Assembly: GCA_902782465.1 (NCBI GenBank)
Contig: CACZNH010000004.1
Span: 51,733-115,732, forward strand
Direction of reading: 5' to 3'
Length of the DNA: 64,000 nt
From: an uncultured Bacteroidales bacterium
GTDB lineage: Bacteria > Bacteroidota > Bacteroidia > Bacteroidales > Muribaculaceae
Shown here: piece by piece, positions 1 through 64,000 of the stretch
How positions within the stretch are numbered: the stretch's first letter is position 1
Layout: every line of letters starts with the position of its first letter
Made by a program: the position numbers and the translations under genes
The notes under the pieces: generated by a model
The model's input: the letters and a program-made list of their open reading frames with translations, nothing else
The model's database searches: none
What the model was told of the DNA's origin: nothing

Positions 1-1464
1 GCCGGTGGTGTGGCAAGCAACGCTTCGGCAGTTTCCAATATCACCTCGAAGTACAACGGTCGCATCGAGATTGAAGATCTGCGCACCGTTAAGGATAAGG
101 ATGGCGTTGACATCGTTGTTGGTCGTATGGCCGAGATGCAAATCAAGGATCCCAACACCAATATGGTGCTGACCCATGCTCCCATCGAGTACGGTTCCAA
201 GCTGTTCTTCAAGCCGGGCGACATGGTATCGTCGGGTGACAAGATTTGCGAGTGGGACGCATTTAATGCCGTTATCGTCAGTGAGGTTGACGGTACCCTG
301 CGTTTCAAGAACCTGATTGAGGGTGTGACCTATCGCGAGGAGTATGATGAAATCTCGGGCAATGCCGAAATCTTCATCATCGAGACCAAGGACCACAACC
401 GCATCCCCGAGGCCGAGATTATCGATACCGAAGGCAATGTCGTGAAGTCCTACTCGCTGCCCGTGCGTGCTCACCTCATGAAGAAGGATAACGAGGAAAT
501 CACTGCTGGTGAGGTCTTCGTGAAGATTCCGCGTTCGTTCTCAGGCGGTGCTGGTGATATCACCGGTGGTCTGCCTCGTGTAACCGAGCTGTTCGAGGCC
601 CGCAACCCGTCTAATCCCGCCATCGTGAGCGAGATTGACGGTGAGGTAACCTTCGGCCGCATCAAGCGCGGTAACCGTGAGATTACGGTCAAGAACCGCA
701 TCGGTGAGGAGAAGAAGTACCTCGTGCCCCTGTCCAAGCAGATTCTGGTTCAGGAGAACGACTTCGTGCGCGCCGGTACTCCGCTGTCCGACGGTGCTGT
801 AACGCCCGCCGACATCCTTCGCATCAAGGGTCCCACGGCCGTTCAGGACTACATCGTCAACGAGGTTCAGGACGTTTACCGCACTCAGGGTGTGAAGATC
901 AACGACAAGCACTTCGAGGTTATCGTGCGCCAGATGATGCGCAAGGTGCGCATTATCGATCCGGGCGACACCCGCTTCCTCGAGGAGCAGACCGTTGACA
1001 AGCGCGACTTCATGGAAGAGAACGATCGCATCTGGGGCAAGAAGATTGTCACCAACAGTGGCGATAGCGATGAGGTCCAGAACGGACAGATCATCACTGC
1101 CCGCAAGCTGCGCGACATCAACTCGTCGCTCAAGCGTCGTGACATGAAGCTCGTCGTAGTGCGTGACGCTGTTCCCGCTACCAGTGAGCAGATTCTGCTG
1201 GGTATCACCCGTGCCGCCCTGCAGACCAGCAGCTTCATGTCGGCAGCATCGTTCCAGGAGACCACCAAGGTGCTCAATGAGGCCGCCATCAACGGTCGCG
1301 TGGACTACCTCGAGGGTATGAAGGAGAACGTCATCTGCGGTCACCTCATCCCCGCTGGAACCGGTTTGCGTGAGTACCAGACCCTCGTTGTTGGAGACAA
1401 GAACGAGATGGCACTGGCCGAGCAAGCCCGCCAGGAACGTGAGCTTGCAGGCATGAACGAATGA
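1..1464 (+). CDS. rpoC: DNA-directed RNA polymerase subunit beta' (C-terminal part)
   Basis: This is the last 487 codons of the largest RNA polymerase subunit; the reading frame is open from the first base, so the gene begins outside the window. The segment holds the barrel-sandwich and clamp-proximal end of beta', with recognisable stretches such as GGLPRVTELFEAR (bridge helix/trigger loop-proximal region) and the late motif FMSAASFQETTKVL followed by GLKENVICGHLIPAGTG-type sequence, here GMKENVICGHLIPAGTG. It is part of the core enzyme that transcribes all genes. A strong hairpin-plus-T-tract terminator follows about 80 bp after the stop, so this is the end of the rpo operon. Confidence 0.98.
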   Translation, partial: AGGVASNASAVSNITSKYNGRIEIEDLRTVKDKDGVDIVVGRMAEMQIKDPNTNMVLTHAPIEYGSKLFFKPGDMVSSGDKICEWDAFNAVIVSEVDGTLRFKNLIEGVTYREEYDEISGNAEIFIIETKDHNRIPEAEIIDTEGNVVKSYSLPVRAHLMKKDNEEITAGEVFVKIPRSFSGGAGDITGGLPRVTELFEARNPSNPAIVSEIDGEVTFGRIKRGNREITVKNRIGEEKKYLVPLSKQILVQENDFVRAGTPLSDGAVTPADILRIKGPTAVQDYIVNEVQDVYRTQGVKINDKHFEVIVRQMMRKVRIIDPGDTRFLEEQTVDKRDFMEENDRIWGKKIVTNSGDSDEVQNGQIITARKLRDINSSLKRRDMKLVVVRDAVPATSEQILLGITRAALQTSSFMSAASFQETTKVLNEAAINGRVDYLEGMKENVICGHLIPAGTGLREYQTLVVGDKNEMALAEQARQERELAGMNE

Positions 1465-1542
1465 TCCGAAACAGACATTGAATGATAATAACGCGAATGA
1501 AGTAATCGTATATATTTTCCATAGTTAATTTGTTTATTGAGG

Positions 1543-1579
1543 CACCAACTCGCTGCGAAGCGCGTTGGTGTTTTTTTTT
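1543..1579 (+). terminator. Terminator after rpoC
   Basis: An 11-bp imperfect stem (CACCAACTCGC against GCGCGTTGGTG, one mismatch) with a short loop is followed by nine T residues. It closes the rpoC transcript. Confidence 0.9.
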
Positions 1580-1664
1580 GCCCTATTCGTTGAAAAATTA
1601 ATAAAAATGTAATATATAACTATTGGAAAGAACATAATAAAATGAGTAACTTCGCATGCTACGT

Positions 1665-1702
1665 TATATTTGAGCACAGTGAATCAGACAGACTGCTGTG
1701 CT
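1665..1702 (+). promoter_or_regulatory. Promoter and 5' hairpin ahead of the glycosyltransferase
   Basis: TATATTTG at 1665-1672 matches the Bacteroidetes -7 element TAnnTTTG; no convincing -33 element is seen. The predicted transcript would begin near 1679, next to a 7-bp inverted repeat (AGCACAG at 1673-1679, CTGTGCT at 1696-1702) that would place a small hairpin at or very near the 5' end. Confidence 0.45.
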
Positions 1703-1733
1703 GACCAATTAGGTTTTGATCTCGTTTTATTGT

Positions 1734-2705
1734 ATGCAGGATAAAAGTGTTGTGATAGTGATGTGTACCTATAATGGGGAACACTATCTGCGTGAGCAGA
1801 TGGATTCCCTGTTGGCTCAGACCTATCCCATTGCCGAGATTATCGTCCAAGATGATGGCTCAAGTGATGGTACAATGGCCATTCTTGAACAATATGCTGC
1901 AGCCAATCACATCATCACCATCTTGAGCAACCAGGGAGAACATGGCGTGAACAACAACTTCTTCAGTGCCATGAGTCGCGTCTCGAGCGACTTCATCGCC
2001 ATTAGTGACCAGGACGACATTTGGGAACCCGACAAGATTGAGAAACAGATAGCTGCCATTGGTGATAAACTGCTGTGTACCTGCCGCAGCAAGCCCTTCT
2101 CGATGGATGGGACAGCGGTGAACTATGATCCCCGCACCCCCAACTTTGAATTGCCGCGCATGCTCTATACCTCGATTGCGGGGCACACGATGCTCATCAA
2201 CCGCCGCCTGCTTGACATGATCCCTGAGCAAAGCAAAGTGGGGAGACTCTATTATGACGTATTTCTGGCCTTGGCGGCATCGGCAAACGAAAGCATTGTC
2301 CTTGTGGACGAGGTGCTGGTGCATCAGCGCCGCTATCCGGGAGCTGTAACCTACTATCGTGCCGACAAGCACAGCCATCCATCGGTGATGAACGGCCTGT
2401 ACACGCTGTGGTGGTCACTAAGGCATTACCGTGAGATACGTCCTTATCTGCACGAGTATTTCCAGCGGAGGTACCGTCTTTTAAAAGGCATTGATGCCCA
2501 AGGCGAGACCTATGAGGACGTGACAACGATGGCAGCCCTCGAGGGGCGTACAGGCTTGGTCAACATGCTGCACCTGTGCTATTATCACATCAAGTACCGT
2601 CATCACCTGTTCTACACCGTGGGGCGCGGTCCCGTCAACTATGTGCGCTCTGTCCTCTACTGCATCATGCAGGCCTATTTCTATCGTCACCTCCTCCCCA
2701 AGTAA
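1734..2705 (+). CDS. Glycosyltransferase family 2, rhamnosyltransferase-like
   Basis: A 323-residue GT-A fold transferase that would add a sugar from a nucleotide-sugar donor to a growing surface polysaccharide. The N-terminus carries MCTYNGEHYLREQMDSLLAQT, then the nucleotide-binding DDGSSDGT and the acidic ISDQDDIW motif, which are typical of the subgroup annotated as alpha-1,3-rhamnosyltransferases. A TTG lies 18 bp further upstream in frame, but ATG at 1734 gives the normal family N-terminus. The gene stands alone with its own promoter, between the rpoC terminator and a palindrome-rich spacer. Sugar specificity cannot be told from sequence alone. Confidence 0.85.
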   Translation: MQDKSVVIVMCTYNGEHYLREQMDSLLAQTYPIAEIIVQDDGSSDGTMAILEQYAAANHIITILSNQGEHGVNNNFFSAMSRVSSDFIAISDQDDIWEPDKIEKQIAAIGDKLLCTCRSKPFSMDGTAVNYDPRTPNFELPRMLYTSIAGHTMLINRRLLDMIPEQSKVGRLYYDVFLALAASANESIVLVDEVLVHQRRYPGAVTYYRADKHSHPSVMNGLYTLWWSLRHYREIRPYLHEYFQRRYRLLKGIDAQGETYEDVTTMAALEGRTGLVNMLHLCYYHIKYRHHLFYTVGRGPVNYVRSVLYCIMQAYFYRHLLPK

Positions 2706-2979
2706 CCATACCCCCTCCCTCCTAAGCCTGTAAGGCTGACAGGTTATAGGCAGGTGTGGAGCGAAGCGTAACGCCTGTAAATGAACCATTCAACTACGGT
2801 AGCCCCATTAGGGGCGACAGATTGCGTCAGGTTTACTGCCGCCCCGACGGGGCTAGGACGAGGGTGATTTACTGTTGCAGGGGTTACACTCGGCTTTGCC
2901 TCGTTGCACCCCTGCCTATACCCTGACCGCTCCTAACGGAGCTTTAGACCGCGGCCAATAAAAACTTTCTTGATGACTG
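2706..2979. repeat. Palindrome-rich intergenic mosaic
   Basis: About 270 bp without a credible gene contain a run of small GC-rich palindromes: CCTGTAAGGCTGACAGG, GCCCCATTAGGGGC, GCCCCGACGGGGC, a 30-bp inverted repeat bounded by GGGGTTACACTCGG and CGTTGCACCCC, and GCTCCTAACGGAGC. They are unlike each other in stem sequence but share the layout of a G/C stem with an A/T or CGA loop, as in REP-like dispersed elements. No second copy occurs in the window. Confidence 0.6.
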
Positions 2980-3014
2980 ATTGCCACTGTGTGAGCATTT
3001 TGCACTATCTTTGC
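2980..3014 (+). promoter_or_regulatory. Promoter of the btuB operon
   Basis: TATCTTTG at 3006-3013 is a consensus Bacteroidetes -7 element, with ATTG at 2980-2983 as a weak -33 element. Transcription would begin just upstream of the cobalamin riboswitch. Confidence 0.7.
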
Positions 3015-3023
3015 AGCGTGATT

Positions 3024-3211
3024 TGGTGCCTGGGGTTGCGGCCCTGGGTGAAAAGGGAACCGGGTGGGAATCCCGGACAGACGGTGCTGCTGTGTGCCTC
3101 CTGATGGAATTGCCCGCGCTGGACCACTGTGCACAGCCCCCGATGGCATGGGGCTGCATGGGAAGGGAACAGTGCTGTGAAAGGGTAGGGGCGAGTCAGA
3201 AGACCTGCCAA
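3024..3211 (+). promoter_or_regulatory. Cobalamin riboswitch (btuB leader)
   Basis: The leader has the conserved parts of a cobalamin riboswitch in order: GGTGCC at the 5' side, TGAAAAGGGAA, a GGTGGGAATCCCGGACAG helix, GCTGCTGTG, and the B12 box GAGTCAGAAGACCTGCC at 3193-3209. The first base of btuB lies 33 nt after the B12 box, short enough for binding of adenosyl- or other cobalamins to control translation initiation or early termination of the operon. Confidence 0.93.
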
Positions 3212-3243
3212 ATCAAGTACATAGAAACCCGTGACTTGAGAGA

Positions 3244-5328
3244 ATGCGAAAAACATTTGTGACATTCTGTTTTGCCTTTGTGTGCTTCCTGTGCGTCCAT
3301 GCTCAGGAGGGCGTGCTGGCACACCAGGCCGACTCGGTTATGGCACCGGTGAAGTACAGTCGGCTGGACTCAATGCAATATATCCAAAATATCATCATCT
3401 ACGGTCGTCGCCCCTATGAGGACGTGATTCCTGCCCAGGAACTCACAGGCAAGCAACTGGAGGGATTGAACAGCCATTCGGTGGCCGATGCCGTACGCTA
3501 CTTTGCTGGTGTGCAACTCAAGGACTATGGCGGCGTGGGTGGTCTCAAGACCGTGGACATCCGCTCGATGGGTACCAACCACATGGGCGTCTTCTATGAC
3601 GGCATCCAGATAGGCAATGCGCAGAACGGTCAAGTGGATTTGGGCAAGTTCTCGCTCGACAACATCGAGGCGATTTCGCTGTACAACGGTCAGCGCAGCA
3701 ATATCTTCCAGAGCGCCAAGGACTACGGCTCGGCAGGCACCATCTACCTGCGCACGCGGCGCCCCAAGTTCAAGGACGGCAAGCGCGACAACCTCAATGT
3801 GTCGTTCAAGACGGGCTCCTTTGGCCTCGTCAATCCCAGTGTGCGCTGGGAGCACAAGTTGAGCCGCTCGGTGAGCCTGTCGTTCAACAGCGAGTTCACC
3901 TATGCCACGGGCAAGTACCGTTTCCGCTACATGCGTCATTACAGCGACGGTTCGCTGGCATGGGATACCACTGCCGTGCGCCAGAACGGCGAGGTGCGCT
4001 CCTATCGTGTCGAGGGTGCTGTCTTCGGCGTCATACCCAGCGGCAAGTGGCACACCAAGGCCTATTGGTATGACAGCAGCAAGGGCATTCCCGGCGCCAT
4101 CGTGAATAATGTGTGGAAGCATGCCCAAAAGCAGTGGGACAGCAACTTCTTCCTGCAGGGTGCCTACCAGCGCAAGTTCACCGACCGCTACGAGATGATG
4201 TTCAACGCCAAGTACTCGCGCGACTACCTCCACTACCTGAATCCCGATACCACGTTGATGTACATCGACAACAAGTTCTGGCAGGACGAGATATACCTCT
4301 CCACCGCCAACAAATACACCATCCTCACCGATTGGGACGTCAACTTGTCGGTGGATTACCAGTGGAACAGCCTCGACGCCACATTGGCGAACTTCAGTTA
4401 CCCCATCCGCCACACCGTGCTCACGGCACTGGCGACCGCCTACACCTGGCACGGCTTCAAGGCGCAGGGCAGCCTGCTGTACACGATGGTCAACGACCGT
4501 TCGTCGGCACGATTTGACGGTGAGGTGGTAGGCAGGACGAGCAAGTACATGAACAAGGTCACTCCCGCCGTCTTCCTCAGCTGGCAACCGTGGCATGAGC
4601 GCGAATTCAACCTGCGTGCGTTCTACAAGCGCATCTTCCGCATGCCCACGTTCAATGACTTGTATTACACTGACATGGGCAACATCACGCTCGACCCCGA
4701 GTATGCCACCCAGTACAACGTGGGCTTCCTCTACCGCCTGCTCACCGAGCGCGGCGTGCTTGCGGGCGTGAAGTTGAGCGCTGATGCCTACTACAACTAC
4801 ATCACCGACAAGATTATCGCCGTTCCCAAGGGCACGGGCCAGTACCGCTGGATGATGATGAACGTGGGTGTCGTGAAAATCCGCGGTATCGACGTGAGCG
4901 CGCGCACCACGCTGCGCCTGCCTGCCGACGTGATTCTCGACATCAACCTGAATTATACCTACCAGAAGGCGCAGGACTACAGCGATCCCGACGATAACGG
5001 CGACGGCGGCACCTACAAGGGCCAGTTGGCGTATATCCCCTGGCACAGCGGCTCGGTGGTCGGTCACTTAGGGTGGCGCGACCTAGACGTGAACTACAGT
5101 TTCATCTACGTGGGTGAGCGCTATCACACCAGCGCCAATACCCGCGAGAACCATGAGCAGCCCTGGTACACCCACGACTTGTCGGCCGGCTACCTGTTCC
5201 ACTTGGGCAAGACGATGCTCAAGGTCTCGGGCGAGGTCAACAACCTCTTCAACCAGTACTATGACGTCATCCTGAATTACCCCATGCCGGGCCGCAATTA
5301 TAAACTGATACTCAAATTCGACTTCTGA
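3244..5328 (+). CDS. btuB: TonB-dependent vitamin B12 receptor
   Basis: A 694-residue outer-membrane receptor that imports cobalamin using TonB energy. A signal peptide ends at about residue 21 (...LCVHAQ). The plug region follows (VADAVRYFAGVQLKDYGG, VDIRSMGTNHMGVFYDG), then a 22-strand type barrel ending in the terminal aromatic strand YKLILKFDF. The cobalamin riboswitch immediately upstream and the BtuG-like lipoprotein immediately downstream fix the substrate better than the receptor sequence alone. The stop overlaps the next start (TGATG), suggesting translational coupling. Confidence 0.9.
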   Translation: MRKTFVTFCFAFVCFLCVHAQEGVLAHQADSVMAPVKYSRLDSMQYIQNIIIYGRRPYEDVIPAQELTGKQLEGLNSHSVADAVRYFAGVQLKDYGGVGGLKTVDIRSMGTNHMGVFYDGIQIGNAQNGQVDLGKFSLDNIEAISLYNGQRSNIFQSAKDYGSAGTIYLRTRRPKFKDGKRDNLNVSFKTGSFGLVNPSVRWEHKLSRSVSLSFNSEFTYATGKYRFRYMRHYSDGSLAWDTTAVRQNGEVRSYRVEGAVFGVIPSGKWHTKAYWYDSSKGIPGAIVNNVWKHAQKQWDSNFFLQGAYQRKFTDRYEMMFNAKYSRDYLHYLNPDTTLMYIDNKFWQDEIYLSTANKYTILTDWDVNLSVDYQWNSLDATLANFSYPIRHTVLTALATAYTWHGFKAQGSLLYTMVNDRSSARFDGEVVGRTSKYMNKVTPAVFLSWQPWHEREFNLRAFYKRIFRMPTFNDLYYTDMGNITLDPEYATQYNVGFLYRLLTERGVLAGVKLSADAYYNYITDKIIAVPKGTGQYRWMMMNVGVVKIRGIDVSARTTLRLPADVILDINLNYTYQKAQDYSDPDDNGDGGTYKGQLAYIPWHSGSVVGHLGWRDLDVNYSFIYVGERYHTSANTRENHEQPWYTHDLSAGYLFHLGKTMLKVSGEVNNLFNQYYDVILNYPMPGRNYKLILKFDF

Positions 5329-6473
5329 TGAAAAGAATACTATATATCATTGTCCCGCTATTGCTGTTGGCAGGATGCCGAGAGGAGGTGACCATCTTCC
5401 TGCCCGAGCATGTGGCGGTGGCACAACCCGAGTTTACTGATATCAAGGGCTTCTACCTGATGTGTGAGGGCAATATGGGGTGGAACAAGGCCACGTTAGA
5501 CTATTATGACTACGGCCGCGGCGAGTATGTCCGCAACATCTTCTCCTACGCCAACCCCACGGTGCCTAAGGAGATGGGTGACGTGGGCAACGACATCGGC
5601 ATCTACGGCAGCAACCTGTACTGCGTCATCAACTGCTCCAACAAGATTGACGTGCTCGACAAGCGCAACTGCAAGAAGAAATACCAAATAGACATTCCCA
5701 ACTGCCGCTTTATCCGTTTCTACGGCGGCTATGCCTACGTGACCAGCTATGCCGGTCCCGTACAAATCAATCCCAACTATGAGCAGCGCGGCTATGTCGC
5801 CAAAATCGACACCGTCACGATGCAGGTTGTCGATACCTGCCTGGTGGGTTTCCAGCCCGACGAGTTGGAGATTGTCGAAGACAAGATCTATGTTGCCAAC
5901 TCTGGCGGTTATATGGTGCCGAACTACGAGAACACCGTCTCGGTCATCGACTTAGCGACTTTCAAGGAGGAGCGCCGCATTCCCATCGCCATCAACCTGT
6001 GTTGGGTCAAGTGTGACCACCACGGCATCTTGTGGGTCTCCTCACGAGGCGACTATTACACAACGTCCAGCAAGATTTATGCCTATGATACGCGCAAAAA
6101 GCAACTTGTGGACAGCATCGACTGCCCCGTTAGCAACATGTGGCTCGATGGAGATTCGCTCTATGTCGTGAGCACGCAGTGGAGCTATGTGACCATGAGC
6201 AACGTCGTCACCTATGCCATCATCAATACCGTCACCCGCCAGCAGGTGTGCGACAATTTCATCACCGACGGCACCGATAAGGACATCATGATCCCCTATG
6301 CTGTCGCGGTCAACCCGATTACCAAGGACATCTATGTCACCGATGCCAAGAATTACGTCTCGCCGGGGCGTCTGTACTGCTTTGGCCCTGACGGCGTCAA
6401 GAAATGGGACGTGCGTACGGGTGACATCCCTGCCCACTTCGCCTTCTTAGGCAATAACATCAACGAGAGATAA
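5328..6473 (+). CDS. btuG: BtuG-like cobalamin-capturing surface lipoprotein
   Basis: A 381-residue lipoprotein with lipobox LAGC (Cys17), followed by a YncE-like beta-propeller. It has the runs I associate with Bacteroides BtuG, such as EGNMGWNKATLDYYDY, GDVGNDIGIYGSNLYCVINC, YVTSYAGPVQINPNY and VTDAKNYVSPGRLYCF. In Bacteroides, BtuG sits on the cell surface, binds B12 extremely tightly and caps BtuB. Here it starts within the btuB stop codon (TGATG), so the two partners are made together. Family assignment is from recalled sequence resemblance; ligand binding is inferred from the family and the riboswitch. Confidence 0.82.
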   Translation: MKRILYIIVPLLLLAGCREEVTIFLPEHVAVAQPEFTDIKGFYLMCEGNMGWNKATLDYYDYGRGEYVRNIFSYANPTVPKEMGDVGNDIGIYGSNLYCVINCSNKIDVLDKRNCKKKYQIDIPNCRFIRFYGGYAYVTSYAGPVQINPNYEQRGYVAKIDTVTMQVVDTCLVGFQPDELEIVEDKIYVANSGGYMVPNYENTVSVIDLATFKEERRIPIAINLCWVKCDHHGILWVSSRGDYYTTSSKIYAYDTRKKQLVDSIDCPVSNMWLDGDSLYVVSTQWSYVTMSNVVTYAIINTVTRQQVCDNFITDGTDKDIMIPYAVAVNPITKDIYVTDAKNYVSPGRLYCFGPDGVKKWDVRTGDIPAHFAFLGNNINER

Positions 6474-6501
6474 AATAAATCCACTTTAAGAATAAAGGCA
6501 T

Positions 6502-7722
6502 ATGAAAATGCGTACAAAAAGAATCCTTGCAACCGCCCTGTTGCTCATGGTGACCACCCTGAGCATTTGGGCCAACATGAAGTATCTGTCGCGTGTCTAT
6601 GAGTATCGTCCTGCTCCAGGACAGTTCATCAATACAATGCCCATATACAGACTTGGAGAGCCGGTGGACAGTGTGCTGGCCCGATGTCAACAGGGCCTGT
6701 GTGCACGCATCGAGACCACAACTGTCATGGTCGATACTGTGCTGATTACCCGCACCGACACCATCATGTCTGAAGAAATGGTGTCTCTTGGTGGTTATGG
6801 CGGCTATATCATTGTCGGTTTTGACCATCCCGTGGTGAATATGCACACCTGGGACTTCGAGATTGAGGGCAATTACTTTACCAGTAACATGATTTCGGAA
6901 GGCGGCAGCAGTGAGCCGGGTATCGTTATGGTAGGCGTGGATGCCGACGGGGACGGTGTGCCCAGCGACGGTGACCGCTGGTATGAGTTGGCTGGTAGCG
7001 AGTATAATCATCCCAAGACCCAGCACAACTTCACCATCACCTATTACAGGCCTGACGAGGGAAAGCCACGCACGCCCAGCCAAAACAACAAGTATCTCAA
7101 CGATACCACCTACATCCGCTGGACCAGCAATGACGTGAATCCTGACAGCACCTGCGGATATGTTCTCCGCAACACTTTCCACAACCAGCCCTACTGGCCG
7201 CTGTGGCTGCAGGATCAGGAAACGTTGACCTTTACAGGCACCAAATTGCGCAATAACGGCATAGATACCAGCACAGACCCAGGGGTATACTACTTTGTGC
7301 AATATCCTTTTGAATGGGGCTATGTCGATAACCTGCCCAATTATAAAGCTTCAGATCCTAATGCCCCTCACAATCCCGGTTTCAAGATTGACTGGGCGGT
7401 CGATGAGAACGGTAACCATGTTGACCTTCCATACATCGACTTCATTAAGGTTTATAGTGGCATGAACCAGTACTGCGGATGGCTGGGTGAGACCTCGACC
7501 GAGATTGGCGGCGGTTACGATTTCCATCCCGATGCCGTCCTGCCGCAGGGTTTGCTGGGTGACGTGAACAACGATGGTGTGGTGAACATCACCGACATGA
7601 ATTGCATCATCAGTGTCATTTTGGGAGCCCCCGACATTTATGAAGGTCGCGCCGATGTGAACAAAGATGGCGTGGTGAACATCTCCGACCTCAATGCCGT
7701 TATCAATATCATTCTCCAGTAA
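6502..7722 (+). CDS. B12-locus surface protein with dockerin-like tail
   Basis: A 406-residue exported protein. After a signal peptide (to about residue 24) comes a roughly 320-residue domain starting SRVYEYRPAPGQFINTMP and carrying GGYGGYIIVGFDHPVVN, SEPGIVMVGVDADGDGVPSDGD and DWAVDENGNHVDLPYIDFIKVYSG-type runs; it belongs to a Bacteroidales 'cell surface protein' family. The last 60 residues form two calcium-loop repeats (GDVNNDGVVNITD and ADVNKDGVVNISD) as in type I dockerins. It lies 28 bp after btuG under the same riboswitch, so a role in cobalamin capture is likely but unproven. A homologous domain is fused to a BtuG-like propeller at 55724-58294. Confidence 0.8.
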   Translation: MKMRTKRILATALLLMVTTLSIWANMKYLSRVYEYRPAPGQFINTMPIYRLGEPVDSVLARCQQGLCARIETTTVMVDTVLITRTDTIMSEEMVSLGGYGGYIIVGFDHPVVNMHTWDFEIEGNYFTSNMISEGGSSEPGIVMVGVDADGDGVPSDGDRWYELAGSEYNHPKTQHNFTITYYRPDEGKPRTPSQNNKYLNDTTYIRWTSNDVNPDSTCGYVLRNTFHNQPYWPLWLQDQETLTFTGTKLRNNGIDTSTDPGVYYFVQYPFEWGYVDNLPNYKASDPNAPHNPGFKIDWAVDENGNHVDLPYIDFIKVYSGMNQYCGWLGETSTEIGGGYDFHPDAVLPQGLLGDVNNDGVVNITDMNCIISVILGAPDIYEGRADVNKDGVVNISDLNAVINIILQ

Positions 7723-7738
7723 CGAAACTTCAAATAAC

Positions 7739-7768
7739 AAAAAATCGCCCCAAGAGGGCGATTTTTTT
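7739..7768. terminator. Bidirectional terminator between convergent genes
   Basis: A symmetrical hairpin, AAAAAATCGCCCC with GGGCGATTTTTTT, has an A-run on one side and a T-run on the other. It can end both the B12 operon reading rightward and the minus-strand gene ending at 7787. Confidence 0.88.
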
Positions 7769-7786
7769 GTTGTAGGGAGTAATGCC

Positions 7787-9877
7787 TTAGTTGGCGAGGA
7801 TAATGTCGATGACCGCATTGATGTCAGCGATATTGACGCTGCCGTCGCCGTTCACGTCGCCATTGGGTCGGCTCTTGCCTGAGAGAATCATGTCAATCAG
7901 CATGTTGATGTCGCTGATGTTGACATTGCCGTCGCCGTTCACGTCACCGTTGACGGGCTGAGGTGCCGGAGTGAGGTCCTCAATCATTATCTTGCTTACC
8001 AGGAACATGCCCATGTCGTACTGCGAGTTGCAGCACAGGGCGATAAAGCTGGGGAAGGTATCATAGCCGGTGCCGAAACCGTCGTCCTGGACCGTAAAGG
8101 TGATGCTGTAGTCGCGGAACTCGCCCGGATGCTTCACCTTGAACGACTCGTTGCCCAGAGGCAAGGCGCCATCCAGGTCATAGCCTGTGAACGTGTAGAA
8201 GCGGAAACTCTCTTCGCGGTAGCCGGCGATGTCATCGTTGCTCACGGTGGCGGTAATCTTGTACTCGTGGCCCTCGGTGAACTTGATGGGGGGCGAGATG
8301 ATGAAGTCGAAGGCATACAAGAAGTCATGTTTCTGATAGATGTAGAAGCCCTTGTCGCCACCCTGACCGAACATATTCATGAAGTCGCTGTACCACACAA
8401 AAGGGTACTTGTCGTCGTTGGCGTCGAGCACTGTCCAGTACTGGCCGCTTTCCTCCCATGAGTTGAACGGGGCGACGTAGGGGCATTCCACTGCGGGGCC
8501 GTTCACCAGGTCGTTGGTGGTGGCAGTCTCGCCCGTGCCCTGCTCATTCTTGGCGATAATGCGGTAGCTGTAGCGGGTGAGCTCGTCGATGAGCTTGGTG
8601 TCACTCATGCTGGTTGTGGTGAGATCCTCGGCGATGACCTTGCCGTCATTGACGCGCACCACGTCATACCTGAGCCCCTCGGTGTCAACATGACCGCCGT
8701 GGGTGCCGGTCTCGGGAGCGTCCCACGAGAGGTCGTTCACCATCAGCCGGTCGCGGTTCAGGGTCGCCCTGGCGTTGATGACCGCCGACGGTACATCGTT
8801 GCCAATCCATCCTTCAACAGTGCGCTCCAGACTTGCACCGGCGTCATTCACGGCGACGATGCTAAAGAGATACATGCCAGGCTCGCTGACTGTGACGGCG
8901 TGCCTCATTGCCTCGCCAGGCTGGCAGTCCTCAAGCACGGCTTTTTCACCGGTAACGGTGTTGGTGATTTCGATATTGAGGTTGCCCTGCAGCGGGTTGC
9001 CATTGTAATCGACGGTGGGGTTGCACCACGTCAAGACGGCTTGCAGGTCACCCTCCTCGTCGGGGGTGATGGTTGCCTCGGTCACGCGGTCGGGAGCATT
9101 GCCGTCATTAGGCATATAAGGGATTGTCAGCGCGATGGTGTGCGAGCCGTCGCCGATGTAGCCCACCAGCATGGCGCTGCCCGTCGTGGTGTCGATGGTG
9201 TAGAGCTGCGACTTCTCCTCGCTGTTCCATGCTGCGAGGTAGAGGGTGCCGTCCTTGCGGTCAAACTCCATGCTGTTGAAACTGAACCACGCATTCAGCT
9301 GCACGCCGGTTTCTCCGATTTCGGTCATCTCGCCGGTGGTCTTGTTGACCTTGAACAGGACGGCTTCCTTGCTCAGTACATATAATTGACCGCGTGCATC
9401 GGCAGCGATGGCCTTGATGGAGCGGCCCAGGTCCTCGGCAACACAGGTTATTCTGCCAGTTTCCAGATCCACGATGCTCAGTGCCGACACGCCGTCAACG
9501 GTCTCGCTGTTGGCAATCGAGTACATCGTTTCGGTCGTGTAGTCGTAGGTCATGTCGCAGGGAATGGTGATTTCGCCGAGTTTCCTGATGGTCTCGCTCT
9601 CACCGGTGGCCAGATTCAGGGTATAGAACCAGCTGTAGAAGTCATCGTCGATGCCCATCATGTAGAGTTTTCCCTTGACAGCGGCTCCCGAGCGTGGCTC
9701 GGCCCTGTCATAGGTTCCCAACGTGGTGACACTCGTCGGGGCGTCGGTGTTGAAACTGATCAGTGCTGGTGATGAGGCTGGCGGCATGGTATAACCGTAG
9801 GCCGTTTTCTGCGCCAATGTTGCGATGGGTAAAAGTAACGCAACAGCCAGTAGCGCAAAGTGGGTTCTTGTTCTCAT
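7787..9877 (-). CDS. Multidomain exported protein: propeller, Fn3-like, jelly-roll, dockerin
   Basis: A 696-residue secreted protein with a clear signal peptide (to about residue 22, ...PIATLAQ). Residues about 30-250 repeat short beta-propeller-like units (LYMMGIDDDFYSWFYTLNLATG, LYVLSKEAVLFKVNKTTGEM). Two fibronectin III-like segments follow (about 265-450), then a region starting at ECPYVAPFNSWEESGQYW that resembles cleaved-adhesin/MAM-type jelly rolls (about 460-630). The C-terminus has two dockerin-like loops, GDVNGDGNVNISD and GDVNGDGSVNIAD. Probably a surface-attached or secreted adhesin or binding protein; no catalytic motif was recognised. Confidence 0.75.
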   Translation of the reverse strand: MRTRTHFALLAVALLLPIATLAQKTAYGYTMPPASSPALISFNTDAPTSVTTLGTYDRAEPRSGAAVKGKLYMMGIDDDFYSWFYTLNLATGESETIRKLGEITIPCDMTYDYTTETMYSIANSETVDGVSALSIVDLETGRITCVAEDLGRSIKAIAADARGQLYVLSKEAVLFKVNKTTGEMTEIGETGVQLNAWFSFNSMEFDRKDGTLYLAAWNSEEKSQLYTIDTTTGSAMLVGYIGDGSHTIALTIPYMPNDGNAPDRVTEATITPDEEGDLQAVLTWCNPTVDYNGNPLQGNLNIEITNTVTGEKAVLEDCQPGEAMRHAVTVSEPGMYLFSIVAVNDAGASLERTVEGWIGNDVPSAVINARATLNRDRLMVNDLSWDAPETGTHGGHVDTEGLRYDVVRVNDGKVIAEDLTTTSMSDTKLIDELTRYSYRIIAKNEQGTGETATTNDLVNGPAVECPYVAPFNSWEESGQYWTVLDANDDKYPFVWYSDFMNMFGQGGDKGFYIYQKHDFLYAFDFIISPPIKFTEGHEYKITATVSNDDIAGYREESFRFYTFTGYDLDGALPLGNESFKVKHPGEFRDYSITFTVQDDGFGTGYDTFPSFIALCCNSQYDMGMFLVSKIMIEDLTPAPQPVNGDVNGDGNVNISDINMLIDMILSGKSRPNGDVNGDGSVNIADINAVIDIILAN

Positions 9878-9926
9878 TTTTTGTTTTTAAGATAGTTTAT
9901 AGTGTTATTAACAATATCTGAACGTG

Positions 9927-9989
9927 AATTCCAAACATTAACAACTGCGGGCCAAAATGACTCGCAGTTGGGACTAGACATTTGGAATT
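9927..9989 (-). promoter_or_regulatory. Nested inverted repeats in the leader of the minus-strand gene
   Basis: An outer repeat AATTCCAAA (9927-9935) / TTTGGAATT (9981-9989) encloses an inner repeat AACTGCG (9943-9949) / CGCAGTT (9963-9969). Both lie between the probable promoter (9993-10007, minus) and the start codon at 9877, so the RNA would begin with a two-step hairpin. The rest of 9878-10314 holds the divergent promoters and AT-rich sequence only. Confidence 0.55.
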
Positions 9990-9992
9990 AGG

Positions 9993-10007
9993 TCTGCAAA
10001 GTTCATA
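9993..10007 (-). promoter_or_regulatory. Minus-strand promoter for the 7787-9877 gene
   Basis: Read on the minus strand, TATGAACTTTGCAGACC contains a near-consensus -7 element (GAACTTTG), preceded by a T-run that may act as the -33 element. Confidence 0.5.
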
Positions 10008-10191
10008 AAAAAAGTCCATTCCCACAAGCGTCAAGAGGGCTTTTGTGGTTTATTGTGCAATGCGAAACGCCGATAAATGTTTTTTAACGTAACTTTGGCC
10101 GTCAATGCCTGTTCCTGGTTGTTCCCAAAAGTCCTCTTCCCCCCTTTATAATAGAATTTTTCTCGTTAGTTCCTAATTTTCAAAAGAATAA

Positions 10192-10224
10192 TTTTGCAAT
10201 TTCCAAAAAATGGTATATCTTTGC
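10192..10224 (+). promoter_or_regulatory. Promoter of the first paralogue (10315)
   Basis: TTTTG (10192-10196) and TATCTTTG (10216-10223) are separated by 19 bp, matching the -33/-7 spacing of Bacteroidetes primary sigma promoters. Confidence 0.75.
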
Positions 10225-10314
10225 CGCCGATAAACTGAAGTGGTTTAATTCTGCGATTGATTTCATTTTTTTATTTTATTAACTATAAACTAATCATTAA
10301 TTTTTTTGTTTTTT

Positions 10315-11088
10315 ATGAAGAAGTTTTTCGCTCTTTTTGCAGCTGCTATGATGCTTTCTGCATCTGCAGGTAATGTAACTGTGTTTGATGGAACCTCGAC
10401 CGCTGACGGTACCCCCATTTATGGTTACAACTTTGATAGTGAGGACTACATCACTCAGACTATCATGCCCGAGGCTGAACTCACTGCTCTGGTAGGCAAA
10501 TCGATTACCGCAATGACGTTCTATGTAGCTGGCGAGAATGGTAACACGTTGAACGGTGGTAAGTTGGCTGTCTCAATAGGTATGACTGATCAGACTTCTT
10601 TCCCGTCATGGAACCCCTCGGCTATCGAGGGCTTGACCCATGTTGCTGACATCACGATGACTAGTGGCGAGACCGAAATCGTAGTTAACTTTGATGCTCC
10701 CTTTGTTTATGAGGGTGGTAACCTCGTGATTGAGACCAAGGTTGTTGAGGCTGGCGGATGGGCCAATCTGTACTTCTACGGTGTGGATTATGACGTTTAC
10801 AATGTGCTGCACATGCGCTATGCAACCAGCGTTGACAATTTCTTGCCCAAGACCACCTTTACCTATGAGGGTGGTGGCGAGGAGCCCCAGATCGAGCGTG
10901 GTGATGTTGACCAGGATGGCCTGATTGGTATCGGCGACGTAACCTCTCTGATTGACTACCTCCTGAATGGTGCAGCTCCTGGCGTTACTGCAGAGTCTGC
11001 TGACTGTGACCTGGATGGTAATCCCAGCATCGGCGACGTTACCGCTATTATTGACTACCTCCTGAATGGTGTTTGGCCTGCTAAGTAA
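10315..11088 (+). CDS. Secreted beta-domain protein with dockerin-like tail (paralogue 1)
   Basis: A 257-residue exported protein of unrecognised function. After the signal peptide (to about residue 19) there is a single domain of about 170 residues with the family pattern VFDG..., a TQTIMPEAEL-like segment, ITAMTFYVAG, GGKLAVSIG, a VNFDAPFVYEGGNLVIET strand pair and FLPKTTFTY at its end. Two dockerin-like loops (GDVDQDGLIGIGD, CDLDGNPSIGD) follow. ATG 10315 was chosen over an in-frame TTG nine bases upstream because it starts a normal signal peptide. It is the first of four tandem paralogues. Confidence 0.8.
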   Translation: MKKFFALFAAAMMLSASAGNVTVFDGTSTADGTPIYGYNFDSEDYITQTIMPEAELTALVGKSITAMTFYVAGENGNTLNGGKLAVSIGMTDQTSFPSWNPSAIEGLTHVADITMTSGETEIVVNFDAPFVYEGGNLVIETKVVEAGGWANLYFYGVDYDVYNVLHMRYATSVDNFLPKTTFTYEGGGEEPQIERGDVDQDGLIGIGDVTSLIDYLLNGAAPGVTAESADCDLDGNPSIGDVTAIIDYLLNGVWPAK

Positions 11089-11128
11089 TTCGCATGTGCC
11101 AATTCCATAGAAAAGAAATTTAAGTTGT

Positions 11129-11169
11129 CACAGACGCCCGCAAACGTAGGCGTCTGTGCTTCTTTTTTT
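11129..11169 (+). terminator. Terminator after paralogue 1
   Basis: A perfect 10-bp stem CACAGACGCC/GGCGTCTGTG is followed by CTTCTTTTTTT. Confidence 0.92.
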
Positions 11170-11220
11170 ATACACTATTATAACCGATTAGCCTGAGTTC
11201 GGGTGATACCACAGACAGGA

Positions 11221-11253
11221 TTTTGCCATTTCGTTTTTTTATTGTATCTTTGC
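11221..11253 (+). promoter_or_regulatory. Promoter of paralogue 2 (11411)
   Basis: TTTTG (11221-11225) and TATCTTTG (11245-11252) lie 19 bp apart. The start codon is about 150 nt further on, leaving a long leader. Confidence 0.78.
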
Positions 11254-11270
11254 GTTACGAATTAGGCATA

Positions 11271-11325
11271 GAATCGGTCGAAACCGTCAAAGTGTGATAC
11301 TCTGGCTTTCCCGACCGTTCGATTC
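11271..11325 (+). promoter_or_regulatory. Structured leader of paralogue 2
   Basis: GAATCGGTCG (11271-11280) can pair with CGACCG (11312-11317) and CGATTC (11320-11325), leaving a two-base bulge. It sits in the 150-nt untranslated leader. No known riboswitch class was recognised. Confidence 0.4.
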
Positions 11326-11410
11326 CCTGCCATGGGCCCCAGAAGCGGATTACGATAATTGCCTGTCGTCAAAACAGTATTATTAACTAAACCATTTCAT
11401 TATTATCATC

Positions 11411-13000
11411 ATGATTAAAACCAGAAGCATTAGGATTCTTGCGGCAGTACTGCTCGTTGCAGGCTTTACCGTTCCCGTGACCCATGCCAACAACCAGTTG
11501 ACTGTTGCCGATGGCTCGGACCTGAGCTACAGCTCGCCCATCAACTTCGTTTGGGTCGATACCCAGGGAATAAGGACACAAGTACTTTACCCCGCCGAAG
11601 AACTCTCCGATATGCGGGACGAGCCTATCAATTCAGTAACCTTCTATATCTCCGGCGGCTGCGGTACCAGTGGCGGCAGATTGCGCGTGTCGGTGGGAGA
11701 GACCGAACAAACGTCCCTTGGACCATACGTTTCAGCCTTGACACAGGTGGCCACCATCTCGCTCACCCAGGGCGTCACCGAATTGACCATCAACTTTGAC
11801 AACCCCTATCTGTATCACGGCAGCAATCTCGTCATTGAAACGGTTGTCGAGGAAGAAACCGAATATTGCGAGTCGCACTTTTATGGAACCCGCACTTCGT
11901 TCTTTGCCACAATTACCCGCAATGAGATTGAGCGTTTCATGCCCAAGGCTACCTTTGACTATGGCACTAACGAAGACTATGCCGCCAAGGTGTATCCCTA
12001 TGCCTTGGATTTCAATACCATACGTGCCGGCAAGGTCGATGCGCAGACCCTAGTCCTCAAGAATATCGGACAGTTGCCCTTCACGCCCACATTCAGCGTC
12101 ACCTCTCCCTATATCATCGCGTCACCGCCGAAAACCCTTGTGTCCGGAGCGTCGATGGAGGTGTATGTGCATTTTGTCCCCGAGGTGATGGGTTACTACC
12201 CTGGCACGCTCACCATCGATTGCGGCGCTGCGGGTGAGTTTGAGATACCTCTTCACGGAACGGCCCTCAGGACTGCCGATTACCTGACCGTGTGTGAGTC
12301 AGACGACTACACCACTTATCTGCCGCTGGATGGCCTGTACATGAACATGATTGGCACTGAGGGGCAGATGATCTATCCTGCCGCAATGCTCACGGCGATG
12401 CAAGGCAGCGAAATCCTGGCGATTGACTTCCATGCCAAGAGGTTGCGCATGAACAATGGCGAGATTACCATGTCGCTCAAGGTGACCGACAACGATGGCT
12501 TTGCCGACAGGCCCGTGCTCGAGACGGGGCTGACGCCGGTGGCTGTGACTACACCTGTCAAAGGGGAGACGATGCTCTCGTTCATGCTCGATGAGCCGTT
12601 TGTGTATAATGGCGGTAATCTGCTCATTGATGTCAAGGTGACGGTGGCTGGCGACAAGATTTACAACATGTCAAGCTTCTACGGTACCCCCATGGACTAT
12701 AATGCCAGCATGGACGTCTATACCGATGATTGTGTCAACTACTGGAAAGAAGCTGTCCCCTTCCTGCCGATGGTAACTTTCTCCTATAGCCAGCAGGAGC
12801 AACCTCAGCAGCTGCGTGGTGATGTGGATGGTGACTGCCAGGTGAATATCAGCGATATCTCGGCACTCATCGACTATCTGCTCAACAACGACGAGACAGG
12901 TGTCAATCCTCAGTCCACCGATGTGGATCTGGATGGCACGACGACCATCAGCGATATCTCGTCCTTGATTGATTACCTGCTTAACGGTGTCTGGAGCTGA
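11411..13000 (+). CDS. Secreted two-domain protein with ASH-like spacer and dockerin-like tail (paralogue 2)
   Basis: A 529-residue exported protein of the same family as its neighbours but with the domain duplicated. The signal peptide ends near residue 26 (...VTHANN). Copy one spans about 30-180 (ends MPKATFDYG). A roughly 90-residue segment starting at AKVYPYALDFNTIRAGKVDA has the pattern of ASPM-SPD2-Hydin or choice-of-anchor beta-sandwich domains (LKNIGQLPFTP, ASMEVYVHFVPEVMGYYPG). Copy two runs about 290-465 (ends LPMVTFSY). Two dockerin-like loops (GDVDGDCQVNISD, VDLDGTTTISD) close the protein. Function unknown; surface or extracellular location likely. Confidence 0.78.
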   Translation: MIKTRSIRILAAVLLVAGFTVPVTHANNQLTVADGSDLSYSSPINFVWVDTQGIRTQVLYPAEELSDMRDEPINSVTFYISGGCGTSGGRLRVSVGETEQTSLGPYVSALTQVATISLTQGVTELTINFDNPYLYHGSNLVIETVVEEETEYCESHFYGTRTSFFATITRNEIERFMPKATFDYGTNEDYAAKVYPYALDFNTIRAGKVDAQTLVLKNIGQLPFTPTFSVTSPYIIASPPKTLVSGASMEVYVHFVPEVMGYYPGTLTIDCGAAGEFEIPLHGTALRTADYLTVCESDDYTTYLPLDGLYMNMIGTEGQMIYPAAMLTAMQGSEILAIDFHAKRLRMNNGEITMSLKVTDNDGFADRPVLETGLTPVAVTTPVKGETMLSFMLDEPFVYNGGNLLIDVKVTVAGDKIYNMSSFYGTPMDYNASMDVYTDDCVNYWKEAVPFLPMVTFSYSQQEQPQQLRGDVDGDCQVNISDISALIDYLLNNDETGVNPQSTDVDLDGTTTISDISSLIDYLLNGVWS

Positions 13001-13016
13001 TATTACTGAAAAATGA

Positions 13017-13066
13017 CGGGATTCCTCTTGAAAACGATGTGTTTTTGGGAGGAATTCCGCTTTTTA
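13017..13066 (+). terminator. Terminator after paralogue 2
   Basis: CGGGATTCCTC pairs with GAGGAATTCCG (one G-T wobble) across a 21-base loop, followed by CTTTTTA. Confidence 0.75.
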
Positions 13067-13088
13067 GTGGAAAAATAGAATAGAATAG

Positions 13089-13118
13089 TTGGCGATTATT
13101 CTTTTTTTGTATTTTTGT
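13089..13118 (+). promoter_or_regulatory. Promoter of paralogue 3 (13170)
   Basis: TATTTTTG at 13110-13117 as the -7 element with TTGG at 13089-13092 as a probable -33 element. Confidence 0.6.
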
Positions 13119-13169
13119 GGTCAACAATGCGAACGATCATTTTGTTTTACCTTTTAAATATTTACACGT

Positions 13170-14162
13170 ATGAAGAAATTCTTTACTCTTATCGCTGTGG
13201 CCGTAATGGCGCTCGCTGCCCAGGCTGACGTGTTGACCGTGTGTGACGGCAATAACGAAAGTACAAATATGCCCATCTCAGGCTTCAACTATGACCTCAG
13301 GAACACAACGAGCCAGATGATTTATCCCGGTGATAAACTCACCCAGATGTGTGGTGGCAAAATCACCGAGGTGAGATTCTATGCTACCGCTGGCTTCCAA
13401 CTGGGAACGAACAACATTCAGCTCTCCTTCCTGGAGCTTCAGCAGCTTGCCTTTGACAATGGTGCAAAGGTGGATGGTGCTGAAATTGTAGCCTACGGTA
13501 ATACTCCTGCTGGTGAGACCGAGCTGGTATTCACCCTCAACGAACCCTACGAGTACACTGGTGACAATCTGCTCATCGAGACGGTGCTCATTACTCCTGG
13601 CACCTTCCACACCACTAAATGGTATGGAATGAATCCCGGTTATATGGCCAGTTACTACCAGTATCAGTTCAACTGGGGTTCTCCGTTCACCTATACTGAG
13701 GACTTCCTGCCCAAGGTGACCTTCACCTATGAGCCTGCCGCTCCTGCTCAGACAAAAACTCCCCTGTCTGCAACATGGACGGGTGTTGATGGCGACCACA
13801 CCCAGTATGTGATGTTCGATGCTTCAGAGGATGACTGTGTGCTCGAGTATCGCTACAAGTACAATGACGGTGAGTGGACCGAATGGATGCCTTACGATGA
13901 CGTTCTGGCGTTTACCGAGGATGGTGTTTATGAGGTTGAATGCCGTGCCCAGGCTCCTGGCAAGGAGTGGTCTGAGCCCGCTTATGAGACTTTTGAGATT
14001 ACACCACGCACCGCAATCAATGAACTTAACGGTAACAAGGCTGTTGCCAGCGTCCGCTACTACAACGCAGCAGGTCAGGAGATAGCCCAGCCCAACGGAT
14101 TGACTATCGTTGTGACTACCTTTGCTGATGGCTCTAAGACCGCTGCCAAGGTGATGAAGTAA
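13170..14162 (+). CDS. Secreted beta-domain protein with T9SS-like C-terminal tail (paralogue 3)
   Basis: A 330-residue exported protein. The signal peptide ends at about residue 19 (...LAAQAD) and one copy of the family domain follows (VCDGNNESTNMPISGF to FLPKVTFTY, about 20-190). A fibronectin-like segment (about 200-280) follows. Unlike its three paralogues it has no dockerin-like repeat. The last 45 residues instead read ASVRYYNAAGQEIAQP...GLTIVVTTFADGS...AAKVMK, the pattern of Bacteroidales type IX secretion (type A) sorting tails. The stop codon directly precedes a heptamer array. Confidence 0.78.
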   Translation: MKKFFTLIAVAVMALAAQADVLTVCDGNNESTNMPISGFNYDLRNTTSQMIYPGDKLTQMCGGKITEVRFYATAGFQLGTNNIQLSFLELQQLAFDNGAKVDGAEIVAYGNTPAGETELVFTLNEPYEYTGDNLLIETVLITPGTFHTTKWYGMNPGYMASYYQYQFNWGSPFTYTEDFLPKVTFTYEPAAPAQTKTPLSATWTGVDGDHTQYVMFDASEDDCVLEYRYKYNDGEWTEWMPYDDVLAFTEDGVYEVECRAQAPGKEWSEPAYETFEITPRTAINELNGNKAVASVRYYNAAGQEIAQPNGLTIVVTTFADGSKTAAKVMK

Positions 14163-14196
14163 TTTAGGCATTAGGCTTTAGGCATTAGGCTTTAGC
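14163..14196 (+). repeat. Heptamer array 1 (TTAGGCA/TTAGGCT)
   Basis: Four alternating 7-bp units (TTAGGCA, TTAGGCT, TTAGGCA, TTAGGCT) plus a partial unit start at the base after the stop codon of 13170-14162. The units fit NNNTTAG. A terminator hairpin follows 20 bp later. Confidence 0.9.
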
Positions 14197-14215
14197 TTAT
14201 AGACGATTGATAGGC

Positions 14216-14249
14216 AAGGCGACTCGATATTCGGGTTGCCTTGTTTTTT
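14216..14249 (+). terminator. Terminator after paralogue 3
   Basis: AAGGCGACTCG pairs with CGGGTTGCCTT using two G-T pairs, followed by GTTTTTT. Confidence 0.75.
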
Positions 14250-14256
14250 ATGTATA

Positions 14257-14291
14257 TTTTTGCAAGAACGGTTTTTGGGCAGTACCTTTGC
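14257..14291 (+). promoter_or_regulatory. Promoter of paralogue 4 (14343)
   Basis: TTTTTG (14257-14262) and TACCTTTG (14283-14290) are 20 bp apart. The position of this promoter shows that the longer upstream in-frame extension (from 14241) is not translated. Confidence 0.75.
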
Positions 14292-14342
14292 GGCCTAATT
14301 GGATATAATAGATTTAAAAGAATTATCATTAACAGAAACACA

Positions 14343-15953
14343 ATGAAAAGAATTTTTACAGTATCTATGGCTATCGTGCTGGCTATGTTAATGGGCACGA
14401 CGATGTTGCATGCCGCAAGTCTTACCGTGTTTGACGGCAATCAGGTATCACCTTATGTGCCCCTGCCCACCGCTGCCTATAATGAGGGCGGCACCAGGGG
14501 TCAAGTTATTTTCCCTGCCGAAGCACTCCAGGACATGGTGGGGCAGCCCATCAACGGCTTTACCATGTATATCAATGACGAGGGTTGCAAGATGAACGGC
14601 GGCACGATGCGCGTGTCGGTGAAAGAGGTTGAGAACACTGCATTCTCCACCAAGACGTTTGTCAACGGCCTGACGACTGTTGCCCGTGTTGGGATGACTG
14701 CCGATCAGCATGAGGTTGACATCATTTTTGATGCCCCCTTTGATTATGAGGGTGGCAACCTGCTCATTGATTTTTATGTTCAGATGGCTGGTGAGTCGGG
14801 TGCTTACAATTTCACCTACTTCTATGGCCTTTTCCAGCAGAGCCACACTGCATTGACCACCGGCGACGAGGGTAACGAATATCGTGAGTTTATCCCCAAG
14901 ACCACGTTCTACTATGGTGACCTGGAACCTGTTGCAGCGCTTGTGAATCCTCGTGATGTGACTTTCAACACCATTAGGGTCGGTGAACGCGATGAGAAGA
15001 TGATTTCTCTCACCAATACCGGTTTGAATGCTTTCACTCCTGTTGTAACTGTCAACGCCCCCTTTAGCGCAACTGTGTCACAGGCTACCGTGCAACCTGG
15101 TGAGACGGCTGAAATCATTGTCGCCTTTGAGCCTGCTGCTCCTGGCCTGTACGAGGCCACACTGCAGGTGGACTGCGGCTATGATGTTGTCCTTGAGGTG
15201 CCCATGACTGCCGAGGCCCTTCAGAACGGTACTGAACTCGTTGTTGCCGAGGGTGGCGCTACCAACCAGTATCTGCCCTTCAACGGTATCTATACTGACG
15301 ACGAGAATACCATTGGTCAGATGATTTATCCCGCTTCGATGCTGACTGACATGCAGGGTAAGAACCTGGTAGCTCTCTCATTCTTTACCAGCAGCACCAT
15401 TAATCTGAGGAATGTCGCACTCGAACTCTCGCTGATGAACACCGATCAGGATGAGTTTGCAAGCGCTACTCCTATTACGGGCATGACCACCGTGGCAACC
15501 ACTGATGTTGTCAGGGGCGAGACGATGATTACCTTCGAGTTTGACCAGCCCTTTGAGTACGCTGGCGACAACCTCACCGTTCAGGTTAAGGTTGTGAAGA
15601 AGAGTGCTGTGACTACTGCAACCACCTTCTTCCTGGGTGTGAACACCGAGAATTATGCCGGCCTCTCATGCTACAAGAGCTGGAGCGGTGACAAGAAGGA
15701 ACGCCAGAAATTCCTCCCCAAGGCTGCTTTCCTGTATCAGGACGCTCCCGCCTTTGAGCGCGGCGATGTGGACAAGGACGGTCAGGTTGGTATCGGTGAT
15801 GTGACCTCACTGATTGACTATATCCTGAATGGTATGGCTCCTGGTGTTGACGATGATTCTGCCGACTGTGATTTGGACGGCGCTGTCAGCATCGGTGACG
15901 TGACCTCGTTGATTGACTATGTCTTGAACGGGGTTTGGCCGATGCCGCTCTGA
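14343..15953 (+). CDS. Secreted two-domain protein with ASH-like spacer and dockerin-like tail (paralogue 4)
   Basis: A 536-residue exported protein with the same build as paralogue 2: signal peptide to about residue 22 (...LHAAS), domain copy one (VFDGNQVSPYVPL to FIPKTTFYYG), an ASH-like spacer (VNPRDVTFNTIRVGERDEK..., VTVNAPFSATVS, ETAEIIVAFEPAAPG), domain copy two (VVAEGGATNQYLPF to FLPKAAFLY) and two dockerin-like loops (GDVDKDGQVGIGD, CDLDGAVSIGD). The start at 14343 gives a proper signal peptide and lies downstream of the promoter. The dockerin tail is closest to that of paralogue 1 (both contain IGDVTSLIDY and end LNGVWP). Function unknown. Confidence 0.8.
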   Translation: MKRIFTVSMAIVLAMLMGTTMLHAASLTVFDGNQVSPYVPLPTAAYNEGGTRGQVIFPAEALQDMVGQPINGFTMYINDEGCKMNGGTMRVSVKEVENTAFSTKTFVNGLTTVARVGMTADQHEVDIIFDAPFDYEGGNLLIDFYVQMAGESGAYNFTYFYGLFQQSHTALTTGDEGNEYREFIPKTTFYYGDLEPVAALVNPRDVTFNTIRVGERDEKMISLTNTGLNAFTPVVTVNAPFSATVSQATVQPGETAEIIVAFEPAAPGLYEATLQVDCGYDVVLEVPMTAEALQNGTELVVAEGGATNQYLPFNGIYTDDENTIGQMIYPASMLTDMQGKNLVALSFFTSSTINLRNVALELSLMNTDQDEFASATPITGMTTVATTDVVRGETMITFEFDQPFEYAGDNLTVQVKVVKKSAVTTATTFFLGVNTENYAGLSCYKSWSGDKKERQKFLPKAAFLYQDAPAFERGDVDKDGQVGIGDVTSLIDYILNGMAPGVDDDSADCDLDGAVSIGDVTSLIDYVLNGVWPMPL

Positions 15954-15994
15954 TGACGTAATTCGTCCATCAGTGACAAAACTCATAGATGATT

Positions 15995-16036
15995 GTTGCC
16001 TGTCGAGCATGTGCTTGATGGGCAACAACTTTTTTT
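15995..16036 (+). terminator. Terminator after paralogue 4
   Basis: A stem of about 15 bp with G-T wobbles, GTTGCCTGTCGAGCA against TGCTTGATGGGCAAC, is followed by AACTTTTTTT. Confidence 0.85.
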
Positions 16037-16195
16037 ATCGTCATAAAGCATTAATAGATAACTTTTTATTGTGTAATATTTTGGAATAGTTTTCCAAATT
16101 ATTTTTTAATGCATTGATTATTAGATGATTAATTTTTGAATCAGTCCAAAAAGTTTTCCAAAATATTTTTTTTGATATTTTTTTTAACTAAAGAG

Positions 16196-16227
16196 TTTGA
16201 CGTTTCAACGGAGTGTATTAACTTTGC
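16196..16227 (+). promoter_or_regulatory. Promoter of nrdD
   Basis: TTTG (16196-16199) and TAACTTTG (16219-16226) have the 19-bp spacing of Bacteroidetes promoters. The preceding 16037-16195 is AT-rich and holds two TTTTCCAAA motifs and no gene. Confidence 0.78.
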
Positions 16228-16236
16228 AGGCGCAAA

Positions 16237-16256
16237 CCGGCAGGGCCGGATTTTTT
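16237..16256 (+). promoter_or_regulatory. Small hairpin with T-run in the nrdD leader
   Basis: CCGGC and GCCGG flank a three-base loop and are followed by ATTTTTT, about 5 nt after the probable transcription start and 40 nt before the nrdD start codon. It looks like a minimal terminator or attenuator, though a five-pair stem is short. Confidence 0.4.
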
Positions 16257-16297
16257 ACGATAGCAATAGGTATAATCTAACTCTTTGATAAACTAAC

Positions 16298-18505
16298 ATG
16301 ATTCAGACGGTTCTTAAGCGTGATGGCCGTGTTGTCGGCTATAACGAGGAAAAAATCAAGGCAGCGATACGCAAAGCCATGCTCGCCACCGAGGCCGGTG
16401 AGGACGAGGGCTTGATTCAGCGCATCGCTGACCGCATTGGCCAGCGTGGCCGCAGCCAGATGAGTGTCGAGGATATTCAGGACCAGGTGGAGCTGGAGCT
16501 GATGAAGAGTCCGCGCAAGGAAGTCGCCCGCTGCTATATCAATTATCGCCAAAAACGCAGTGTTGCCCGCAAGGCCAAGACCCGTGACCTGTTCCTGGAA
16601 ATCATCAATGCCAAGAACAATGACGTTACCCGTGAGAATGCCAACATGAATGCCGACACCCCAGCCGGCATGATGATGAAGTTTGCCAGCGAGACGACCA
16701 AGCCCTTTGTCGATGACTATCTGCTCAGCGAAGAGGCTCGTGAAGCGGTGCGCGGCAACTATCTGCACATCCACGACAAGGACTACTATCCCACCAAGAG
16801 CTTTACCTGCGTCCAGCACCCGCTCGACAAGGTGCTCAAGCAGGGTTATATGGCTGGCCATGGCGAGTCCCGTCCCGCCAAGCGCATCGAGACCGCCGGC
16901 GTTATTGCCTGCATCACGATGGAGACGGCCCAAAACGAGATGCACGGTGGTCAGGCGATTCCCGCTTTTGATTTTTATCTTGCGCCCTTTGTGCGTGAGG
17001 CCTACATCGAGGAGGTAAAGAACCTGGAGAAACTCATGGGTCAGGACTACAGCCGCCTGTGTGACATTCAGGTCGAGGACTATATCGAGCGCGAACTCGA
17101 TTTCCTGCAGGGTGACGAGCGCATCATGCAACACGCCATCAACAGGACCGTGCGCCGTGTGCATCAGGCCATGGAGGCATTCATCCACAACATGAACACC
17201 ATCCACTCGCGTGGCGGTAACCAGGTGGTGTTCAGCTCCATCAACTACGGCACCGACACCAGTGCCGAGGGGCGTTGCATCATCCGCGAACTGCTCAACT
17301 CCACCTATCGTGGCGTGGGTAACGGCTCAACCGCCATCTTCCCCATCCAGATTTGGAAAAAGAAGACCGGCGTGAGCTACAAGCCCGGTGACCGCAACTA
17401 TGACCTCTACCAGCTGGCCTGCAAGGTGACGGCCCGCCGTTTCTTCCCCAACTTCGTCAACCTGGATGCTACCTACAACCAGCATGAGCTGTGGCGCCCG
17501 GATGACCCTGAGCGCTACAAGTATGAGTTGGCGACCATGGGTTGCCGCACGCGCGTACTCGAGAATAGATTTGGCGAGAAGACGTCCATCGGCCGTGGTA
17601 ACCTGTCATTCTCGACCATCAACATCGTGCGCCTCGCCATCGAGTGCATGGACATCAAGGACAAGCAGGAACGCATCGATCGCTTCTTTGCCAAACTCGA
17701 CAATATGCTCGAAGTTACCGCCCGCCAGCTTGACGCCCGCTTCCAGTACCAGAAGACGGCCATGGCCAAGCAGTTCCCGCTGCTCATGTCGCAGTTGTGG
17801 AACGGTGCCAATGAACTCGGTCCAGATGACAGGGTGGAGAGCGTCATCAACCAGGGAACGCTGGGTATCGGCTTCATCGGCCTGGCCGAGTGTCTGATTG
17901 CCCTTGTGGGCCATCATCACGGTGAGAGCGACGAGGCGCAGCAGCTGGGCTTGAAGATTATCACCTATATGCGTGACCGCGTCAATGAGTTCAGCGAGCA
18001 CTACCAGCACAACTATAGTGTGCTTGCCACGCCCGCCGAGGGACTGGCCGGCAAGTTCACGCGTCGCGACCGCAAGGATTTCGGTGAAATCCCCGGTGTT
18101 ACGGATAAGATTTACTATACCAACAGCAACCATGTGCCCGTCTATTACAAGTGTTCGCCCAAGCACAAGGCCGAGGTCGAGGCTCCCTATCACGAGCTGA
18201 CCCGTGGTGGTCACATCTTCTATGTTGAGATTGACGGCGATGCTACCCACAATCCCGAGGCCATTGCCAACGTGGTGGACCTGATGGACAAGTACAACAT
18301 GGGTTACTGCTCGGTGAACCACAACCGCAACCGCTGCATGGACTGCGGCTACGAGGATGCCACCGACGACCTCCACGAGTGCCCTGTGTGCCACAGTCAC
18401 AACATCGACCGCCTGCAGCGCATCACAGGCTATCTGGTCGGCACCACCGACCGCTGGAACAGCGGCAAGCTCGCCGAGCTCAAGGACCGCGTTGTCCACA
18501 AATAG
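16298..18505 (+). CDS. nrdD: Anaerobic ribonucleoside-triphosphate reductase
   Basis: A 735-residue glycyl-radical enzyme that reduces ribonucleoside triphosphates to deoxyribonucleotides without oxygen. An N-terminal ATP-cone (residues about 3-95, VLKRDGRVVGYNEEKIKAAI) provides allosteric control. The catalytic barrel follows. Near the C-terminus are four zinc-site cysteines (CMDC...CPVC) and the glycyl-radical loop RITGYLVGTTDRW, with Gly711 as the likely radical site. The activating enzyme nrdG lies 84 bp downstream across heptamer array 2. The gene's TAG stop is the first triplet of that array. Confidence 0.97.
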   Translation: MIQTVLKRDGRVVGYNEEKIKAAIRKAMLATEAGEDEGLIQRIADRIGQRGRSQMSVEDIQDQVELELMKSPRKEVARCYINYRQKRSVARKAKTRDLFLEIINAKNNDVTRENANMNADTPAGMMMKFASETTKPFVDDYLLSEEAREAVRGNYLHIHDKDYYPTKSFTCVQHPLDKVLKQGYMAGHGESRPAKRIETAGVIACITMETAQNEMHGGQAIPAFDFYLAPFVREAYIEEVKNLEKLMGQDYSRLCDIQVEDYIERELDFLQGDERIMQHAINRTVRRVHQAMEAFIHNMNTIHSRGGNQVVFSSINYGTDTSAEGRCIIRELLNSTYRGVGNGSTAIFPIQIWKKKTGVSYKPGDRNYDLYQLACKVTARRFFPNFVNLDATYNQHELWRPDDPERYKYELATMGCRTRVLENRFGEKTSIGRGNLSFSTINIVRLAIECMDIKDKQERIDRFFAKLDNMLEVTARQLDARFQYQKTAMAKQFPLLMSQLWNGANELGPDDRVESVINQGTLGIGFIGLAECLIALVGHHHGESDEAQQLGLKIITYMRDRVNEFSEHYQHNYSVLATPAEGLAGKFTRRDRKDFGEIPGVTDKIYYTNSNHVPVYYKCSPKHKAEVEAPYHELTRGGHIFYVEIDGDATHNPEAIANVVDLMDKYNMGYCSVNHNRNRCMDCGYEDATDDLHECPVCHSHNIDRLQRITGYLVGTTDRWNSGKLAELKDRVVHK

Positions 18506-18589
18506 GCATTAGGCATTAGGCATTAGGTTTTAGGTGTCATAAAAGGCCCTAAAGCCTAAAGCCTAAAGCCTAAAACCTAAAGCCTAAAA
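18506..18589 (+). repeat. Heptamer array 2, both arms, between nrdD and nrdG
   Basis: The left arm has GCATTAG three times and then GTTTTAG. The spacer is about 15 bp. The right arm has GCCTAAA units (with one ACCTAAA) and ends CCTAAAA directly against the nrdG ATG. The arms are complementary and could fold into a stem of about 30 bp with a few mismatches in the nrdD-nrdG mRNA. Confidence 0.92.
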
Positions 18590-19084
18590 ATGCTTCGAGT
18601 ACTGCATATCGTTGAGGGTACCAGTGTCGATGGACCGGGCCTGCGCACGTCAATCTACCTGGCGGGCTGCAACCATCATTGTCCAGGCTGCCACAACCCC
18701 GACTCTTGGGATTTCAAGGGTGGGGAGGAGCGCACCCTGGACGAACTGATGCAGGTCATCGCCTATAACGAGGCCCCCGTCACCCTGAGCGGTGGTGACC
18801 CCCTGCAACAGCCCAAGGGCACCCGTGCCCTCATCCACCGCATCAAGGCGGAGCTTGGTTACAACGTGTGGTGCTTCACCGGCTACACCTGGGAAAAAAT
18901 CGAAAAAGACCCTGCATTGCTCGACGTTGTGCGCGAACTTGATGTCCTCGTTGACGGCCCCTTCGTCCAGGCCGAACGCGACATCAGCCTCCGCTTTCGC
19001 GGCAGCCGCAACCAGCGCCTCATCGACGTCCAGCGCACCCTCGCCACCGGCACGCTCACCCTGTGGCAACCTCTGATGACCTAA
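18590..19084 (+). CDS. nrdG: Anaerobic ribonucleotide reductase activating protein
   Basis: A 164-residue radical-SAM enzyme that generates the glycyl radical on NrdD. The cluster motif is CNHHCPGC (CX3CX2C) near residue 27, followed by the SAM-binding SGGDPLQQP run. Length and order match the family. The ATG follows a heptamer array with no Shine-Dalgarno sequence; the A-rich end of the array (CCTAAAA) occupies the ribosome-binding position. The next gene starts 13 bp after the stop, so a protease gene seems to be attached to the nrd operon. Confidence 0.96.
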   Translation: MLRVLHIVEGTSVDGPGLRTSIYLAGCNHHCPGCHNPDSWDFKGGEERTLDELMQVIAYNEAPVTLSGGDPLQQPKGTRALIHRIKAELGYNVWCFTGYTWEKIEKDPALLDVVRELDVLVDGPFVQAERDISLRFRGSRNQRLIDVQRTLATGTLTLWQPLMT

Positions 19085-19097
19085 ATAACCTCATTTT

Positions 19098-21404
19098 ATG
19101 GAAAATATAAGAATTATAACACGGTTGGCTTTGATGGTGGCGGGCTGTGTGGTGTTTACATGTCAGTTGCTGGCTAACCCCATTACCCGCGAGCAGGCAC
19201 AAAGGAATGTGCAGGCTTTTCTTCAGCAACGGGGCAAGCGTGTTGCGGCTCCCTCGTTGCATCATGCCCAGATGACTTCCTCACCGTCTGCGGCTTATTA
19301 TGTGTTTAATGTGGGAAATGATGACGGGTATGTCATTGCCAGCGGCGACGACTGTGTGCCTGATATCCTGGGTTATGCCGATGAAGGGACCATTGATATT
19401 AACAATATTCCCTGCAACATGCAGGGGTGGCTGGACGGGTATGCCCAGCAGATTCAGTCCATGCGGGAGAAGGGTGTGTCGGCTTCCCGAGCGCCTCGCC
19501 GATTGTCCGCAATGCCTGCGGTCGACCCATTGTTGATGAGCCAGTGGAACCAGACTTACCCTTATTACCTGAGTTGCCCGCTGGATACCAACGGGCGGCG
19601 GTGCTACACTGGCTGTGTGGCTACGGCGATGGCTCAGGTGCTGTATTACCACCGTGAGCGTTCGGTGTCACAGACGACCCACGAGATGGCTGGCTATGTC
19701 ACCGAGCGTGGCGTTAGTGTAGAAGCTGTGCCTGCGGGCTCATTCATCGATTGGGACAACATGGTGGACCGCTATGCGGGAACGACGACTACCGACGAGC
19801 AGAAGGCTGCAGTGGCCAACCTGATGAAATACTGCGGCACTGCTGTGCAGATGGATTACACGTCGAGTTCGTCAGGGGCTTTCACTCCTAGCGTGGCATA
19901 TGCGATGGTTGCCTTTTTCAATTACAGTTCCAAGACCAAATACATGGACCGCAATGACAGCGGCTTGACGGATGATGAATGGGAGCAACTCATCTATGAC
20001 GAATTGAGCCACTCGCGCCCTGTGCTGTATAGCGGGTGGTCCGATAATGCGGGTCATGCCTTTGTGTGCGACGGCTACGATGGTGACGGTTACTTTCACA
20101 TCAATTGGGGGTGGGGTGCCTCACAGGGCTATTATCTGCTCACGGCCATTGATGATGCCGGTTCATCCCTCATCAATTACAATCAATCTCAGGAGGCTGT
20201 CATCCATGCCGAGCCGAGGGCTGTTTTGCCCTCACCGGATGAGGGCATTCAGTTCGCCGACCCTATTGCGGCAGCCGTGAGCCTGGAGTGGGCCGATACC
20301 AATGACGATGGCGTGTTGACGGTGGAGGAAGCCGCTGCCATCACAACTGTGTGTCCGTTGACGGCCGCATATATGTCCTCGTTTGATGAATTCCGTTATT
20401 TCACTGGTGTGACTTCCCTGTGCGACTGGATGTTCACGGAGTGCAATAAGATGAAAAGCATCGTCTTGCACGACAACGTCACGTCGATAGGCGAGGGCGC
20501 TTTCAAGAATTGCGACCTACTGGCTGAAATCACGATTCCCTGCTCGGTCACCCACATCGGAAATATGGCGTTAACGCAATGCCCCAGCTTGAAACGGATT
20601 ACCTGGAATGCCAGGAACTGTGCCCCAACAGTCACTCCTATTGTAAATGGGGCGGTCGAGCATGTGACGATTGGCGATAGCGTTGAGGTCATCCCCAACA
20701 ATTTTGCCAAGAATGCCAAAATTAAAGATGTGACCATCGGGAAATCTGTCAACAAGATAGGAGCATCGGCTTTCTATAATTGCACAAGGCTGAAAAGTGT
20801 GGTTTTCCCCAATTCGCTCGAGACCATCAATCAGAAGGCCTTCTATGGGAGCACGGCACTGGAGCGTGTGGAATTCGGTAAGGGCCTTAAGCTCGTCAAT
20901 GACAATTCTTTCAGCGATTGCAGCAGCCTTCATCATGTCACTATCCCCGATTCGGTCACCAAAATCGGGATGAATGCTTTCAATGGATGTACCAGTCTGG
21001 AGAGTGTCACCATAGGCCGGTCGGTGACAACCATCGGCTCTTCTGCATTCAGCGGATGCAGTAGCCTGAGGACGGTGACCAGCCTGGCACCGGAACCTTC
21101 GCCTGTCAATTCAAACGCATTCAAGGGTGTTTATGGGCAGGCGGTTCTCAGGGTGCCAGCCGGGTCACTTGAAGCCTACCAGGCGACAGCTCCATGGAAC
21201 CAGTTTTCGGCAATCGTTGCTATCGATGTGAGTCAGGGCGACGTGAACCTGGATGGAACGACTGATATTGCTGACCTCGTTTACCTCATTGACCTGATTC
21301 TTGAGAGCGCTTCGATAGACTACGGCGATGTGAATGATGACGGAGCCGTGGATATCGGTGACGTTGTTGACTTAATCGAAAAGATTCTGTCTTGGCAGGA
21401 CTAA
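19098..21404 (+). CDS. C10 family cysteine protease with BspA-like LRRs and dockerin-like tail
   Basis: A 768-residue secreted protease related to streptopain and Prevotella interpain. The signal peptide ends near residue 26. A Spi-like pro-region follows (about 27-130, with VGNDDGYVIASGDD). The catalytic domain has the nucleophile in TGCVATAMAQVLYYH (Cys173) and the general base in SDNAGHAFVCDGYD (His320), followed by INWGWG. After about residue 370 there is a short EF-like stretch, then BspA/LRR_5 repeats (VTSIGEGAFKNCDLL, VTKIGMNAFNGCTSLESV) to about residue 690. The end has dockerin-like loops GDVNLDGTTDIAD and GDVNDDGAVDIGD. Likely processes host or dietary proteins outside the cell. Confidence 0.9.
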   Translation: MENIRIITRLALMVAGCVVFTCQLLANPITREQAQRNVQAFLQQRGKRVAAPSLHHAQMTSSPSAAYYVFNVGNDDGYVIASGDDCVPDILGYADEGTIDINNIPCNMQGWLDGYAQQIQSMREKGVSASRAPRRLSAMPAVDPLLMSQWNQTYPYYLSCPLDTNGRRCYTGCVATAMAQVLYYHRERSVSQTTHEMAGYVTERGVSVEAVPAGSFIDWDNMVDRYAGTTTTDEQKAAVANLMKYCGTAVQMDYTSSSSGAFTPSVAYAMVAFFNYSSKTKYMDRNDSGLTDDEWEQLIYDELSHSRPVLYSGWSDNAGHAFVCDGYDGDGYFHINWGWGASQGYYLLTAIDDAGSSLINYNQSQEAVIHAEPRAVLPSPDEGIQFADPIAAAVSLEWADTNDDGVLTVEEAAAITTVCPLTAAYMSSFDEFRYFTGVTSLCDWMFTECNKMKSIVLHDNVTSIGEGAFKNCDLLAEITIPCSVTHIGNMALTQCPSLKRITWNARNCAPTVTPIVNGAVEHVTIGDSVEVIPNNFAKNAKIKDVTIGKSVNKIGASAFYNCTRLKSVVFPNSLETINQKAFYGSTALERVEFGKGLKLVNDNSFSDCSSLHHVTIPDSVTKIGMNAFNGCTSLESVTIGRSVTTIGSSAFSGCSSLRTVTSLAPEPSPVNSNAFKGVYGQAVLRVPAGSLEAYQATAPWNQFSAIVAIDVSQGDVNLDGTTDIADLVYLIDLILESASIDYGDVNDDGAVDIGDVVDLIEKILSWQD

Positions 21405-21507
21405 ACATGGAAATTCTCTTCTTCTCGAGGGTTCTTTATGCATTTTGATAGGTTTAATTGTTATAAATGGTAATTTTTTTCAAAAAAAATCTAAAAATTG
21501 TTGTCCA

Positions 21508-21542
21508 ATTATTAATTAGTATCTACTTTTGCGCTTTGGTTG
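21508..21542 (+). promoter_or_regulatory. Promoter of the 21709 gene
   Basis: TTGTTG (21508-21513) and TACTTTTG (21534-21541) are 20 bp apart. The leader of about 160 nt contains a short hairpin (ACATCC/GGATGT, 21590-21608) followed by ATTTTT; nothing else is seen in 21405-21708. Confidence 0.65.
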
Positions 21543-21708
21543 AAGTATGGGTCCAGCCATGGACAGGAATTGTTGCAGGCTAGGGTCAGGACATCCTCGA
21601 CGGGATGTATTTTTGTGCACTCCATGATGCTATATTGTGCGGTACACGTCATACTGTTAACAAATTTATTTTCATGTTTTAACCTTAACATTATTGTGTT
21701 TTTTTAGT

Positions 21709-22986
21709 ATGAAAAATGTCGTTACTCTTGTTTGTCTGCTGGTGACTCTTGTTGCTAGCGCACAGTTTAGTGGGCCTGGGTATTATCGAGTGCGCAATGC
21801 CTCTACCAAAGGTTACATCTGCATCAATGGCACACATTTCGAGAAATCAACCTATGCAGATGCTTTTTGGCCCTGCATCAAGATGAAAACCGATTCTGAC
21901 CAGGTGGCTGATCCGGGTTCCATCATCTACATCGACCACATTGGTAAGGATTGCGACCTCTTCAGTCAGGGCGTAAGTACCTATGAATTGACTCGCCTGA
22001 TGATGACCGTGGATTATGCAACAGTCAACGAGGGCGGCATTGAATCCTATGTTGCCAGGACTTATTATGAATATATGGTGGACACCGTGCTGGTAGCCAT
22101 CGACTGCTACTTCCGTGATATGGGCTTGGGCCTGCAGGCCGGCAACAAGGAAAAGACGTATTCGCGTTGGTGGATTGAGCCGGTCAATGAGTCATCGATG
22201 GATGTTTCATATTTCGGTGTGAAACCCGTCAGCAAGGATATGGTGGATGCCGATGGCTGGTACTGGACTTCGTTGTGCTGTGATTTCCCTGTGGCTATTC
22301 CCGAGGGTAGTGGCGTATATGGCGCCTACACGATTACTGAGATTGAACCTATTACAACTGACCGCTACAATGCAGCACCGTTACTGGTCTATGGCCAGGG
22401 CGACACCATTCCTGCGGCAACCCCTGTGCTTATCAAGTGCAAGTATCCCTATGCCAGCGGTAACAAACTGCTTCCCGTGGGTAAAAAAGCTGATATCACC
22501 AACTTCCCGCTTGTCAATGATATGCTGATGGGTAACTACTTCAGCTCATTTACGAATCATTGCAGCCTGACTGATATCAACGCGACGAAGGTGTATGTTC
22601 CCTACCAGTCGACGCCTGCATCACACTCCAATTTGGCATTGGGCATTGACGAAGAGGGCCGATTGGGTTTCTTCACCCAGCCGAGTGGAACTTATATGGC
22701 TGCCAATACCGCATGGCTTAACGTTGCGTCGTTGGGTGAAACAAGAGACCAGGTTATCGTGTATCTCGCTCCCGAGGCACAGGTAGAGCCGGAAGATCCT
22801 GAAATCATCTATGGTGACAGTGATAACGATGGTCAAATCAGCATTACCGATGTCACTGTCCTCATTGATAATATATTAAACGGCGTTGAAGCCGGTCTTG
22901 GTGCCGACTCCAATGCCGATGGCCAGGTAGACATTACGGATCTCACTACCCTGATTGATCTGCTGCTCAATGGACCGGCCCAATAA
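21709..22986 (+). CDS. Exported protein of unknown function with dockerin-like tail
   Basis: A 425-residue protein not recognised beyond its architecture. The signal peptide ends near residue 16 (...LVASAQ). A domain starting GPGYYRVRNASTKGYICING resembles the opening of ricin- or RICIN-like lectin modules seen in Bacteroidales surface proteins, but the match is weak. The middle (about 200-360) is beta-rich with IPAATPVLIKCKYP and ends LGETRDQVIVYLAPEA. The C-terminus has two dockerin-like loops (GDSDNDGQISITD and ADSNADGQVDITD). An in-frame TTG lies 15 bp upstream of the chosen ATG; the ATG starts the signal peptide directly. It converges on the chromate transporter genes with only 38 bp between them. 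Confidence 0.7.
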   Translation: MKNVVTLVCLLVTLVASAQFSGPGYYRVRNASTKGYICINGTHFEKSTYADAFWPCIKMKTDSDQVADPGSIIYIDHIGKDCDLFSQGVSTYELTRLMMTVDYATVNEGGIESYVARTYYEYMVDTVLVAIDCYFRDMGLGLQAGNKEKTYSRWWIEPVNESSMDVSYFGVKPVSKDMVDADGWYWTSLCCDFPVAIPEGSGVYGAYTITEIEPITTDRYNAAPLLVYGQGDTIPAATPVLIKCKYPYASGNKLLPVGKKADITNFPLVNDMLMGNYFSSFTNHCSLTDINATKVYVPYQSTPASHSNLALGIDEEGRLGFFTQPSGTYMAANTAWLNVASLGETRDQVIVYLAPEAQVEPEDPEIIYGDSDNDGQISITDVTVLIDNILNGVEAGLGADSNADGQVDITDLTTLIDLLLNGPAQ

Positions 22987-23024
22987 TGGCCTGTCCTGCG
23001 CAAGAATCCTAATCCTTCATCCAA

Positions 23025-23567
23025 TCAAAACACGAGCAGGCCAGTGATGCCGGCGAGGATGATGACGAGGATGGGATGGACGCGAGTAAAATAAACGATG
23101 CAGAAGGATGTGGCACAGATGGCGACGGTGATTAACCGCTCGCTCATCAGATAACCGAAGTTCTCACTGTTCATCAGCAGCAAAGCTGCCGAAGCAATGA
23201 GACCAACCACTACCGGACGCAATCCCATAAAGGCCCCTTGGATAAAGGGGCTTTTTTTGTGCCGCTGGATGTAATGGCTGGCGATGAGGGTGAGGATGAA
23301 CGGGGGCAGTACCACAGTGAGTGTTGCCACAATCGAGCCGAAAACACTGCCCGTCACCACATATCCGATATATGTCGCGCTGTTGATGCCGATGGGGCCA
23401 GGGGTCATCTGTGAGATGGCGACGATGTCGGTAAACATTTGGCTGGTAATCCATCCCGAGTCCACCACTTCGCGCTGGATGAGTGACAGCATCGCATAGC
23501 CGCCTCCAAAGCCAAACAGGCCGATTTTCAGGTAGGCCCAGATGAGTTTCAGATAGGTCTCAAGCAT
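23025..23567 (-). CDS. Chromate transporter, half-size subunit 2
   Basis: A 180-residue inner-membrane protein with one CHR domain, about half the length of full ChrA. It begins with the family run LKIGLFGFGGGYAMLSLIQREV and has TPGPIGINSATYIGY. It overlaps the other half by 8 bp (shared ATGCTTGA), so the pair should be translated together and probably form a heterodimer in opposite membrane orientations. In the wider family the substrate may be chromate or another oxyanion such as sulfate; nothing here decides it. Confidence 0.9.
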   Translation of the reverse strand: MLETYLKLIWAYLKIGLFGFGGGYAMLSLIQREVVDSGWITSQMFTDIVAISQMTPGPIGINSATYIGYVVTGSVFGSIVATLTVVLPPFILTLIASHYIQRHKKSPFIQGAFMGLRPVVVGLIASAALLLMNSENFGYLMSERLITVAICATSFCIVYFTRVHPILVIILAGITGLLVF

Positions 23568-24162
23568 CTTGTGCCTCCTTTCCGTTTAATTTGTTCTCTC
23601 CGTTGTGCCCGTTCATCAGGGTGTGCAGGTAATAGATGTATCCGCCGATGGCACCGAGTACGATATAGATGATGGGGTTGGAGATGACGGGAATCTTGCT
23701 GTAGATGAGCATGGCCACGGCCACCGGAATGATAACAGTCTTCCAGTTGATGCCGGCAGCCTTGGCAGTCGTGAGCACGGGGGCGACAATCAAGGCGACG
23801 ACGGCGGGGCGTATGCCCTTGAAGATGCGGCTGATGACGGCATTGTTCTTGATAGTGTCGGGGGTGAGGAAGATGGCGATAGCGAGAATCATCAGGAACG
23901 AGGGCAGGATGGTGCCAATGGCGGCACAGATGCTGCCTTTCACGCCCTTGAGACGGTCGCCGACGACAACACTGATGTTTACTGCCAGGATGCCTGGCAT
24001 GGACTGTGCTACGGCAAGCAGGTCAAGGAATTCATCGAGTGCTATCCACTTGTGTTTCTCAACAATCTCACGCTGGATGATGCTAATCATCGCCCAGCCG
24101 CCGCCAAAGGTGAAGGCGCCGATTTTGAAGAAGGTGAGAAACAGTTGCAGATAGAGGTTCAT
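23560..24162 (-). CDS. Chromate transporter, half-size subunit 1
   Basis: A 200-residue inner-membrane protein with one CHR domain, paired with the subunit encoded just downstream. Family features include FKIGAFTFGGGWAMISIIQREI and SMPGILAVNISVVVG, followed by several hydrophobic helices. The start codon sits one base after a long heptamer array that reads CTGAAAA on this strand; there is no Shine-Dalgarno sequence. No metal-resistance regulator is nearby. Confidence 0.9.
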   Translation of the reverse strand: MNLYLQLFLTFFKIGAFTFGGGWAMISIIQREIVEKHKWIALDEFLDLLAVAQSMPGILAVNISVVVGDRLKGVKGSICAAIGTILPSFLMILAIAIFLTPDTIKNNAVISRIFKGIRPAVVALIVAPVLTTAKAAGINWKTVIIPVAVAMLIYSKIPVISNPIIYIVLGAIGGYIYYLHTLMNGHNGENKLNGKEAQDA

Positions 24163-24275
24163 GTTCAGTTTTCAGTTTTCAGTTTTCAGTCGTCAGTTTT
24201 CAGTTTTCAGTTGTCAGTCGTCAGTTTTCAGTTTTCAGTTGTCAGTCGTCAGTTTTCAGTTTTCAGTTTTCAGTC
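24163..24275 (-). repeat. Heptamer array 3 (TTTTCAG family, 16 units)
   Basis: The longest array, strictly periodic at 7 bp on the plus strand: TTTTCAG interspersed with TCGTCAG and TTGTCAG. A 28-bp higher-order unit (TCGTCAG, TTTTCAG, TTTTCAG, TTGTCAG) is repeated twice and then begins again. Two decayed units (TCGCCTG, ACTCCTG) continue to about 24289. On the coding (minus) strand it reads CTGANNN and carries a TGA in every unit, so all three frames are closed just before the chromate transporter start. Confidence 0.95.
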
Positions 24276-24295
24276 GCCTGACTCCTGACTTCAAA

Positions 24296-25171
24296 CTATT
24301 TTTTGTTGCGTTCCAGCAGGCGTTGGCTGTAGATGAAACCGTAGTTGCTCTTGTTCAGGTGGGTGCGCAGGAGCATGATGCTGTCCACGTAGGCTGAGCT
24401 GCCGCGATGCATGTTGTAGCTCACGTAGCCATAAACGCGACGCACCTGGCGTGCCGTGTCGCTCTGGATGTCGATGGTTACCCAGCCGTCATTGGTGGAA
24501 CCGCGTGAGATTTGGGCGGTTGTGCCGTCGGTGTAATCCACATTAAGGCTTGCCTTGAACTCATTACCGCCACGTGTGAGTTTATAAGCCAGTTGATAGC
24601 GGTCGCCGGCTTGCTTTTCGGCATCGGGCACAAAGTCGAAGGGGATGAAGCCGTGACGAGCTCCCTGGGTGAGCATGTAGCTGCGATTGCCTTGCCACAG
24701 GTCGGCCGTGTCGCCCTTGGCGCCAACTTTGGCGATATGAGGATGCTTGGCTCCCGGAACGGGCGTCATGCCATTGGCTGGACCACCGACTTCGCCTGAC
24801 TCCAGGCGTTGAGGGCCTTCCTTGCCATTATCCTTCGCCAGTTTATCATAACGTTCTTTGAGTTTTCCCAATGCCTGGTCATATGCCTTTACATAATCTT
24901 CCATGTTGTGGGCATACCACACCAGCGATGAGTCATAGTCCTCGCTGGTAATGCCGTGTTTCTTGAAGATGGACTGCTTCAAGACCTGTTTGCTGGAGTC
25001 GTTGGGGAATTCGTTATGGTGGCTGTCGATATAGGCCTCGGCCACCTGAAGGTCAACAATGAGGTCTGCCATGTCACTCTTGCTGATGACTCCACGAGGG
25101 GCTCTGTCACATGCCATGAGCGACAGTGCCAACAACAGCAGCAATGATATGTGTGACAAGGCCTTGGGCAT
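24296..25171 (-). CDS. DUF4296 lipoprotein
   Basis: A 291-residue predicted lipoprotein with a lipobox SLMAC about 20 residues from the chosen start. The N-terminal 100 residues match the Bacteroidetes DUF4296 pattern (MADLIVDLQVAEAYIDSHHNEF, a KHGITSEDYDSSLVWYAHNMEDY helix). The rest has a basic, glycine-rich region and beta-strand-like C-terminus. Function unknown. An upstream in-frame start at 25222 would overlap lspA by more than 40 bp and put 17 extra polar residues before the signal peptide, so ATG 25171 is preferred; it leaves a 7-bp gap after lspA, the enzyme that would process this lipoprotein. Confidence 0.82.
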   Translation of the reverse strand: MPKALSHISLLLLLALSLMACDRAPRGVISKSDMADLIVDLQVAEAYIDSHHNEFPNDSSKQVLKQSIFKKHGITSEDYDSSLVWYAHNMEDYVKAYDQALGKLKERYDKLAKDNGKEGPQRLESGEVGGPANGMTPVPGAKHPHIAKVGAKGDTADLWQGNRSYMLTQGARHGFIPFDFVPDAEKQAGDRYQLAYKLTRGGNEFKASLNVDYTDGTTAQISRGSTNDGWVTIDIQSDTARQVRRVYGYVSYNMHRGSSAYVDSIMLLRTHLNKSNYGFIYSQRLLERNKK

Positions 25172-25178
25172 GGCTTGT

Positions 25179-25853
25179 TTATTCTTCGGTAGTCGTGTCG
25201 ATGGGCGTCGATTCGTCGGCATCCTCTTCGATGACCTTCTTGCTGTCGGTCACCGTGGCGAGGTAGCGGGCATAGAACAGGATGAGCACAATCACGCTCA
25301 CGCTCAGCGCAGCATCAGCAACATTGAAGATGGGCTGGAAGAACACGAAGTGGTCACCGCCAATCATGGGCACCCACTGGGGCCAGTTCCACTCGCACAG
25401 CGGGAAGTAGAGCATATCGACGACCCTGCCGTTAAACAGGGTGGAATAGCCGCCGTCGGGCGGGAACAGTTGGGCAACCTGCGGGGGCATGGGACTGTTG
25501 AAAATCAGGCCGTAGGCGATGCAGTCGATGACGTTGCCCAGGGCTCCCGCAGTAATGAGAGCGATGCAGGTGATATAGCCCTTGGGGATATCGGTGCGCG
25601 AGCGCAGTCGCCACAGGTAGTAGATGAAGGCTCCCGAGGCAATGATGCGGAACAGGGTGAGCAGCAGTTTGCTGCCCAGTTCCATGCCGAATGCCATGCC
25701 GTTGTTCTCGATGAACAGGAGTTTGAACCACGAGGTGACCTCCACCTCCTCGCCGTAATAGAAATGGGTTTTGATCCAAATCTTGACAGCTTGGTCGATG
25801 ACAATAACCAGCGCGATGATGAGCGCTGCAAGTTTACCGTTAGAAAGCTTCAT
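25179..25853 (-). CDS. lspA: Lipoprotein signal peptidase II
   Basis: A 224-residue inner-membrane aspartyl protease that removes signal peptides from lipoproteins. Four hydrophobic segments are evident. The conserved parts are DQAVKIWIK near the N-terminus, NNGMAFGM, GNVIDCI (catalytic Asp110) and FNVADAALS (catalytic Asp180). As in other Bacteroidetes it has a longer periplasmic insert (about residues 115-170) and an acidic C-terminal tail. It lies in an ileS-dksA-lspA-DUF4296 run, the usual Bacteroidales order. Confidence 0.96.
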   Translation of the reverse strand: MKLSNGKLAALIIALVIVIDQAVKIWIKTHFYYGEEVEVTSWFKLLFIENNGMAFGMELGSKLLLTLFRIIASGAFIYYLWRLRSRTDIPKGYITCIALITAGALGNVIDCIAYGLIFNSPMPPQVAQLFPPDGGYSTLFNGRVVDMLYFPLCEWNWPQWVPMIGGDHFVFFQPIFNVADAALSVSVIVLILFYARYLATVTDSKKVIEEDADESTPIDTTTEE

Positions 25854-25868
25854 GAGCTGTGTCCGGTA

Positions 25869-26255
25869 TCAAGACATTTTCTTGTTCCTTGCCTCGATTT
25901 CCTTGCCTTCGATGGACAGGGTGGCATGAGGCACAGCAAGCAGGCGCTCTTTGGGAATCAGTTTGCCCGTGATGCGGCACACACCGTAGGTCTTGTTCTC
26001 GATGCGCACCAGAGCGGCTTGGAGTTTGCGGATGAAATCCAGCTGACGCTCGGCCTGTTGGCTGGCCATCTCCTTTTGGAGCGTTGAAGCACCTTCCTCC
26101 ATCATCTTGAAGGTGGGATTAGACTCATCGACCATGAGGTTGTCTTTCAAGCGATTGTAGTTCTCCTTGGCTTGGTCGATTTTAGCCATGATGAGCTCTT
26201 TGAACTCCTGCAACTCTTCGTCGCTGTATCTCGCTTTGTCTTGTTTGTTGTCCAT
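25869..26255 (-). CDS. DksA/TraR-type RNA polymerase-binding protein
   Basis: A 128-residue protein with a coiled-coil hairpin (about residues 10-80) and a C-terminal TraR-like knuckle, YGVCRITGKLIPKERLLAVPHAT. Only one cysteine of the four-cysteine zinc site remains, as is usual for the Bacteroidetes branch of this family, so it probably folds without zinc. DksA proteins enter the secondary channel of RNA polymerase and alter transcription in the stringent response; that role here is from the family. It lies between ileS and lspA. Confidence 0.88.
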   Translation of the reverse strand: MDNKQDKARYSDEELQEFKELIMAKIDQAKENYNRLKDNLMVDESNPTFKMMEEGASTLQKEMASQQAERQLDFIRKLQAALVRIENKTYGVCRITGKLIPKERLLAVPHATLSIEGKEIEARNKKMS

Positions 26256-26278
26256 ATTATTCTCAGTTTTATTTTGTT

Positions 26279-26355
26279 CTAGGTTTTAGGCTTTTAGGTT
26301 TTAGGCATTAGGTGGCATACGCAAAAAAACTAACGCCTAATGCCTGACACCTAAC
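26279..26355 (-). repeat. Heptamer array 4, both arms, between ileS and the dksA-like gene
   Basis: On the plus strand, GTTTTAG, GCTTTTAG, GTTTTAG and GCATTAG units face CTAACGC, CTAATGC and decayed CTGACAC, CTAAC units across a short A-rich spacer. On the coding strand the TTAG arm lies next to the ileS stop and the CTAA arm ends about 24 bp before the dksA-like start. One unit is 8 bp, otherwise the period is 7. Confidence 0.85.
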
Positions 26356-26358
26356 TTA

Positions 26359-29300
26359 TTACACTTTCTCGACCTTGACGGGCAGCATCCAGCCGTCCAT
26401 GTCCAGTTCAACGGCATCGGCAGGGTCAACGGGAGCCACGGTGATGCTGTCGGCAAGCACTTGATGGGCGATGTAGTCGCCGTAGGCCTTGACGGCATCG
26501 TCGGTGCGCTCGTCGGGAGCGATGGTGACGTTAATCTTGTCGGTGATGTCAAAGTCCTTGTTCTTGCGCACGTTCTGGATGCGGTTCACCAGTTCGCGGG
26601 CGATACCCTCGAGACGCAAGTCGTCGGTCACGGTGATATCAAGTGCCACGGTCAGGTTACCCTCGTTGGCAACGAGCCAGCCGGGGATGTCCTCGCTGAT
26701 AATTTCCACGTCGCCGAGCTCGACTTCGGCCTGTTGGCCGTCGAGGTCAACGGTGAACTTGCCGTCTTTCTCAAACTGTGCAATTTCGGCCTGCGACATG
26801 CCGGTGATTTTGGCAGCCAGGGCTTTCATGACCTTGCCGTACTTCGGCCCCAGTTTCTTGAAGTCGGGCTTCACGCGCTTCACGAGGATGCCTGCGTCAT
26901 TGCCCACGAGCTTGATTTCCTTGACGTTCACCTCGTTGCGGATGAGGTCGGCTATGGCTTCGACGTCGGTGCGCTGGCTCTCGTCGAGCACGGGAACCAT
27001 GATGGCCTGCAGCGGCTGGCGCACCTTGAGGTTCTGCTTGCGGCGCAGCGACAGCACCATCGAGGTGATGTCCTGAGCGGCCTGCATGCGCTTCTCGAGC
27101 TGCTTGTCGATGACGCTCTCGTCACACTTGGGGAAGTGGGCGAGGTGTACCGAGGTCTCGCTGTGGGTAAGGTCGCGGTACAGGCGGTCGCTATAGAAGG
27201 GTGCCACGGGAGCCATGAGCAGGGCAATGGTGGTGAGGCACTGATAGAGCGTCTGGTAGGCAGCCAACTTGTCCTGGGTCATTTCGCCGCCCCAGAAACG
27301 CTTGCGGTTCAGGCGCACGTACCAGTTGCTCAGGTGGTCGCCGACAAAGGTGCTGATGGCGCGGGCTGCCTTGGTGGGCTCGTAGTCCTCCAGGTCGGCC
27401 TGTACCTCGGCGATGAGCGAGTTCAGCAGCGAGATGATCCAGCGGTCAATCTCGGGACGCTCATTCATGGGCACCTGCGGAGCCTCGGGGTCGAAGCCGT
27501 CCACGTTGGCGTAGAGGGCAAAGAACGAGTAGGTGTTGAAGAGGGTGCCGAAGAACTTGCGGGCTACCTCGACCACGCCAGCCTCGTCAAACTTGAGGTT
27601 GTCCCAGGGCGACGAGTTGCTGATCATGTACCAACGCAGCGGGTCGCTGCCGTAGGTCTCGATGGCCTTGAACGGGTCAACGGCATTGCCCAGGCGCTTA
27701 CTCATCTTGGCGCCGTTCTTGTCGAGCACGAGGCCGTTGCTGATGACGTTCTTGTAGGCCACGCTGTCAAATACCATCGTGGCGATGGCGTGCAGGGTGA
27801 AGAACCAGCCGCGCGTCTGGTCAACGCCCTCGGCGATGAAGTCGGCGGGGAAGAAGGTCTTGTTGTCCACGGCCTCCTTGTTCTCAAAGGGGTAGTGCAG
27901 CTGGGCGTAAGGCATGGCACCGCTGTCAAACCACACGTCGATGAGGTCGAGTTCGCGCTTCATGGGCTTGCCCGTGTCGCTCACCAGGATGATGTCGTCA
28001 ACGTAGGGGCGGTGGATGTCAATCTTATTGTAGTTCTCCTCGCTGTAGTCGCCGGGGATGAAGCCCTTGTCCTTATAGGGGTTGGAGGTCATCACGCCAG
28101 CAGCGACAGCCTTCTCGATTTCGTTATAGAGTTCCTCGATGCTGCCGATGCACTTCTCCTCGCCGTCCTCGTCGCGCCAGATGGGCAGCGGGGTGCCCCA
28201 GTAGCGGCTGCGGCTCAGGTTCCAGTCGTTGAGGTTCTCCAGCCACTTGCCGAAACGGCCGGTGCCCGTGTGCTCGGGTTTCCAGTTGATGGTGTGGTTG
28301 AGTTCCACCATGCGGTCGCGGCACGCGGTGTCGCGGATGAACCAGCTGTCGAGCGGGTAGTAGAGCACGGGCTTGTCGGTGCGCCAGCAGTGGGGATAGT
28401 TGTGGGTGTGCTTCTCCATCTTGAAGGCGGTGCCGTCCTGCTTCATGCGGATGCAGATGTAAATGTTCAGGTCTTCGGCCTTGTTGGCAGCGGCCTCGTC
28501 AAACTTGCCACCCACGGTGTACTGCGGGTCATAGGCGTTCTTGACCCAACGGCCGGCGTACTCCTTATAGAGCTCGACGTTGACGAAGTCCTTGACGAAG
28601 TCCTCGTCGAGGTCCTCGATGAGGTAGTATTTACCAGTGAGGTCCACCATGGGGCGGGTCTCCAGCTTCTTGTTGATCATGTACAGGGCGGGGATGCCGG
28701 CAGCCTTGGCCACGCGAGCATCGTCGGCGCCAAAGGTGGGCGCGATGTGTACGATACCGGTACCATCCTCGGTGGTCACATAGTCACCGGGGATGACGCG
28801 GAAACCGTTGTCGTTGCCCACGACCTTGCCGTCAATCTTATCGACGGGCTTTACCCAGGGGAAGAGTTGTGCATAGCGCATCTCGAGCAGGTCCTGACCC
28901 TTGAACTGGGCGATGACCTTCCAGGGCACCACCTTGTCGCCGGCGTTGTACTCCATCGGCTGGTCCTTGCCGTCGGCCTTGAAGTAGGCATCGACGCGGG
29001 CCTCGGCGAGCAGGTAAACGGCGGGCTTGCCAGTGTAGGGGTTGAAGCTCTCGACGGCTACATAGTCAATCTTGGCTCCCACACACAGGGCGGTGTTGCT
29101 GGGCAGGGTCCACGGGGTGGTCGTCCATGCCAGCACATAGGTGTCGCAGAAGTCGGCATCGGCAACCTCGTGGATTTTCTTCACCACGGGGTGCTCGTCG
29201 CCGCTGAGGACGGTGAACTGGGCGGTCACGGTCTGGTCCTTCACGTCGCGGTAGCAACCCGGCAGGTTCAGCTCGTGGGAGCTGAGGCCGGTACCGGCAG

Positions 29301-29853
29301 CGGGCGAGTAGGGCTGGATGGTGTAGCCCTTGTAGAGCAGGCCTTTGTTGTAGAGCTGCTTCAAGAGCCACCACAGGCTCTCGATGTAGCTGTTCTTGAA
29401 CGTGATGTAGGGGTTCTTCATGTCCACCCAATAGCCCATGCGGTGGGTCAGGTCTTCCCACTCGCGGGTGTATTTCATCACCTCCTTGCGGCAGGTGGCG
29501 TTGTACTCATCGACCGAGATTTTCTTGCCGATATCCTCCTTGGTGATGCCCAGGGCCTTCTCCACGCCCAGCTCTACGGGCAGGCCGTGGGTGTCCCAAC
29601 CGGCCTTGCGCTGCACCTGGTAGCCCTGCATCGTCTTGTAGCGGCAGAAGATGTCCTTGATGGAACGTGCCATCACGTGGTGGATGCCCGGCATGCCGTT
29701 GGCGCTGGGAGGTCCCTCATAGAACACGTAGGCAGGAGCGCCCTCGCGCTCGCTGATGCTGCGACCAAACACATCTTCTTTGTCCCACTGCTGCAGGATT
29801 TCCTTGTTGATATCTGACAGGTTAAAACCGTTGTACTCGTTGAATTTTTTCAT
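26359..29853 (-). CDS. ileS: Isoleucyl-tRNA synthetase
   Basis: A 1164-residue class I synthetase charging tRNA-Ile. The HIGH-type motif is GIHHVMAR (about residue 55) after YEGPPSANGMP. The editing domain lies in the middle, WTTTPWTLPSNTALCVG marks its start, and the KMSKR signature is GAKMSKRLGN. The anticodon-binding helical domain and a long C-terminal extension typical of the Bacteroidetes/eukaryote-like IleS branch follow. It has its own promoter (29885-29919, minus) and a leader of about 25 nt, too short for a T-box. Confidence 0.98.
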   Translation of the reverse strand: MKKFNEYNGFNLSDINKEILQQWDKEDVFGRSISEREGAPAYVFYEGPPSANGMPGIHHVMARSIKDIFCRYKTMQGYQVQRKAGWDTHGLPVELGVEKALGITKEDIGKKISVDEYNATCRKEVMKYTREWEDLTHRMGYWVDMKNPYITFKNSYIESLWWLLKQLYNKGLLYKGYTIQPYSPAAGTGLSSHELNLPGCYRDVKDQTVTAQFTVLSGDEHPVVKKIHEVADADFCDTYVLAWTTTPWTLPSNTALCVGAKIDYVAVESFNPYTGKPAVYLLAEARVDAYFKADGKDQPMEYNAGDKVVPWKVIAQFKGQDLLEMRYAQLFPWVKPVDKIDGKVVGNDNGFRVIPGDYVTTEDGTGIVHIAPTFGADDARVAKAAGIPALYMINKKLETRPMVDLTGKYYLIEDLDEDFVKDFVNVELYKEYAGRWVKNAYDPQYTVGGKFDEAAANKAEDLNIYICIRMKQDGTAFKMEKHTHNYPHCWRTDKPVLYYPLDSWFIRDTACRDRMVELNHTINWKPEHTGTGRFGKWLENLNDWNLSRSRYWGTPLPIWRDEDGEEKCIGSIEELYNEIEKAVAAGVMTSNPYKDKGFIPGDYSEENYNKIDIHRPYVDDIILVSDTGKPMKRELDLIDVWFDSGAMPYAQLHYPFENKEAVDNKTFFPADFIAEGVDQTRGWFFTLHAIATMVFDSVAYKNVISNGLVLDKNGAKMSKRLGNAVDPFKAIETYGSDPLRWYMISNSSPWDNLKFDEAGVVEVARKFFGTLFNTYSFFALYANVDGFDPEAPQVPMNERPEIDRWIISLLNSLIAEVQADLEDYEPTKAARAISTFVGDHLSNWYVRLNRKRFWGGEMTQDKLAAYQTLYQCLTTIALLMAPVAPFYSDRLYRDLTHSETSVHLAHFPKCDESVIDKQLEKRMQAAQDITSMVLSLRRKQNLKVRQPLQAIMVPVLDESQRTDVEAIADLIRNEVNVKEIKLVGNDAGILVKRVKPDFKKLGPKYGKVMKALAAKITGMSQAEIAQFEKDGKFTVDLDGQQAEVELGDVEIISEDIPGWLVANEGNLTVALDITVTDDLRLEGIARELVNRIQNVRKNKDFDITDKINVTIAPDERTDDAVKAYGDYIAHQVLADSITVAPVDPADAVELDMDGWMLPVKVEKV

Positions 29854-29884
29854 TTTTAATAATGTAATATCTCAAATTTGGGTG

Positions 29885-29919
29885 CAAAGGTACAAAAAAG
29901 GTTATGAAATTAATCCAAA
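29885..29919 (-). promoter_or_regulatory. Promoter of ileS operon
   Basis: On the minus strand TACCTTTG (29885-29892) is a consensus -7 element, with TTTG at about 29916-29919 as a probable -33 element. Confidence 0.7.
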
Positions 29920-30007
29920 AAAAAACAAAATGGTGATTGTTGTGGGCTTTTTTTGTGATAAATCGCCCGTAACAACCACCAAATGTCCAATTCGGAGAGG
30001 GAAAAGT

Positions 30008-30793
30008 TTAGTTTTTGAGTGATTTCTTGCCTTTTTTGTTCTTTGCCTTTTTGGCTTTTTTATTGTTTTCGGGCAACTGGCCTGTCTTTACCAGATACTC
30101 GATTTGTGCTTTGGCCATCTGCTCACGGAACTCAGGGCTGGCGTGCAGGGCGGCGTAGCCGATGCTGGCTGCCACACGGCTGGCATCCACGTCGCTCTGC
30201 CAGTGGGCTCCCACAATCACGCGACTCTCGCCATACATCCAACCGCGGGCAAAGATGGTATCGGCAGCAGCGGGATTGACCTCGGCCAGCAGCAGGGCTG
30301 CGGTCCAGCCGCGCATGGTGTGGCCTGAGGGGTATGAACCCTCACCGCGCAGGTCGTCTTCCTCGTCGGTGAGCATCTTGTCCTCGAAGCGCTCAAATGG
30401 GCGCTGGCGGTGGTAGAAGGCCTTGGGAGCGACGCGCATGGCGTCGGTAGTGGTGAGGCTTGTCACCATCAGTTTCCAGATTTCGGGCGTGTTCTCGGGC
30501 GAAATCACCAGGCCGAAGGGCACGTTGAACTCGGCAAGCAGGGCCTCGTAAGACCACACGGCATCACGCTTGGCAATCTCAGCACGGGCTGAATCCAGGC
30601 GCTGCTGTTTGCCCCAGGCAAAACGCATCATATCGTTGGCAAACTCAGGGCTGTCAAATGCGGGCGGCGCGGGCAGACACTTCAGGAGGTCAGGCATCTG
30701 ATCCACAGTGAAATAAGGCTGCACCTCATCCTGCGCATTCAACGTCATGCAAGCCACAACGGCTGCCACTACAATCAAAAATCTCTTCTTCAT
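30008..30793 (-). CDS. Class A acid phosphatase (PAP2 superfamily)
   Basis: A 261-residue periplasmic phosphatase of the PhoN/PhoC type. The signal peptide ends near residue 21 (...MTLNAQ). The three PAP2 signature blocks are present: KAFYHRQRPF, GEGSYPSGHT (catalytic His) and SRVIVGAHWQSDVDA. A lysine-rich tail (KKAKKAKNKKGKK) closes the protein, longer than in enterobacterial relatives. An earlier in-frame start at 30856 would lie upstream of the predicted -7 promoter element, so the ATG at 30793 that begins the signal peptide is used. It hydrolyses phosphate monoesters outside the cytoplasm. Confidence 0.9.
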   Translation of the reverse strand: MKKRFLIVVAAVVACMTLNAQDEVQPYFTVDQMPDLLKCLPAPPAFDSPEFANDMMRFAWGKQQRLDSARAEIAKRDAVWSYEALLAEFNVPFGLVISPENTPEIWKLMVTSLTTTDAMRVAPKAFYHRQRPFERFEDKMLTDEEDDLRGEGSYPSGHTMRGWTAALLLAEVNPAAADTIFARGWMYGESRVIVGAHWQSDVDASRVAASIGYAALHASPEFREQMAKAQIEYLVKTGQLPENNKKAKKAKNKKGKKSLKN

Positions 30794-30842
30794 AACTATA
30801 TGAATCTTCGTCATTTCAGTAATCATTATCCTTTTTGGCCCG

Positions 30843-30873
30843 CAAAGGTAGTGCAAGTCGAATACAATGGCAA
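30843..30873 (-). promoter_or_regulatory. Promoter of the acid phosphatase gene
   Basis: On the minus strand TACCTTTG (30843-30850) with TTG at 30871-30873, 20 bp upstream. Confidence 0.72.
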
Positions 30874-31004
30874 GAAAAATCCATTTTTATTGACATTGTT
30901 TAGGCGCAGCCTACCTTCGCCAGAGGTAAAGGTGCAACATAATCCATCGAATATGCAAGGGTGGCAGAGGGGTCGCCTTGCGGCGTCGTGGGATATGGAT
31001 GCAG

Positions 31005-31062
31005 AAGCCCCCAGTGAAACCGATTTCCTCGCTATCGCTCGCTCATCGGGTGATGGGGGCTT
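31005..31062. repeat. Intergenic palindrome
   Basis: AAGCCCCC (31005-31012) and GGGGGCTT (31055-31062) form an outer 8-bp stem, with CCGAT/ATCGG inside it, around a loop rich in CGCT repeats. It lies between divergent promoters with no gene to terminate. The remaining sequence in 30794-31152 holds the two promoters and a small TAGGCGCAGCCTA palindrome. Confidence 0.6.
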
Positions 31063-31096
31063 GTACAAGTTTTTACGTTATTTAGCGGGGTTTTAA

Positions 31097-31128
31097 GGTT
31101 TTTTTTAAGGGATTGGTGTTAATTTTGC
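31097..31128 (+). promoter_or_regulatory. Promoter of the mechanosensitive channel gene
   Basis: TAATTTTG at 31120-31127 preceded by a T-run at 31099-31106. Confidence 0.6.
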
Positions 31129-31152
31129 GCCAGCAAATCAATTAAAAAGATA

Positions 31153-32304
31153 ATGTTAGACAAATTATTATTGCAGATTCCGGTGGCGGCGCCCGACACG
31201 GTGGCTGCGCACAAGATACAGCAAGCGACCAATGCTGTGACGTCGCGCGTGGACTCGCTGGCGAATAAACTCAGCCCCGACTCCATTGCGGCGATGACGC
31301 CCGGCAAACTGGTTGACGAGTTCAAGTACCTGGACATCGGCAGCCTGGTGACCTCGCTGTCGAGCCAGCTGATTTCGCTGACGCTGCGCATACTTGCCGC
31401 TATCCTGATTTTCTATCTGGGCAAGTTCATCATCAACAAGATTTACAGTGTGGCGCGTGCCATCATGATACGCAAGGACTTTGACCGCTCGTTGACGTCG
31501 TTCCTGCTGTCGTTCATCAAGATCACGCTGCTGTTCCTGCTCATCATCACCGTCATCGGTGTGTTGGGCATCGAGACCAGTTCGTTCATCGCCATCTTTG
31601 CCAGTGCCGGTGTCGCCATCGGTATGGCGTTGAGCGGCACGCTGCAGAACTTTGCCGGCGGTGTGCTCATCCTGTTGCTGAAGCCTTACAAGGTGGGCAA
31701 CTACATCGAGTTTGGCGAGTTGAAGGGGACGGTGCGCGAAATCCAGATTTTCAACACCGTCATCAATACCTATAATAATGACCGCATCGTCATTCCCAAC
31801 GGCGGCCTGGCCACCAGTTCGCTGAAGAACTTCAGCGCCGAGCCTTACCACCGCGTGGAGTGGCGCGTGGGCATCACCTACGGCGACGACGTGGACACCG
31901 CCCGTAAGGTCGCCCTCGACATCCTCGCTGCTGACCCGCGTGTCGTCCATACCGATGCCGACGTCAAGGAGGAAGAACTGCCCGTAGAGGAGGCTCCCCA
32001 GGAAGAGGTGAAGCCCGAGCCGTGGTGGAAACGCCTGTTCCGCTGGCATCGCCGCCGCGCCGAGGAGCTGCGCGAGGAACATGATGCACGCCTCGCTGCC
32101 TTGATTCCCAAGCCCAATTATTCGCCTAGTGTCAATGTCGAGAGCCTTGACGAGAGTCAGGTGACGCTCATTGTGAGGGCTTGGACCGAAATTGCCAACT
32201 ATTGGAACGTCCTGTACGACGTGAACGAGCAGATTTACAAGCAATTCCCGCAGCACGGCATCCACTTCCCGTTCCCGCAGATGGACGTACATGTCAAGCA
32301 GTAA
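31153..32304 (+). CDS. MscS-type mechanosensitive channel with charged insert
   Basis: A 383-residue membrane channel that opens under membrane tension to release solutes. Three hydrophobic helices lie at about 75-180; the pore helix is ASAGVAIGMALSGTLQNFAGGVL and is followed by the beta domain (YKVGNYIEFGELKGTVREI, VIPNGGLATSSLKNFS). Between about residues 268 and 318 the cytoplasmic domain carries a highly charged insert (EEELPVEEAPQEEVKPEPWW then KRLFRWHRRRAEELREEHD) not usual in the family. The stop codon TAA is the first unit of heptamer array 5. Confidence 0.92.
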   Translation: MLDKLLLQIPVAAPDTVAAHKIQQATNAVTSRVDSLANKLSPDSIAAMTPGKLVDEFKYLDIGSLVTSLSSQLISLTLRILAAILIFYLGKFIINKIYSVARAIMIRKDFDRSLTSFLLSFIKITLLFLLIITVIGVLGIETSSFIAIFASAGVAIGMALSGTLQNFAGGVLILLLKPYKVGNYIEFGELKGTVREIQIFNTVINTYNNDRIVIPNGGLATSSLKNFSAEPYHRVEWRVGITYGDDVDTARKVALDILAADPRVVHTDADVKEEELPVEEAPQEEVKPEPWWKRLFRWHRRRAEELREEHDARLAALIPKPNYSPSVNVESLDESQVTLIVRAWTEIANYWNVLYDVNEQIYKQFPQHGIHFPFPQMDVHVKQ

Positions 32305-32332
32305 GTTTTAAGTTTTAAGTTATAAGTAATAT
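32302..32332 (+). repeat. Heptamer array 5 (TTTTAAG)
   Basis: TAAG, TTTTAAG, TTTTAAG, TTATAAG, TAATATAA: 7-bp periodic, beginning with the stop codon of the mechanosensitive channel gene. Confidence 0.85.
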
Positions 32333-32348
32333 AACTGTTGCCTCGTGA

Positions 32349-32391
32349 TGAGTGAGTAGGGCCTCGCCTTGGCGTGGCCGAGAGAAGATGG
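32349..32391 (+). repeat. GGCC palindrome element, copy 1
   Basis: GAGTAGGGCCTCGCCTTGGC continues to GTGGCCGAGAGAAG. The core GGCCTCGCC (32360-32368) pairs with GGCGTGGCC (32371-32379), one mismatch. A near-identical core sits at 52655-52674. Both copies end within 16-30 bp of a start codon. Confidence 0.8.
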
Positions 32392-32394
32392 ATA

Positions 32395-33336
32395 ATGAAA
32401 GGATTATTTATATCGAGAATAAGGATACTGGTTGTGGTGGTTGTTGCGATGGTGGCATGGCAACAGGGTGGGGCACAGGTGATTGACGCCGTGGGCAAGG
32501 AGAACCTGAAGATTCCCAAGGGGCTGAAGCCGCAGGAAAAGAAGCCCGACAATACGCTCGCCGTGGATATTGATACCGAGACGCCTTATTTCCAGTATGT
32601 GGACTCGGCGCAGACCTATATCTACAGCCACGACTGGGCCACGGCCGAGCAGTGGCTGCTCAAGGCCTTTAAGGAAGAACCTGACAACCCGAGCAACTCG
32701 CTGATATTGAGCAATATTGCCACGCTGCAACGCTATCAGGGCAAACTCGCTGATGCTGTGAAGAACTATTCGCTTGCGCTCGACATGACGCCTCATGCCG
32801 TGACGCTGCTGCTGAACCGCGCTGCCCTGTATGTGCAGATGGACAGCGTGCAACGTGCCATCAACGATTATGAACGCGTGTGCGAACTCGACATGTACAA
32901 TACCGAGGCACGTTACTCGCTCGGCGTGCTGGCGATGGAACGCGGCGACAACAAGGCCGCCGAGGACTACTTCACCGAGATCAAGCGCATCAACCCCAAT
33001 TCGGGCCTGTACCACGAGGGCATGGGCCTGCTGCACAAGCGTAACGGCAACCATGCCCGCGCCGTCGAACTGTTCACTCAGGTCATCAGGGTTCAGCCCA
33101 GCGCCCAGCTGCTGGCCCACCGTGCTGACTGCTATCTGGCCATGAAGAAACTCAATGACGCCGCAGCCGACATCCGCACCGCCCTCGAGATAACTCCCGA
33201 CGACCCCTACCTGTACCTGTTGCGCGCCAAGCTGAACAAACTCCGTTTCCAGCGCGCCGACATGAACCGAGACATCGACACCGCCGTCTCCCTGGGCCTC
33301 CCCCGCGACTACGTCACCACCACCATCGGCGAGTAA
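32395..33336 (+). CDS. Tetratricopeptide-repeat periplasmic protein
   Basis: A 313-residue exported protein with a signal peptide to about residue 27 (...WQQGGAQ) and about seven TPR helices pairs from residue 65 on (for example DWATAEQWLLKAFKEEPDNP, LADAVKNYSLALDMTPHAV, AVELFTQVIRVQPSAQ). TPR arrays bind other proteins; no partner is indicated. The ATG at 32395 follows the GGCC palindrome element; an in-frame GTG at 32374 lies within that element and would prepend seven non-signal residues. Confidence 0.82.
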   Translation: MKGLFISRIRILVVVVVAMVAWQQGGAQVIDAVGKENLKIPKGLKPQEKKPDNTLAVDIDTETPYFQYVDSAQTYIYSHDWATAEQWLLKAFKEEPDNPSNSLILSNIATLQRYQGKLADAVKNYSLALDMTPHAVTLLLNRAALYVQMDSVQRAINDYERVCELDMYNTEARYSLGVLAMERGDNKAAEDYFTEIKRINPNSGLYHEGMGLLHKRNGNHARAVELFTQVIRVQPSAQLLAHRADCYLAMKKLNDAAADIRTALEITPDDPYLYLLRAKLNKLRFQRADMNRDIDTAVSLGLPRDYVTTTIGE

Positions 33337-33383
33337 AACACGAATATCCATCAATGGCCACGAATGTTCAAAAAAAATTGTTG

Positions 33384-33391
33384 TACCTTTG
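33384..33391 (+). promoter_or_regulatory. Promoter almost abutting the rlmD start
   Basis: TACCTTTG is a consensus -7 element only 9 bp before the ATG at 33401. Since Bacteroidetes promoters start about 5-7 bp after this element, the mRNA should be leaderless or nearly so. A -33 element is not clear. Confidence 0.55.
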
Positions 33392-33400
33392 TGGGCGATT

Positions 33401-34810
33401 ATGAGAAAGAAGAAGAAAGATATTCCGGTAATTGAGGGATTTGAGATTACGGGCGTGGCGGCCGAGGGTAAGAGCCTGGGTCGCTGGAACGACCTGGTGG
33501 TGTTTGTGCCGTTTGGCGCGCCTGGCGATGTGATTGACCTGAAGATTGACCGCAAGAAGCACAGTTTTGCCGAAGGGCATATCGAGCGCCTGGTCAAACC
33601 CAGTGAGTTGCGCGTGGAGCCGATGTGCGAACATTTCGGGCTGTGCGGCGGCTGCAAGTGGCAGCATCTGCCCTACGAGTACCAGCTACAGTGCAAGCAG
33701 CAGCAGGTTGTTGACGCGATGGAGCGTATCGCCAAGGTGCCGATTCCTGCCATCAACCCTATTCTGGGCTCGGCGGCGACGACGCACTACCGCAATAAGC
33801 TGGAATTCACTTTCTCCAACAAGTGCTGGCTCACCCGCGAGCAGCTGGACAGCGGTGCCGAGTTCCCCGACCGCAATGCTGCGGGCTTCCACATCCCTGG
33901 CGCCTTTGACAAGGTGCTGGACATCAAGCGCTGCTGGCTGCAGGACGACATCAGCAACGAGATGCGCCTGTTCATCCGCAACCTGTGCGTGGAGAAGGGT
34001 TATTCCTTCTATGACATCCGCGGGCAGCAGGGCTTTATCCGCATGACCATGACGCGCACAGCCAGTACGGGCGAGGTGATGGAGGTCATCGTGTTCGGTC
34101 AGGACGACAAGGCGGCCATCGAGGACGTGATGAGCGCCGTGCGAGACCGCTTCCCACAGATTACCTCGCTGCTCTACGTCGTCAACCTCAAGGTCAACGA
34201 CTCGCTTGCCGACCAGGAGTTCATCACCTACAGCGGACGAGACTACATCGAGGAGGAAATGGAGGGTCTGCGCTTCCGCGTGGGTCCCAAGTCGTTCTAC
34301 CAGACCAATTCCCGCCAGGCCTACGAATTATATAAGGTGGCACGCCGCATGGCTGCCCTCACGGGAGATGAACTGGTCTATGACCTGTACACCGGCACGG
34401 GCACCATCGCCAACTTTGTGGCTCGCCAGGCCCGTCAGGTCATCGGCATCGAGTATGTCCCCGAGGCCATCGAGGACGCCAAATTGAATTCCCGCGTCAA
34501 CGGCATTGAGAACACCCTGTTCTATGCCGGCGATATGAAGGACGTGCTCACCGACGACTTCATTGCCGAGCACGGACGCCCCGAGGTGATGATTATCGAT
34601 CCCCCGCGTGCCGGTATGCATGAGGACGTTGTCAAGGTTATCCTCAACGCTGAGCCGCAGCGACTTGTGTATGTGAGCTGCAACCCCGCGACCCAGGCGC
34701 GTGACATTGCCATGCTCGACGAGAAATACCGCGTTGTGGAAATCCAACCCGTGGACATGTTCCCCCACACCCACCACGTCGAGAACGTTACCCTGCTGGA
34801 GAGACGTTAA
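33401..34810 (+). CDS. rlmD: 23S rRNA (uracil-C5)-methyltransferase RlmD family
   Basis: A 469-residue SAM-dependent methyltransferase predicted to make m5U in 23S rRNA. An N-terminal TRAM domain (about 8-65) is followed by the iron-sulfur cluster cysteines (CEHFGLCGGCKWQHL), a methyltransferase domain with YDLYTGTGTIANFVA, the DPPRAG motif and the catalytic cysteine in YVSCNPATQARD. In Bacteroidetes such proteins may serve either RlmD or TrmA-like roles; the cluster motif favours the RlmD/RlmC group. The ATG at 33401 was chosen because it is the first after the promoter. Confidence 0.92.
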   Translation: MRKKKKDIPVIEGFEITGVAAEGKSLGRWNDLVVFVPFGAPGDVIDLKIDRKKHSFAEGHIERLVKPSELRVEPMCEHFGLCGGCKWQHLPYEYQLQCKQQQVVDAMERIAKVPIPAINPILGSAATTHYRNKLEFTFSNKCWLTREQLDSGAEFPDRNAAGFHIPGAFDKVLDIKRCWLQDDISNEMRLFIRNLCVEKGYSFYDIRGQQGFIRMTMTRTASTGEVMEVIVFGQDDKAAIEDVMSAVRDRFPQITSLLYVVNLKVNDSLADQEFITYSGRDYIEEEMEGLRFRVGPKSFYQTNSRQAYELYKVARRMAALTGDELVYDLYTGTGTIANFVARQARQVIGIEYVPEAIEDAKLNSRVNGIENTLFYAGDMKDVLTDDFIAEHGRPEVMIIDPPRAGMHEDVVKVILNAEPQRLVYVSCNPATQARDIAMLDEKYRVVEIQPVDMFPHTHHVENVTLLERR

Positions 34811-34861
34811 GCAAGTAAACTTGCTTGACTGTGTATGGTGGATTTGCGGGCGGCAGCCCGC
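34811..34861. repeat. Two small palindromes after rlmD
   Basis: AAGCAAGTAAACTTGCTT overlaps the rlmD stop (34809-34826) and GCGGGCGGCAGCCCGC lies at 34846-34861. With the larger hairpin at 34879-34912 they make three consecutive stems; no T-run follows the first two. Confidence 0.6.
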
Positions 34862-34878
34862 GTGTATGGAATAGAATA

Positions 34879-34912
34879 GAGGGTGTGGCACCTTTTGTCG
34901 TGCCACACCCTC
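34879..34912. terminator. 13-bp perfect hairpin between convergent units
   Basis: GAGGGTGTGGCAC pairs perfectly with GTGCCACACCCTC around an 8-base loop. On the minus strand it is followed by TATTCTATT. It can end the putative small minus-strand transcript and probably also the rlmD transcript. Confidence 0.75.
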
Positions 34913-34946
34913 GTATATCGTAGTCGGGTTGTATAGGTCAGATGCC

Positions 34947-35006
34947 TTAGAGCAGGCTGATGATTGTCGTGACAATCAGTGTTGCGAAAGCGATGATAGC
35001 GAACAT
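34947..35006 (-). CDS. Putative 19-residue hydrophobic peptide
   Basis: On the minus strand a short open frame encodes MFAIIAFATLIVTTIISLL, a single possible membrane helix with no charged residue. A near-consensus -7 element (GATATTTG, 35069-35076 minus) lies about 63 bp upstream of the start and a strong hairpin ends 34 bp after the stop, so a transcript of about 180 nt is plausible. An in-frame start ten codons earlier (35036) would add MILTLLKLTT and also stay hydrophobic. It could equally be a small noncoding RNA; coding potential is not proven. Confidence 0.35.
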   Translation of the reverse strand: MFAIIAFATLIVTTIISLL

Positions 35007-35182
35007 AGTTGTAAGTTTTAAAAGTGTTAATATCATTTGCCGTAGCTGGCGTTTTGTTAATATATCTGCAAATATCATGCCGAAGACCGTAATTTCATCG
35101 ATAAAATGCCCGAAAATGTAATTTTTTCGCAAAAATTGTCCAAAATTTTTACACTTTTTTGCTTTTTGGGCTTTTGGGATGC

Positions 35183-35857
35183 TTACAGGGTGGTTTTTTC
35201 GACGAGGAAGCCGTCAATCATGTTGACGGTGCGCTGGGCGTAGTTAGCATCGCGCTGGGAGTGCGTCACCATGACGATGGTGGTTCCTTCGTCATTGAGT
35301 TCGGTGAGCAGTTCCATGACTTCCTTGCCGTTCTTGGAGTCAAGATTGCCTGTCGGCTCATCGGCGAGGATAAGCGTCGGTTCGCATACCACGGCACGGG
35401 CGATAGCCACACGTTGCTGCTGGCCGCCCGACAGCTGGTTTGGGAAATGCTTGGCGCGGTGCGAGATGTTCATGCGACGCAGAATCTTGGAGACCCTCTC
35501 TTTGCGTTCAGCTTCAGGCATCCCCATATACTTGAGCGGCAGTTCCACATTCTGCTCAACGGTGAACTCGTCGATGAGGTTGAAACTCTGGAACACAAAG
35601 CCGATGCGTCCCTTGCGCAAAGCCGTGCGTTGGCTCTCCTTGAGGTGCGCCACCTCGACACCGTCGAGCAGGTAGTTGCCCTCGCTGGGGTTGTCGAGCA
35701 GTCCCAGGATATTGAGCAGCGTAGTCTTGCCGCATCCCGACGGTCCCATGATGGCGACGAACTCGCCATCGTCCACCTCCATGTTGATGCCGCCCAACGC
35801 GATGGTATAGACATCGCCGTAATGGTACACTTTCTTTAAGTTGCTGACCTGAATCAT
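35183..35857 (-). CDS. ABC transporter ATP-binding protein (LolD/MacB type)
   Basis: A 224-residue ATPase with Walker [11 protein letters not shown]-loop FVFQSFNL, signature [14 protein letters not shown], Walker [14 protein letters not shown] and the switch histidine in VMVTHSQ. It belongs to the group that works with FtsX/MacB-type permeases to move lipoproteins, peptides or drugs across the envelope. Its partner permease is encoded upstream on the same strand. The start codon lies directly against heptamer array 6. Confidence 0.95.
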
Positions 35858-35893
35858 ATTTTAGTTTTAAGTTTTTAGTTTTAAGTTGTAAGT
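35858..35893 (-). repeat. Heptamer array 6 (TTTTAAG/TTTTTAG)
   Basis: On the plus strand: TTTTAG, TTTTAAG, TTTTTAG, TTTTAAG, TTGTAAG. On the coding strand it reads CTTAAAA/CTAAAAA and ends one A/T triplet from the ATG of the ABC ATPase gene. Confidence 0.9.
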
Positions 35894-35938
35894 ATGGTTA
35901 CTTTCGCCTGATTAACCATACACAGCGCTGCGGGTGCT

Positions 35939-38392
35939 TTACTCCGTCTTGATGCTGTTGACGGGGTTCTCACGTGCGGTTCGCCAGCTCTGCAGCAGTA
36001 TGGTCGTCATCACGATGCCTCCAACAATCGCCAGCGCCAGAGGGAAAATCCACCAGAGGATAGTCGTGTGCTCTGAGAAGTAGGCAAGTGTTTGCCGTCC
36101 ACAGAAGATGGCAACGGGCACCGCAAGGGCAAAGCTGAGAAGGATGAGCGGGATATATTGCCTGCAGAGCATTAAGACGACCTCGCCAGTTGTGGCGCCT
36201 GCAATCTTGCGGATGCCGATTTCCTTGCGCCGGTATTCGCTCTCAAAGAGGGTCAGGCAGAATACCCCGATCAAGGTGATAAACGTGCAGACAAGACTAA
36301 GGATGAAAATCCACATGAAGAATCGCAGCTCATCCTCATAGGACTCGTTGAGCTTTTTGTCAAAGGGCATCAATGGTTGGGCTTCTTTGCCGAAGTGTTT
36401 GGTGAGGATGGCATCGGTGCTGCCGTTAACCGCCTTGACGTCAGCCTCTTTGTCTAAGCTCATGTGGAGATTGTATCGGTTGCTATGTGTCTCACAAATG
36501 AGAGCGTAAGGCCGATTGCTTTCGATTCTGGTGGTGTTATAGCGGATGTTGTCGCAGAAGCCGACAACGGTCAGGCTGTCCTGGCCTGATGCCGGTGGAA
36601 TTCTCATGCCGATTTTCATCCATTTCCACTCCTGCTTTGCCGCCAGGTTGAGGATAACCGCTGCCGTGTCGGTGGGAAGGAAATCGCGCCCATCAACGAT
36701 GCCGATACCCATGGTCCGCAAAAAAGCGGTGTCAACATAGGAATAATCAAAACTGATGCTGTGTCGCTGTGTCTCGATGAGTTGCGAGACGTGAAAATCA
36801 GACAGTCCCAACGAGCCGTCAGAGAAGGATGCGCCCATGACACCGGGGATGGCCATCAATTCCTTGTACAGTTCCTGCTTCACGCTGTCTCGGGCAGTGA
36901 TGGGCACCGTTGACATGAACACCTGGTTCTTGTTGTAACGGTAATCGGAATGGAAAATATAGTTTCTCTCCTGTATCAGTATGCCCAGATAGATGACCAT
37001 AATGAAGGAAATGAGCAGTTGGAACGTGATTAATGCCTTGCGCAGTTTGTGACCCTGGGGAGTGATACCGAAATTGCCCTTGAGTGCCATTGCGGGAACA
37101 AACGAGGTGATAAAGGTTGCGGGGTACAAGCCCACCAAGAAACCCACCACTCCTGCCAGGATGAGCATGCTGATGGACAGCAGCCAATGCTTGAACGGTG
37201 AGAGGCTGCCGTCAACCAGTTGGTCTATGGTTGGATGGTGGGATAACGCACCGCATATTGCCAGCGCCAGCAAGCAGGCAATGATTGCCGTGATGATGCA
37301 TTCGGCAATGATGCCCCGTTGCAGTGACCGACGTGACGCGCCCAATATCAGGCGGGTGTTGATGCCCCTGATGCGCATAGGGCTTTCGGCAAGGTTGAAA
37401 TTCAGGAAATGAATGGCAGCGATGATGACGAGCAACAGGCAAGCCAGCTCCAGAATGAAGAGCATGGGTTTGAAGCCATGATCGCTGGAATTGAGGGACT
37501 TGGTTTCAAAGTAGCTGTCTCTGAGCGGTGTGAGCCTGATGTGCATATCGTTGATGGCTTGCTGGAGCATGGGCACCGACATCTCGGCTTTCTCGACATA
37601 TTTTTCCCAACCTTCTTTTTCCATCAGGCCATAGATGGCTTGTTTCATGCGCTGGTTGAGCGCTTCTATCTCACTGACGGGCTGCTTGAACTTAATGATG
37701 CATTTGAACGAAGGGTTAAGATTGTACTTGTAGTAGCCCTTCTGGCTGTCATGCATGATTTCGTAGATGCAGTTGCGCAACTCGCTGTTTTTAGGGAAAT
37801 CCTCATAGACTCCGCGTATTTTCCAAGGGTAATTGCCATCAAGAAAAATTGCTGTCATGGTTTGCCCTGCCACATAGGTTGAGTCGAAATAGTCGATGGC
37901 AATGCTTGCAGGGATGATGACGCCGGGCCGGTCGGAATAGGAATCTTCTTCGTTCCACTGGATTCTTCCGCTTAACGCCCTGCTGGTGAGCGTGCTGACG
38001 GCGGTCTCGTTACACAAGCTCTCGCATGTGAACTTGATAGTATCGCCGTCCTTAGTCAGGAAAGGTTGCTCGTAGTAACGTGCATAGACAGGGTCATCAT
38101 TGTTGCGAAACATCAGGGAATAGGATTCCACTGCGGGCATGCTGTCCAGCACCTCGGCAATCGGATAGAAGATTTTGTCACTGTACAGCCCGTTATTGTT
38201 CAGAAAGTCCGTGTCCAACCGGTAGAGCCGTTTGCAGTCTTCGATGCCATGGTTGTAGGTGTCCTGATAGATGATTTGAGTCATCATCAGATAGCAGGCG
38301 GCAAAAGCCACAACCAGCCCCAACAGGTTGAAGGCGGTGGCCAGCTTGAAGCGGCGGGCAATGTAGATGATATTCTTAATCGGCTCAATCAT
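35939..38392 (-). CDS. FtsX-like ABC transporter permease
   Basis: An 817-residue permease with the duplicated MacB plan: a TM helix near residues 18-40 (FNLLGLVVAFAACYLMM), a large periplasmic MacB_PCD-like domain, three helices around 310-430, a further TM (about 455-475), a second periplasmic domain and three C-terminal helices ending with the GIRKIAGATTGEVVLMLCRQY coupling region. This double-FtsX form is common in Bacteroidetes, often in several paralogues; the substrate is unknown. It precedes its ATPase by about 80 bp. No clear -7 element is seen upstream on the minus strand. Confidence 0.9.
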   Translation of the reverse strand: MIEPIKNIIYIARRFKLATAFNLLGLVVAFAACYLMMTQIIYQDTYNHGIEDCKRLYRLDTDFLNNNGLYSDKIFYPIAEVLDSMPAVESYSLMFRNNDDPVYARYYEQPFLTKDGDTIKFTCESLCNETAVSTLTSRALSGRIQWNEEDSYSDRPGVIIPASIAIDYFDSTYVAGQTMTAIFLDGNYPWKIRGVYEDFPKNSELRNCIYEIMHDSQKGYYKYNLNPSFKCIIKFKQPVSEIEALNQRMKQAIYGLMEKEGWEKYVEKAEMSVPMLQQAINDMHIRLTPLRDSYFETKSLNSSDHGFKPMLFILELACLLLVIIAAIHFLNFNLAESPMRIRGINTRLILGASRRSLQRGIIAECIITAIIACLLALAICGALSHHPTIDQLVDGSLSPFKHWLLSISMLILAGVVGFLVGLYPATFITSFVPAMALKGNFGITPQGHKLRKALITFQLLISFIMVIYLGILIQERNYIFHSDYRYNKNQVFMSTVPITARDSVKQELYKELMAIPGVMGASFSDGSLGLSDFHVSQLIETQRHSISFDYSYVDTAFLRTMGIGIVDGRDFLPTDTAAVILNLAAKQEWKWMKIGMRIPPASGQDSLTVVGFCDNIRYNTTRIESNRPYALICETHSNRYNLHMSLDKEADVKAVNGSTDAILTKHFGKEAQPLMPFDKKLNESYEDELRFFMWIFILSLVCTFITLIGVFCLTLFESEYRRKEIGIRKIAGATTGEVVLMLCRQYIPLILLSFALAVPVAIFCGRQTLAYFSEHTTILWWIFPLALAIVGGIVMTTILLQSWRTARENPVNSIKTE

Positions 38393-38580
38393 GGAGGGCA
38401 GTGAGGTAATTTACCTTATACTAATATAATTATAACGTCTATAGAGGCGATGTTATTGTGCATACAATGGCCGTGGGGGGAGCCTATACAATTGCTACCC
38501 AACAGAGTGTGGAAACAGATGCAGTGACTGTTAATAATAGTAAAAAATATATAAAATCACCTAATATTATGGACTGCATT

Positions 38581-38612
38581 TTTTGCAATCTTTATTTAAT
38601 GAGTATTTTTGT
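38581..38612 (+). promoter_or_regulatory. Promoter of the 38687 gene
   Basis: TTTTG (38581-38585) and TATTTTTG (38604-38611), 18 bp apart. Confidence 0.72.
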
Positions 38613-38686
38613 AAGCGATAAACTGTGTGTTTACTCTGCAATAAGAGTAGCCATTGTAAATAATTAAAATCTAAACATTTGCGATT

Positions 38687-39112
38687 ATGAAGAAAATTTT
38701 GTTATTGATGATGTTCTGTTTAGGCATGGGTTTGTCCGTGGCGGCAAGTCCGGCCCAGGCGTGTGATGATGACAACGCTGGCGATGGCAGTAAGATGACG
38801 AAAGTCACTCATCCTACAGGCTGTAAGGTTCTTTCTATTCGTTTTAATCGTGACAGTCTGTCAATCCAGGTAAAGAAACGGAAATTCAGTTATACTAAAC
38901 AGAATGAACCTGTGAACGGGCGACCTGACATGAGTAGAAAGAATTCACAAAGTTTAAAGTTCGCAAAGGCCGTGGTGGGGGATGTCCAGATTAAAGATGA
39001 TCCAGTTCTCCCTCCCGGAACGGGACGTCCCAATGGCGGCGTTGATGTTGGTGTCCGTGAATCCTTGAACAAAACCGGTAAAGGTCTCGACCTAAAGCAA
39101 CCATCATTCTGA
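38687..39112 (+). CDS. Small secreted protein of unknown function
   Basis: A 141-residue protein with a signal peptide to about residue 25 (...SPAQA) followed by CDDDNAGDG; the cysteine after the cleavage site does not sit in a good lipobox. The mature part is basic and lysine-rich in its middle (VKKRKFSYTKQ) and ends with a proline/glycine-rich tail (DDPVLPPGTGRPNGGVDVGV). No family was recognised. It is a single-gene unit with its own promoter and terminator. It may be a small envelope or exported peptide precursor, but no processing site is evident. Confidence 0.65.
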   Translation: MKKILLLMMFCLGMGLSVAASPAQACDDDNAGDGSKMTKVTHPTGCKVLSIRFNRDSLSIQVKKRKFSYTKQNEPVNGRPDMSRKNSQSLKFAKAVVGDVQIKDDPVLPPGTGRPNGGVDVGVRESLNKTGKGLDLKQPSF

Positions 39113-39144
39113 ACGTTATATCCTCCAGGGGTAATTAAAGCATT

Positions 39145-39174
39145 AAGGCACGCGCCTCGCGGCGTGTGCCTTTT
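39145..39174 (+). terminator. Terminator after the small secreted protein
   Basis: AAGGCACGCGCC pairs with GGCGTGTGCC (one G-T wobble), then TTTT. Confidence 0.8.
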
Positions 39175-39519
39175 GAGTCAAATTAGTGGGTATTTTAGAC
39201 TCTTTGCTTTTGTGTGTGATTCTTGAGGCTGTATTGCCGTGTAGGGTCGAATCATGTTTAGATTACATAATCATCAGGCATTCAGCCAAATTATTGAAAT
39301 TACATCATCCTTATATTAACATAAATCTATTAAGAACTTATGAAAAAATCATTGTTGTTTTTATCGACGTGATGAGGGGCTTGCCCTTCTTGCTGATGCA
39401 AAGTTACAGTCGTTGGAAACGGGTGTCAAGGATTTGATGGAAGAAAACCATAGATTGTCAAATTTTTTTACACAAAAGTGTCCATTTTTTTGACAGTTTT
39501 TTGTAATTTCGCTGCCACT
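39175..39519 (+). other. Intergenic stretch with an aborted signal-peptide-like start
   Basis: No complete gene is seen. At 39340 an ATG begins MKKSLLFLST and then stops (TGATGA), which looks like the first residues of a signal peptide cut short by a stop; this could be the remnant of a lost exported protein. TAATTTCG at 39504-39511 is a probable -7 element for the response regulator, only 8 bp before its ATG. Confidence 0.4.
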
Positions 39520-40047
39520 ATGCAGAATTACGGAACAATTTTGGTCGTTGATGACAACGAGGCGATACTCACGGCATTGAAGTATTGCCTGGCAGGGACG
39601 TTTGAACGGGTGCTGACCCTCACGTCCCCCGACCGCTTGCTCGCGCAGTTGGAACAGGAAGAGGTCAACATCATCCTGCTGGACATGAACTTCACACTGG
39701 GCGTGAACAACGGTCAGGACGGGCTGGTGTGGTTGCAGGCCATCCGCAAGCACCATCCCGAAATACCGGTGGTGCTGATTACGGCCTATGCCGACGTGTC
39801 GCTGGCAGTGCGCGGCTTGAAACGCGGAGCCTCGGATTTCATCACCAAGCCCTGGGATAACGACGAACTGGTGCGTAAACTGAAAGACGTGCTGGACGCT
39901 GCCGACGATTTGGCGACACTTGACGAGGTGGAGGCCGAACATATCCGCCGCGCCCTTGACCGCTGCCACGGTAACCTGACCAAGGCCGCTGAGATGTTGG
40001 GCATTTCTCGTCAGACCCTGTATAACAAAATGAAGCATCTGCAATGA
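39520..40047 (+). CDS. Response regulator with receiver and Fis-type HTH, no AAA+ domain
   Basis: A 175-residue regulator. The receiver domain (about 5-125) has the acidic pocket DDNE, phosphoacceptor Asp55 in IILLDMNF, the conserved Thr in LITAYAD and Lys in FITKPW. A short linker leads directly to a Fis-like helix-turn-helix (GNLTKAAEMLGISRQTLYNKMKHL). NtrC-family regulators have a sigma-54 AAA+ domain between these parts; it is missing, giving the RegA/ActR plan. The ATG chosen lies just after a -7 element. It overlaps the kinase gene by 4 bp. Confidence 0.9.
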   Translation: MQNYGTILVVDDNEAILTALKYCLAGTFERVLTLTSPDRLLAQLEQEEVNIILLDMNFTLGVNNGQDGLVWLQAIRKHHPEIPVVLITAYADVSLAVRGLKRGASDFITKPWDNDELVRKLKDVLDAADDLATLDEVEAEHIRRALDRCHGNLTKAAEMLGISRQTLYNKMKHLQ

Positions 40048-40913
40048 GTTCTGCAGCCTGGATAACCGTCATCCTGTTGATTGTGCTGATGGTGCTGTTG
40101 TGGTTCTGGCGCCACCAGGTGATGCTCTCGCGTCGCGCCCATCTGATGGAAGAGGCCATCAGGAACCGTGACCTGTCGTTTCGCTTGCCGACGAACCACA
40201 TGTTCAGCGGCGAACGTGCCCTGCAGGAATCGTTGAACCGCTTGGGCGAGCACGTGCGCGAGCAGGTCAATCTGGGTGAGGTGGAGTCGTGGGAGAAGCT
40301 GACCCGCGTGCTGACGCATGAAATCATGAATGCCACAGCCCCTATTGCCAGCATCAGCCAGTCGCTGCTGCACAATCCCGCTGTGAAAGGCAGCGACATG
40401 GAGGAGGGCATCCTTGCCATCCATAACACCGTGCAGCACCTCAACTCGTTTGTGGACAGTTACCGCAAGTATTCCGAACTGCAGAAACCCGTCGCCCTTC
40501 CTGTCAATCTCACATCGGTTATCAATGATGTCCAGCAGCTCTATTCCGAGATGGCATGGCGCAATTCACTTGCCGAGGAAACCATCGTCAAGACCGACCC
40601 TAACCTGTTGAGGCAGATTCTGATAAACCTTATTAAGAATGCCGTGGAAGCCGGTTCACGGACCATCGGCGTGGAATGCAAGCGCAGCCCCGAGGGCAGG
40701 GTGGCCCTGTACGTCAGCAACGACGGCGAACCGATACCTGTCGATGCGCGCACCTCGATTTTCATTCCTTTTTTCACCACCAAACGTTCAGGCAGCGGAA
40801 TAGGTCTTTCGCTCAGCCGTCGCCTGCTCACCCTGCAGGGTGGCATGATGTCGCTGCTGGATGAGCCGCTGGCGGGCTTCCACACCACCTTCCTGCTTGA
40901 ATTTCCCGTGTAA
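40044..40913 (+). CDS. Compact sensor histidine kinase
   Basis: A 289-residue kinase with one N-terminal TM helix (about 5-22), a HAMP-less linker, the phosphorylated histidine in VLTHEIMNATAPI (His92) and a complete HATPase domain (N-box LINLIKNAVEAG, ATP lid FFTTKRSGSGIGLSLSRRLL). It has no periplasmic sensor domain, so the signal must be sensed in the membrane, cytoplasm or through a partner. Translationally coupled to its response regulator by an ATGA-type overlap. Confidence 0.92.
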   Translation: MSSAAWITVILLIVLMVLLWFWRHQVMLSRRAHLMEEAIRNRDLSFRLPTNHMFSGERALQESLNRLGEHVREQVNLGEVESWEKLTRVLTHEIMNATAPIASISQSLLHNPAVKGSDMEEGILAIHNTVQHLNSFVDSYRKYSELQKPVALPVNLTSVINDVQQLYSEMAWRNSLAEETIVKTDPNLLRQILINLIKNAVEAGSRTIGVECKRSPEGRVALYVSNDGEPIPVDARTSIFIPFFTTKRSGSGIGLSLSRRLLTLQGGMMSLLDEPLAGFHTTFLLEFPV

Positions 40914-40914
40914 T

Positions 40915-40980
40915 ACCCATTTTTCACTCTAATAGGCACCCACATTAGGGGTGTTAATAAGTATTGGTGTGAAAATGGGT
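40915..40980 (+). promoter_or_regulatory. Nested palindrome between kinase and transglutaminase genes
   Basis: ACCCATTTTTCAC (40915-40927) pairs with GTGTGAAAATGGGT (40967-40980) with one bulge, and CACCC/GGGTG (40937-40941, 40949-40953) lies inside. The right arm ends against the promoter of the 41035 gene (TAATTTTG at 41001-41008), so it could be an operator for the adjacent Fis-type regulator or a terminator for the kinase gene. Confidence 0.55.
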
Positions 40981-40981
40981 G

Positions 40982-41009
40982 TTTTGTCGAAATAATTGTG
41001 TAATTTTGC
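40982..41009 (+). promoter_or_regulatory. Promoter of the transglutaminase gene
   Basis: TAATTTTG at 41001-41008 with TTTTG at 40982-40986 upstream; spacing is somewhat short. Confidence 0.6.
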
Positions 41010-41034
41010 TTGTTAAAATCAAAGCCTAGGTATA

Positions 41035-42453
41035 ATGAAAGGTAAAAAGATAATGATGGCACTGGCAATGAGCGCATTAACACTCATGGGCAGCGCCGCT
41101 GTCCCCGACTGGCAGAGCCAGGTGGACGAGCTGATTGCACAGGGCGAATTTGCCCGTGCCGAGAAAGTGATGAAATCGCTGCCGAAGAAGGTGCGTCAAG
41201 CCGATGCCGTGCGCATCGACTCGTTGCGCACCATCATGCAGCGCATCCGCACCGACTTCCGCATCACTCCCGAGGAGGGGGTGAAGCTTATCCGCGCGAA
41301 GATGCCCGAGGCCACTGATGCCCAGATTGAGAACTGGAAGCGCACCCGAGCCCTGGAGGTGATGAACATCGACGGCAAGGAGATGTGGTTCCGCAAGAGT
41401 GTGGGCAACCTGTGGCTGCTGGGCAAGGAGTTTGCCGCACAGAATGCTGCCGACAACCATGAGAGTTATCTCACCCGTCGCAAGTATTACCTGGAGGCCA
41501 TGCGCACGCCTGCCGACAAAAACAATGTGCGTGACTGGCGTCATGTGAACATCACGTTCACCCTCGACGTCGATGCCGATGCCGTGCCCGCCGGTGAAAC
41601 CCTGCGCGTGTGGATGCCTTTCCCCTATGAGAATCTGCGTCAAAAGAACATCCGTCTTGAGAGCAGCAACCGTGAGGTGACCTTCAGCCAGGGCAGCTTG
41701 CACCACACCGTGTATATGGAGGCTGTTGCCGAGAAGGGCAAGCCGACACACTTTGAGTACACATTCTCCTACGACGTGGGTGAGCGCCATTACAGCCAGC
41801 AGGACCTCATCGCCATGCTGGAGCCCTATAATACCGATAGCGAGGAATATAAGCGCTTTACCGGCGACGAGCCGCGCCACGTCATCATCACCGACGATAT
41901 GCGTGCCCTGGCCCGCAAAATTGTAGGGGACGAGACCAACCCCGTACTGCAGGCCGCCAAGATTTATGAGTGGATTGGCTATAACCTGCCGTGGGCTGGT
42001 GCCCGTGAATACAGCACACTGGCCAACATCCCGCAATATGTCATCGAGAACAACCATGGCGACTGCGGACAGGTGGGCCTGCTCTATATCACGCTGGTGC
42101 GTTCGCTGGGCATTCCCGCACGATGGGAGAGCGGCTGGATGCTGCATCCCGACGAAATCAACTGGCATGACTGGTGTGAGACCTACTTTGAGGGTATCGG
42201 CTGGATTCCCACCGACCCGTCGTTCGGGCGCAGCGCTGTCGGTACTACGCTCAACGATTATTATGCCACGGGTATCGATGTGTACCGCATGGCGACCAAC
42301 GAGGGCGTGGGCGACAAACTCAGTCCGGCGAAGACCTTCATCCGCAGCGAGACTGTGGATTTCCAGCCCGGTGAGGTCGAGTGGCGCAAGGGCAACTTGT
42401 TCTACGACAAGTGGGACAGCCATCTGAAGGTGAATTCGATTACTAGGCTTTAG
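41035..42453 (+). CDS. Transglutaminase-like cysteine protein, exported
   Basis: A 472-residue periplasmic protein. After a signal peptide (to about residue 22) is a helical N-terminal region, then a transglutaminase-core domain with the catalytic Cys in NHGDCGQVGLLY, His in INWHDWCETYFEG and Asp in WIPTDPSFG. Such proteins act as peptidases or amidases in bacteria. Followed by an NlpC/P60 protein and a dipeptide epimerase, it probably takes part in processing cell-wall or other peptides. The last two codons (CGN-type AGG, CTT) and the TAG stop lie inside heptamer array 7. Confidence 0.87.
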   Translation: MKGKKIMMALAMSALTLMGSAAVPDWQSQVDELIAQGEFARAEKVMKSLPKKVRQADAVRIDSLRTIMQRIRTDFRITPEEGVKLIRAKMPEATDAQIENWKRTRALEVMNIDGKEMWFRKSVGNLWLLGKEFAAQNAADNHESYLTRRKYYLEAMRTPADKNNVRDWRHVNITFTLDVDADAVPAGETLRVWMPFPYENLRQKNIRLESSNREVTFSQGSLHHTVYMEAVAEKGKPTHFEYTFSYDVGERHYSQQDLIAMLEPYNTDSEEYKRFTGDEPRHVIITDDMRALARKIVGDETNPVLQAAKIYEWIGYNLPWAGAREYSTLANIPQYVIENNHGDCGQVGLLYITLVRSLGIPARWESGWMLHPDEINWHDWCETYFEGIGWIPTDPSFGRSAVGTTLNDYYATGIDVYRMATNEGVGDKLSPAKTFIRSETVDFQPGEVEWRKGNLFYDKWDSHLKVNSITRL

Positions 42454-42513
42454 GCTTTAGGTTTTAGGCTTTAGGTTTTAGGTTTTAGAAATTAGTAGGT
42501 TTTAGAAATTAGA
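42444..42513 (+). repeat. Heptamer array 7 (GCTTTAG/GTTTTAG)
   Basis: About nine units: GCTTTAG twice, GTTTTAG, GCTTTAG, GTTTTAG, GTTTTAG, then AAATTAG, TAGGTTTTAG and AAATTAG. The array begins inside the end of the transglutaminase gene and ends about 12 bp before the NlpC/P60 start. Confidence 0.93.
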
Positions 42514-42525
42514 AAGAATAAGGAT

Positions 42526-43680
42526 ATGAGATTCAAATCATTGATAATTGCGATGCTGTTGGCAGTGACAAGTCTTGCCGCTATGGCTGTGACGCCTGTC
42601 GAAGCATTGAATGAGCTCAAGCAGCGCATCGCTCCCGACAAGCGCACGGCAGTTTGGGACGTGAAAGCCACACAACAGGCAGGCAAGTGGATACTGTCGG
42701 GAACTGTAGGTACTCAGGCCCAGAAGAAGGCCATCCTGGCTACCATGATCAAGAATGGTTACAGCCGTTATACCGACAAGATTACCGTGCTCGAGGACGG
42801 CATTCCCGCAGCCCGCAAGTGGGCGCTCGTGAAATTGAGCATTGCCACGCTGCGCACCGAGCCCAAACACAGTGCCGAAATGGCTACCCAGGGCATCATG
42901 GGCGCTCCGGTCATGGTCTTGCAGAAGTGCGACGACTGGTATCGCGTGCAGATGGCTGACGACTATATCGCCTACGTCCCCGAGAGCTCGCTGGCTTTCA
43001 AGACCGAGGCTCAGATGAAGTCATGGCGCCAGTCAAAGCGCTACATCGTCACCGCCTATGACTCACAGCTGGTGTCTATGCCCCTGGGTGACGAGACGGT
43101 AAGTGACCTGGTGATGGGAAATATCCTGGAACTGAAGGCTACTCAGGGCAATTGGCTCAAACTGGCAACTCCCGATGGTAGAGTGGGCTGGGTGGAAACC
43201 GCCGATGTCGCCGAGCTGTCGCAGTGGAGCCAGCAGGGCTTCAGCGCTGCACGAGTCCTGAAGACTGCCCGTCGCATGATGGGCTCCAGCTACCTGTGGG
43301 GCGGTACCTCGACCAAGGTGACCGACTGCTCGGGACTGACCAAGGTGTGCTACCTGAGCAACGGCATCATCCTGCAGCGTGACGCTTCGCAGCAGGCGTT
43401 GACGGGAAAAATCATGAAGAAGGGAACCGACTGGCACCAGTATGAGCCGGGCGACCTGTTGTTCTTCGGCAACGAGAAGACGGGCCGCGTGACCCACGTG
43501 GGCCTGTACCTGCGTGACGGCAAGTACATCCATTGCTCGGGCCAGGTCAAGATCAACAGCCTGGACCCCAAGGCCAGTGATTACCCCTATCTGTACTCAC
43601 CGCTGAGCGCCAGCCGCATCAAGGGCATGGTGGGTACCAAGGGCATTGTCGCCTTGAAGAACCACCCGTGGTACTTTTGA
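42526..43680 (+). CDS. NlpC/P60 cell-wall peptidase with SH3 domains
   Basis: A 384-residue exported cysteine peptidase. The signal peptide ends near residue 22. Residues about 25-85 resemble a BON-like domain (WDVKATQQAGKWILSGTVGT). Two bacterial SH3 segments follow (about 105-160 and 170-230). The NlpC/P60 domain has catalytic Cys in VTDCSGLTKVCYL, His in RVTHVGLYL and a polar third residue in YIHCSGQ. This is the plan of YkfC-type gamma-D-glutamyl-L-diamino acid endopeptidases, and the epimerase gene downstream supports that role. Confidence 0.93.
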   Translation: MRFKSLIIAMLLAVTSLAAMAVTPVEALNELKQRIAPDKRTAVWDVKATQQAGKWILSGTVGTQAQKKAILATMIKNGYSRYTDKITVLEDGIPAARKWALVKLSIATLRTEPKHSAEMATQGIMGAPVMVLQKCDDWYRVQMADDYIAYVPESSLAFKTEAQMKSWRQSKRYIVTAYDSQLVSMPLGDETVSDLVMGNILELKATQGNWLKLATPDGRVGWVETADVAELSQWSQQGFSAARVLKTARRMMGSSYLWGGTSTKVTDCSGLTKVCYLSNGIILQRDASQQALTGKIMKKGTDWHQYEPGDLLFFGNEKTGRVTHVGLYLRDGKYIHCSGQVKINSLDPKASDYPYLYSPLSASRIKGMVGTKGIVALKNHPWYF

Positions 43681-43693
43681 GCAAACGGGGGTT

Positions 43694-43757
43694 GGTGATT
43701 GGTGATTAGAGATTAGAGATTAGTGATTAGTGATTAGTGATTAGAGAGATTGATTAG
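43694..43757 (+). repeat. Heptamer array 8 (TGATTAG/AGATTAG)
   Basis: TGATTGG, TGATTAG, AGATTAG, AGATTAG, three TGATTAG units, then AGAGATTGATTAGG. It lies between the NlpC/P60 stop and the epimerase start, about 25 bp before the ATG. Every unit carries a TAG and most a TGA. Confidence 0.93.
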
Positions 43758-43782
43758 GTAAATACTTTAAAATCAAGAATAT

Positions 43783-44946
43783 ATGGATAGAAGAAAATTT
43801 ATTGCAGGAATGGGACTCACGGCACTGGCTGCCGCATCGCCCGTGTCGATTGACGCCGTGGAGCGCGTCACCAAAAAGGGCCGCCGCTCGGTACCCCGTG
43901 TCAACAAGATTGCCAAAACGGGAAAACTCAAGTTGACGTTCTTCCCTTACGAACTGAAACTGCGCCATGCGTTCAATCTGGCACGCTACAGCCGCACCAC
44001 CACGCCCGACGTTCAGGTGACGCTGGAGTATGAAGGCATCAAGGGTTACGGCGAGGCGTCGATGCCGCCTTATCTGGGAGAGAGTGTTGAGAGCGTGACC
44101 ACGTTCCTCAACAAGCTGGACCTGGAGCAGTTCAAGGACCCGTTCTGCATCGAGGATATCCTGGACTATGTCGATAAGGTTGACGAGAACAACCGCGCCG
44201 CCAAGGCCAGTATCGACATCGCCCTGCACGACCTGCTGGGCAAAATTATGGGTCAGCCTTGGTACAAGATTTGGGGCTATAACCCCGAGAAGACGCCTGT
44301 TACCAGTTTCACCATCGGTATCGACACCCCCGAGGTAGTTCGCCAGAAGGTGGAGGAAGCACGTCCCTATAAACTCATCAAGGTGAAGATGGGTCTGGAC
44401 CGCGACCAGGAGACCATCGACATCATCCGCGAAATGATGCCCGACGTGCCCATCTGCGTCGATTGCAACCAGGGCTGGAACGACAAGGAACATGCTTTGG
44501 AGATGTGCCACTGGCTCAACGAGCGCAACTGCCTGTTCGTGGAGCAGCCCTTCGACAAGACCTGGATTGACGAGACGGCATGGCTGCGTGAGCGTTCGCC
44601 GCTGCCCATCATCGCCGACGAGGCCTTCCAGCGTCTGCCCGACATCGTGAAGTTCAAAGGCGTATATGACGGCATCAACATCAAGCTGATGAAGAGTACC
44701 GGTCTGCACGAGGCCCACAAGATGGTGACGCTGGCCCGAGCTCTCGACATGAAGGTGATGATCGGCTGTATGACCGAGACCTCCTGTGCCGTGACTGCTG
44801 CCGCCAACCTGTCGCCTGTCGTTGACTATGCCGACCTGGACGGTAACCTGTTAATTGCCAATGACCGTTTCACCGGAATGACCGTTGAGAACGGCAAGAT
44901 TACCCTGCATGACCGTCCCGGTCTGGGTATCAAGCTGCTCAAATAA
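43783..44946 (+). CDS. Dipeptide (L-Ala-D/L-Glu) epimerase, enolase superfamily
   Basis: A 387-residue protein with an N-terminal RRKFIAGMGLTALAAA segment that looks like a twin-arginine signal. The enolase-superfamily barrel has KVKMG (catalytic lysine pair), the metal ligands in CVDCNQGW (Asp), FVEQPF (Glu) and IIADEAF (Asp-Glu), and a later lysine in NIKLMKS. It would epimerise the Ala-Glu dipeptide released from murein peptides by the NlpC/P60 enzyme upstream. An exported rather than cytoplasmic epimerase is a feature of Bacteroidetes. Confidence 0.92.
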   Translation: MDRRKFIAGMGLTALAAASPVSIDAVERVTKKGRRSVPRVNKIAKTGKLKLTFFPYELKLRHAFNLARYSRTTTPDVQVTLEYEGIKGYGEASMPPYLGESVESVTTFLNKLDLEQFKDPFCIEDILDYVDKVDENNRAAKASIDIALHDLLGKIMGQPWYKIWGYNPEKTPVTSFTIGIDTPEVVRQKVEEARPYKLIKVKMGLDRDQETIDIIREMMPDVPICVDCNQGWNDKEHALEMCHWLNERNCLFVEQPFDKTWIDETAWLRERSPLPIIADEAFQRLPDIVKFKGVYDGINIKLMKSTGLHEAHKMVTLARALDMKVMIGCMTETSCAVTAAANLSPVVDYADLDGNLLIANDRFTGMTVENGKITLHDRPGLGIKLLK

Positions 44947-44980
44947 TATCTTTTATCCACACACACGATAACAACACTCA

Positions 44981-45781
44981 ATGAATAAACACTATTGGGG
45001 ACTGTGGGCCCTCTTGCTTACCGCACTGCTGTTGTTCGTCGCCTTGTCGTTCAAGACCGACGGCTTCAGTGTCGGCGGTTTAGAAATCAAGACGGCATCG
45101 TTTGTCCAGCGTGCCAAAGAACGCCTCGCCCCCGCTGACACCACGGTAGCTGCCAAGAAAGGCAAGCGCCGTGGTGACACCGTTCGTGTTGATTCAGCAT
45201 GGCGTGCCCCCATGGACACTACTGCCAAGACAATCCTCTTCTTCGGTGACTCGATGCTGGAGGGTCTGGCAGAGCGTTTTGCAACCTATTGCCACAAGAA
45301 CGGGCACACGCTGATTGAGGTCATCTGGTACAGCAGTTCCACCAAATGCTGGGCCCAGTCCACGCGGTTGTCCGAGCTCATCAACAAGTATCACCCGAAC
45401 TACATCTTTGTCTGCTTGGGTGCCAACGAGTTGTATGTGCCAGACATCAAGAACGTGCGCAAGCCCTACCTGAAGAAAATTCTTGCCGAGATTGGCGACA
45501 CCCCCTATGTGTGGATTGGTCCGCCCAACTGGGACAAGGACACGGGCATCAACGACCTGCTGGCCGAGAACCTGGAAGAGGGATGTTTCTATCTGAGCGC
45601 CAACGACCGTTTCTCCCGCAGCCGCGACGGAGCGCATCCCACCCGCGCCTCGGCCCATCTGTGGATGGACCGCGTGGTCAAGTGGGTGGGCGACAAGAGC
45701 GCTCATCCCATTCGCCTCAAGTATCCCGGCGAGGGCATTCGTCGTGCCGACCGTATCATCATTTACCAACCTCCTGTCTGA
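44981..45781 (+). CDS. SGNH-family esterase/O-acetyltransferase
   Basis: A 266-residue membrane-anchored or exported protein; an N-terminal helix (about 6-23) is followed by a low-complexity linker and an SGNH domain with the nucleophile in FFGDSMLEG (Ser91), the Asn in CLGANELY, and the DGAHPT block holding the catalytic Asp and His. It lies 4 bp before an MBOAT gene. SGNH plus MBOAT pairs O-acetylate polymers (as PatA/PatB do for peptidoglycan or AlgI/AlgJ for alginate). The preceding murein-peptide genes make peptidoglycan a reasonable but unproven target. Confidence 0.87.
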   Translation: MNKHYWGLWALLLTALLLFVALSFKTDGFSVGGLEIKTASFVQRAKERLAPADTTVAAKKGKRRGDTVRVDSAWRAPMDTTAKTILFFGDSMLEGLAERFATYCHKNGHTLIEVIWYSSSTKCWAQSTRLSELINKYHPNYIFVCLGANELYVPDIKNVRKPYLKKILAEIGDTPYVWIGPPNWDKDTGINDLLAENLEEGCFYLSANDRFSRSRDGAHPTRASAHLWMDRVVKWVGDKSAHPIRLKYPGEGIRRADRIIIYQPPV

Positions 45782-45785
45782 TATC

Positions 45786-47261
45786 ATGTTATTGAATGCC
45801 ATAGACATACCTCAACTGTTGTCACTGTTGACCTTTAACCGTGACGAGCCCATGCTGTTCACCAGCGGCCTGTTCTGGATACTCTTCCTGGTATTCCTGC
45901 CGCTGTATGCCCTCATCAAGTCGCGGCGCACCAAGATGATGATGTTTGTCATCGCCTTCAGCCTCTACTTCTTCTACAAGTCCAGTGGCTGGTACTTCCT
46001 GTTGCTGGTGGCGACCTCGTTTATCGACTGGTGGGTGGCACAGTTCATCGACTCGAGCAAGAACCGCACCGAGCGGCGCATTGCGCTCACCGTATCGCTG
46101 GTGTTGTCACTCAGTGTGCTGCTGTTCTTCAAGTACAGCAACTTCCTGATGTGGAACTTCGAAGAGCTGATACACGGCAATTTCCAGCCCCTGGACCTGA
46201 TTATGCCCGTGGGTGTGTCGTTCTACACCTTCCGCACCATCAGTTATGTCGTCGATGTCTATAAGGCCCGAATCCAGCCGACTGACGATTATATCGATTA
46301 CCTCTTCTTCCTGTCCTATTTCCCGTGCCTGGTGGCAGGCCCCATTGTTAGGGCCAAGGACTTCATGCCGCAGTTGCAGGAGAACAAGCCGGCGACGCGC
46401 GAGATGATTTACGGCGGACTGTGGCTGGTGATGCTGGGTATCTTGAAGAAGGCCGTCTTTGCCGACTATATCGCCCAATACAACAACATCGCCTTTGGCA
46501 ATCCGACGGGCTACACCGGTGTGGAGCTGTTGATGGCAGTGTTGGGATTCACGATGCAGATTTATTGCGACTTCTCGGGCTACAGCGACATGGCCATCGG
46601 TCTGGGCAGTATCATGGGCTTCAATCTGGGCATCAACTTCGATTATCCCTACCGCTCATTGAACGTGACCGAGTTCTGGCGCCGCTGGCACATCACACTG
46701 TCGATGTGGCTGCGTGATTATATCTATATCCCGCTGGGAGGTAACCGCAAGGGCACCGTGCGCCGTTACATCAATCTCATGGTCACCATGCTGCTGGGCG
46801 GACTGTGGCACGGTGCGGCATGGACGTTTGTCGTGTGGGGTGGCGGACATGGTATCGCCCTGTGTGTGCACAAGCTGTGCAAACCGTGGCTGGACACCAT
46901 CGCAAGCACCCGTTTCACCCGTTTCGTGTCATGGCTGATGACCATCTGCCTTGTCGCCCTGCTGTGGATTTTCTTCCGTGCGGACTCTTTCCATGCGGCT
47001 GGACAGATTATCAGTACGATTTTCACCGATTTTGAGACGGCCTACATCCCCGTCTTCTTCACCAAGCGTTTCACCTGGTGCCTGATGCTCGCCATCATCT
47101 TTGGCCTGCATTTCGTGCCGCGGCGCGTGTGGGACAAGCTGCGTGACCGCTTTATCGATGCCCCCTGGGTGGTAAAGCTCTTACTGTTCATCTTCCTGAT
47201 ACAGCTGGTGCTTCAGTTTGCCACTGCGACCGTGCAGCCCTTCTTGTACTCACAATTTTAA
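45786..47261 (+). CDS. MBOAT-family O-acyltransferase (AlgI/PatA-like)
   Basis: A 491-residue polytopic membrane protein that would pass acetyl groups from the cytoplasm across the membrane. Family landmarks include PVGVSFYTFRTISYVVDVYK, FPCLVAGPIVRAKDF, FDYPYRSLNVTEFWRRWHITLS and the active-site histidine region GGLWHGAAWTFVVWGGGHG. It begins 4 bp after the SGNH gene; an in-frame start at 45744 would overlap that gene and was rejected. Confidence 0.94.
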   Translation: MLLNAIDIPQLLSLLTFNRDEPMLFTSGLFWILFLVFLPLYALIKSRRTKMMMFVIAFSLYFFYKSSGWYFLLLVATSFIDWWVAQFIDSSKNRTERRIALTVSLVLSLSVLLFFKYSNFLMWNFEELIHGNFQPLDLIMPVGVSFYTFRTISYVVDVYKARIQPTDDYIDYLFFLSYFPCLVAGPIVRAKDFMPQLQENKPATREMIYGGLWLVMLGILKKAVFADYIAQYNNIAFGNPTGYTGVELLMAVLGFTMQIYCDFSGYSDMAIGLGSIMGFNLGINFDYPYRSLNVTEFWRRWHITLSMWLRDYIYIPLGGNRKGTVRRYINLMVTMLLGGLWHGAAWTFVVWGGGHGIALCVHKLCKPWLDTIASTRFTRFVSWLMTICLVALLWIFFRADSFHAAGQIISTIFTDFETAYIPVFFTKRFTWCLMLAIIFGLHFVPRRVWDKLRDRFIDAPWVVKLLLFIFLIQLVLQFATATVQPFLYSQF

Positions 47262-47294
47262 ATGAGATAACAGATATTAGATATCAGATAATAG
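47262..47294 (+). repeat. Heptamer array 9 (AGATANN)
   Basis: AGATAAC, AGATATT, AGATATC, AGATAAT, AGATGG: 7-bp units, rotating to ATATTAG/ATAATAG, which fit NNNTTAG loosely. The array fills the whole gap between the MBOAT stop and the next start; the ATG is part of the last unit (AGATGG). Confidence 0.8.
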
Positions 47295-47891
47295 ATGGAG
47301 AATGAGAATTTGATAGAATTGAAGGTCTTAGGGATTACCCGCAGCGAGGTTCAGCCTGGAGCTTACGCCTTGCTGCTGGAGAATGCCGACAGTACGCCCG
47401 AGATGGCTCGGCGCATCCCCATTGTGGTGGGAACTGCCGAAGCCCAGTCCATCGCCATGCACATGGAGCAAGTGACGCCATCCAGGCCGCTGACGCATGA
47501 CCTGTTTGTGAGCATGTTCCATGTTTATGGCATCGAGTTGCAGCGGGTCGTCATTTATAGCTTCAAGGATGGCGTGTTTGCCGCAATGCTTCATGTCGCC
47601 AATGCCACGACCGCTGTCGAGATTGACTCGCGCACGAGCGACGCCATCGCCATCGCGTTGCGGACAGGAGCGCCCATCTTCACCACGCGAGAGGTGATGG
47701 ACCTCACCAGCTATGAGTGGCGTAAAGACGGCAACTACAAGCCCCAGAAACCCGTGCGCCTTGAGGACCTGCCGGTCGAGAAGCTGGAGCGCCGTCTGCA
47801 GCAGTATGTGGACCGCGAGGAATATGAGCGAGCAGCCAAAATCCAAAAAATCATTGCCCAGAAAACTAATTCCCAGCAAAGTGGCGAATAG
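47295..47891 (+). CDS. Bifunctional nuclease (BFN/DUF151) with UVR motif
   Basis: A 198-residue protein with the BFN domain (about 5-135; EARRIPIVVG-like MARRIPIVVGTAEAQSIAM, SRTSDAIAIALRTGAPIF) followed by a short UVR coiled motif at the C-terminus (LERRLQQYVDREEYERAAKIQKII). The family was named after a plant nuclease; the role in bacteria is uncertain, and the UVR motif suggests contact with a Uvr- or Clp-type partner. The ATG is embedded in heptamer array 9. Confidence 0.9.
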   Translation: MENENLIELKVLGITRSEVQPGAYALLLENADSTPEMARRIPIVVGTAEAQSIAMHMEQVTPSRPLTHDLFVSMFHVYGIELQRVVIYSFKDGVFAAMLHVANATTAVEIDSRTSDAIAIALRTGAPIFTTREVMDLTSYEWRKDGNYKPQKPVRLEDLPVEKLERRLQQYVDREEYERAAKIQKIIAQKTNSQQSGE

Positions 47892-47906
47892 TCGACGGGA
47901 AATCAC

Positions 47907-47915
47907 TAACTTTGC
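47907..47915 (+). promoter_or_regulatory. Promoter of the nucleoside transporter
   Basis: TAACTTTG at 47907-47914 matches the -7 element; the leader would be about 30 nt. No clear -33 element. Confidence 0.55.
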
Positions 47916-47952
47916 AGATTTGAAACATCATTAATCAAAAAATATAGAAGTT

Positions 47953-49272
47953 ATGAAGAATCTGAAATTGAGACTGATTGTAATGAACTTCCTGGAGTTT
48001 GCCGTGTGGGGTGCCTATCTGACCTGCATGGGCAACTATCTGGGACGTGCCGGCATGGGCGAGGTGATTGCATGGTTCTATGCCATCCAGGGTATCGTGT
48101 CGATTTTCATGCCGACGCTGATGGGTATTGTCGCCGACAAGTATATCCAGCCGCAGCGTCTGTTGGGTATCTGCCACCTGATTGCAGGTGCCGCTATGGT
48201 GATGCTGGCCTATATCGGCATGACCAATCCCATGCCCGACAAGGCCTTGTTCATCACGATTTACACGATTAGTGTGGCATTCTATATGCCCACGTTGGCG
48301 TTGTCCAATACGGTGGCCTTTACCATCCTCAAGGACAACCACATGGATACCGAGAAGGATTTCCCGCCCATCCGCGTGTTCGGCACCATCGGTTTCATCG
48401 CCACGATGTGGTTTGTGAACTGTGCTTTCATGGATGGCGGCAGCTTCGGCTTCACGCTGGGCGAGAATGCCGGCAAATTCCAGTACACCTACATGCAGTT
48501 TATGGTGTCGGGTCTGTTGAGCTTCGTGCTGTTCCTGTATTGCATGACTTTGCCCGAGTGCAAGCTGGTGAAGAAAGAGGAACAATCGCTGGCCGAAAAA
48601 TTGGGCTTGAGCGCCTTCAAGCTGTTTAAGACCAAGAAGATGGCTATGTTCTTCATCTTCTCGGCAATGCTGGGTATGTCACTGCAGGTGACCAACGGTT
48701 TTGCCACGCCTTATCTGACCCACTTCAAGAGTGACCCCGCAATGGCTGACACCTTCGGCGCCAACAATGCCACGATGCTCGTGTCACTGTCCCAGATTGC
48801 CGAGGCACTGTGCATCCTCTTGATTCCGTTCTTCCTGAAACGATTCGGTATCAAGGTGGTGATGCTCATCGCCATGTTCGCCTGGGTATTGAGGTTTGGT
48901 TTCTTCGGAGCCGGCAACCCCGCCTTCCCCGGTGTTATCCTGATTGTGCTGTCTTGCCTGGTATATGGCGTTGCGTTTGACTTCTTCAACGTCTCGGGCG
49001 GCATCTTTGTGGACAAGGAATGTGCCCCCGACATCAAGGCATCGGCTCAGGGCCTGTTCATGCTGATGACCAACGGTCTGGGTGCCACCATCGGCACACT
49101 GGCAGCCGGCGCTATCGTCAACAGCCTGTGCCACTGGACCGAGGACGGCTTCCTCGTGGGCAACACCCCGACGAGCTGGAGCACGGCATGGTTCATCTTT
49201 GCTACGTTTGCCCTGGTGGTAGCCGTATCGTTCATGTTCCTGTTCAAGTACAAACACGAGCGCCAGAAATAA
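47953..49272 (+). CDS. Nucleoside:H+ symporter family MFS transporter
   Basis: A 439-residue inner-membrane permease with about 12 TM helices. Resemblance to NupG/XapB-type symporters is seen in the N-terminus (LRLIVMNFLEFAVWGAYLTC), the RVFGTIGFIATMW segment and NVSGGIFVDKECAPDIKASAQGLF near helix 10. It would import nucleosides for salvage. The TAA stop is the first triplet of heptamer array 10. Confidence 0.9.
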   Translation: MKNLKLRLIVMNFLEFAVWGAYLTCMGNYLGRAGMGEVIAWFYAIQGIVSIFMPTLMGIVADKYIQPQRLLGICHLIAGAAMVMLAYIGMTNPMPDKALFITIYTISVAFYMPTLALSNTVAFTILKDNHMDTEKDFPPIRVFGTIGFIATMWFVNCAFMDGGSFGFTLGENAGKFQYTYMQFMVSGLLSFVLFLYCMTLPECKLVKKEEQSLAEKLGLSAFKLFKTKKMAMFFIFSAMLGMSLQVTNGFATPYLTHFKSDPAMADTFGANNATMLVSLSQIAEALCILLIPFFLKRFGIKVVMLIAMFAWVLRFGFFGAGNPAFPGVILIVLSCLVYGVAFDFFNVSGGIFVDKECAPDIKASAQGLFMLMTNGLGATIGTLAAGAIVNSLCHWTEDGFLVGNTPTSWSTAWFIFATFALVVAVSFMFLFKYKHERQK

Positions 49273-49378
49273 GTTTTAAGTTTTTAGTTGTAAGTTTTAA
49301 GTAATATTACCTATGCCTTTTCGTTTTATAGGCGATAGTAATCGTACTTAAAACTAAAAACTTACAACTTAAAACTGA
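49270..49378 (+). repeat. Heptamer array 10, both arms, between the nucleoside transporter and rsmE
   Basis: The left arm (49270-49303: TAAG, TTTTAAG, TTTTTAG, TTGTAAG, TTTTAAG) and right arm (49345-49378: CTTAAAA, CTAAAAA, CTTACAA, CTTAAAA, CTGA) are complementary. The 41-bp spacer contains a further pairable pair (ATTACCTATGCC and GGCGATAGTAAT), so the whole 109 bp could fold as one long hairpin. The right arm ends 7 bp before the rsmE ATG. Confidence 0.93.
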
Positions 49379-49385
49379 GGGATTT

Positions 49386-50123
49386 ATGCACCGTTTCTAT
49401 TGTCCTGACATAGCCGACACGTTGACGCTGGGCGAGGAGGATTCCAAGCACTGCGTCAAGGTGCTGCGCATGGGCGAGGGCGACACCATCGAGGTGGTGG
49501 ACGGAAACGGTAACTTATACACTTGCAGCATCACGATGGCGCACCCCAAACGGTGTGCCGTCGAGGTGCTGGAGAGCTTCCACCAGACCCCACACTGGGG
49601 CCACCGCATCGTGCTGGGCATCGCGCCCACCAAGAATCTGGACCGCATGGAGTGGCTGGTGGAGAAATGCGTTGAGATGGGCGTGGACCGCATCATCCCG
49701 CTGCGATGCCACAACAGTGAGCGCACGGTGCTCAAGACCGAGCGGCTGAGGAAAATCATGGTGTCGGCGATGAAGCAGTCGCTCAAGGCCACGTTGCCCC
49801 AGTTGGACGAAATGACGCCCGTGGAGCAGGTCGTGGCAGAGCCGTTTGACGGCACGCGTTGCATCGCCTACTGTGACGCGATGCTGCCTCGTGAACAGCG
49901 CCACACCCTTGCCAGCGCCTATCAGCCCGGCCGTGATGTGCTGGTGCTCATCGGGCCTGAGGGCGACTTCAGCCCCGATGAGGTGCAGGCTGCCCGTGAT
50001 GCGGGTTTTGTGCCCGTGACGCTGGGCGAGAGCCGTCTGCGCACCGAGACTGCCGGCATGATGGCTGTCGCCGCCATCCATACAATTAATAGTTTTCAGT
50101 TGTCAGCGGCATCCGCTTACTGA
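49386..50123 (+). CDS. rsmE: 16S rRNA (uracil-N3)-methyltransferase RsmE with repeat-derived tail
   Basis: A 245-residue SPOUT-class enzyme that makes m3U1498 in 16S rRNA. The N-terminal PUA-like domain (about 1-70; HCVKVLRMGEGDTIEVVDG) is followed by the knotted SAM-binding domain with MEWLVEKCVEMGVDRIIPLRC, VLVLIGPEGDFSPDEV and LGESRLRTETAG. The family normally ends soon after the last helix; here the final residues FQLSAASAY are encoded by the composite repeat at 50085-50163, which also supplies the TGA stop. The same SAASAY string is encoded by the other copy of that repeat at 55630. Confidence 0.95.
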   Translation: MHRFYCPDIADTLTLGEEDSKHCVKVLRMGEGDTIEVVDGNGNLYTCSITMAHPKRCAVEVLESFHQTPHWGHRIVLGIAPTKNLDRMEWLVEKCVEMGVDRIIPLRCHNSERTVLKTERLRKIMVSAMKQSLKATLPQLDEMTPVEQVVAEPFDGTRCIAYCDAMLPREQRHTLASAYQPGRDVLVLIGPEGDFSPDEVQAARDAGFVPVTLGESRLRTETAGMMAVAAIHTINSFQLSAASAY

Positions 50124-50163
50124 AGATGAAGGACTGAAAACTGAGAACTGAAAACTGAAAACT
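50085..50163 (+). repeat. Composite heptamer element, copy A, between rsmE and kdsA
   Basis: ATTAATAGTTTTCAGTTGTC leads into a core (AGCGGCATCCGCTTACTGAA, GATGAAGGACTGAAAACTGA) and then CTGAGAA, CTGAAAA, CTGAAAA units. A TTTTCAG arm thus faces a CTGAAAA arm across a core that has its own hairpin GCGGCATCCGC. Copy B at 55630-55716 matches it nearly base for base except for a 7-bp insertion in the left arm. Confidence 0.93.
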
Positions 50164-50174
50164 TCAAAAGAGAT

Positions 50175-50999
50175 ATGTTATTGAACGAATTACTGTCATC
50201 GCCTAAGCATAATTTTTTCTTGCTTGCCGGTCCCTGCGTGATTGAGGGCGAGGAGATGGCGATGGATATTGCCGAGAAGGCGTTGAAGATTACCCAATCG
50301 CTGGGCATCCCCTACGTGTTCAAGGGCAGTTACCGCAAGGCTAACCGCTCCCGCATCGACTCGTTTACCGGCATCGGTGACGAGAAGGCGCTGCGCATCC
50401 TGCGCAAGGTGGGCGAGACTTTCAAGATTCCCGTGGTGACTGACATTCATGAGCCTGTCGAGGCCGATATTGCCGCTGAATATGTCGATGTGCTGCAGAT
50501 TCCCGCCTTCCTGTGCCGTCAGACCGAACTGCTGGTCGCTGCAGCCCACACAGGCCGACTGGTGAACATCAAGAAGGGCCAGTTCCTGGCTCCCGAGTCG
50601 ATGCGCTTTGCCGTGCAGAAGGTGCGCGACGCCGGCAATGACCAGGTGACCATCACCGAGCGCGGCACCACCTTCGGTTATCAGGACCTGGTGGTGGACT
50701 TCCGTGGCGTGCCCGTGATGCAGGCGTTTGCGCCCGTCATTGTCGATATCACCCACAGCCTGCAGCAGCCCAATCAGGGTGGGGGCGTGACCGGTGGCCG
50801 ACCTGAGCTCATCGAGACCATGGCACGTGCCGCCATTGCCAGCGGTGCCGACGGTCTGTTCCTGGAAACCCATCAGAATCCTGCTGTTGCCAAGAGCGAT
50901 GGCGCCAACATGCTGCGCCTGGACCTGCTGGAGGGCCTGTTGACGCGACTCTCGCAGCTCAAGGAGGTGGTTAACCGCATTGATAACACAATCAGCTAA
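50175..50999 (+). CDS. kdsA: 3-deoxy-8-phosphooctulonate synthase
   Basis: A 274-residue class I aldolase-like TIM barrel that joins phosphoenolpyruvate and arabinose-5-phosphate to give Kdo-8-phosphate for lipopolysaccharide core. Family runs include FFLLAGPCVIEG, VFKGSYRKANRSRIDSFTGIG, VTDIHEP, LQIPAFLCRQTELL, NIKKGQF and FLETHQNPAVAKSDGAN. The start codon follows the composite repeat by 11 bp. Confidence 0.97.
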   Translation: MLLNELLSSPKHNFFLLAGPCVIEGEEMAMDIAEKALKITQSLGIPYVFKGSYRKANRSRIDSFTGIGDEKALRILRKVGETFKIPVVTDIHEPVEADIAAEYVDVLQIPAFLCRQTELLVAAAHTGRLVNIKKGQFLAPESMRFAVQKVRDAGNDQVTITERGTTFGYQDLVVDFRGVPVMQAFAPVIVDITHSLQQPNQGGGVTGGRPELIETMARAAIASGADGLFLETHQNPAVAKSDGANMLRLDLLEGLLTRLSQLKEVVNRIDNTIS

Positions 51000-51033
51000 T
51001 TGGAGGACAAATAACAATCAGTTCAAGATAAAC

Positions 51034-52635
51034 ATGAAGACATCATCAGCGAGAACAATTCTTACGTTCGTCATGGCCGTTATGGCTATGGCAGCCCTGG
51101 CCCAGAGCAGCGACGACGTCCTGAGGGACAAAATCACCGATGCGGTGATGAAGGTCTATGATGAACAGCTCGCCAAGGATCCCGGGGACTACAACACGCT
51201 GTTTGCCCGTGCCCATCAGAATTATTATAATGGAGACTTCACGGCAGCCCTTGCCGACTTGAACCAGGCGATGCTGCTGACTCCGTCCAGCGACAAGGAC
51301 TTGCGCTTTGACGAGCACATCCTGCGCGCACGCATCAGCGATGCCCGTCAGGACTATGCCAGCGCGCTCTCTGACCTGCTGCTGGCACAGGAGCTCCAGC
51401 CCAAGTCGCTGCCATGTGTCGACCTGATTGCCAAGACCAACCTGAAGATGGGTAACCTGGATGCCGCCGAGAAGGCGTTCAAGACCATCCTGCGCAGCGA
51501 GGCTATGAACTATGACGCGATGTATGGCATGGCTCAGGTGGAGCTGGCGCGTGGCAAGGCCAAGGAAGCCGTTGAGCACGTGTCCAATGCCGTGCAACTG
51601 TTCCGTGCCGAACCTCAGGTATATGTGAACCGCGCCGATATCTTTACCCGCCTGGGAGATACCTACAGCGCTGTGATTGACCTGTTGCAGGGCATGAATG
51701 TGGGCAATGGCGGCACAGCAGCCCAGTGCCTGTTTGATTTGAGCGACAACGATTATGATGGCGTGGTGGGTGCTCTCGACAGCCTGTCAAGAACGCTTCC
51801 TGAAAACGGCATGATGTTCCGTTATCTGCGAGGCAACATCGCCCTGGACCACACCCGCTATGCTCAGGCTTTGAAGGACTTTGAGTTGGTAAAGCGCAGT
51901 GGCGAGTATAACACCCCAACGCTGTATCATCACCTGGCCAAGTGCTGCATGGAACTGGCACGGTATGACGAGGCGCAGGCCTATATTGACAAGGCCCTCG
52001 AGATGGACCCGTCACAGCCCGAATTCTACCTGGTGAAAGCCACAGCCCAGTATTATGGTGGTGAGAGTGGCGATGTCCAGGAGGCTATGAACACGCTGGA
52101 CCGCTGCTCAACGGTAGCCCCGTATTATGTTCCCATGCTGCTGACCAAAGCCGCCATGCTGAGCGCCCAGGACAACGATGGTGAGGCACTGAGTTACCTC
52201 AATGCCGCTGTCGCCAACGACCCCGATGACACCGAGGCCCGCCTGGCAAGAGCGTTGACCCTGCGCCGCATCGGCAATGAGGATGCCGCCCTGAGAGACC
52301 TCGAGACGGTGTCGCGCTTCGGCGATGACCTCTATGACTTCAGGGGCTTCGCGTTGAGTCTGCTGGGACGTGACCACGACATGTACGAATGGCTTGACAA
52401 GGTGACCAAGAAGAAACAGCCTGGTGGAGAGAGCCTCTACTATGCCGCTGCCCTGATGGCGATGCGTAACAACAACATCGCTGCGATTGATTACCTGCGC
52501 AGGGCATTGGAGCAGGGCTACGGCAGTCTGCACATGCTGCGTGACGATGTCTTCTCGCCCATTGGTATCAAGGCGCTGCGTGAAGTCCCCGACTTCCAGT
52601 CGCTGTTGGAGAAGGCACAGCGCAACTTTGAGTAG
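51034..52635 (+). CDS. Large exported tetratricopeptide-repeat protein
   Basis: A 533-residue protein with a signal peptide to about residue 23 (...AALAQ) and TPR units along most of its length (for example YNTLFARAHQNYYNGDFTAAL, AYIDKALEMDPSQPEFYLVKAT, ALRDLETVSRFGDDLYDF). It lies 34 bp after kdsA and just before a TamL-like assembly factor, so a scaffolding role in envelope biogenesis is possible; sequence gives no specific partner. An in-frame start at 50980 overlaps kdsA and was rejected in favour of the ATG that opens the signal peptide. Its last codons and TAG stop lie in repeat 12. Confidence 0.82.
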   Translation: MKTSSARTILTFVMAVMAMAALAQSSDDVLRDKITDAVMKVYDEQLAKDPGDYNTLFARAHQNYYNGDFTAALADLNQAMLLTPSSDKDLRFDEHILRARISDARQDYASALSDLLLAQELQPKSLPCVDLIAKTNLKMGNLDAAEKAFKTILRSEAMNYDAMYGMAQVELARGKAKEAVEHVSNAVQLFRAEPQVYVNRADIFTRLGDTYSAVIDLLQGMNVGNGGTAAQCLFDLSDNDYDGVVGALDSLSRTLPENGMMFRYLRGNIALDHTRYAQALKDFELVKRSGEYNTPTLYHHLAKCCMELARYDEAQAYIDKALEMDPSQPEFYLVKATAQYYGGESGDVQEAMNTLDRCSTVAPYYVPMLLTKAAMLSAQDNDGEALSYLNAAVANDPDDTEARLARALTLRRIGNEDAALRDLETVSRFGDDLYDFRGFALSLLGRDHDMYEWLDKVTKKKQPGGESLYYAAALMAMRNNNIAAIDYLRRALEQGYGSLHMLRDDVFSPIGIKALREVPDFQSLLEKAQRNFE

Positions 52636-52699
52636 TTAGAAGTGAGTAGTGTAGGGCCTAGCCTCGGCGTGGCCGTAAGAAGTTAGTAGTTAGGAGTGT
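52631..52699 (+). repeat. Heptamer array 12 with GGCC palindrome element, copy 2
   Basis: AGTAGTT, AGAAGTG, AGTAGTG units lead into the palindrome GGCCTAGCC/GGCGTGGCC (52655-52674) and then AGAAGTT, AGTAGTT, AGGAGTG. The palindrome and its flanks (GAGTAG...GGGCCT...GGCGTGGCCG..AGAAG) match the copy at 32349-32391. Confidence 0.85.
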
Positions 52700-52707
52700 T
52701 TGGGGAA

Positions 52708-55047
52708 ATGAAGTCTTGTGTTTACAGGATATTGACTGGTGTTGCCATGGCGTTGTTGCTCATGGCGATGCTGGCGTCATGTTCCTCAACCAAGCACGTG
52801 CCGCAGGGCCAGCTGCTACTCGACAAGGTGAACATCAACATTGCCGACCCACAACATCCTATAGAATCCTCGCAACTTATCAACTATCTGCGTCAGAATG
52901 CCAATCACCGTGTGCTGGGAGGCCTCAAACTGCAGCTGGCGTTCTATAACCTGTCCGGCAAGGACAGCACCAAGTGGTTCAACCGCTGGATTCAGCGTGT
53001 GGGCACCCCTCCTGTCATCTATGACAGCACGTTGACACAGGCCAGTGTCGAGCAACTGCACACGGCATTGAGCAATAAGGGGTTTATGAACAACACCGTC
53101 AGCAGCCGCGTCACCACCGACAGCGTCAAGCGCAAGGCACGTGTGACCTACGACATCACGCTGGGTGAACCCTATTACATCCGCTCCATTTCTTATGATA
53201 TCTCCGACGAGGTATTAAAGGATATCATATTGGACGATTCGGCCCACTTCGACGTGCAGCGGGGTGACCTGCTCAATTACAACGACCTTGACGGCTGGCG
53301 CCAGAGCATTACCGAGCACCTGCGCAATCAGGGCTACTATGCCTTCAACAAGGAGTATATCACCTTTCTTGCCGATACGGCCCAAGACTCCCGCGCTGTG
53401 GACCTCACCCTGGTCACCCGTGACCCCTATCACAATGACCGTATGCCGTATTACACCGAGCATGAGCCGTTCTATGTCCGCGATGTTGTCTATGTGACCG
53501 ACTTCGACCCCGTGGCCATGCACGAGGGGTACCTCGGCGAGGACACAGTGGTGATGAAAAGCGGCGTGAAGGTGTATGAGGGCCCAGAGCGTTACTTGAG
53601 GCTGGACATCATCGACGAGTGCAACCAAATCGAGCCGGGAAGCCTGTATAATGCCGAGGCGATTAACCGCACTTACCGTGCACTGGGCCGGTTGAGCGTT
53701 CTCAAGCAGATAAATATTGACGTGCGTCCGGTAGGGGAGATTGACGGCGTGCTGATGGTGGACGCTTACGTGCTGTTGCAACCCGACAAGACGCAGACGG
53801 TGTCTGTCTCGCTCGAGGGTACCAACAGCGAGGGCGATTTGGGCTTCGGTGTCGGTCTGGACTACCAGCACCGCAACATCTTCAAGGGTGCCGAGGTGTT
53901 CAATGCCAAGGCCAAGGTGGCCTATGAGAGCATCTCGGGCAATATCAGCGGCCTGATTAACAACAACTACAGCGAGTACTCCACCGAGTTGGGACTGACA
54001 TTCCCCAAATTCATGTTCCCGTTCCTGAAGCGCTCGTTCAAGCGCAAGATACAGGCGTCAACGGCTTTTGCCGTTAACTTCGACTATCAGGCGCGTCCCG
54101 AATACACCCGTGTCATTGCCGGTGGAGCCTGGCGTTACCAGTGGACTGAACGCAGCCGTCGCATGTCCCACACGTTGACGCTGTTTGACCTGAGTGTCAT
54201 CAGTGTGCCCAGGTTCAACGATGAGTTCTTTGATCGCATCACCAACCCGTTGCTGCTTTACAGCTACCAGGACCACTTGATTATGCGCATGGGTTATAAC
54301 TTCTACCGCACCAACAAGGCCGAGATGAGCGTTCAGCAGATGGGACGTTTCCAACCCAATGTGTTCACCATCCGTGCTAATGCCGAGACGGCAGGCAACC
54401 TGCTCTACGGACTCTCGCATCTCTCAGGCCAGAAACCTGACGAGAATGGCAGTTATAAGGCGCTGGGTATCCGTTATTCACAGTATTTCAAGGCTGACGC
54501 CGACTACGCATTTACCCATTACTTTGACCGCCGCCAGAGTGTGGCGTTCCATGTGGGCGCTGGTGTGGCGGTCCCCTACGGCAACAGCGACGTGCTGCCT
54601 TTCGAGAAACGATTCTACAGCGGTGGCGCAAACAGCGTTCGCGGTTGGGGTGTCCGCACCTTGGGCCCCGGCAGCTACAACAGCAACAACAGTTTGAGCA
54701 ACTTCATCTACCAGTGTGGTGACATTCGTTTCGACATCAACCTGGAATATAGGGCCAAGCTGTTCTGGGTGGTGGAATTGGGCCTGTTTGTGGATGCGGG
54801 CAACATCTGGACCATTCAGGACTATGAGGACCAGCCGGGAGGCGTGTTCAAGTTCAATAAGTTCTATGAGCAGATAGCTGCTGCCTACGGCGCCGGCATC
54901 CGTCTGGACTTCAAGTATTTCCTCGTGCGTGTCGATATGGGTATGAAGGCGCACAATCCCGCCGCAGGACAGGAAAAATGGCCGTTGACACACCCCAACT
55001 TCAAGCGCGACAGCGAGTTCCACTTCTCCGTCGGCTATCCGTTCTAG
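52708..55047 (+). CDS. TamL-like outer-membrane assembly lipoprotein (Omp85 family)
   Basis: A 779-residue protein with lipobox LASCSSTKHVPQG, POTRA-like domains (about 35-400) and a C-terminal 16-strand barrel ending in a phenylalanine (HFSVGYPF). The barrel holds the family motif GGANSVRGWG (loop 6 VRGW/F, important for Omp85 function) and YRAKLFWVVELGLFVDAGNIW. Lipidated TamA homologues of this form (TamL) are typical of Bacteroidetes and work with TamB in building the outer membrane. ATG 52708 is preferred over an in-frame GTG at 52696 near repeat 12. Confidence 0.9.
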   Translation: MKSCVYRILTGVAMALLLMAMLASCSSTKHVPQGQLLLDKVNINIADPQHPIESSQLINYLRQNANHRVLGGLKLQLAFYNLSGKDSTKWFNRWIQRVGTPPVIYDSTLTQASVEQLHTALSNKGFMNNTVSSRVTTDSVKRKARVTYDITLGEPYYIRSISYDISDEVLKDIILDDSAHFDVQRGDLLNYNDLDGWRQSITEHLRNQGYYAFNKEYITFLADTAQDSRAVDLTLVTRDPYHNDRMPYYTEHEPFYVRDVVYVTDFDPVAMHEGYLGEDTVVMKSGVKVYEGPERYLRLDIIDECNQIEPGSLYNAEAINRTYRALGRLSVLKQINIDVRPVGEIDGVLMVDAYVLLQPDKTQTVSVSLEGTNSEGDLGFGVGLDYQHRNIFKGAEVFNAKAKVAYESISGNISGLINNNYSEYSTELGLTFPKFMFPFLKRSFKRKIQASTAFAVNFDYQARPEYTRVIAGGAWRYQWTERSRRMSHTLTLFDLSVISVPRFNDEFFDRITNPLLLYSYQDHLIMRMGYNFYRTNKAEMSVQQMGRFQPNVFTIRANAETAGNLLYGLSHLSGQKPDENGSYKALGIRYSQYFKADADYAFTHYFDRRQSVAFHVGAGVAVPYGNSDVLPFEKRFYSGGANSVRGWGVRTLGPGSYNSNNSLSNFIYQCGDIRFDINLEYRAKLFWVVELGLFVDAGNIWTIQDYEDQPGGVFKFNKFYEQIAAAYGAGIRLDFKYFLVRVDMGMKAHNPAAGQEKWPLTHPNFKRDSEFHFSVGYPF

Positions 55048-55076
55048 GCCGCGCACCTCTCTTTCAAACAACTAGG

Positions 55077-55118
55077 ACAACGTTGAACAACATAAACAAC
55101 TTTTTATGTTGGGTTGTC
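55077..55118 (+). terminator. AT-rich hairpin after the TamL-like gene
   Basis: AACAACATAAA pairs with TTTATGTTGGGTT around a short CAACTT loop. It lies about 50 bp after the stop but lacks a T-run, so it may be a terminator or an RNA-stability stem. The remaining 55119-55250 shows no gene. Confidence 0.45.
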
Positions 55119-55250
55119 GCGCACTCTTCTTTCTGTCGACGGATTAGGCTGATTAACGGATTTTGGCATCCGCATGGCTGTTGTCTCACACCAATGACTG
55201 CCAGCACAATCAGTTGTCTGTTCATCCATTTAAAAAATAATGGCCGCTTT

Positions 55251-55284
55251 TTTGTTGGCGTAAGGAAAAAAGTATTAATTTTGC
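55251..55284 (+). promoter_or_regulatory. Promoter of the second cobalamin locus
   Basis: TTTGTTGG at 55251-55258 and TAATTTTG at 55276-55283 are about 18 bp apart. Confidence 0.75.
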
Positions 55285-55302
55285 ATCCAGATTAAAGTGT
55301 TA

Positions 55303-55487
55303 AGGTTCTTGAAGGCGTGTTTGCGTCATCGGGATTAAAAGGGAATCAGGTGAGAATCCTGGACAGTACCCGCTGCTGTAACTCCCCACGACACATCGCT
55401 CGGCATCATGCCACTGGTTGCAACTGCATGGCTGCATCATCACCGGGAAGGCGCCGACACGATGGGGGAGAAGTCAGAAGACCTGCC
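55303..55487 (+). promoter_or_regulatory. Cobalamin riboswitch, second copy
   Basis: All conserved elements are present: TTAAAAGGGAA, GGTGAGAATCCTGGACAG, CCCGCTGCTGTAA and the B12 box AGTCAGAAGACCTGCC at 55470-55485. It is closer to the textbook consensus than the btuB copy. The gene it controls starts 238 nt downstream, beyond a stretch without a gene and the composite repeat. Confidence 0.94.
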
Positions 55488-55629
55488 TCCACACTGCCTG
55501 TTTAACGTGGTTCACGCGGCATTTGGACCCTGGCAAAGTTGATGATGCGGCACACTTCACTGCCCATTCTATTCTGAGTCACCACCAGCCACCCTCAGCG
55601 CTGGCCGTTCATGTCGCTGGATTCACATT
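55488..55629 (+). other. Gap between riboswitch and composite repeat
   Basis: About 140 bp of GC-balanced sequence (unlike the AT-rich intergenic sequence nearby) without a convincing gene. Its base composition resembles coding DNA, and it may be what is left of a gene that once followed the riboswitch. Confidence 0.3.
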
Positions 55630-55716
55630 ATTAATGGTTTTCAGTTTTCATTCGTCAGCCGCATCCGCCTACTGAAGATGAAGGACTGAAAACTGAAAAC
55701 TGAAGACTGACAACAG
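55630..55716 (+). repeat. Composite heptamer element, copy B
   Basis: ATTAATGGTTTTCAGTTTTC, then a core (AGCCGCATCCGCCTACTGAA, GATGAAGGACTGAAAACTGA) and CTGAAAA, CTGAAGA, CTGACAA units, ending 7 bp before the ATG at 55724. The core differs from copy A (50085) only in two compensated or neutral positions, GCGG to CCG and CTT to CCT. Confidence 0.93.
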
Positions 55717-55723
55717 AAGTGAC

Positions 55724-58294
55724 ATGAAGAAAACTTTACTGCTTGCACTGGCAACAATGGCTGCAATGACGGCATCGGCCTCCAACTCGCCCTATATCTC
55801 AAGGGTGTATGACTATCTGCCCGCTCCGGGCCAGTTTGTCAACGTGTTCCCGGCCTACAAGCCCGGTTATACCCAGGACAGCATCAACGCCCAGCTCGAG
55901 ACCTCGTTGTGCGGCGGCGCGAACGGTTCTGTCAGCTTGGGCAGCTACGGCGGATACATCGTCTTCGGCTTTGACCATCCTGTGGTCAATAAGCACACCT
56001 ATGACGTGAAAATCTACGGTAACGCCTTCCAGAGCGCTGCTGTTCCCAATCAGGCGGGCGGCAGTTGCGAGCCCGGCATCATCATGGTGGGTGTTGACAT
56101 GGATGACAACGGCGTGCCCAGCCCTGGTGACAAGTGGTATGAAATCAAGGGCGCGGACTACGACCGCAGCCAGCATGGTTTTGAAGTCACCTATTACAAG
56201 CCCGACGAGAACAAGGTCAAAGTGCCCCATGCAAGCTGGAGGTTTATCAATGACGTTGAGTACGTCTATTGGACCAGTAACGATGCCGACGCGTCCAGCG
56301 GCTATGTGTGGCGCAATACCTTCCACACCCAGCCTTACTGGCCCCTGTGGATTGAGGACACGGTGCTCACGTTCAGGGGCAGCAGGCTGCCTAATTGCTC
56401 CATCGACATGAGCGCTAACGGAACGGGAACCGACTGGTTCCAGCCCTTCTTTGGCGAGGGATATGCCGATAATCTGCCTAACGGACAGGAACCCGGCTTC
56501 ATGATTGACTGGGCGATTGACGAGGACGGCAATCCCGTGGAACTGGACCACATCGATTTCATTAAGGTGTACAGTGCCCAACTGGACTACTGCGGTTGGC
56601 TGGGAGAGGTATCCACCGAGGTGTGCGGTGCCGAGGATTTGCACCCCGATGTCGAGCCCGACGAGCCTGGCCCCGGTCAGGACGATTACCGGTTCACCAA
56701 CGGCATCATCTTTGTCAACGAGGACCGTTACGGACCCAACCAGGGCTCACTGAATTACTACAACTATGACGATGAGGCTATGGTATATAATGTGTTCGCT
56801 ATGGTGAATCCCGATGTCAAGCTGGGTGTGACTACACAGACAGGCCAGCTCTATGGCGACCGTCTGTTCCTGGTGAGCAAGCAGGCCAATGGCAGCGAGT
56901 CCTCGGGCAGCACAATGGGTTCACGACTGGCCGTGCTTGATGCCGTGACCCTGAAGCAGCAGGGCAGCGTGCTGCGCTTTGGCGCATCGCCCGACAGCGT
57001 ATATGACGGCCGTTCCTATTGCGCCGTGAACGCCGATAAAGGCTATGTCTCGACCAGCGCCGGCATCTTTGTGTTTGATGTGCCGACAATGAGCATCACT
57101 GGTGCCATCGACGGCACGATGTCGAGCGCCAGGGGCGACTATAACAGCCTGTACCGTGACCAGTGCGGCGATATGGTGCGTTTTGGCCAATATGTGTTTG
57201 CCGTGCAGCAGGGTAGGGGCCTCCATGTGATTGACCCGGCCACCGATGCCATTGTAACCACCTTGTCCTTCCCGAACATCGTTACCGTGTTTGTCACCGC
57301 TGGCGGCAACCTGTATGTGGCGAACAATTCCCGTGAGATTTACAGCAGCGGCAGTGAGGCTGTTGAAGCCAACTTCACCCGCATTGACCCTGTTGCCTTA
57401 GTGCCTGCCGAGGTGCATCACCTCGACGCGATGCATGGCGCGGTAAGTTCGTGGGGCGCATGGCGTCACTGCATGGTGTGTGTTGACCCCCATGCCGAGC
57501 GGGTATATTATAACTACGATGAGTACCAGAACTACATCAGCAGCTATGACTTCACCACCAGCACGTTTACCGATGCGCTGATAACCCTGCCCGAGGGTGT
57601 GGAAATCAACTGGGACGGCACCCAGGAGATGCAGGGCATCTATTCGTCGGCCATCAGTTTTGACCCGCACACGGGCGACATGGTGGTTCAGACCATCGAG
57701 GCGGCCCCCATGTCCTATCAGAACTTTAACCACAACTGGGTGCTGTTCTATGATGCGGGCACGCTGCAGCTCAAGCGCCAGGTGCGCCTGCGTGATGCCT
57801 ACTGGTTCCCGGCAATGGCCGTTTATCCCGACTTGTATGCCCCGACGGTGGCTATCGCCGACCAGAATCTTACGCAAGGCAATACCGCTGTGGTTGACCT
57901 GCTGCATGCCGTCAGCGATGCCGACAACATGGCTGCGCTGGCTGTGACGACGGCCAACAGTGCCGACGAATCCATTGCCCGAGCCTGGGTGAGCGGTACG
58001 GGCCTCCATATCGAGGCAGTGTCAACGGGCAAGACTGCAGTCACTGTCACCACCGACAGTAACGGAAAGATGGCGACAACAACATTCACTGTTACGGTGA
58101 GCCGCGGCTCGATGATTGGCGACGTGGACATGGACGGCGCCTTGACCATTGCCGACGTGACCTCGCTCATCGATATGATGATGGGTTCGGTGCTGGCATG
58201 CTACGACCCCGTTGCTGCCGATGTGGACCGTGACGGCATGATTACCATTGGCGATATCACATTGCTGATTGATATCATCTTGAACCAAAACTGA
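55724..58294 (+). CDS. Fusion of B12-locus surface domain and BtuG-like propeller, dockerin tail
   Basis: An 856-residue exported protein. After the signal peptide (to about residue 20) residues 24-305 match the surface protein of the btuB locus (SRVYDYLPAPGQFVNVFP, GSYGGYIVFGFDHPVVN, GGSCEPGIIMVGVDMDDNGV, HIDFIKVYSAQLDYCGWLGE). A proline-rich linker (EPDEPGPGQD) leads to a beta-propeller of about 385 residues (321-705) related to YncE/DUF5074, the BtuG fold. An Ig-like domain (706-797) and two dockerin-like loops (GDVDMDGALTIAD, ADVDRDGMITIGD) follow. It lacks the lipobox of BtuG. The riboswitch upstream implies B12-repressed expression and a role with cobamides. Confidence 0.83.
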   Translation: MKKTLLLALATMAAMTASASNSPYISRVYDYLPAPGQFVNVFPAYKPGYTQDSINAQLETSLCGGANGSVSLGSYGGYIVFGFDHPVVNKHTYDVKIYGNAFQSAAVPNQAGGSCEPGIIMVGVDMDDNGVPSPGDKWYEIKGADYDRSQHGFEVTYYKPDENKVKVPHASWRFINDVEYVYWTSNDADASSGYVWRNTFHTQPYWPLWIEDTVLTFRGSRLPNCSIDMSANGTGTDWFQPFFGEGYADNLPNGQEPGFMIDWAIDEDGNPVELDHIDFIKVYSAQLDYCGWLGEVSTEVCGAEDLHPDVEPDEPGPGQDDYRFTNGIIFVNEDRYGPNQGSLNYYNYDDEAMVYNVFAMVNPDVKLGVTTQTGQLYGDRLFLVSKQANGSESSGSTMGSRLAVLDAVTLKQQGSVLRFGASPDSVYDGRSYCAVNADKGYVSTSAGIFVFDVPTMSITGAIDGTMSSARGDYNSLYRDQCGDMVRFGQYVFAVQQGRGLHVIDPATDAIVTTLSFPNIVTVFVTAGGNLYVANNSREIYSSGSEAVEANFTRIDPVALVPAEVHHLDAMHGAVSSWGAWRHCMVCVDPHAERVYYNYDEYQNYISSYDFTTSTFTDALITLPEGVEINWDGTQEMQGIYSSAISFDPHTGDMVVQTIEAAPMSYQNFNHNWVLFYDAGTLQLKRQVRLRDAYWFPAMAVYPDLYAPTVAIADQNLTQGNTAVVDLLHAVSDADNMAALAVTTANSADESIARAWVSGTGLHIEAVSTGKTAVTVTTDSNGKMATTTFTVTVSRGSMIGDVDMDGALTIADVTSLIDMMMGSVLACYDPVAADVDRDGMITIGDITLLIDIILNQN

Positions 58295-58337
58295 TGTTTT
58301 TTAAACCATATAGTTTAACCTTATAATTATTAAAGAC

Positions 58338-59306
58338 ATGAAGAAATTATTTACTTTAGCAGCAAGTGCCCTGATGGCTTCGGCCGCTTGGGCTGGCGTC
58401 ATCACGCTTGACATGAACAAGCCGTTGAATCCTGAATCGCTGGAGTATGGCGAGAACAACGTGTGGGTTGGTTGCTACGACGGCAACTACCCCTATCTGG
58501 AGTTTGGTGCCGAGAGCGGCGAGTTTATGCTCTCTCACCTGCTGAGCGGTGACTCTTGGGGTGGCTACTACTGGGACGGCTTTACTCCCGCCATCGGTGG
58601 TGACATCACTGACTACGGACAGGCTGGCAGCAGTGCCGGTTGGACCGTGAATTATGGCGGCTGCATGGCTGGCGGTGGTTGCGTCCTCAACGAGGATGGT
58701 ACGGCATCGGCCGACCCTGAACAGCCCTATTTCGTGGCTTATTACGCCAGCTTCTGGGGATTCCCCACCAACGAAGTGAAGTACGTTGCCGAGGATGGCG
58801 ATGAGACCTTTGAGCCCGTTGGCGTTTACATCTGCAACCACCCCTGGCCCTATTATGGCTGTGAGCATGGCGATGGCTTCAGCGAACCCTTTGCCGAGGG
58901 TGACTACTTTGAGCTGATTGCTGTCGGCGTGGGTGTTGATGGCACCGAGAAGCGCGTCAGAATCAACCTCGTTGAGTTTACCAATGGTGAGCTCAAGGCC
59001 CTCAACGACTGGACTTTCTTTGACCTGAGTGAGCTGGGCGAGGTGACTTCGGTTTACTTTGAGATGTATTCGACCGATAGCGGCGCTTACGGTATGAACA
59101 CCGCTGCCTACTTCTGCATGGACAAGTTCCAGGTGAAGGACCGTCGTCCCACCAGCGTCGAGAACGTCGATGCCGAGAAGACCGTGGCTGGCGTGAAGTA
59201 CGTCAACATGGCCGGCATGATGAGCGATAAGCCCTTTGACGGTGTGAATGTTGTCGTTACCGTTTACAGCGACGGCACGACCAGCACCGCCAAGGTCATC
59301 AAGTAA
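58338..59306 (+). CDS. DUF4465-like exported protein with T9SS-like tail
   Basis: A 322-residue exported protein. The signal peptide ends near residue 19 (...SAAWAG). The body has the spaced pattern of DUF4465 proteins: YYWDGFTPAIGGD, a GGGCVLNEDG-like region, a YICNHPWPYYGCEHGDGF strand where the family usually has a 'TN..Y' run, DYFELIAVGVG and the closing GMNTAAYFCMDKFQV. The last 45 residues (VAGVKYVNMAGMMSDKPFDG, VVTVYSDGTTSTAKVIK) form a T9SS-like sorting tail similar to that of 13170-14162. It lies 43 bp after the fusion gene under the same cobalamin riboswitch, so it is a candidate accessory cobamide-binding protein. Confidence 0.75.
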   Translation: MKKLFTLAASALMASAAWAGVITLDMNKPLNPESLEYGENNVWVGCYDGNYPYLEFGAESGEFMLSHLLSGDSWGGYYWDGFTPAIGGDITDYGQAGSSAGWTVNYGGCMAGGGCVLNEDGTASADPEQPYFVAYYASFWGFPTNEVKYVAEDGDETFEPVGVYICNHPWPYYGCEHGDGFSEPFAEGDYFELIAVGVGVDGTEKRVRINLVEFTNGELKALNDWTFFDLSELGEVTSVYFEMYSTDSGAYGMNTAAYFCMDKFQVKDRRPTSVENVDAEKTVAGVKYVNMAGMMSDKPFDGVNVVVTVYSDGTTSTAKVIK

Positions 59307-59360
59307 TATAATCCTTGAAAACACACTTGATATAGTATTATAGTATATAGTAACCGTGAG

Positions 59361-59400
59361 TGCGTCCTGATGGCTCTGCCTACCGTCAGGGCGCATTTCT
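59361..59400 (+). terminator. Terminator of the second cobalamin operon
   Basis: TGCGTCCTGA pairs with TCAGGGCGCA (one G-T) around a 15-base loop, then TTTCTTT. Confidence 0.78.
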
Positions 59401-59534
59401 TTGGAGAAAAATTCAGGATAAAAGCATTGCTACCGAAAGCAGTAGTTTTCAAAACACATTAATTATATATAATTAAAAGATGTGTAACTGAAAAAATCTT
59501 TACCGTTTACCCCCAGTATTCAAAATTATTGACT

Positions 59535-59542
59535 TACCTTTG
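59535..59542 (+). promoter_or_regulatory. Promoter of topA
   Basis: TACCTTTG is a consensus -7 element; the leader would be about 38 nt. It lies inside an upstream in-frame extension, so the start at 59585 is used. Confidence 0.65.
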
Positions 59543-59584
59543 CAGCCGATTTTAAAAAAAGGGTTCAAAAGAAAAGACACAGAT

Positions 59585-61939
59585 ATGGCAAAAAACTTAG
59601 TTATCGTCGAGTCTCCAGCCAAGGCTAAGACCATCCAGAAGTTTTTAGGCAACGATTATAAGGTGATGTCGAGTTTCGGGCACATCCGTGACTTGCACAA
59701 GAAGGATTTCAGTATTGACGTGGAAGACGGTTTCAAACCGCTCTATGAGATTCCCGAGGACAAGGAAGAACAAGTCAAGAAGCTCAAGGCCGAGGCCGAC
59801 AAGGCCGATGTCGTGTGGCTCGCAAGTGATGAAGACCGTGAGGGAGAAGCCATCGCATGGCATCTGTTCGAGGTGCTGGGACTCTCTGAGGAGAATACCC
59901 GTCGCATAGTTTTCCACGAGATTACCGAACCCGCGATTCTCGAGGCCATCAAGCATCCGCGCAGCATCGACCTGAACCTGGTGGATGCCCAGCAGGCCAG
60001 GCGAGTGCTCGACCGTATCGTGGGCTTCGAGCTGTCGCCGGTGCTGTGGCGCAAAATCATGCCGGGTCTGTCGGCTGGTCGCGTCCAGAGCGTTGCGGTG
60101 CGCCTCGTTGCCGAGCGTGAGAAGGAAATCAAGGCCTTCACCAGCGAACCCTATTACCGTATATCGGCCCAGTTCGAGAACGGAGAGGGCAAGGAGATTG
60201 TGGCAGAGCTGAACAAGCACCTGCCCGACCGCGAGCAGGCAACGGCTTTCCTGGAGCACTGCAAGACGGCCGAATTCAAGGTCGCCGACGTGACCGTGAA
60301 GCCGGTGAAGCGTGCTCCGGCTCCCCCCTTCACCACGAGCACCCTGCAGCAGGAAGCCGCCCGTAAGCTGGGCCTGTCGGTCAAGCAGACCATGAGGCTC
60401 GCACAGCGCCTCTACGAGGAAGGTCTCATTACCTACATGCGTACCGACTCGGTTAACCTGAGCAAGCTGGCTTTGGGCTCCATCAGTGAGGAAATCAAGA
60501 AGAATATCGGCGAGAAATACCTTAAAATCAGGCACTATCGCACGACCAGCAAGGGTGCGCAAGAGGCTCACGAGGCCATCAGGCCTACCTATATCGCCAA
60601 CCACACGATAACGGGAACGGTACAGGAGAAGAAGCTCTATGACCTCATCTGGAAGAGGACTATCGCCTCGCAGATGGCTGACGCCGAGCTCGAGAAGACA
60701 ATTGCCAACATCAGTGTGCAGGGTCGCGACGAGATCTTTGTCGCCGAGGGCGAGGTTGTGAAGTTCGACGGTTTCCTCAAGGTGTATTTCGAGAGCACCG
60801 ATGACGAGAAATCGGCCATGCGCGAGGTCAGGGTTTTGCCCGCTATCAGCAGCGGCGAAATCCTGGAGGCCAGCCAAATCACTGCCATTCAGCGCTACAC
60901 CCAGCAACCCAACCGCTATACCGAGGCTTCGCTGGTGCGCCGTCTCGAGGAACTGGGTATCGGCCGCCCCTCAACTTACGCTCCTATTATCTCCACTATC
61001 CAGGAACGCAATTATGTCGAGAAGGGTGAGGACAAGGGACACAAGCGTGACTATGAATTGATTACCCTGAATAACGGCAAGATTACCCATGAGACCAAAT
61101 CTGAACTCTATGGCGTAGAGAAGGGCAAACTCATTCCCACCGACGTGGGTATGGTGGTCAACGACTTCCTGGTCAAGTATTTCCCCTCAATCCTCGACTA
61201 TAACTTCACGGCTAAGGTGGAGAACGAGTTTGATGAGGTGGCGCAAGGCAATGTCGTCTGGAACAAGGAAATTGCCGACTTCTATGAGGGCTTCCATCCC
61301 AGCATCAACAAGGTGTCAACCCTCAGGCTCGAGCACAAGGTGGGTGAGAGGATTCTGGGCAACGACCCCAAGACCGGACTGCCCGTCATGGTGAAGATAG
61401 GTCGCTACGGACCTCTCGTGCAGATGGGTAGCGCCGACAACCAGAACAAGCCCAGGTTCGCCTCGCTGCAGCGCGGACAGAGCATCGAGACCATCACCCT
61501 CGAAGAGGCCATCAAGCTGTTCGAACTCCCCCGTGAGTTGGGCGAATTCGAGGGTGTGCCCGTGACCGTCGGCGTGGGACATTACGGCCCCTATGTGAAG
61601 CATGGCAACAAGTATGCCTCCATCCCCAAGGAGACCGCTCCCACCGAGATTACCCTCGAACAGGCAGTGGAACTCATCAGGGCCCAGCGCGAGGCCGAGG
61701 CCAAGAAAGTCATCAAGACCTTTGATGAGGAGCCGGAACTGAAGGTGATGAACGGCCGCTACGGCCCCTACATCGTGTACAAGAAGCAGAACATCAAGAT
61801 TCCCAAAGGAAAAGACGCCGAGAACCTGACGCTGGAGGAGTGCCGCGAAATCGTTGCCGACGAGTCCAACATCTCCAAGGGTGGGGCGCGAAAGCGTACT
61901 GCAAGGCCCAGGGCGGCAAGCAAAAAAACGGAAAGTTAA
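59585..61939 (+). CDS. topA: DNA topoisomerase I
   Basis: A 784-residue type IA topoisomerase that relaxes negative supercoils. The TOPRIM domain (about 3-130) has the acidic metal site WLASDEDREGEAIAWHL. The active tyrosine is Tyr284 in GLITYMRTDSVNLS. Instead of E. coli-type four-cysteine zinc ribbons the C-terminus carries repeated GRYGPLVQMG, GHYGPYVKHG and GRYGPYIVYK modules (topoisomerase C-terminal repeats), as usual in Bacteroidetes, followed by a basic tail. Confidence 0.98.
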   Translation: MAKNLVIVESPAKAKTIQKFLGNDYKVMSSFGHIRDLHKKDFSIDVEDGFKPLYEIPEDKEEQVKKLKAEADKADVVWLASDEDREGEAIAWHLFEVLGLSEENTRRIVFHEITEPAILEAIKHPRSIDLNLVDAQQARRVLDRIVGFELSPVLWRKIMPGLSAGRVQSVAVRLVAEREKEIKAFTSEPYYRISAQFENGEGKEIVAELNKHLPDREQATAFLEHCKTAEFKVADVTVKPVKRAPAPPFTTSTLQQEAARKLGLSVKQTMRLAQRLYEEGLITYMRTDSVNLSKLALGSISEEIKKNIGEKYLKIRHYRTTSKGAQEAHEAIRPTYIANHTITGTVQEKKLYDLIWKRTIASQMADAELEKTIANISVQGRDEIFVAEGEVVKFDGFLKVYFESTDDEKSAMREVRVLPAISSGEILEASQITAIQRYTQQPNRYTEASLVRRLEELGIGRPSTYAPIISTIQERNYVEKGEDKGHKRDYELITLNNGKITHETKSELYGVEKGKLIPTDVGMVVNDFLVKYFPSILDYNFTAKVENEFDEVAQGNVVWNKEIADFYEGFHPSINKVSTLRLEHKVGERILGNDPKTGLPVMVKIGRYGPLVQMGSADNQNKPRFASLQRGQSIETITLEEAIKLFELPRELGEFEGVPVTVGVGHYGPYVKHGNKYASIPKETAPTEITLEQAVELIRAQREAEAKKVIKTFDEEPELKVMNGRYGPYIVYKKQNIKIPKGKDAENLTLEECREIVADESNISKGGARKRTARPRAASKKTES

Positions 61940-61964
61940 CAGCATCTGTTTAAAGTGATACTTG

Positions 61965-62006
61965 AGGCTGTGTGCGGCAATTATTTTGTACACAGCCTTT
62001 TTTATT
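61965..62006 (+). terminator. Terminator after topA
   Basis: AGGCTGTGT pairs with ACACAGCCT across a 16-base loop and is followed by TTTTTATTTTATT. Confidence 0.88.
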
Positions 62007-62061
62007 TTATTATGAAAAGTGGCTGAGAAAAGAATCGTTTCAAATAGCGAAAAAAAACAGA

Positions 62062-62100
62062 TTTTTGCACCTCTATTAGAAAAAAACATCGTAATTTTAC
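62062..62100 (+). promoter_or_regulatory. Probable promoter of the coiled-coil gene
   Basis: TTTTTG (62062-62067) and TAATTTTA (62092-62099) resemble -33 and -7 elements, though the spacing is a few bases long. The leader would be about 175 nt; nothing else is recognised in 61940-62281. Confidence 0.4.
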
Positions 62101-62281
62101 CGACTGGAGAGAGGCCAAATGGGTCTTTTTCTGATAAACTGAATTGCTTATCATGCTGGAATAATTTGACTTAAATGATCAAGTCTAAAGCAAATTTGAG
62201 GTTTTTATTACCGCCTGGCATGGGGTGCAATGCTTAAAATCCGACAACAACTAAACAAACCAACTAAAACGAAAGAAAATT

Positions 62282-63718
62282 ATGTCTTTTTTCAAATCTA
62301 TCAAGAACGCTTTCGGCGGGTCCGACAACGAGGAGTATGATGTATTCGGACAGCCCACAACATTTGTGAACCCCTTCAGCAAGGACAAGAATGTCGCAGA
62401 CCGTGAACACGATATCGAGGATGATGTACACATCGAGGTGGACAAGCACGAGGAGTATGCCATCGATGCCGAGTATGCCGACAAGGCTGCCAAGCTCATG
62501 AACGAGCACACCCATGCCGTCATCGATATGATCAAGGGCACCTGGAAGAGTGAGCGCGAGGAGATGATGAAGATGGTCGAGGAGGCCAAGAAGATGGTCG
62601 AGGACAGCAAGGAGAAGATGCAGGCCAACGAGGCCAATCGTCGCCAGGCGCAGACCCGTGCCAACGACCTGTCGGCGAAAATCGCCGAGCTCGAAGCCGA
62701 CCACGAGAGAATCGAAATCGAGAAGAAGAGCCTGGAGAGTCGCCTCAAGGCCATGGAAGTCAAGGGCGACGGCACCCAGGAACTCAACAAGCAGATTGAG
62801 GAACTGACCGCCAACGTCGAGGACCTGCAGAAGCAGATTGCCGATAAGGACGCCGAAATCGAGAAGATGAGCGAGATGCTCAAGGTCGATGAGGGTGCTC
62901 CCACCGTCGACCAGCTCAACCAGCAGATTGAGGACAGGGACGAGCTCATCGGTCGCATGCGCACCAACATTGCCGAACTTGAGGAGAAGCTCAATGCCGC
63001 CGCCGAGGAACTCAAGGCTGCCGAGGAACTCCAGAAGACCGTCGAGCAGGTCGAGGAATTCAAGGACAAGAAGAACTCCGAGATTGCATCCCTCAGGGAA
63101 CAAATCATCAGTTTGCAGAGGCGTTGCTCCGAGTTCGACGAGATGCGTAAGTCGCACATCGTCCTCTCGCAGGAGAACGAATCATTGAAGAAAGACATCG
63201 AGACCCTCGAGGCAACTGCCAAGCAGAACGCCGAGGTGACCAACCGCCGCAGCATCGAGACCGGCAACCTGATTGACGGACTCAAGCAGCAGCTGGCTTC
63301 GGTGAGCGCCGTGGCCGAGGACTTCAAGCGCAAATACAACTCCCTGAGCGCTGATGGTAACGAAAAGGCCGCCAACTTCGCCAAAATCACTGCCGAGCGC
63401 GACGATGCCAAGGCTGAGCTCAAGAGGACTCAGGTGACATTGCAGAAGAAGCAGCACGAAGCCCAGGCAATGGCCGATGCCATCGCCGAGAAAGACCGTC
63501 GCATCGCTGCCCTCATGCAGCAGATTGAGGAAATGAGTAAGGCCCCTGCGGCCGCCGCTCCTGCTGCTGCTCCTGCTCCTAAGGACGAAACCTTCGCTGC
63601 ACAGCCCACTATCCAGAATGACCCCGCCCTGAACGCTATTGACGATATCGACTGGGACGATGACGGCACGCTGCCTCCTCACCCGGGTGAAGATCCCCGT
63701 CAACTTTCGCTGTTCTAA
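62282..63718 (+). CDS. Long coiled-coil protein ending in a sliding-clamp-binding motif
   Basis: A 478-residue cytoplasmic protein with no signal peptide. A conserved-looking N-terminus (MSFFKSIKNAFGGSD..., DVFGQPTTFVNPF) is followed by heptad-rich, highly charged helix from about residue 60 to 420 (for example EEMMKMVEEAKKMVEDSKEK, LNKQIEELTANVEDLQKQIA). An Ala/Pro linker (KAPAAAAPAAAPAPKD) leads to an acidic stretch (DDIDWDDDG) and the extreme C-terminus PRQLSLF. QLSLF matches the QL(S/D)LF consensus by which replication and repair proteins bind the DnaN clamp. No family was recognised; SMC-like organisation or a replication-coupled scaffold is possible. Confidence 0.8.
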   Translation: MSFFKSIKNAFGGSDNEEYDVFGQPTTFVNPFSKDKNVADREHDIEDDVHIEVDKHEEYAIDAEYADKAAKLMNEHTHAVIDMIKGTWKSEREEMMKMVEEAKKMVEDSKEKMQANEANRRQAQTRANDLSAKIAELEADHERIEIEKKSLESRLKAMEVKGDGTQELNKQIEELTANVEDLQKQIADKDAEIEKMSEMLKVDEGAPTVDQLNQQIEDRDELIGRMRTNIAELEEKLNAAAEELKAAEELQKTVEQVEEFKDKKNSEIASLREQIISLQRRCSEFDEMRKSHIVLSQENESLKKDIETLEATAKQNAEVTNRRSIETGNLIDGLKQQLASVSAVAEDFKRKYNSLSADGNEKAANFAKITAERDDAKAELKRTQVTLQKKQHEAQAMADAIAEKDRRIAALMQQIEEMSKAPAAAAPAAAPAPKDETFAAQPTIQNDPALNAIDDIDWDDDGTLPPHPGEDPRQLSLF

Positions 63719-63756
63719 GGCGACGGCTCTGCTCCGATAAGACATTATTAATATAT

Positions 63757-63797
63757 AATACATGGGTTGGCTTTTCGCTGGCCCATGTATTGTTTCC
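63757..63797 (+). terminator. Terminator after the coiled-coil gene
   Basis: ATACATGGG pairs with CCCATGTAT around a loop of about 15 bases, followed by TGTTT. Confidence 0.7.
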
Positions 63798-63881
63798 ACC
63801 CCCTACGTTTATCGGCAAACGATACAATTCCCCCTTTAAATTCTTAAAAAAGGTTATTTCTTAAATTTTCTTGTTGAAAAG

Positions 63882-63915
63882 TTTGGTCGGTGTGAGAGAA
63901 TGGCTGTAATTTTGC
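63882..63915 (+). promoter_or_regulatory. Promoter for a gene beyond the window
   Basis: TTTG (63882-63885) and TAATTTTG (63907-63914) are 21 bp apart and point rightward. No start codon with a long frame follows before the window ends. Confidence 0.65.
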
Positions 63916-64000
63916 AACGCTTTTCGGCCCACGAGATGCCCAAATCGAGTGAGCGGTTTTTTTTGACGCCTTTTTCGTAGGGGTCGCCGGGGCGGAAAGC

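What the first reader, a model, noticed from the sequence alone, without database searches (positions are those of the whole stretch)
14163..55716. A family of 7-bp tandem arrays (NNNTTAG) at gene junctions
Twelve junctions in 64 kb carry short tandem arrays: 14163, 18506, 24163, 26279, 32302, 35858, 42444, 43694, 47262, 49270, 50085/55630 and 52631. The unit sequence changes from site to site (GCATTAG, GCTTTAG, GTTTTAG, TTTTAAG, TTTTCAG, TGATTAG, ATATTAG, TAGTTAG), but the period stays at 7 bp and the unit fits NNNTTAG with small deviations. Homogeneous units within a site and divergent units between sites imply local amplification under a shared rule. On the coding strand the TTAG orientation lies next to the upstream stop and the CTAA/CTGA orientation next to the downstream start. 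Nearly every unit carries a stop codon on at least one strand, and a 7-bp period puts stops in all three frames. I know of no named element with these properties.
Basis: seen in the sequence. Interest (0 to 1): 0.88.

Follow-up and report, generated by a model that had tools for sequence, protein, structure and literature searches.

The report
Heptad-armed palindromes between bacterial genes
The gaps between genes of this Bacteroidales bacterium are littered with short 7-letter tandem repeats that often face each other as mirror-image arms; close relatives carry different repeat letters at the same gaps while the two arms of a pair tend to match, which makes this an unusual and fast-changing variant of the little-understood heptanucleotide repeats known from other bacteria.

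Summary
The arrays are real and far above chance. In the window plus 40 sampled stretches of its own genome (791,254 readable bp) period 7 and its multiples stand out: 84 strict arrays, 82 intergenic. The rule is TNAG-NNN rather than NNNTTAG (89 of 95 arrays; about 20% by chance). The orientation claim holds: of arrays with the core in codirectional gaps, 33 of 41 nearer the stop read TNAG in sense and 33 of 36 nearer the start read it in antisense. Relatives carry other units at the same junctions, yet arms of one species tend to match. Wobble-type mismatches are not enriched, so the matching looks like DNA-level copying rather than RNA selection. One pair of relatives shows an inverted core, two pairs 7-bp-step length change. 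Heptamers in facing pairs with this polarity are already described for Xanthomonas (polarity also for Nostoc), so this is a new variant of a known kind. Why 7 bp, and why TNAG, stays open.

The parts
14163..14195 (+). left-arm type array, TTAGGCA/TTAGGCT, begins directly after the stop codon of 13170-14162
18503..18527 (+). left arm TTAGGCA at the end of nrdD (16298-18505); the stop TAG is part of the first unit
   Evidence: nrdD
18548..18588 (-). right arm (CCTAAAG)n, ends 1 bp before the ATG of 18590-19084 (called nrdG here by position and size; family not tested)
24164..24274 (+). longest array, TCAGTTT/TCAGTTG with a 28-bp higher-order period; sense (minus-strand genes) = CTGA arm before the start of 23560-24162
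26276..26313 (+). TTAGGTT/TTAGGCA array = start-side arm for the minus-strand gene 25869-26255
26330..26355 (-). facing CTAACGC/CTAATGC array = stop-side arm of ileS (26359-29853, minus strand)
32302..32327 (+). TAAGTTT array starting in the stop codon of 31153-32304, followed by a GC-rich hairpin-like stretch GTAGGGCCTCGCCTTGGCGTGGCC (32356-32379)
35859..35893 (+). TTTTAG/TTTTAAG array = start-side arm of the minus-strand gene 35183-35857
42444..42512 (+). TTAGGCT/TTAGGTT array covering the last codons of 41035-42453; 8 of the 13 distinct relatives' sequences printed have only 11-14 bp here
43692..43744 (+). TTAGTGA array after the stop of 42526-43680; arrays of other units at the same junction in 8 of 18 close relatives
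47265..47296 (+). weak array (AGATAAC/AGATATT) between 45786-47261 and 47295-47891
49270..49302 (+). left arm TAAGTTT starting in the stop codon of 47953-49272
49346..49376 (-). right arm ACTTAAA before rsmE (49386-50123)
50093..50116 (+). short left arm TTTTCAGTTGTCAG and core GGCATCCGC; both are read as the last codons of the rsmE frame, which has 245 codons while the 18 best relatives' matches end at residues 234-237
50133..50163 (-). right arm ACTGAAA before 50175-50999
52631..52694 (+). irregular TAGTTAG-like repeats around a GC-rich hairpin-like stretch (GTAGGGCCTAGCCTCGGCGTGGCC, 52651-52674); below array thresholds
55638..55668 (+). short left arm TTTTCAGTTTTCATTCGTCAG with a core variant CCGCATCCGC, downstream of a cobalamin riboswitch (55286-55504)
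55671..55719 (-). right arm ACTGAAG/ACTGAAA, ends just before the ATG of 55724-58294

Best explanation
Many of the arrays are the arms of a family of intergenic palindromic elements, [TNAG heptads]-centre-[CTNA heptads], that lie mostly between codirectional or convergent genes. Shown: structure, placement, unit rule, arm pairing, different units at the same junction in different species, 7-bp-step length differences, one core inversion (all by comparing sequences). Inferred: the arms grow and shrink by replication slippage in 7-bp steps; the two arms stay complementary because one arm templates the other at the DNA level (template switching across the hairpin, or recombination between the inverted arms, which also flips the core); new unit types arise by spread of variants and by exchange between elements. 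The elements fill the space between stop and start codons because that is where they do least harm. At the start side the A-rich strand is the sense strand, which would suit Bacteroidota initiation regions (recalled, not tested). No single one of the junctions compared needs an element, since some relatives have junctions of 11-18 bp without any. I do not know what fixes 7 bp or TNAG.
For: Period and placement. Facing arms: 33 codirectional junctions of 276 examined, 33 of 33 in the order TNAG then CTNA; among 71 strictly defined junctions 32 '+-' pairs and no '-+' pair. Arms match their own partner better than partners from other junctions: unit distance 1.81 against 2.59 (32 pairs), 0 of 2000 shuffles as low; duplex energy -22.7 against -17.4 kcal/mol (33 pairs), 7 of 5000 shuffles as low. 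Core GGCATCCGC/GCGGATGCC: 33 intergenic and 25 coding copies where 18% is intergenic; in 19 of 21 codirectional cases TNAG lies within 25 bp on the left and CTNA on the right (12% by chance), with 9 cores in one orientation and 12 in the other. nrdD-nrdG junction: 8 of 29 genomes (own included) have facing arms, with units TTAGG*, TTAGCC*, TAAGT*/TTAGT*, TCAGT*; own partner -28.4 against other species' partner -15.1 kcal/mol; 3 of 40320 partner permutations, the true one included, do as well; with one species per unit class (5 species) only the true one among 120. Core of L034 matches the inverted core of L033 at 17 of 20 bases (11 direct; shuffled maximum 10). G179 and G180 differ by 28 bp in a CTCCTAA array; L033 and L034 differ by one unit. 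DNA rather than RNA: 9 wobble-compatible against 22 A.C-type mismatches between arms (p = 0.03, the opposite of what RNA selection predicts); sense and antisense folds of whole junctions equal, sense lower in 18 of 33.
Against: The own partner is the best of 33 in only 2 cases; it is among the best 11 in 20 of 33 and the worst in 2, and clearly unmatched arms occur (L239, L271 and L280; own L020:16150), so coupling is incomplete. 30 of 71 strict junctions, all codirectional, show only one arm (17 right only, 13 left only), and 2 in convergent or divergent gaps likewise. Between-species matching rests on one junction with 8 genomes; ileS had 3, three other junctions 1 each and two none. No slippage or inversion was watched, and the inversion rests on one pair of species. 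The wobble test had 31 informative mismatches and could miss weak RNA selection; 22 of 33 arm pairs are slightly more stable in sense (p = 0.20). Shuffles treat related sequences as independent. Genes were called with a crude codon-usage script of mine, not a published gene finder.
Confidence: 0.55

Rival explanations
1. Mobile palindromes (REPIN- or MITE-like): whole elements with arms and core are copied by a transposase, and unit differences between species at one junction come from replacement by a different copy.
For: A shared core at many junctions and in a few relatives between other arms (4 of 27 distinct copies, coding ones included); patchy distribution (TTTTCAGx3 in 8 of 40 genus-mates; 3 of 148 other genomes of the order); one junction holds quite different palindromes in different species; a broken Y1 transposase in the own genome (L217) has two heptad arrays within 200 bp.
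Against: The two near full-length Y1 transposase genes of the own genome have no array in the 7-8 kb fetched around each; 5 of the 20 Y1 regions fetched hold an array at score 11 or more, about what the general density gives. Y1_Tnp occurs in 38 of 41 genus genomes, with or without TTTTCAG arrays. No target-site duplication was seen in the junctions read by eye. A shared heptad rule with different letters is not what copying of one element gives. Other transposase families were not searched.
Confidence: 0.22
2. Functional RNA hairpins between cotranscribed genes (stabilising the upstream mRNA, or tuning translation of the downstream gene), with arm complementarity kept by selection.
For: Codirectional and convergent placement, scarcity in divergent gaps (3 of 93 arrays against 23% of intergenic bp); many arrays end 1-13 bp before a start codon; junctions with an arm fold more stably per base (61 junctions, -0.233, against 70 without, -0.184).
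Against: Mismatches between arms are not of wobble type (9 against 22) and sense folds are no better than antisense folds. Many relatives lack any element at the same junction. None of the 48 terminator-like sites found in 39.8 kb of the window overlaps an array there.
Confidence: 0.13
3. Plain heptanucleotide microsatellites: independent slippage products in unconstrained DNA, with pairs arising by chance.
For: Heptamers are reported as the commonest long simple repeats in many bacteria (Mrazek 2007 as cited in PMC4679880 and PMC4692102); 32 of 71 strict junctions show one arm only.
Against: 33 of 33 pair order, arm matching, shared core and the TNAG rule are not expected of independent microsatellites.
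Confidence: 0.07
4. Translation-stop or phase-variation devices, kept because a 7-bp step shifts the frame and supplies stops.
For: 15 of 33 left arms overlap the stop codon and TCAG, which has no sense stop, is rare in left arms; in relatives too arrays follow directly on TAG, TAA or TGA.
Against: The arrays lie outside genes (82 of 84), so unit changes do not switch frames; right arms carry similar units without any such need; several stand beside housekeeping genes (nrdD, ileS, rsmE).
Confidence: 0.03

Closest known systems
GGGAATC / GGGGA(C/T)T heptameric repeats of Xanthomonas and Nostoc (Rehm 2015, PMC4692102; start of abstract, passages, sections 10 and 16 read)
   Same: Period 7; in the two Xanthomonas genomes 89-93% intergenic, 70 and 75 facing pairs, nearer the upstream gene, few between divergent genes, mostly the same genes with different length and sequence in the two species; polarity (coding strand downstream, non-coding strand upstream) stated for all three organisms; function unknown
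   Different: One G-rich unit type that forms G-quadruplexes in vitro; here units are many, share TNAG and (one TNAG unit type excepted) have no GGG run, arms tend to match within a species while units differ between species, and a core occurs in both orientations
TAACTGA direct repeats of marine Beggiatoaceae, some cyanobacteria and five Bacteroidetes (MacGregor 2015, PMC4679880; abstract and sections 3, 8, 10 read)
   Same: Heptamers between genes, often just before a start codon; TAACTGA is TCAGTTA on the other strand and fits TNAG; mostly 7-nt indels between two close Cyanothece strains
   Different: One fixed unit, related heptamers rare, nearly all direct; here a family of units, many in facing pairs, and TCAGTTA is not among the 21 TNAG consensus units seen
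Heptanucleotide long simple sequence repeats (Mrazek 2007) and cyanobacterial STRRs (recalled, and the former as cited in the two papers above)
   Same: Period 7, intergenic, tandem
   Different: The class is defined by tandem repetition only; facing arms, core and unit rule are not part of it as far as I have read
REP / BIME / REPIN elements (PMC3733652 and PMC3116915, abstracts and outlines only)
   Same: Palindromic, downstream of genes, between unidirectional or convergent genes, facing pairs; tetranucleotide tag GTAG resembles TNAG
   Different: Defined by a conserved hairpin and, for GTAG REPs, linked to RAYT transposases; here arms are heptad arrays of changing sequence and no clear RAYT link was found

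Membership tests
Heptameric intergenic repeats (LSSR class; Xanthomonas/Nostoc type) | 7-bp tandem period clearly above other periods | tested here: met
   84 arrays at period 7 against 0-9 at non-multiples; 0 in 10 shuffles of the window
Heptameric intergenic repeats (LSSR class; Xanthomonas/Nostoc type) | intergenic, near gene ends, few between divergent genes | tested here: met
   82 of 84 intergenic; 3 of 93 divergent
Heptameric intergenic repeats (LSSR class; Xanthomonas/Nostoc type) | facing (convergent) pairs | tested here: met
   33 codirectional junctions of 276 have both arms, all in one order
Xanthomonas/Nostoc G-rich heptamers | GGGA-type unit able to form G-quadruplexes | tested here: not met
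   of the 21 TNAG consensus unit types (89 arrays) only TTAGGGG, one array, has a GGG run; one of the 6 other arrays (GTCCCGT) has CCC
TAACTGA repeats | unit TAACTGA | tested here: not met
   TCAGTTA absent from the consensus units of 89 arrays
REP/REPIN | conserved short hairpin with GTAG or CGTC tag | tested here: not met
   arms are heptad arrays of varying sequence; core GGCATCCGC has no such tag. A separate GTAG-started GC-rich stretch stands beside two arrays
REP/REPIN | cognate RAYT gene flanked by the elements | tested here: not met
   no arrays or GGCATCCGC cores around the two near full-length Y1_Tnp genes of the own genome, L215 and L216; but a broken one in L217 has two arrays within 200 bp
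MITE | terminal inverted repeats with target-site duplication | tested here: inconclusive
   inverted arms present; no duplication seen by eye at filled/unfilled junctions, which are too diverged to judge
Intrinsic terminator | GC-rich stem followed by a T run | tested here: not met
   no terminator-like site overlaps an array in 14000-33900 or 40000-59900; the array at 35859 was not scanned
Phase-variable contingency repeat | unit number varies between strains and switches a gene | not testable with these tools
   one genome per species held; between-species length change only

The most novel reading that the evidence does not exclude
A self-renewing class of DNA palindromes whose arms are written in a 7-letter 'TNAG' code: an unidentified enzyme or replication process that recognises TNAG in one arm, copies it in 7-bp steps and templates the other arm from it, so that the letters turn over between species while period, TNAG, pairing and place persist. 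The same process would underlie the facing heptamers of Xanthomonas.
Probability: 0.2. Interest if true: 0.8.

Novelty: new variant of a known kind. Interest (0 to 1): 0.52.

Why it matters
Heptamer repeats have been noted for years without an accepted cause, and the best-studied case was tied to G-quadruplexes. This genome shows the same architecture with units that lack G runs, so quadruplex formation is not needed for it. Because dozens of related species carry different units, or none, at the same junctions, it gives a natural experiment on how such arrays are born, how two arms stay matched, and whether selection acts on RNA or DNA.

Tried and rejected
RAYT/Y1 transposase as the mobiliser: the gene family is widespread in the genus (38 of 41); the two near full-length own-genome copies have no arrays beside them, and the sequence printed around L215 shows another repeat; L217 is an exception with a broken copy. 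Cyanobacterial comparison: 150 kb of Trichormus variabilis plasmid A gave 3 period-7 arrays, none with TNAG, too few to say anything on cyanobacterial repeats. Another family with TTTTCAG arrays (G322): 4 TNAG arrays of 6 in 39.9 kb chosen for them, none in facing pairs at the threshold (one, L304:5915, has a short facing CTGAAAAC by eye), and no TNAG array in 80 kb not chosen for them. RNA-hairpin selection: not supported. Intrinsic terminators: no overlap. Rfam: two cobalamin riboswitches in the window, nothing on the arrays. Autocorrelation of intergenic DNA: the own-genome rows are spoilt by N runs; repeated without N, where lag 7 (0.289) and lag 21 (0.289) exceed lags 6 (0.279), 8 (0.275) and 9 (0.283) but not lag 3 (0.291). 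The coding share (76%) and chance rate for TNAG (15%) were spoilt by the same N runs and are replaced (82%; 20-21%). My notebook holds rougher counts of relatives with arrays; the counts, 8 of 18 at each of two loci, stand.
Full report
What is there. Two scans find the arrays.

More than chance. I sampled the window plus 40 stretches of its own genome (863,254 bp, of which 72,000 bp are withheld and read N, leaving 791,254 bp). Genes were called by a codon-usage script of mine (569 genes). At score 13 or more there are 84 arrays of period 7, 56 of period 14, 43 of period 21 and 17 of period 28; other periods from 3 to 30 give 0-9. 82 of the 84 are intergenic, where 18% of readable sequence is intergenic. 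At score 12 there are 95 arrays; 89 units contain TNAG on one strand (21 unit types; commonest TCAGTTT 17, TTAGGCT 12, TAAGTTT 9, TCAGTTG 7, TTAGGCG 7), against 19.7-21.4% of intergenic 7-mers. One array in coding sequence and one more without a called gene on both sides were dropped, leaving 93 for the placement table.

Placement. Of 93 arrays, 79 lie between codirectional, 11 between convergent and 3 between divergent genes; divergent gaps hold 23% of the bp in gaps of 30 bp or more. In codirectional gaps the sense strand reads TNAG in 33 of the arrays nearer the stop (8 antisense, 1 without core) and CTNA in 33 of those nearer the start (3 sense, 1 without core). Many start-side arrays end 1-13 bp before the start codon. 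15 of 33 left arms overlap the stop codon; TCAG, the one core without a sense stop, is 1 of 33 left arms and 15 of 32 right arms. At rsmE (49386-50123) a short TCAG arm and the core are read as the last codons: the frame has 245 codons while the 18 best relatives' matches end at residues 234-237.

Two arms and a core. Of 71 strictly defined junctions, 32 hold a '+' arm followed by a '-' arm (29 codirectional, 3 convergent), 30 codirectional ones and 2 others only one arm, 2 two '+' arms, 5 no arm with a countable core, and none the order '-+'. With a looser threshold 33 of 276 codirectional junctions (30-700 bp) have both arms, 33 of 33 in the order TNAG then CTNA. Arms match their own partner better than partners shuffled among junctions (unit distance 1.81 against 2.59, none of 2000 shuffles as low; duplex energy -22.7 against -17.4, 7 of 5000), but not strictly: the own partner ranks first of 33 in 2 cases, within the best 11 in 20 and last in 2. 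Between the arms sits, in one subfamily, GGCATCCGC or its reverse complement: 33 intergenic and 25 coding copies; of 21 in codirectional junctions 19 have TNAG within 25 bp on the left and CTNA on the right (chance 12%), 9 in one and 12 in the other orientation. In relatives 4 of 27 distinct copies, coding ones included, lie between two or more TNAG and two or more CTNA. A second centre (AAGTA..ATTACT..TCGCCT / AGGCGA..AGTAAT..TACTT) and a GC-rich stretch (GTAGGGCCTCGCCTTGGCGTGGCC) recur by eye at other junctions.

Relatives. At the two loci compared first, 8 of 18 close relatives (at least 83% protein identity) have an array at score 11 or more in the fetched locus and 0 of 11 more distant genus members do. 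The units differ from species to species (for example AGTTTAG, CTCTAAA, CCTAAAG, AGTTAGG, ACAACTT around rsmE; GAGTTAG, AGTTAGG, GGTTAGA, TTAGGAA, GAGGAGT after the ortholog of 42526-43680); all 17 listed for these relatives fit TNAG when rotated by hand. The distant members are not free of arrays elsewhere. Densities at score 12: 62 per Mb in 275 kb of close relatives (13 of 17 TNAG), 43 in 117 kb of distant ones (3 of 5), 28 in 106 kb of the six nearest named loci (2 of 3), 17 in 1.33 Mb of other named Bacteroidales loci (10 of 23); 55 in 200 kb of three close relatives (10 of 11) and 50 in 60 kb of one distant one (3 of 3); about 120 in the own genome (95 in 0.791 Mb). Exact units are narrowly spread: TTAGGCATTAGGCATTAG occurs 10 times in the own genome, in none of 9 genus-mates and in 1 of 139 other genomes of the family; TTTTCAGx3 occurs 90 times in the own genome, 1-15 times in 8 of 40 genus-mates and in 3 of 148 other genomes of the order.

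Coupled change. At nrdD-nrdG (the second gene named by position only) 8 of 29 genomes, own included, have facing arms of several unit classes; the own partner gives -28.4 kcal/mol and another species' partner -15.1; 3 of 40320 partner permutations, the true one included, do as well, and with one species per unit class only the true pairing among 120. This was the only junction with enough species: of the other six, ileS had 3 (own partner -14.3, others -8.3), three had 1 each and two none; the window's own sequence was put in for four of the seven. Unmatched arms exist as well (L239, L271, L280). L033 and L034 share the arms TATCAGTTTTCAGTT / AACTGAAAACTGATA but the 20-bp centre of one matches the reverse complement of the other at 17 of 20 bases, and they differ by one 7-bp unit. 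G179 and G180 differ by 28 bp in a CTCCTAA array. At 42453/42526, 8 of the 13 distinct relatives' sequences printed are 11-14 bp long, without any array, so an element is dispensable there.

DNA or RNA. If a hairpin in mRNA were under selection, arm mismatches should favour G.U over A.C on the sense strand. The count is 9 against 22 (p = 0.03 the other way), with 93 transversions and 585 matches; sense and antisense folds of whole junctions do not differ (sense lower in 18 of 33; arms alone 22 of 33, p = 0.20). None of 48 terminator-like sites in 39.8 kb touches an array. I therefore favour DNA-level copying between arms; it is inferred, not seen.

What is known. Nine searches of the paper library were made. 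The closest is Rehm 2015 (PMC4692102; start of abstract, passages, sections 10 and 16 read): heptamers in Xanthomonas and Nostoc, with facing pairs in Xanthomonas, the same polarity, the same scarcity between divergent genes, and unknown function. MacGregor 2015 (PMC4679880; abstract, sections 3, 8 and 10) describes TAACTGA repeats, which fit TNAG, including in five Bacteroidetes. REP and REPIN papers were seen as abstracts and outlines only. I found no report in these searches of heptad arms whose units change between species while the pair stays matched, of the TNAG rule, or of a core in either orientation between heptad arms; the library lacks most subscription papers.

Verdict. The interpretation as an unnamed new kind is not: it is a new variant of heptameric intergenic repeats. 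What is added is the palindromic organisation with a core, the TNAG rule, the partly coupled turnover of arms, and evidence that the pairing is kept at the DNA level.

Noticed in passing
window 55286-55504 and 3007-3226: Two cobalamin riboswitches (Rfam RF00174); a facing heptad pair lies between the first of these and the start codon of 55724-58294, so it is probably in the riboswitch leader.
   Followed up: partly
L255, L256, L258, L259, L261, L262 (nrdD-nrdG junction of relatives): A second class of facing arms with a roughly 9-bp period (AACAACNNN ... GTTGTTNNN), seen by eye; other 9-bp repeats (TCCATCCAG, TCTAGAAAA) lie in junctions of L151, L153, L154 and L193.
   Followed up: no
L248, L251; own genome L026:8563: A MITE-like palindrome beginning GTGTCATAA sits at the nrdD-nrdG junction of two relatives and recurs in the own genome (AATTATGACAC 21 intergenic and 1 coding copies in the sample).
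   Followed up: partly
window 32356-32379 and 52651-52674: GC-rich hairpin-like stretch GTAGGGCC..GGCC with a GTAG start, like GTAG-tagged REPs, beside heptad arrays.
   Followed up: no
L215 around 3355-3693: A Y1 transposase (RAYT-like) gene with GCCCCATTGGGGC-like repeats on both sides, unrelated to the heptads.
   Followed up: partly
window 24164-24274: The longest array has a 28-bp higher-order period (four heptads, 97% matches), a sign of block duplication.
   Followed up: no
window 43692-43744: Its unit GTGATTA is the heptanucleotide that PMC4692102 cites for Helicobacter pylori; probably coincidence.
   Followed up: no
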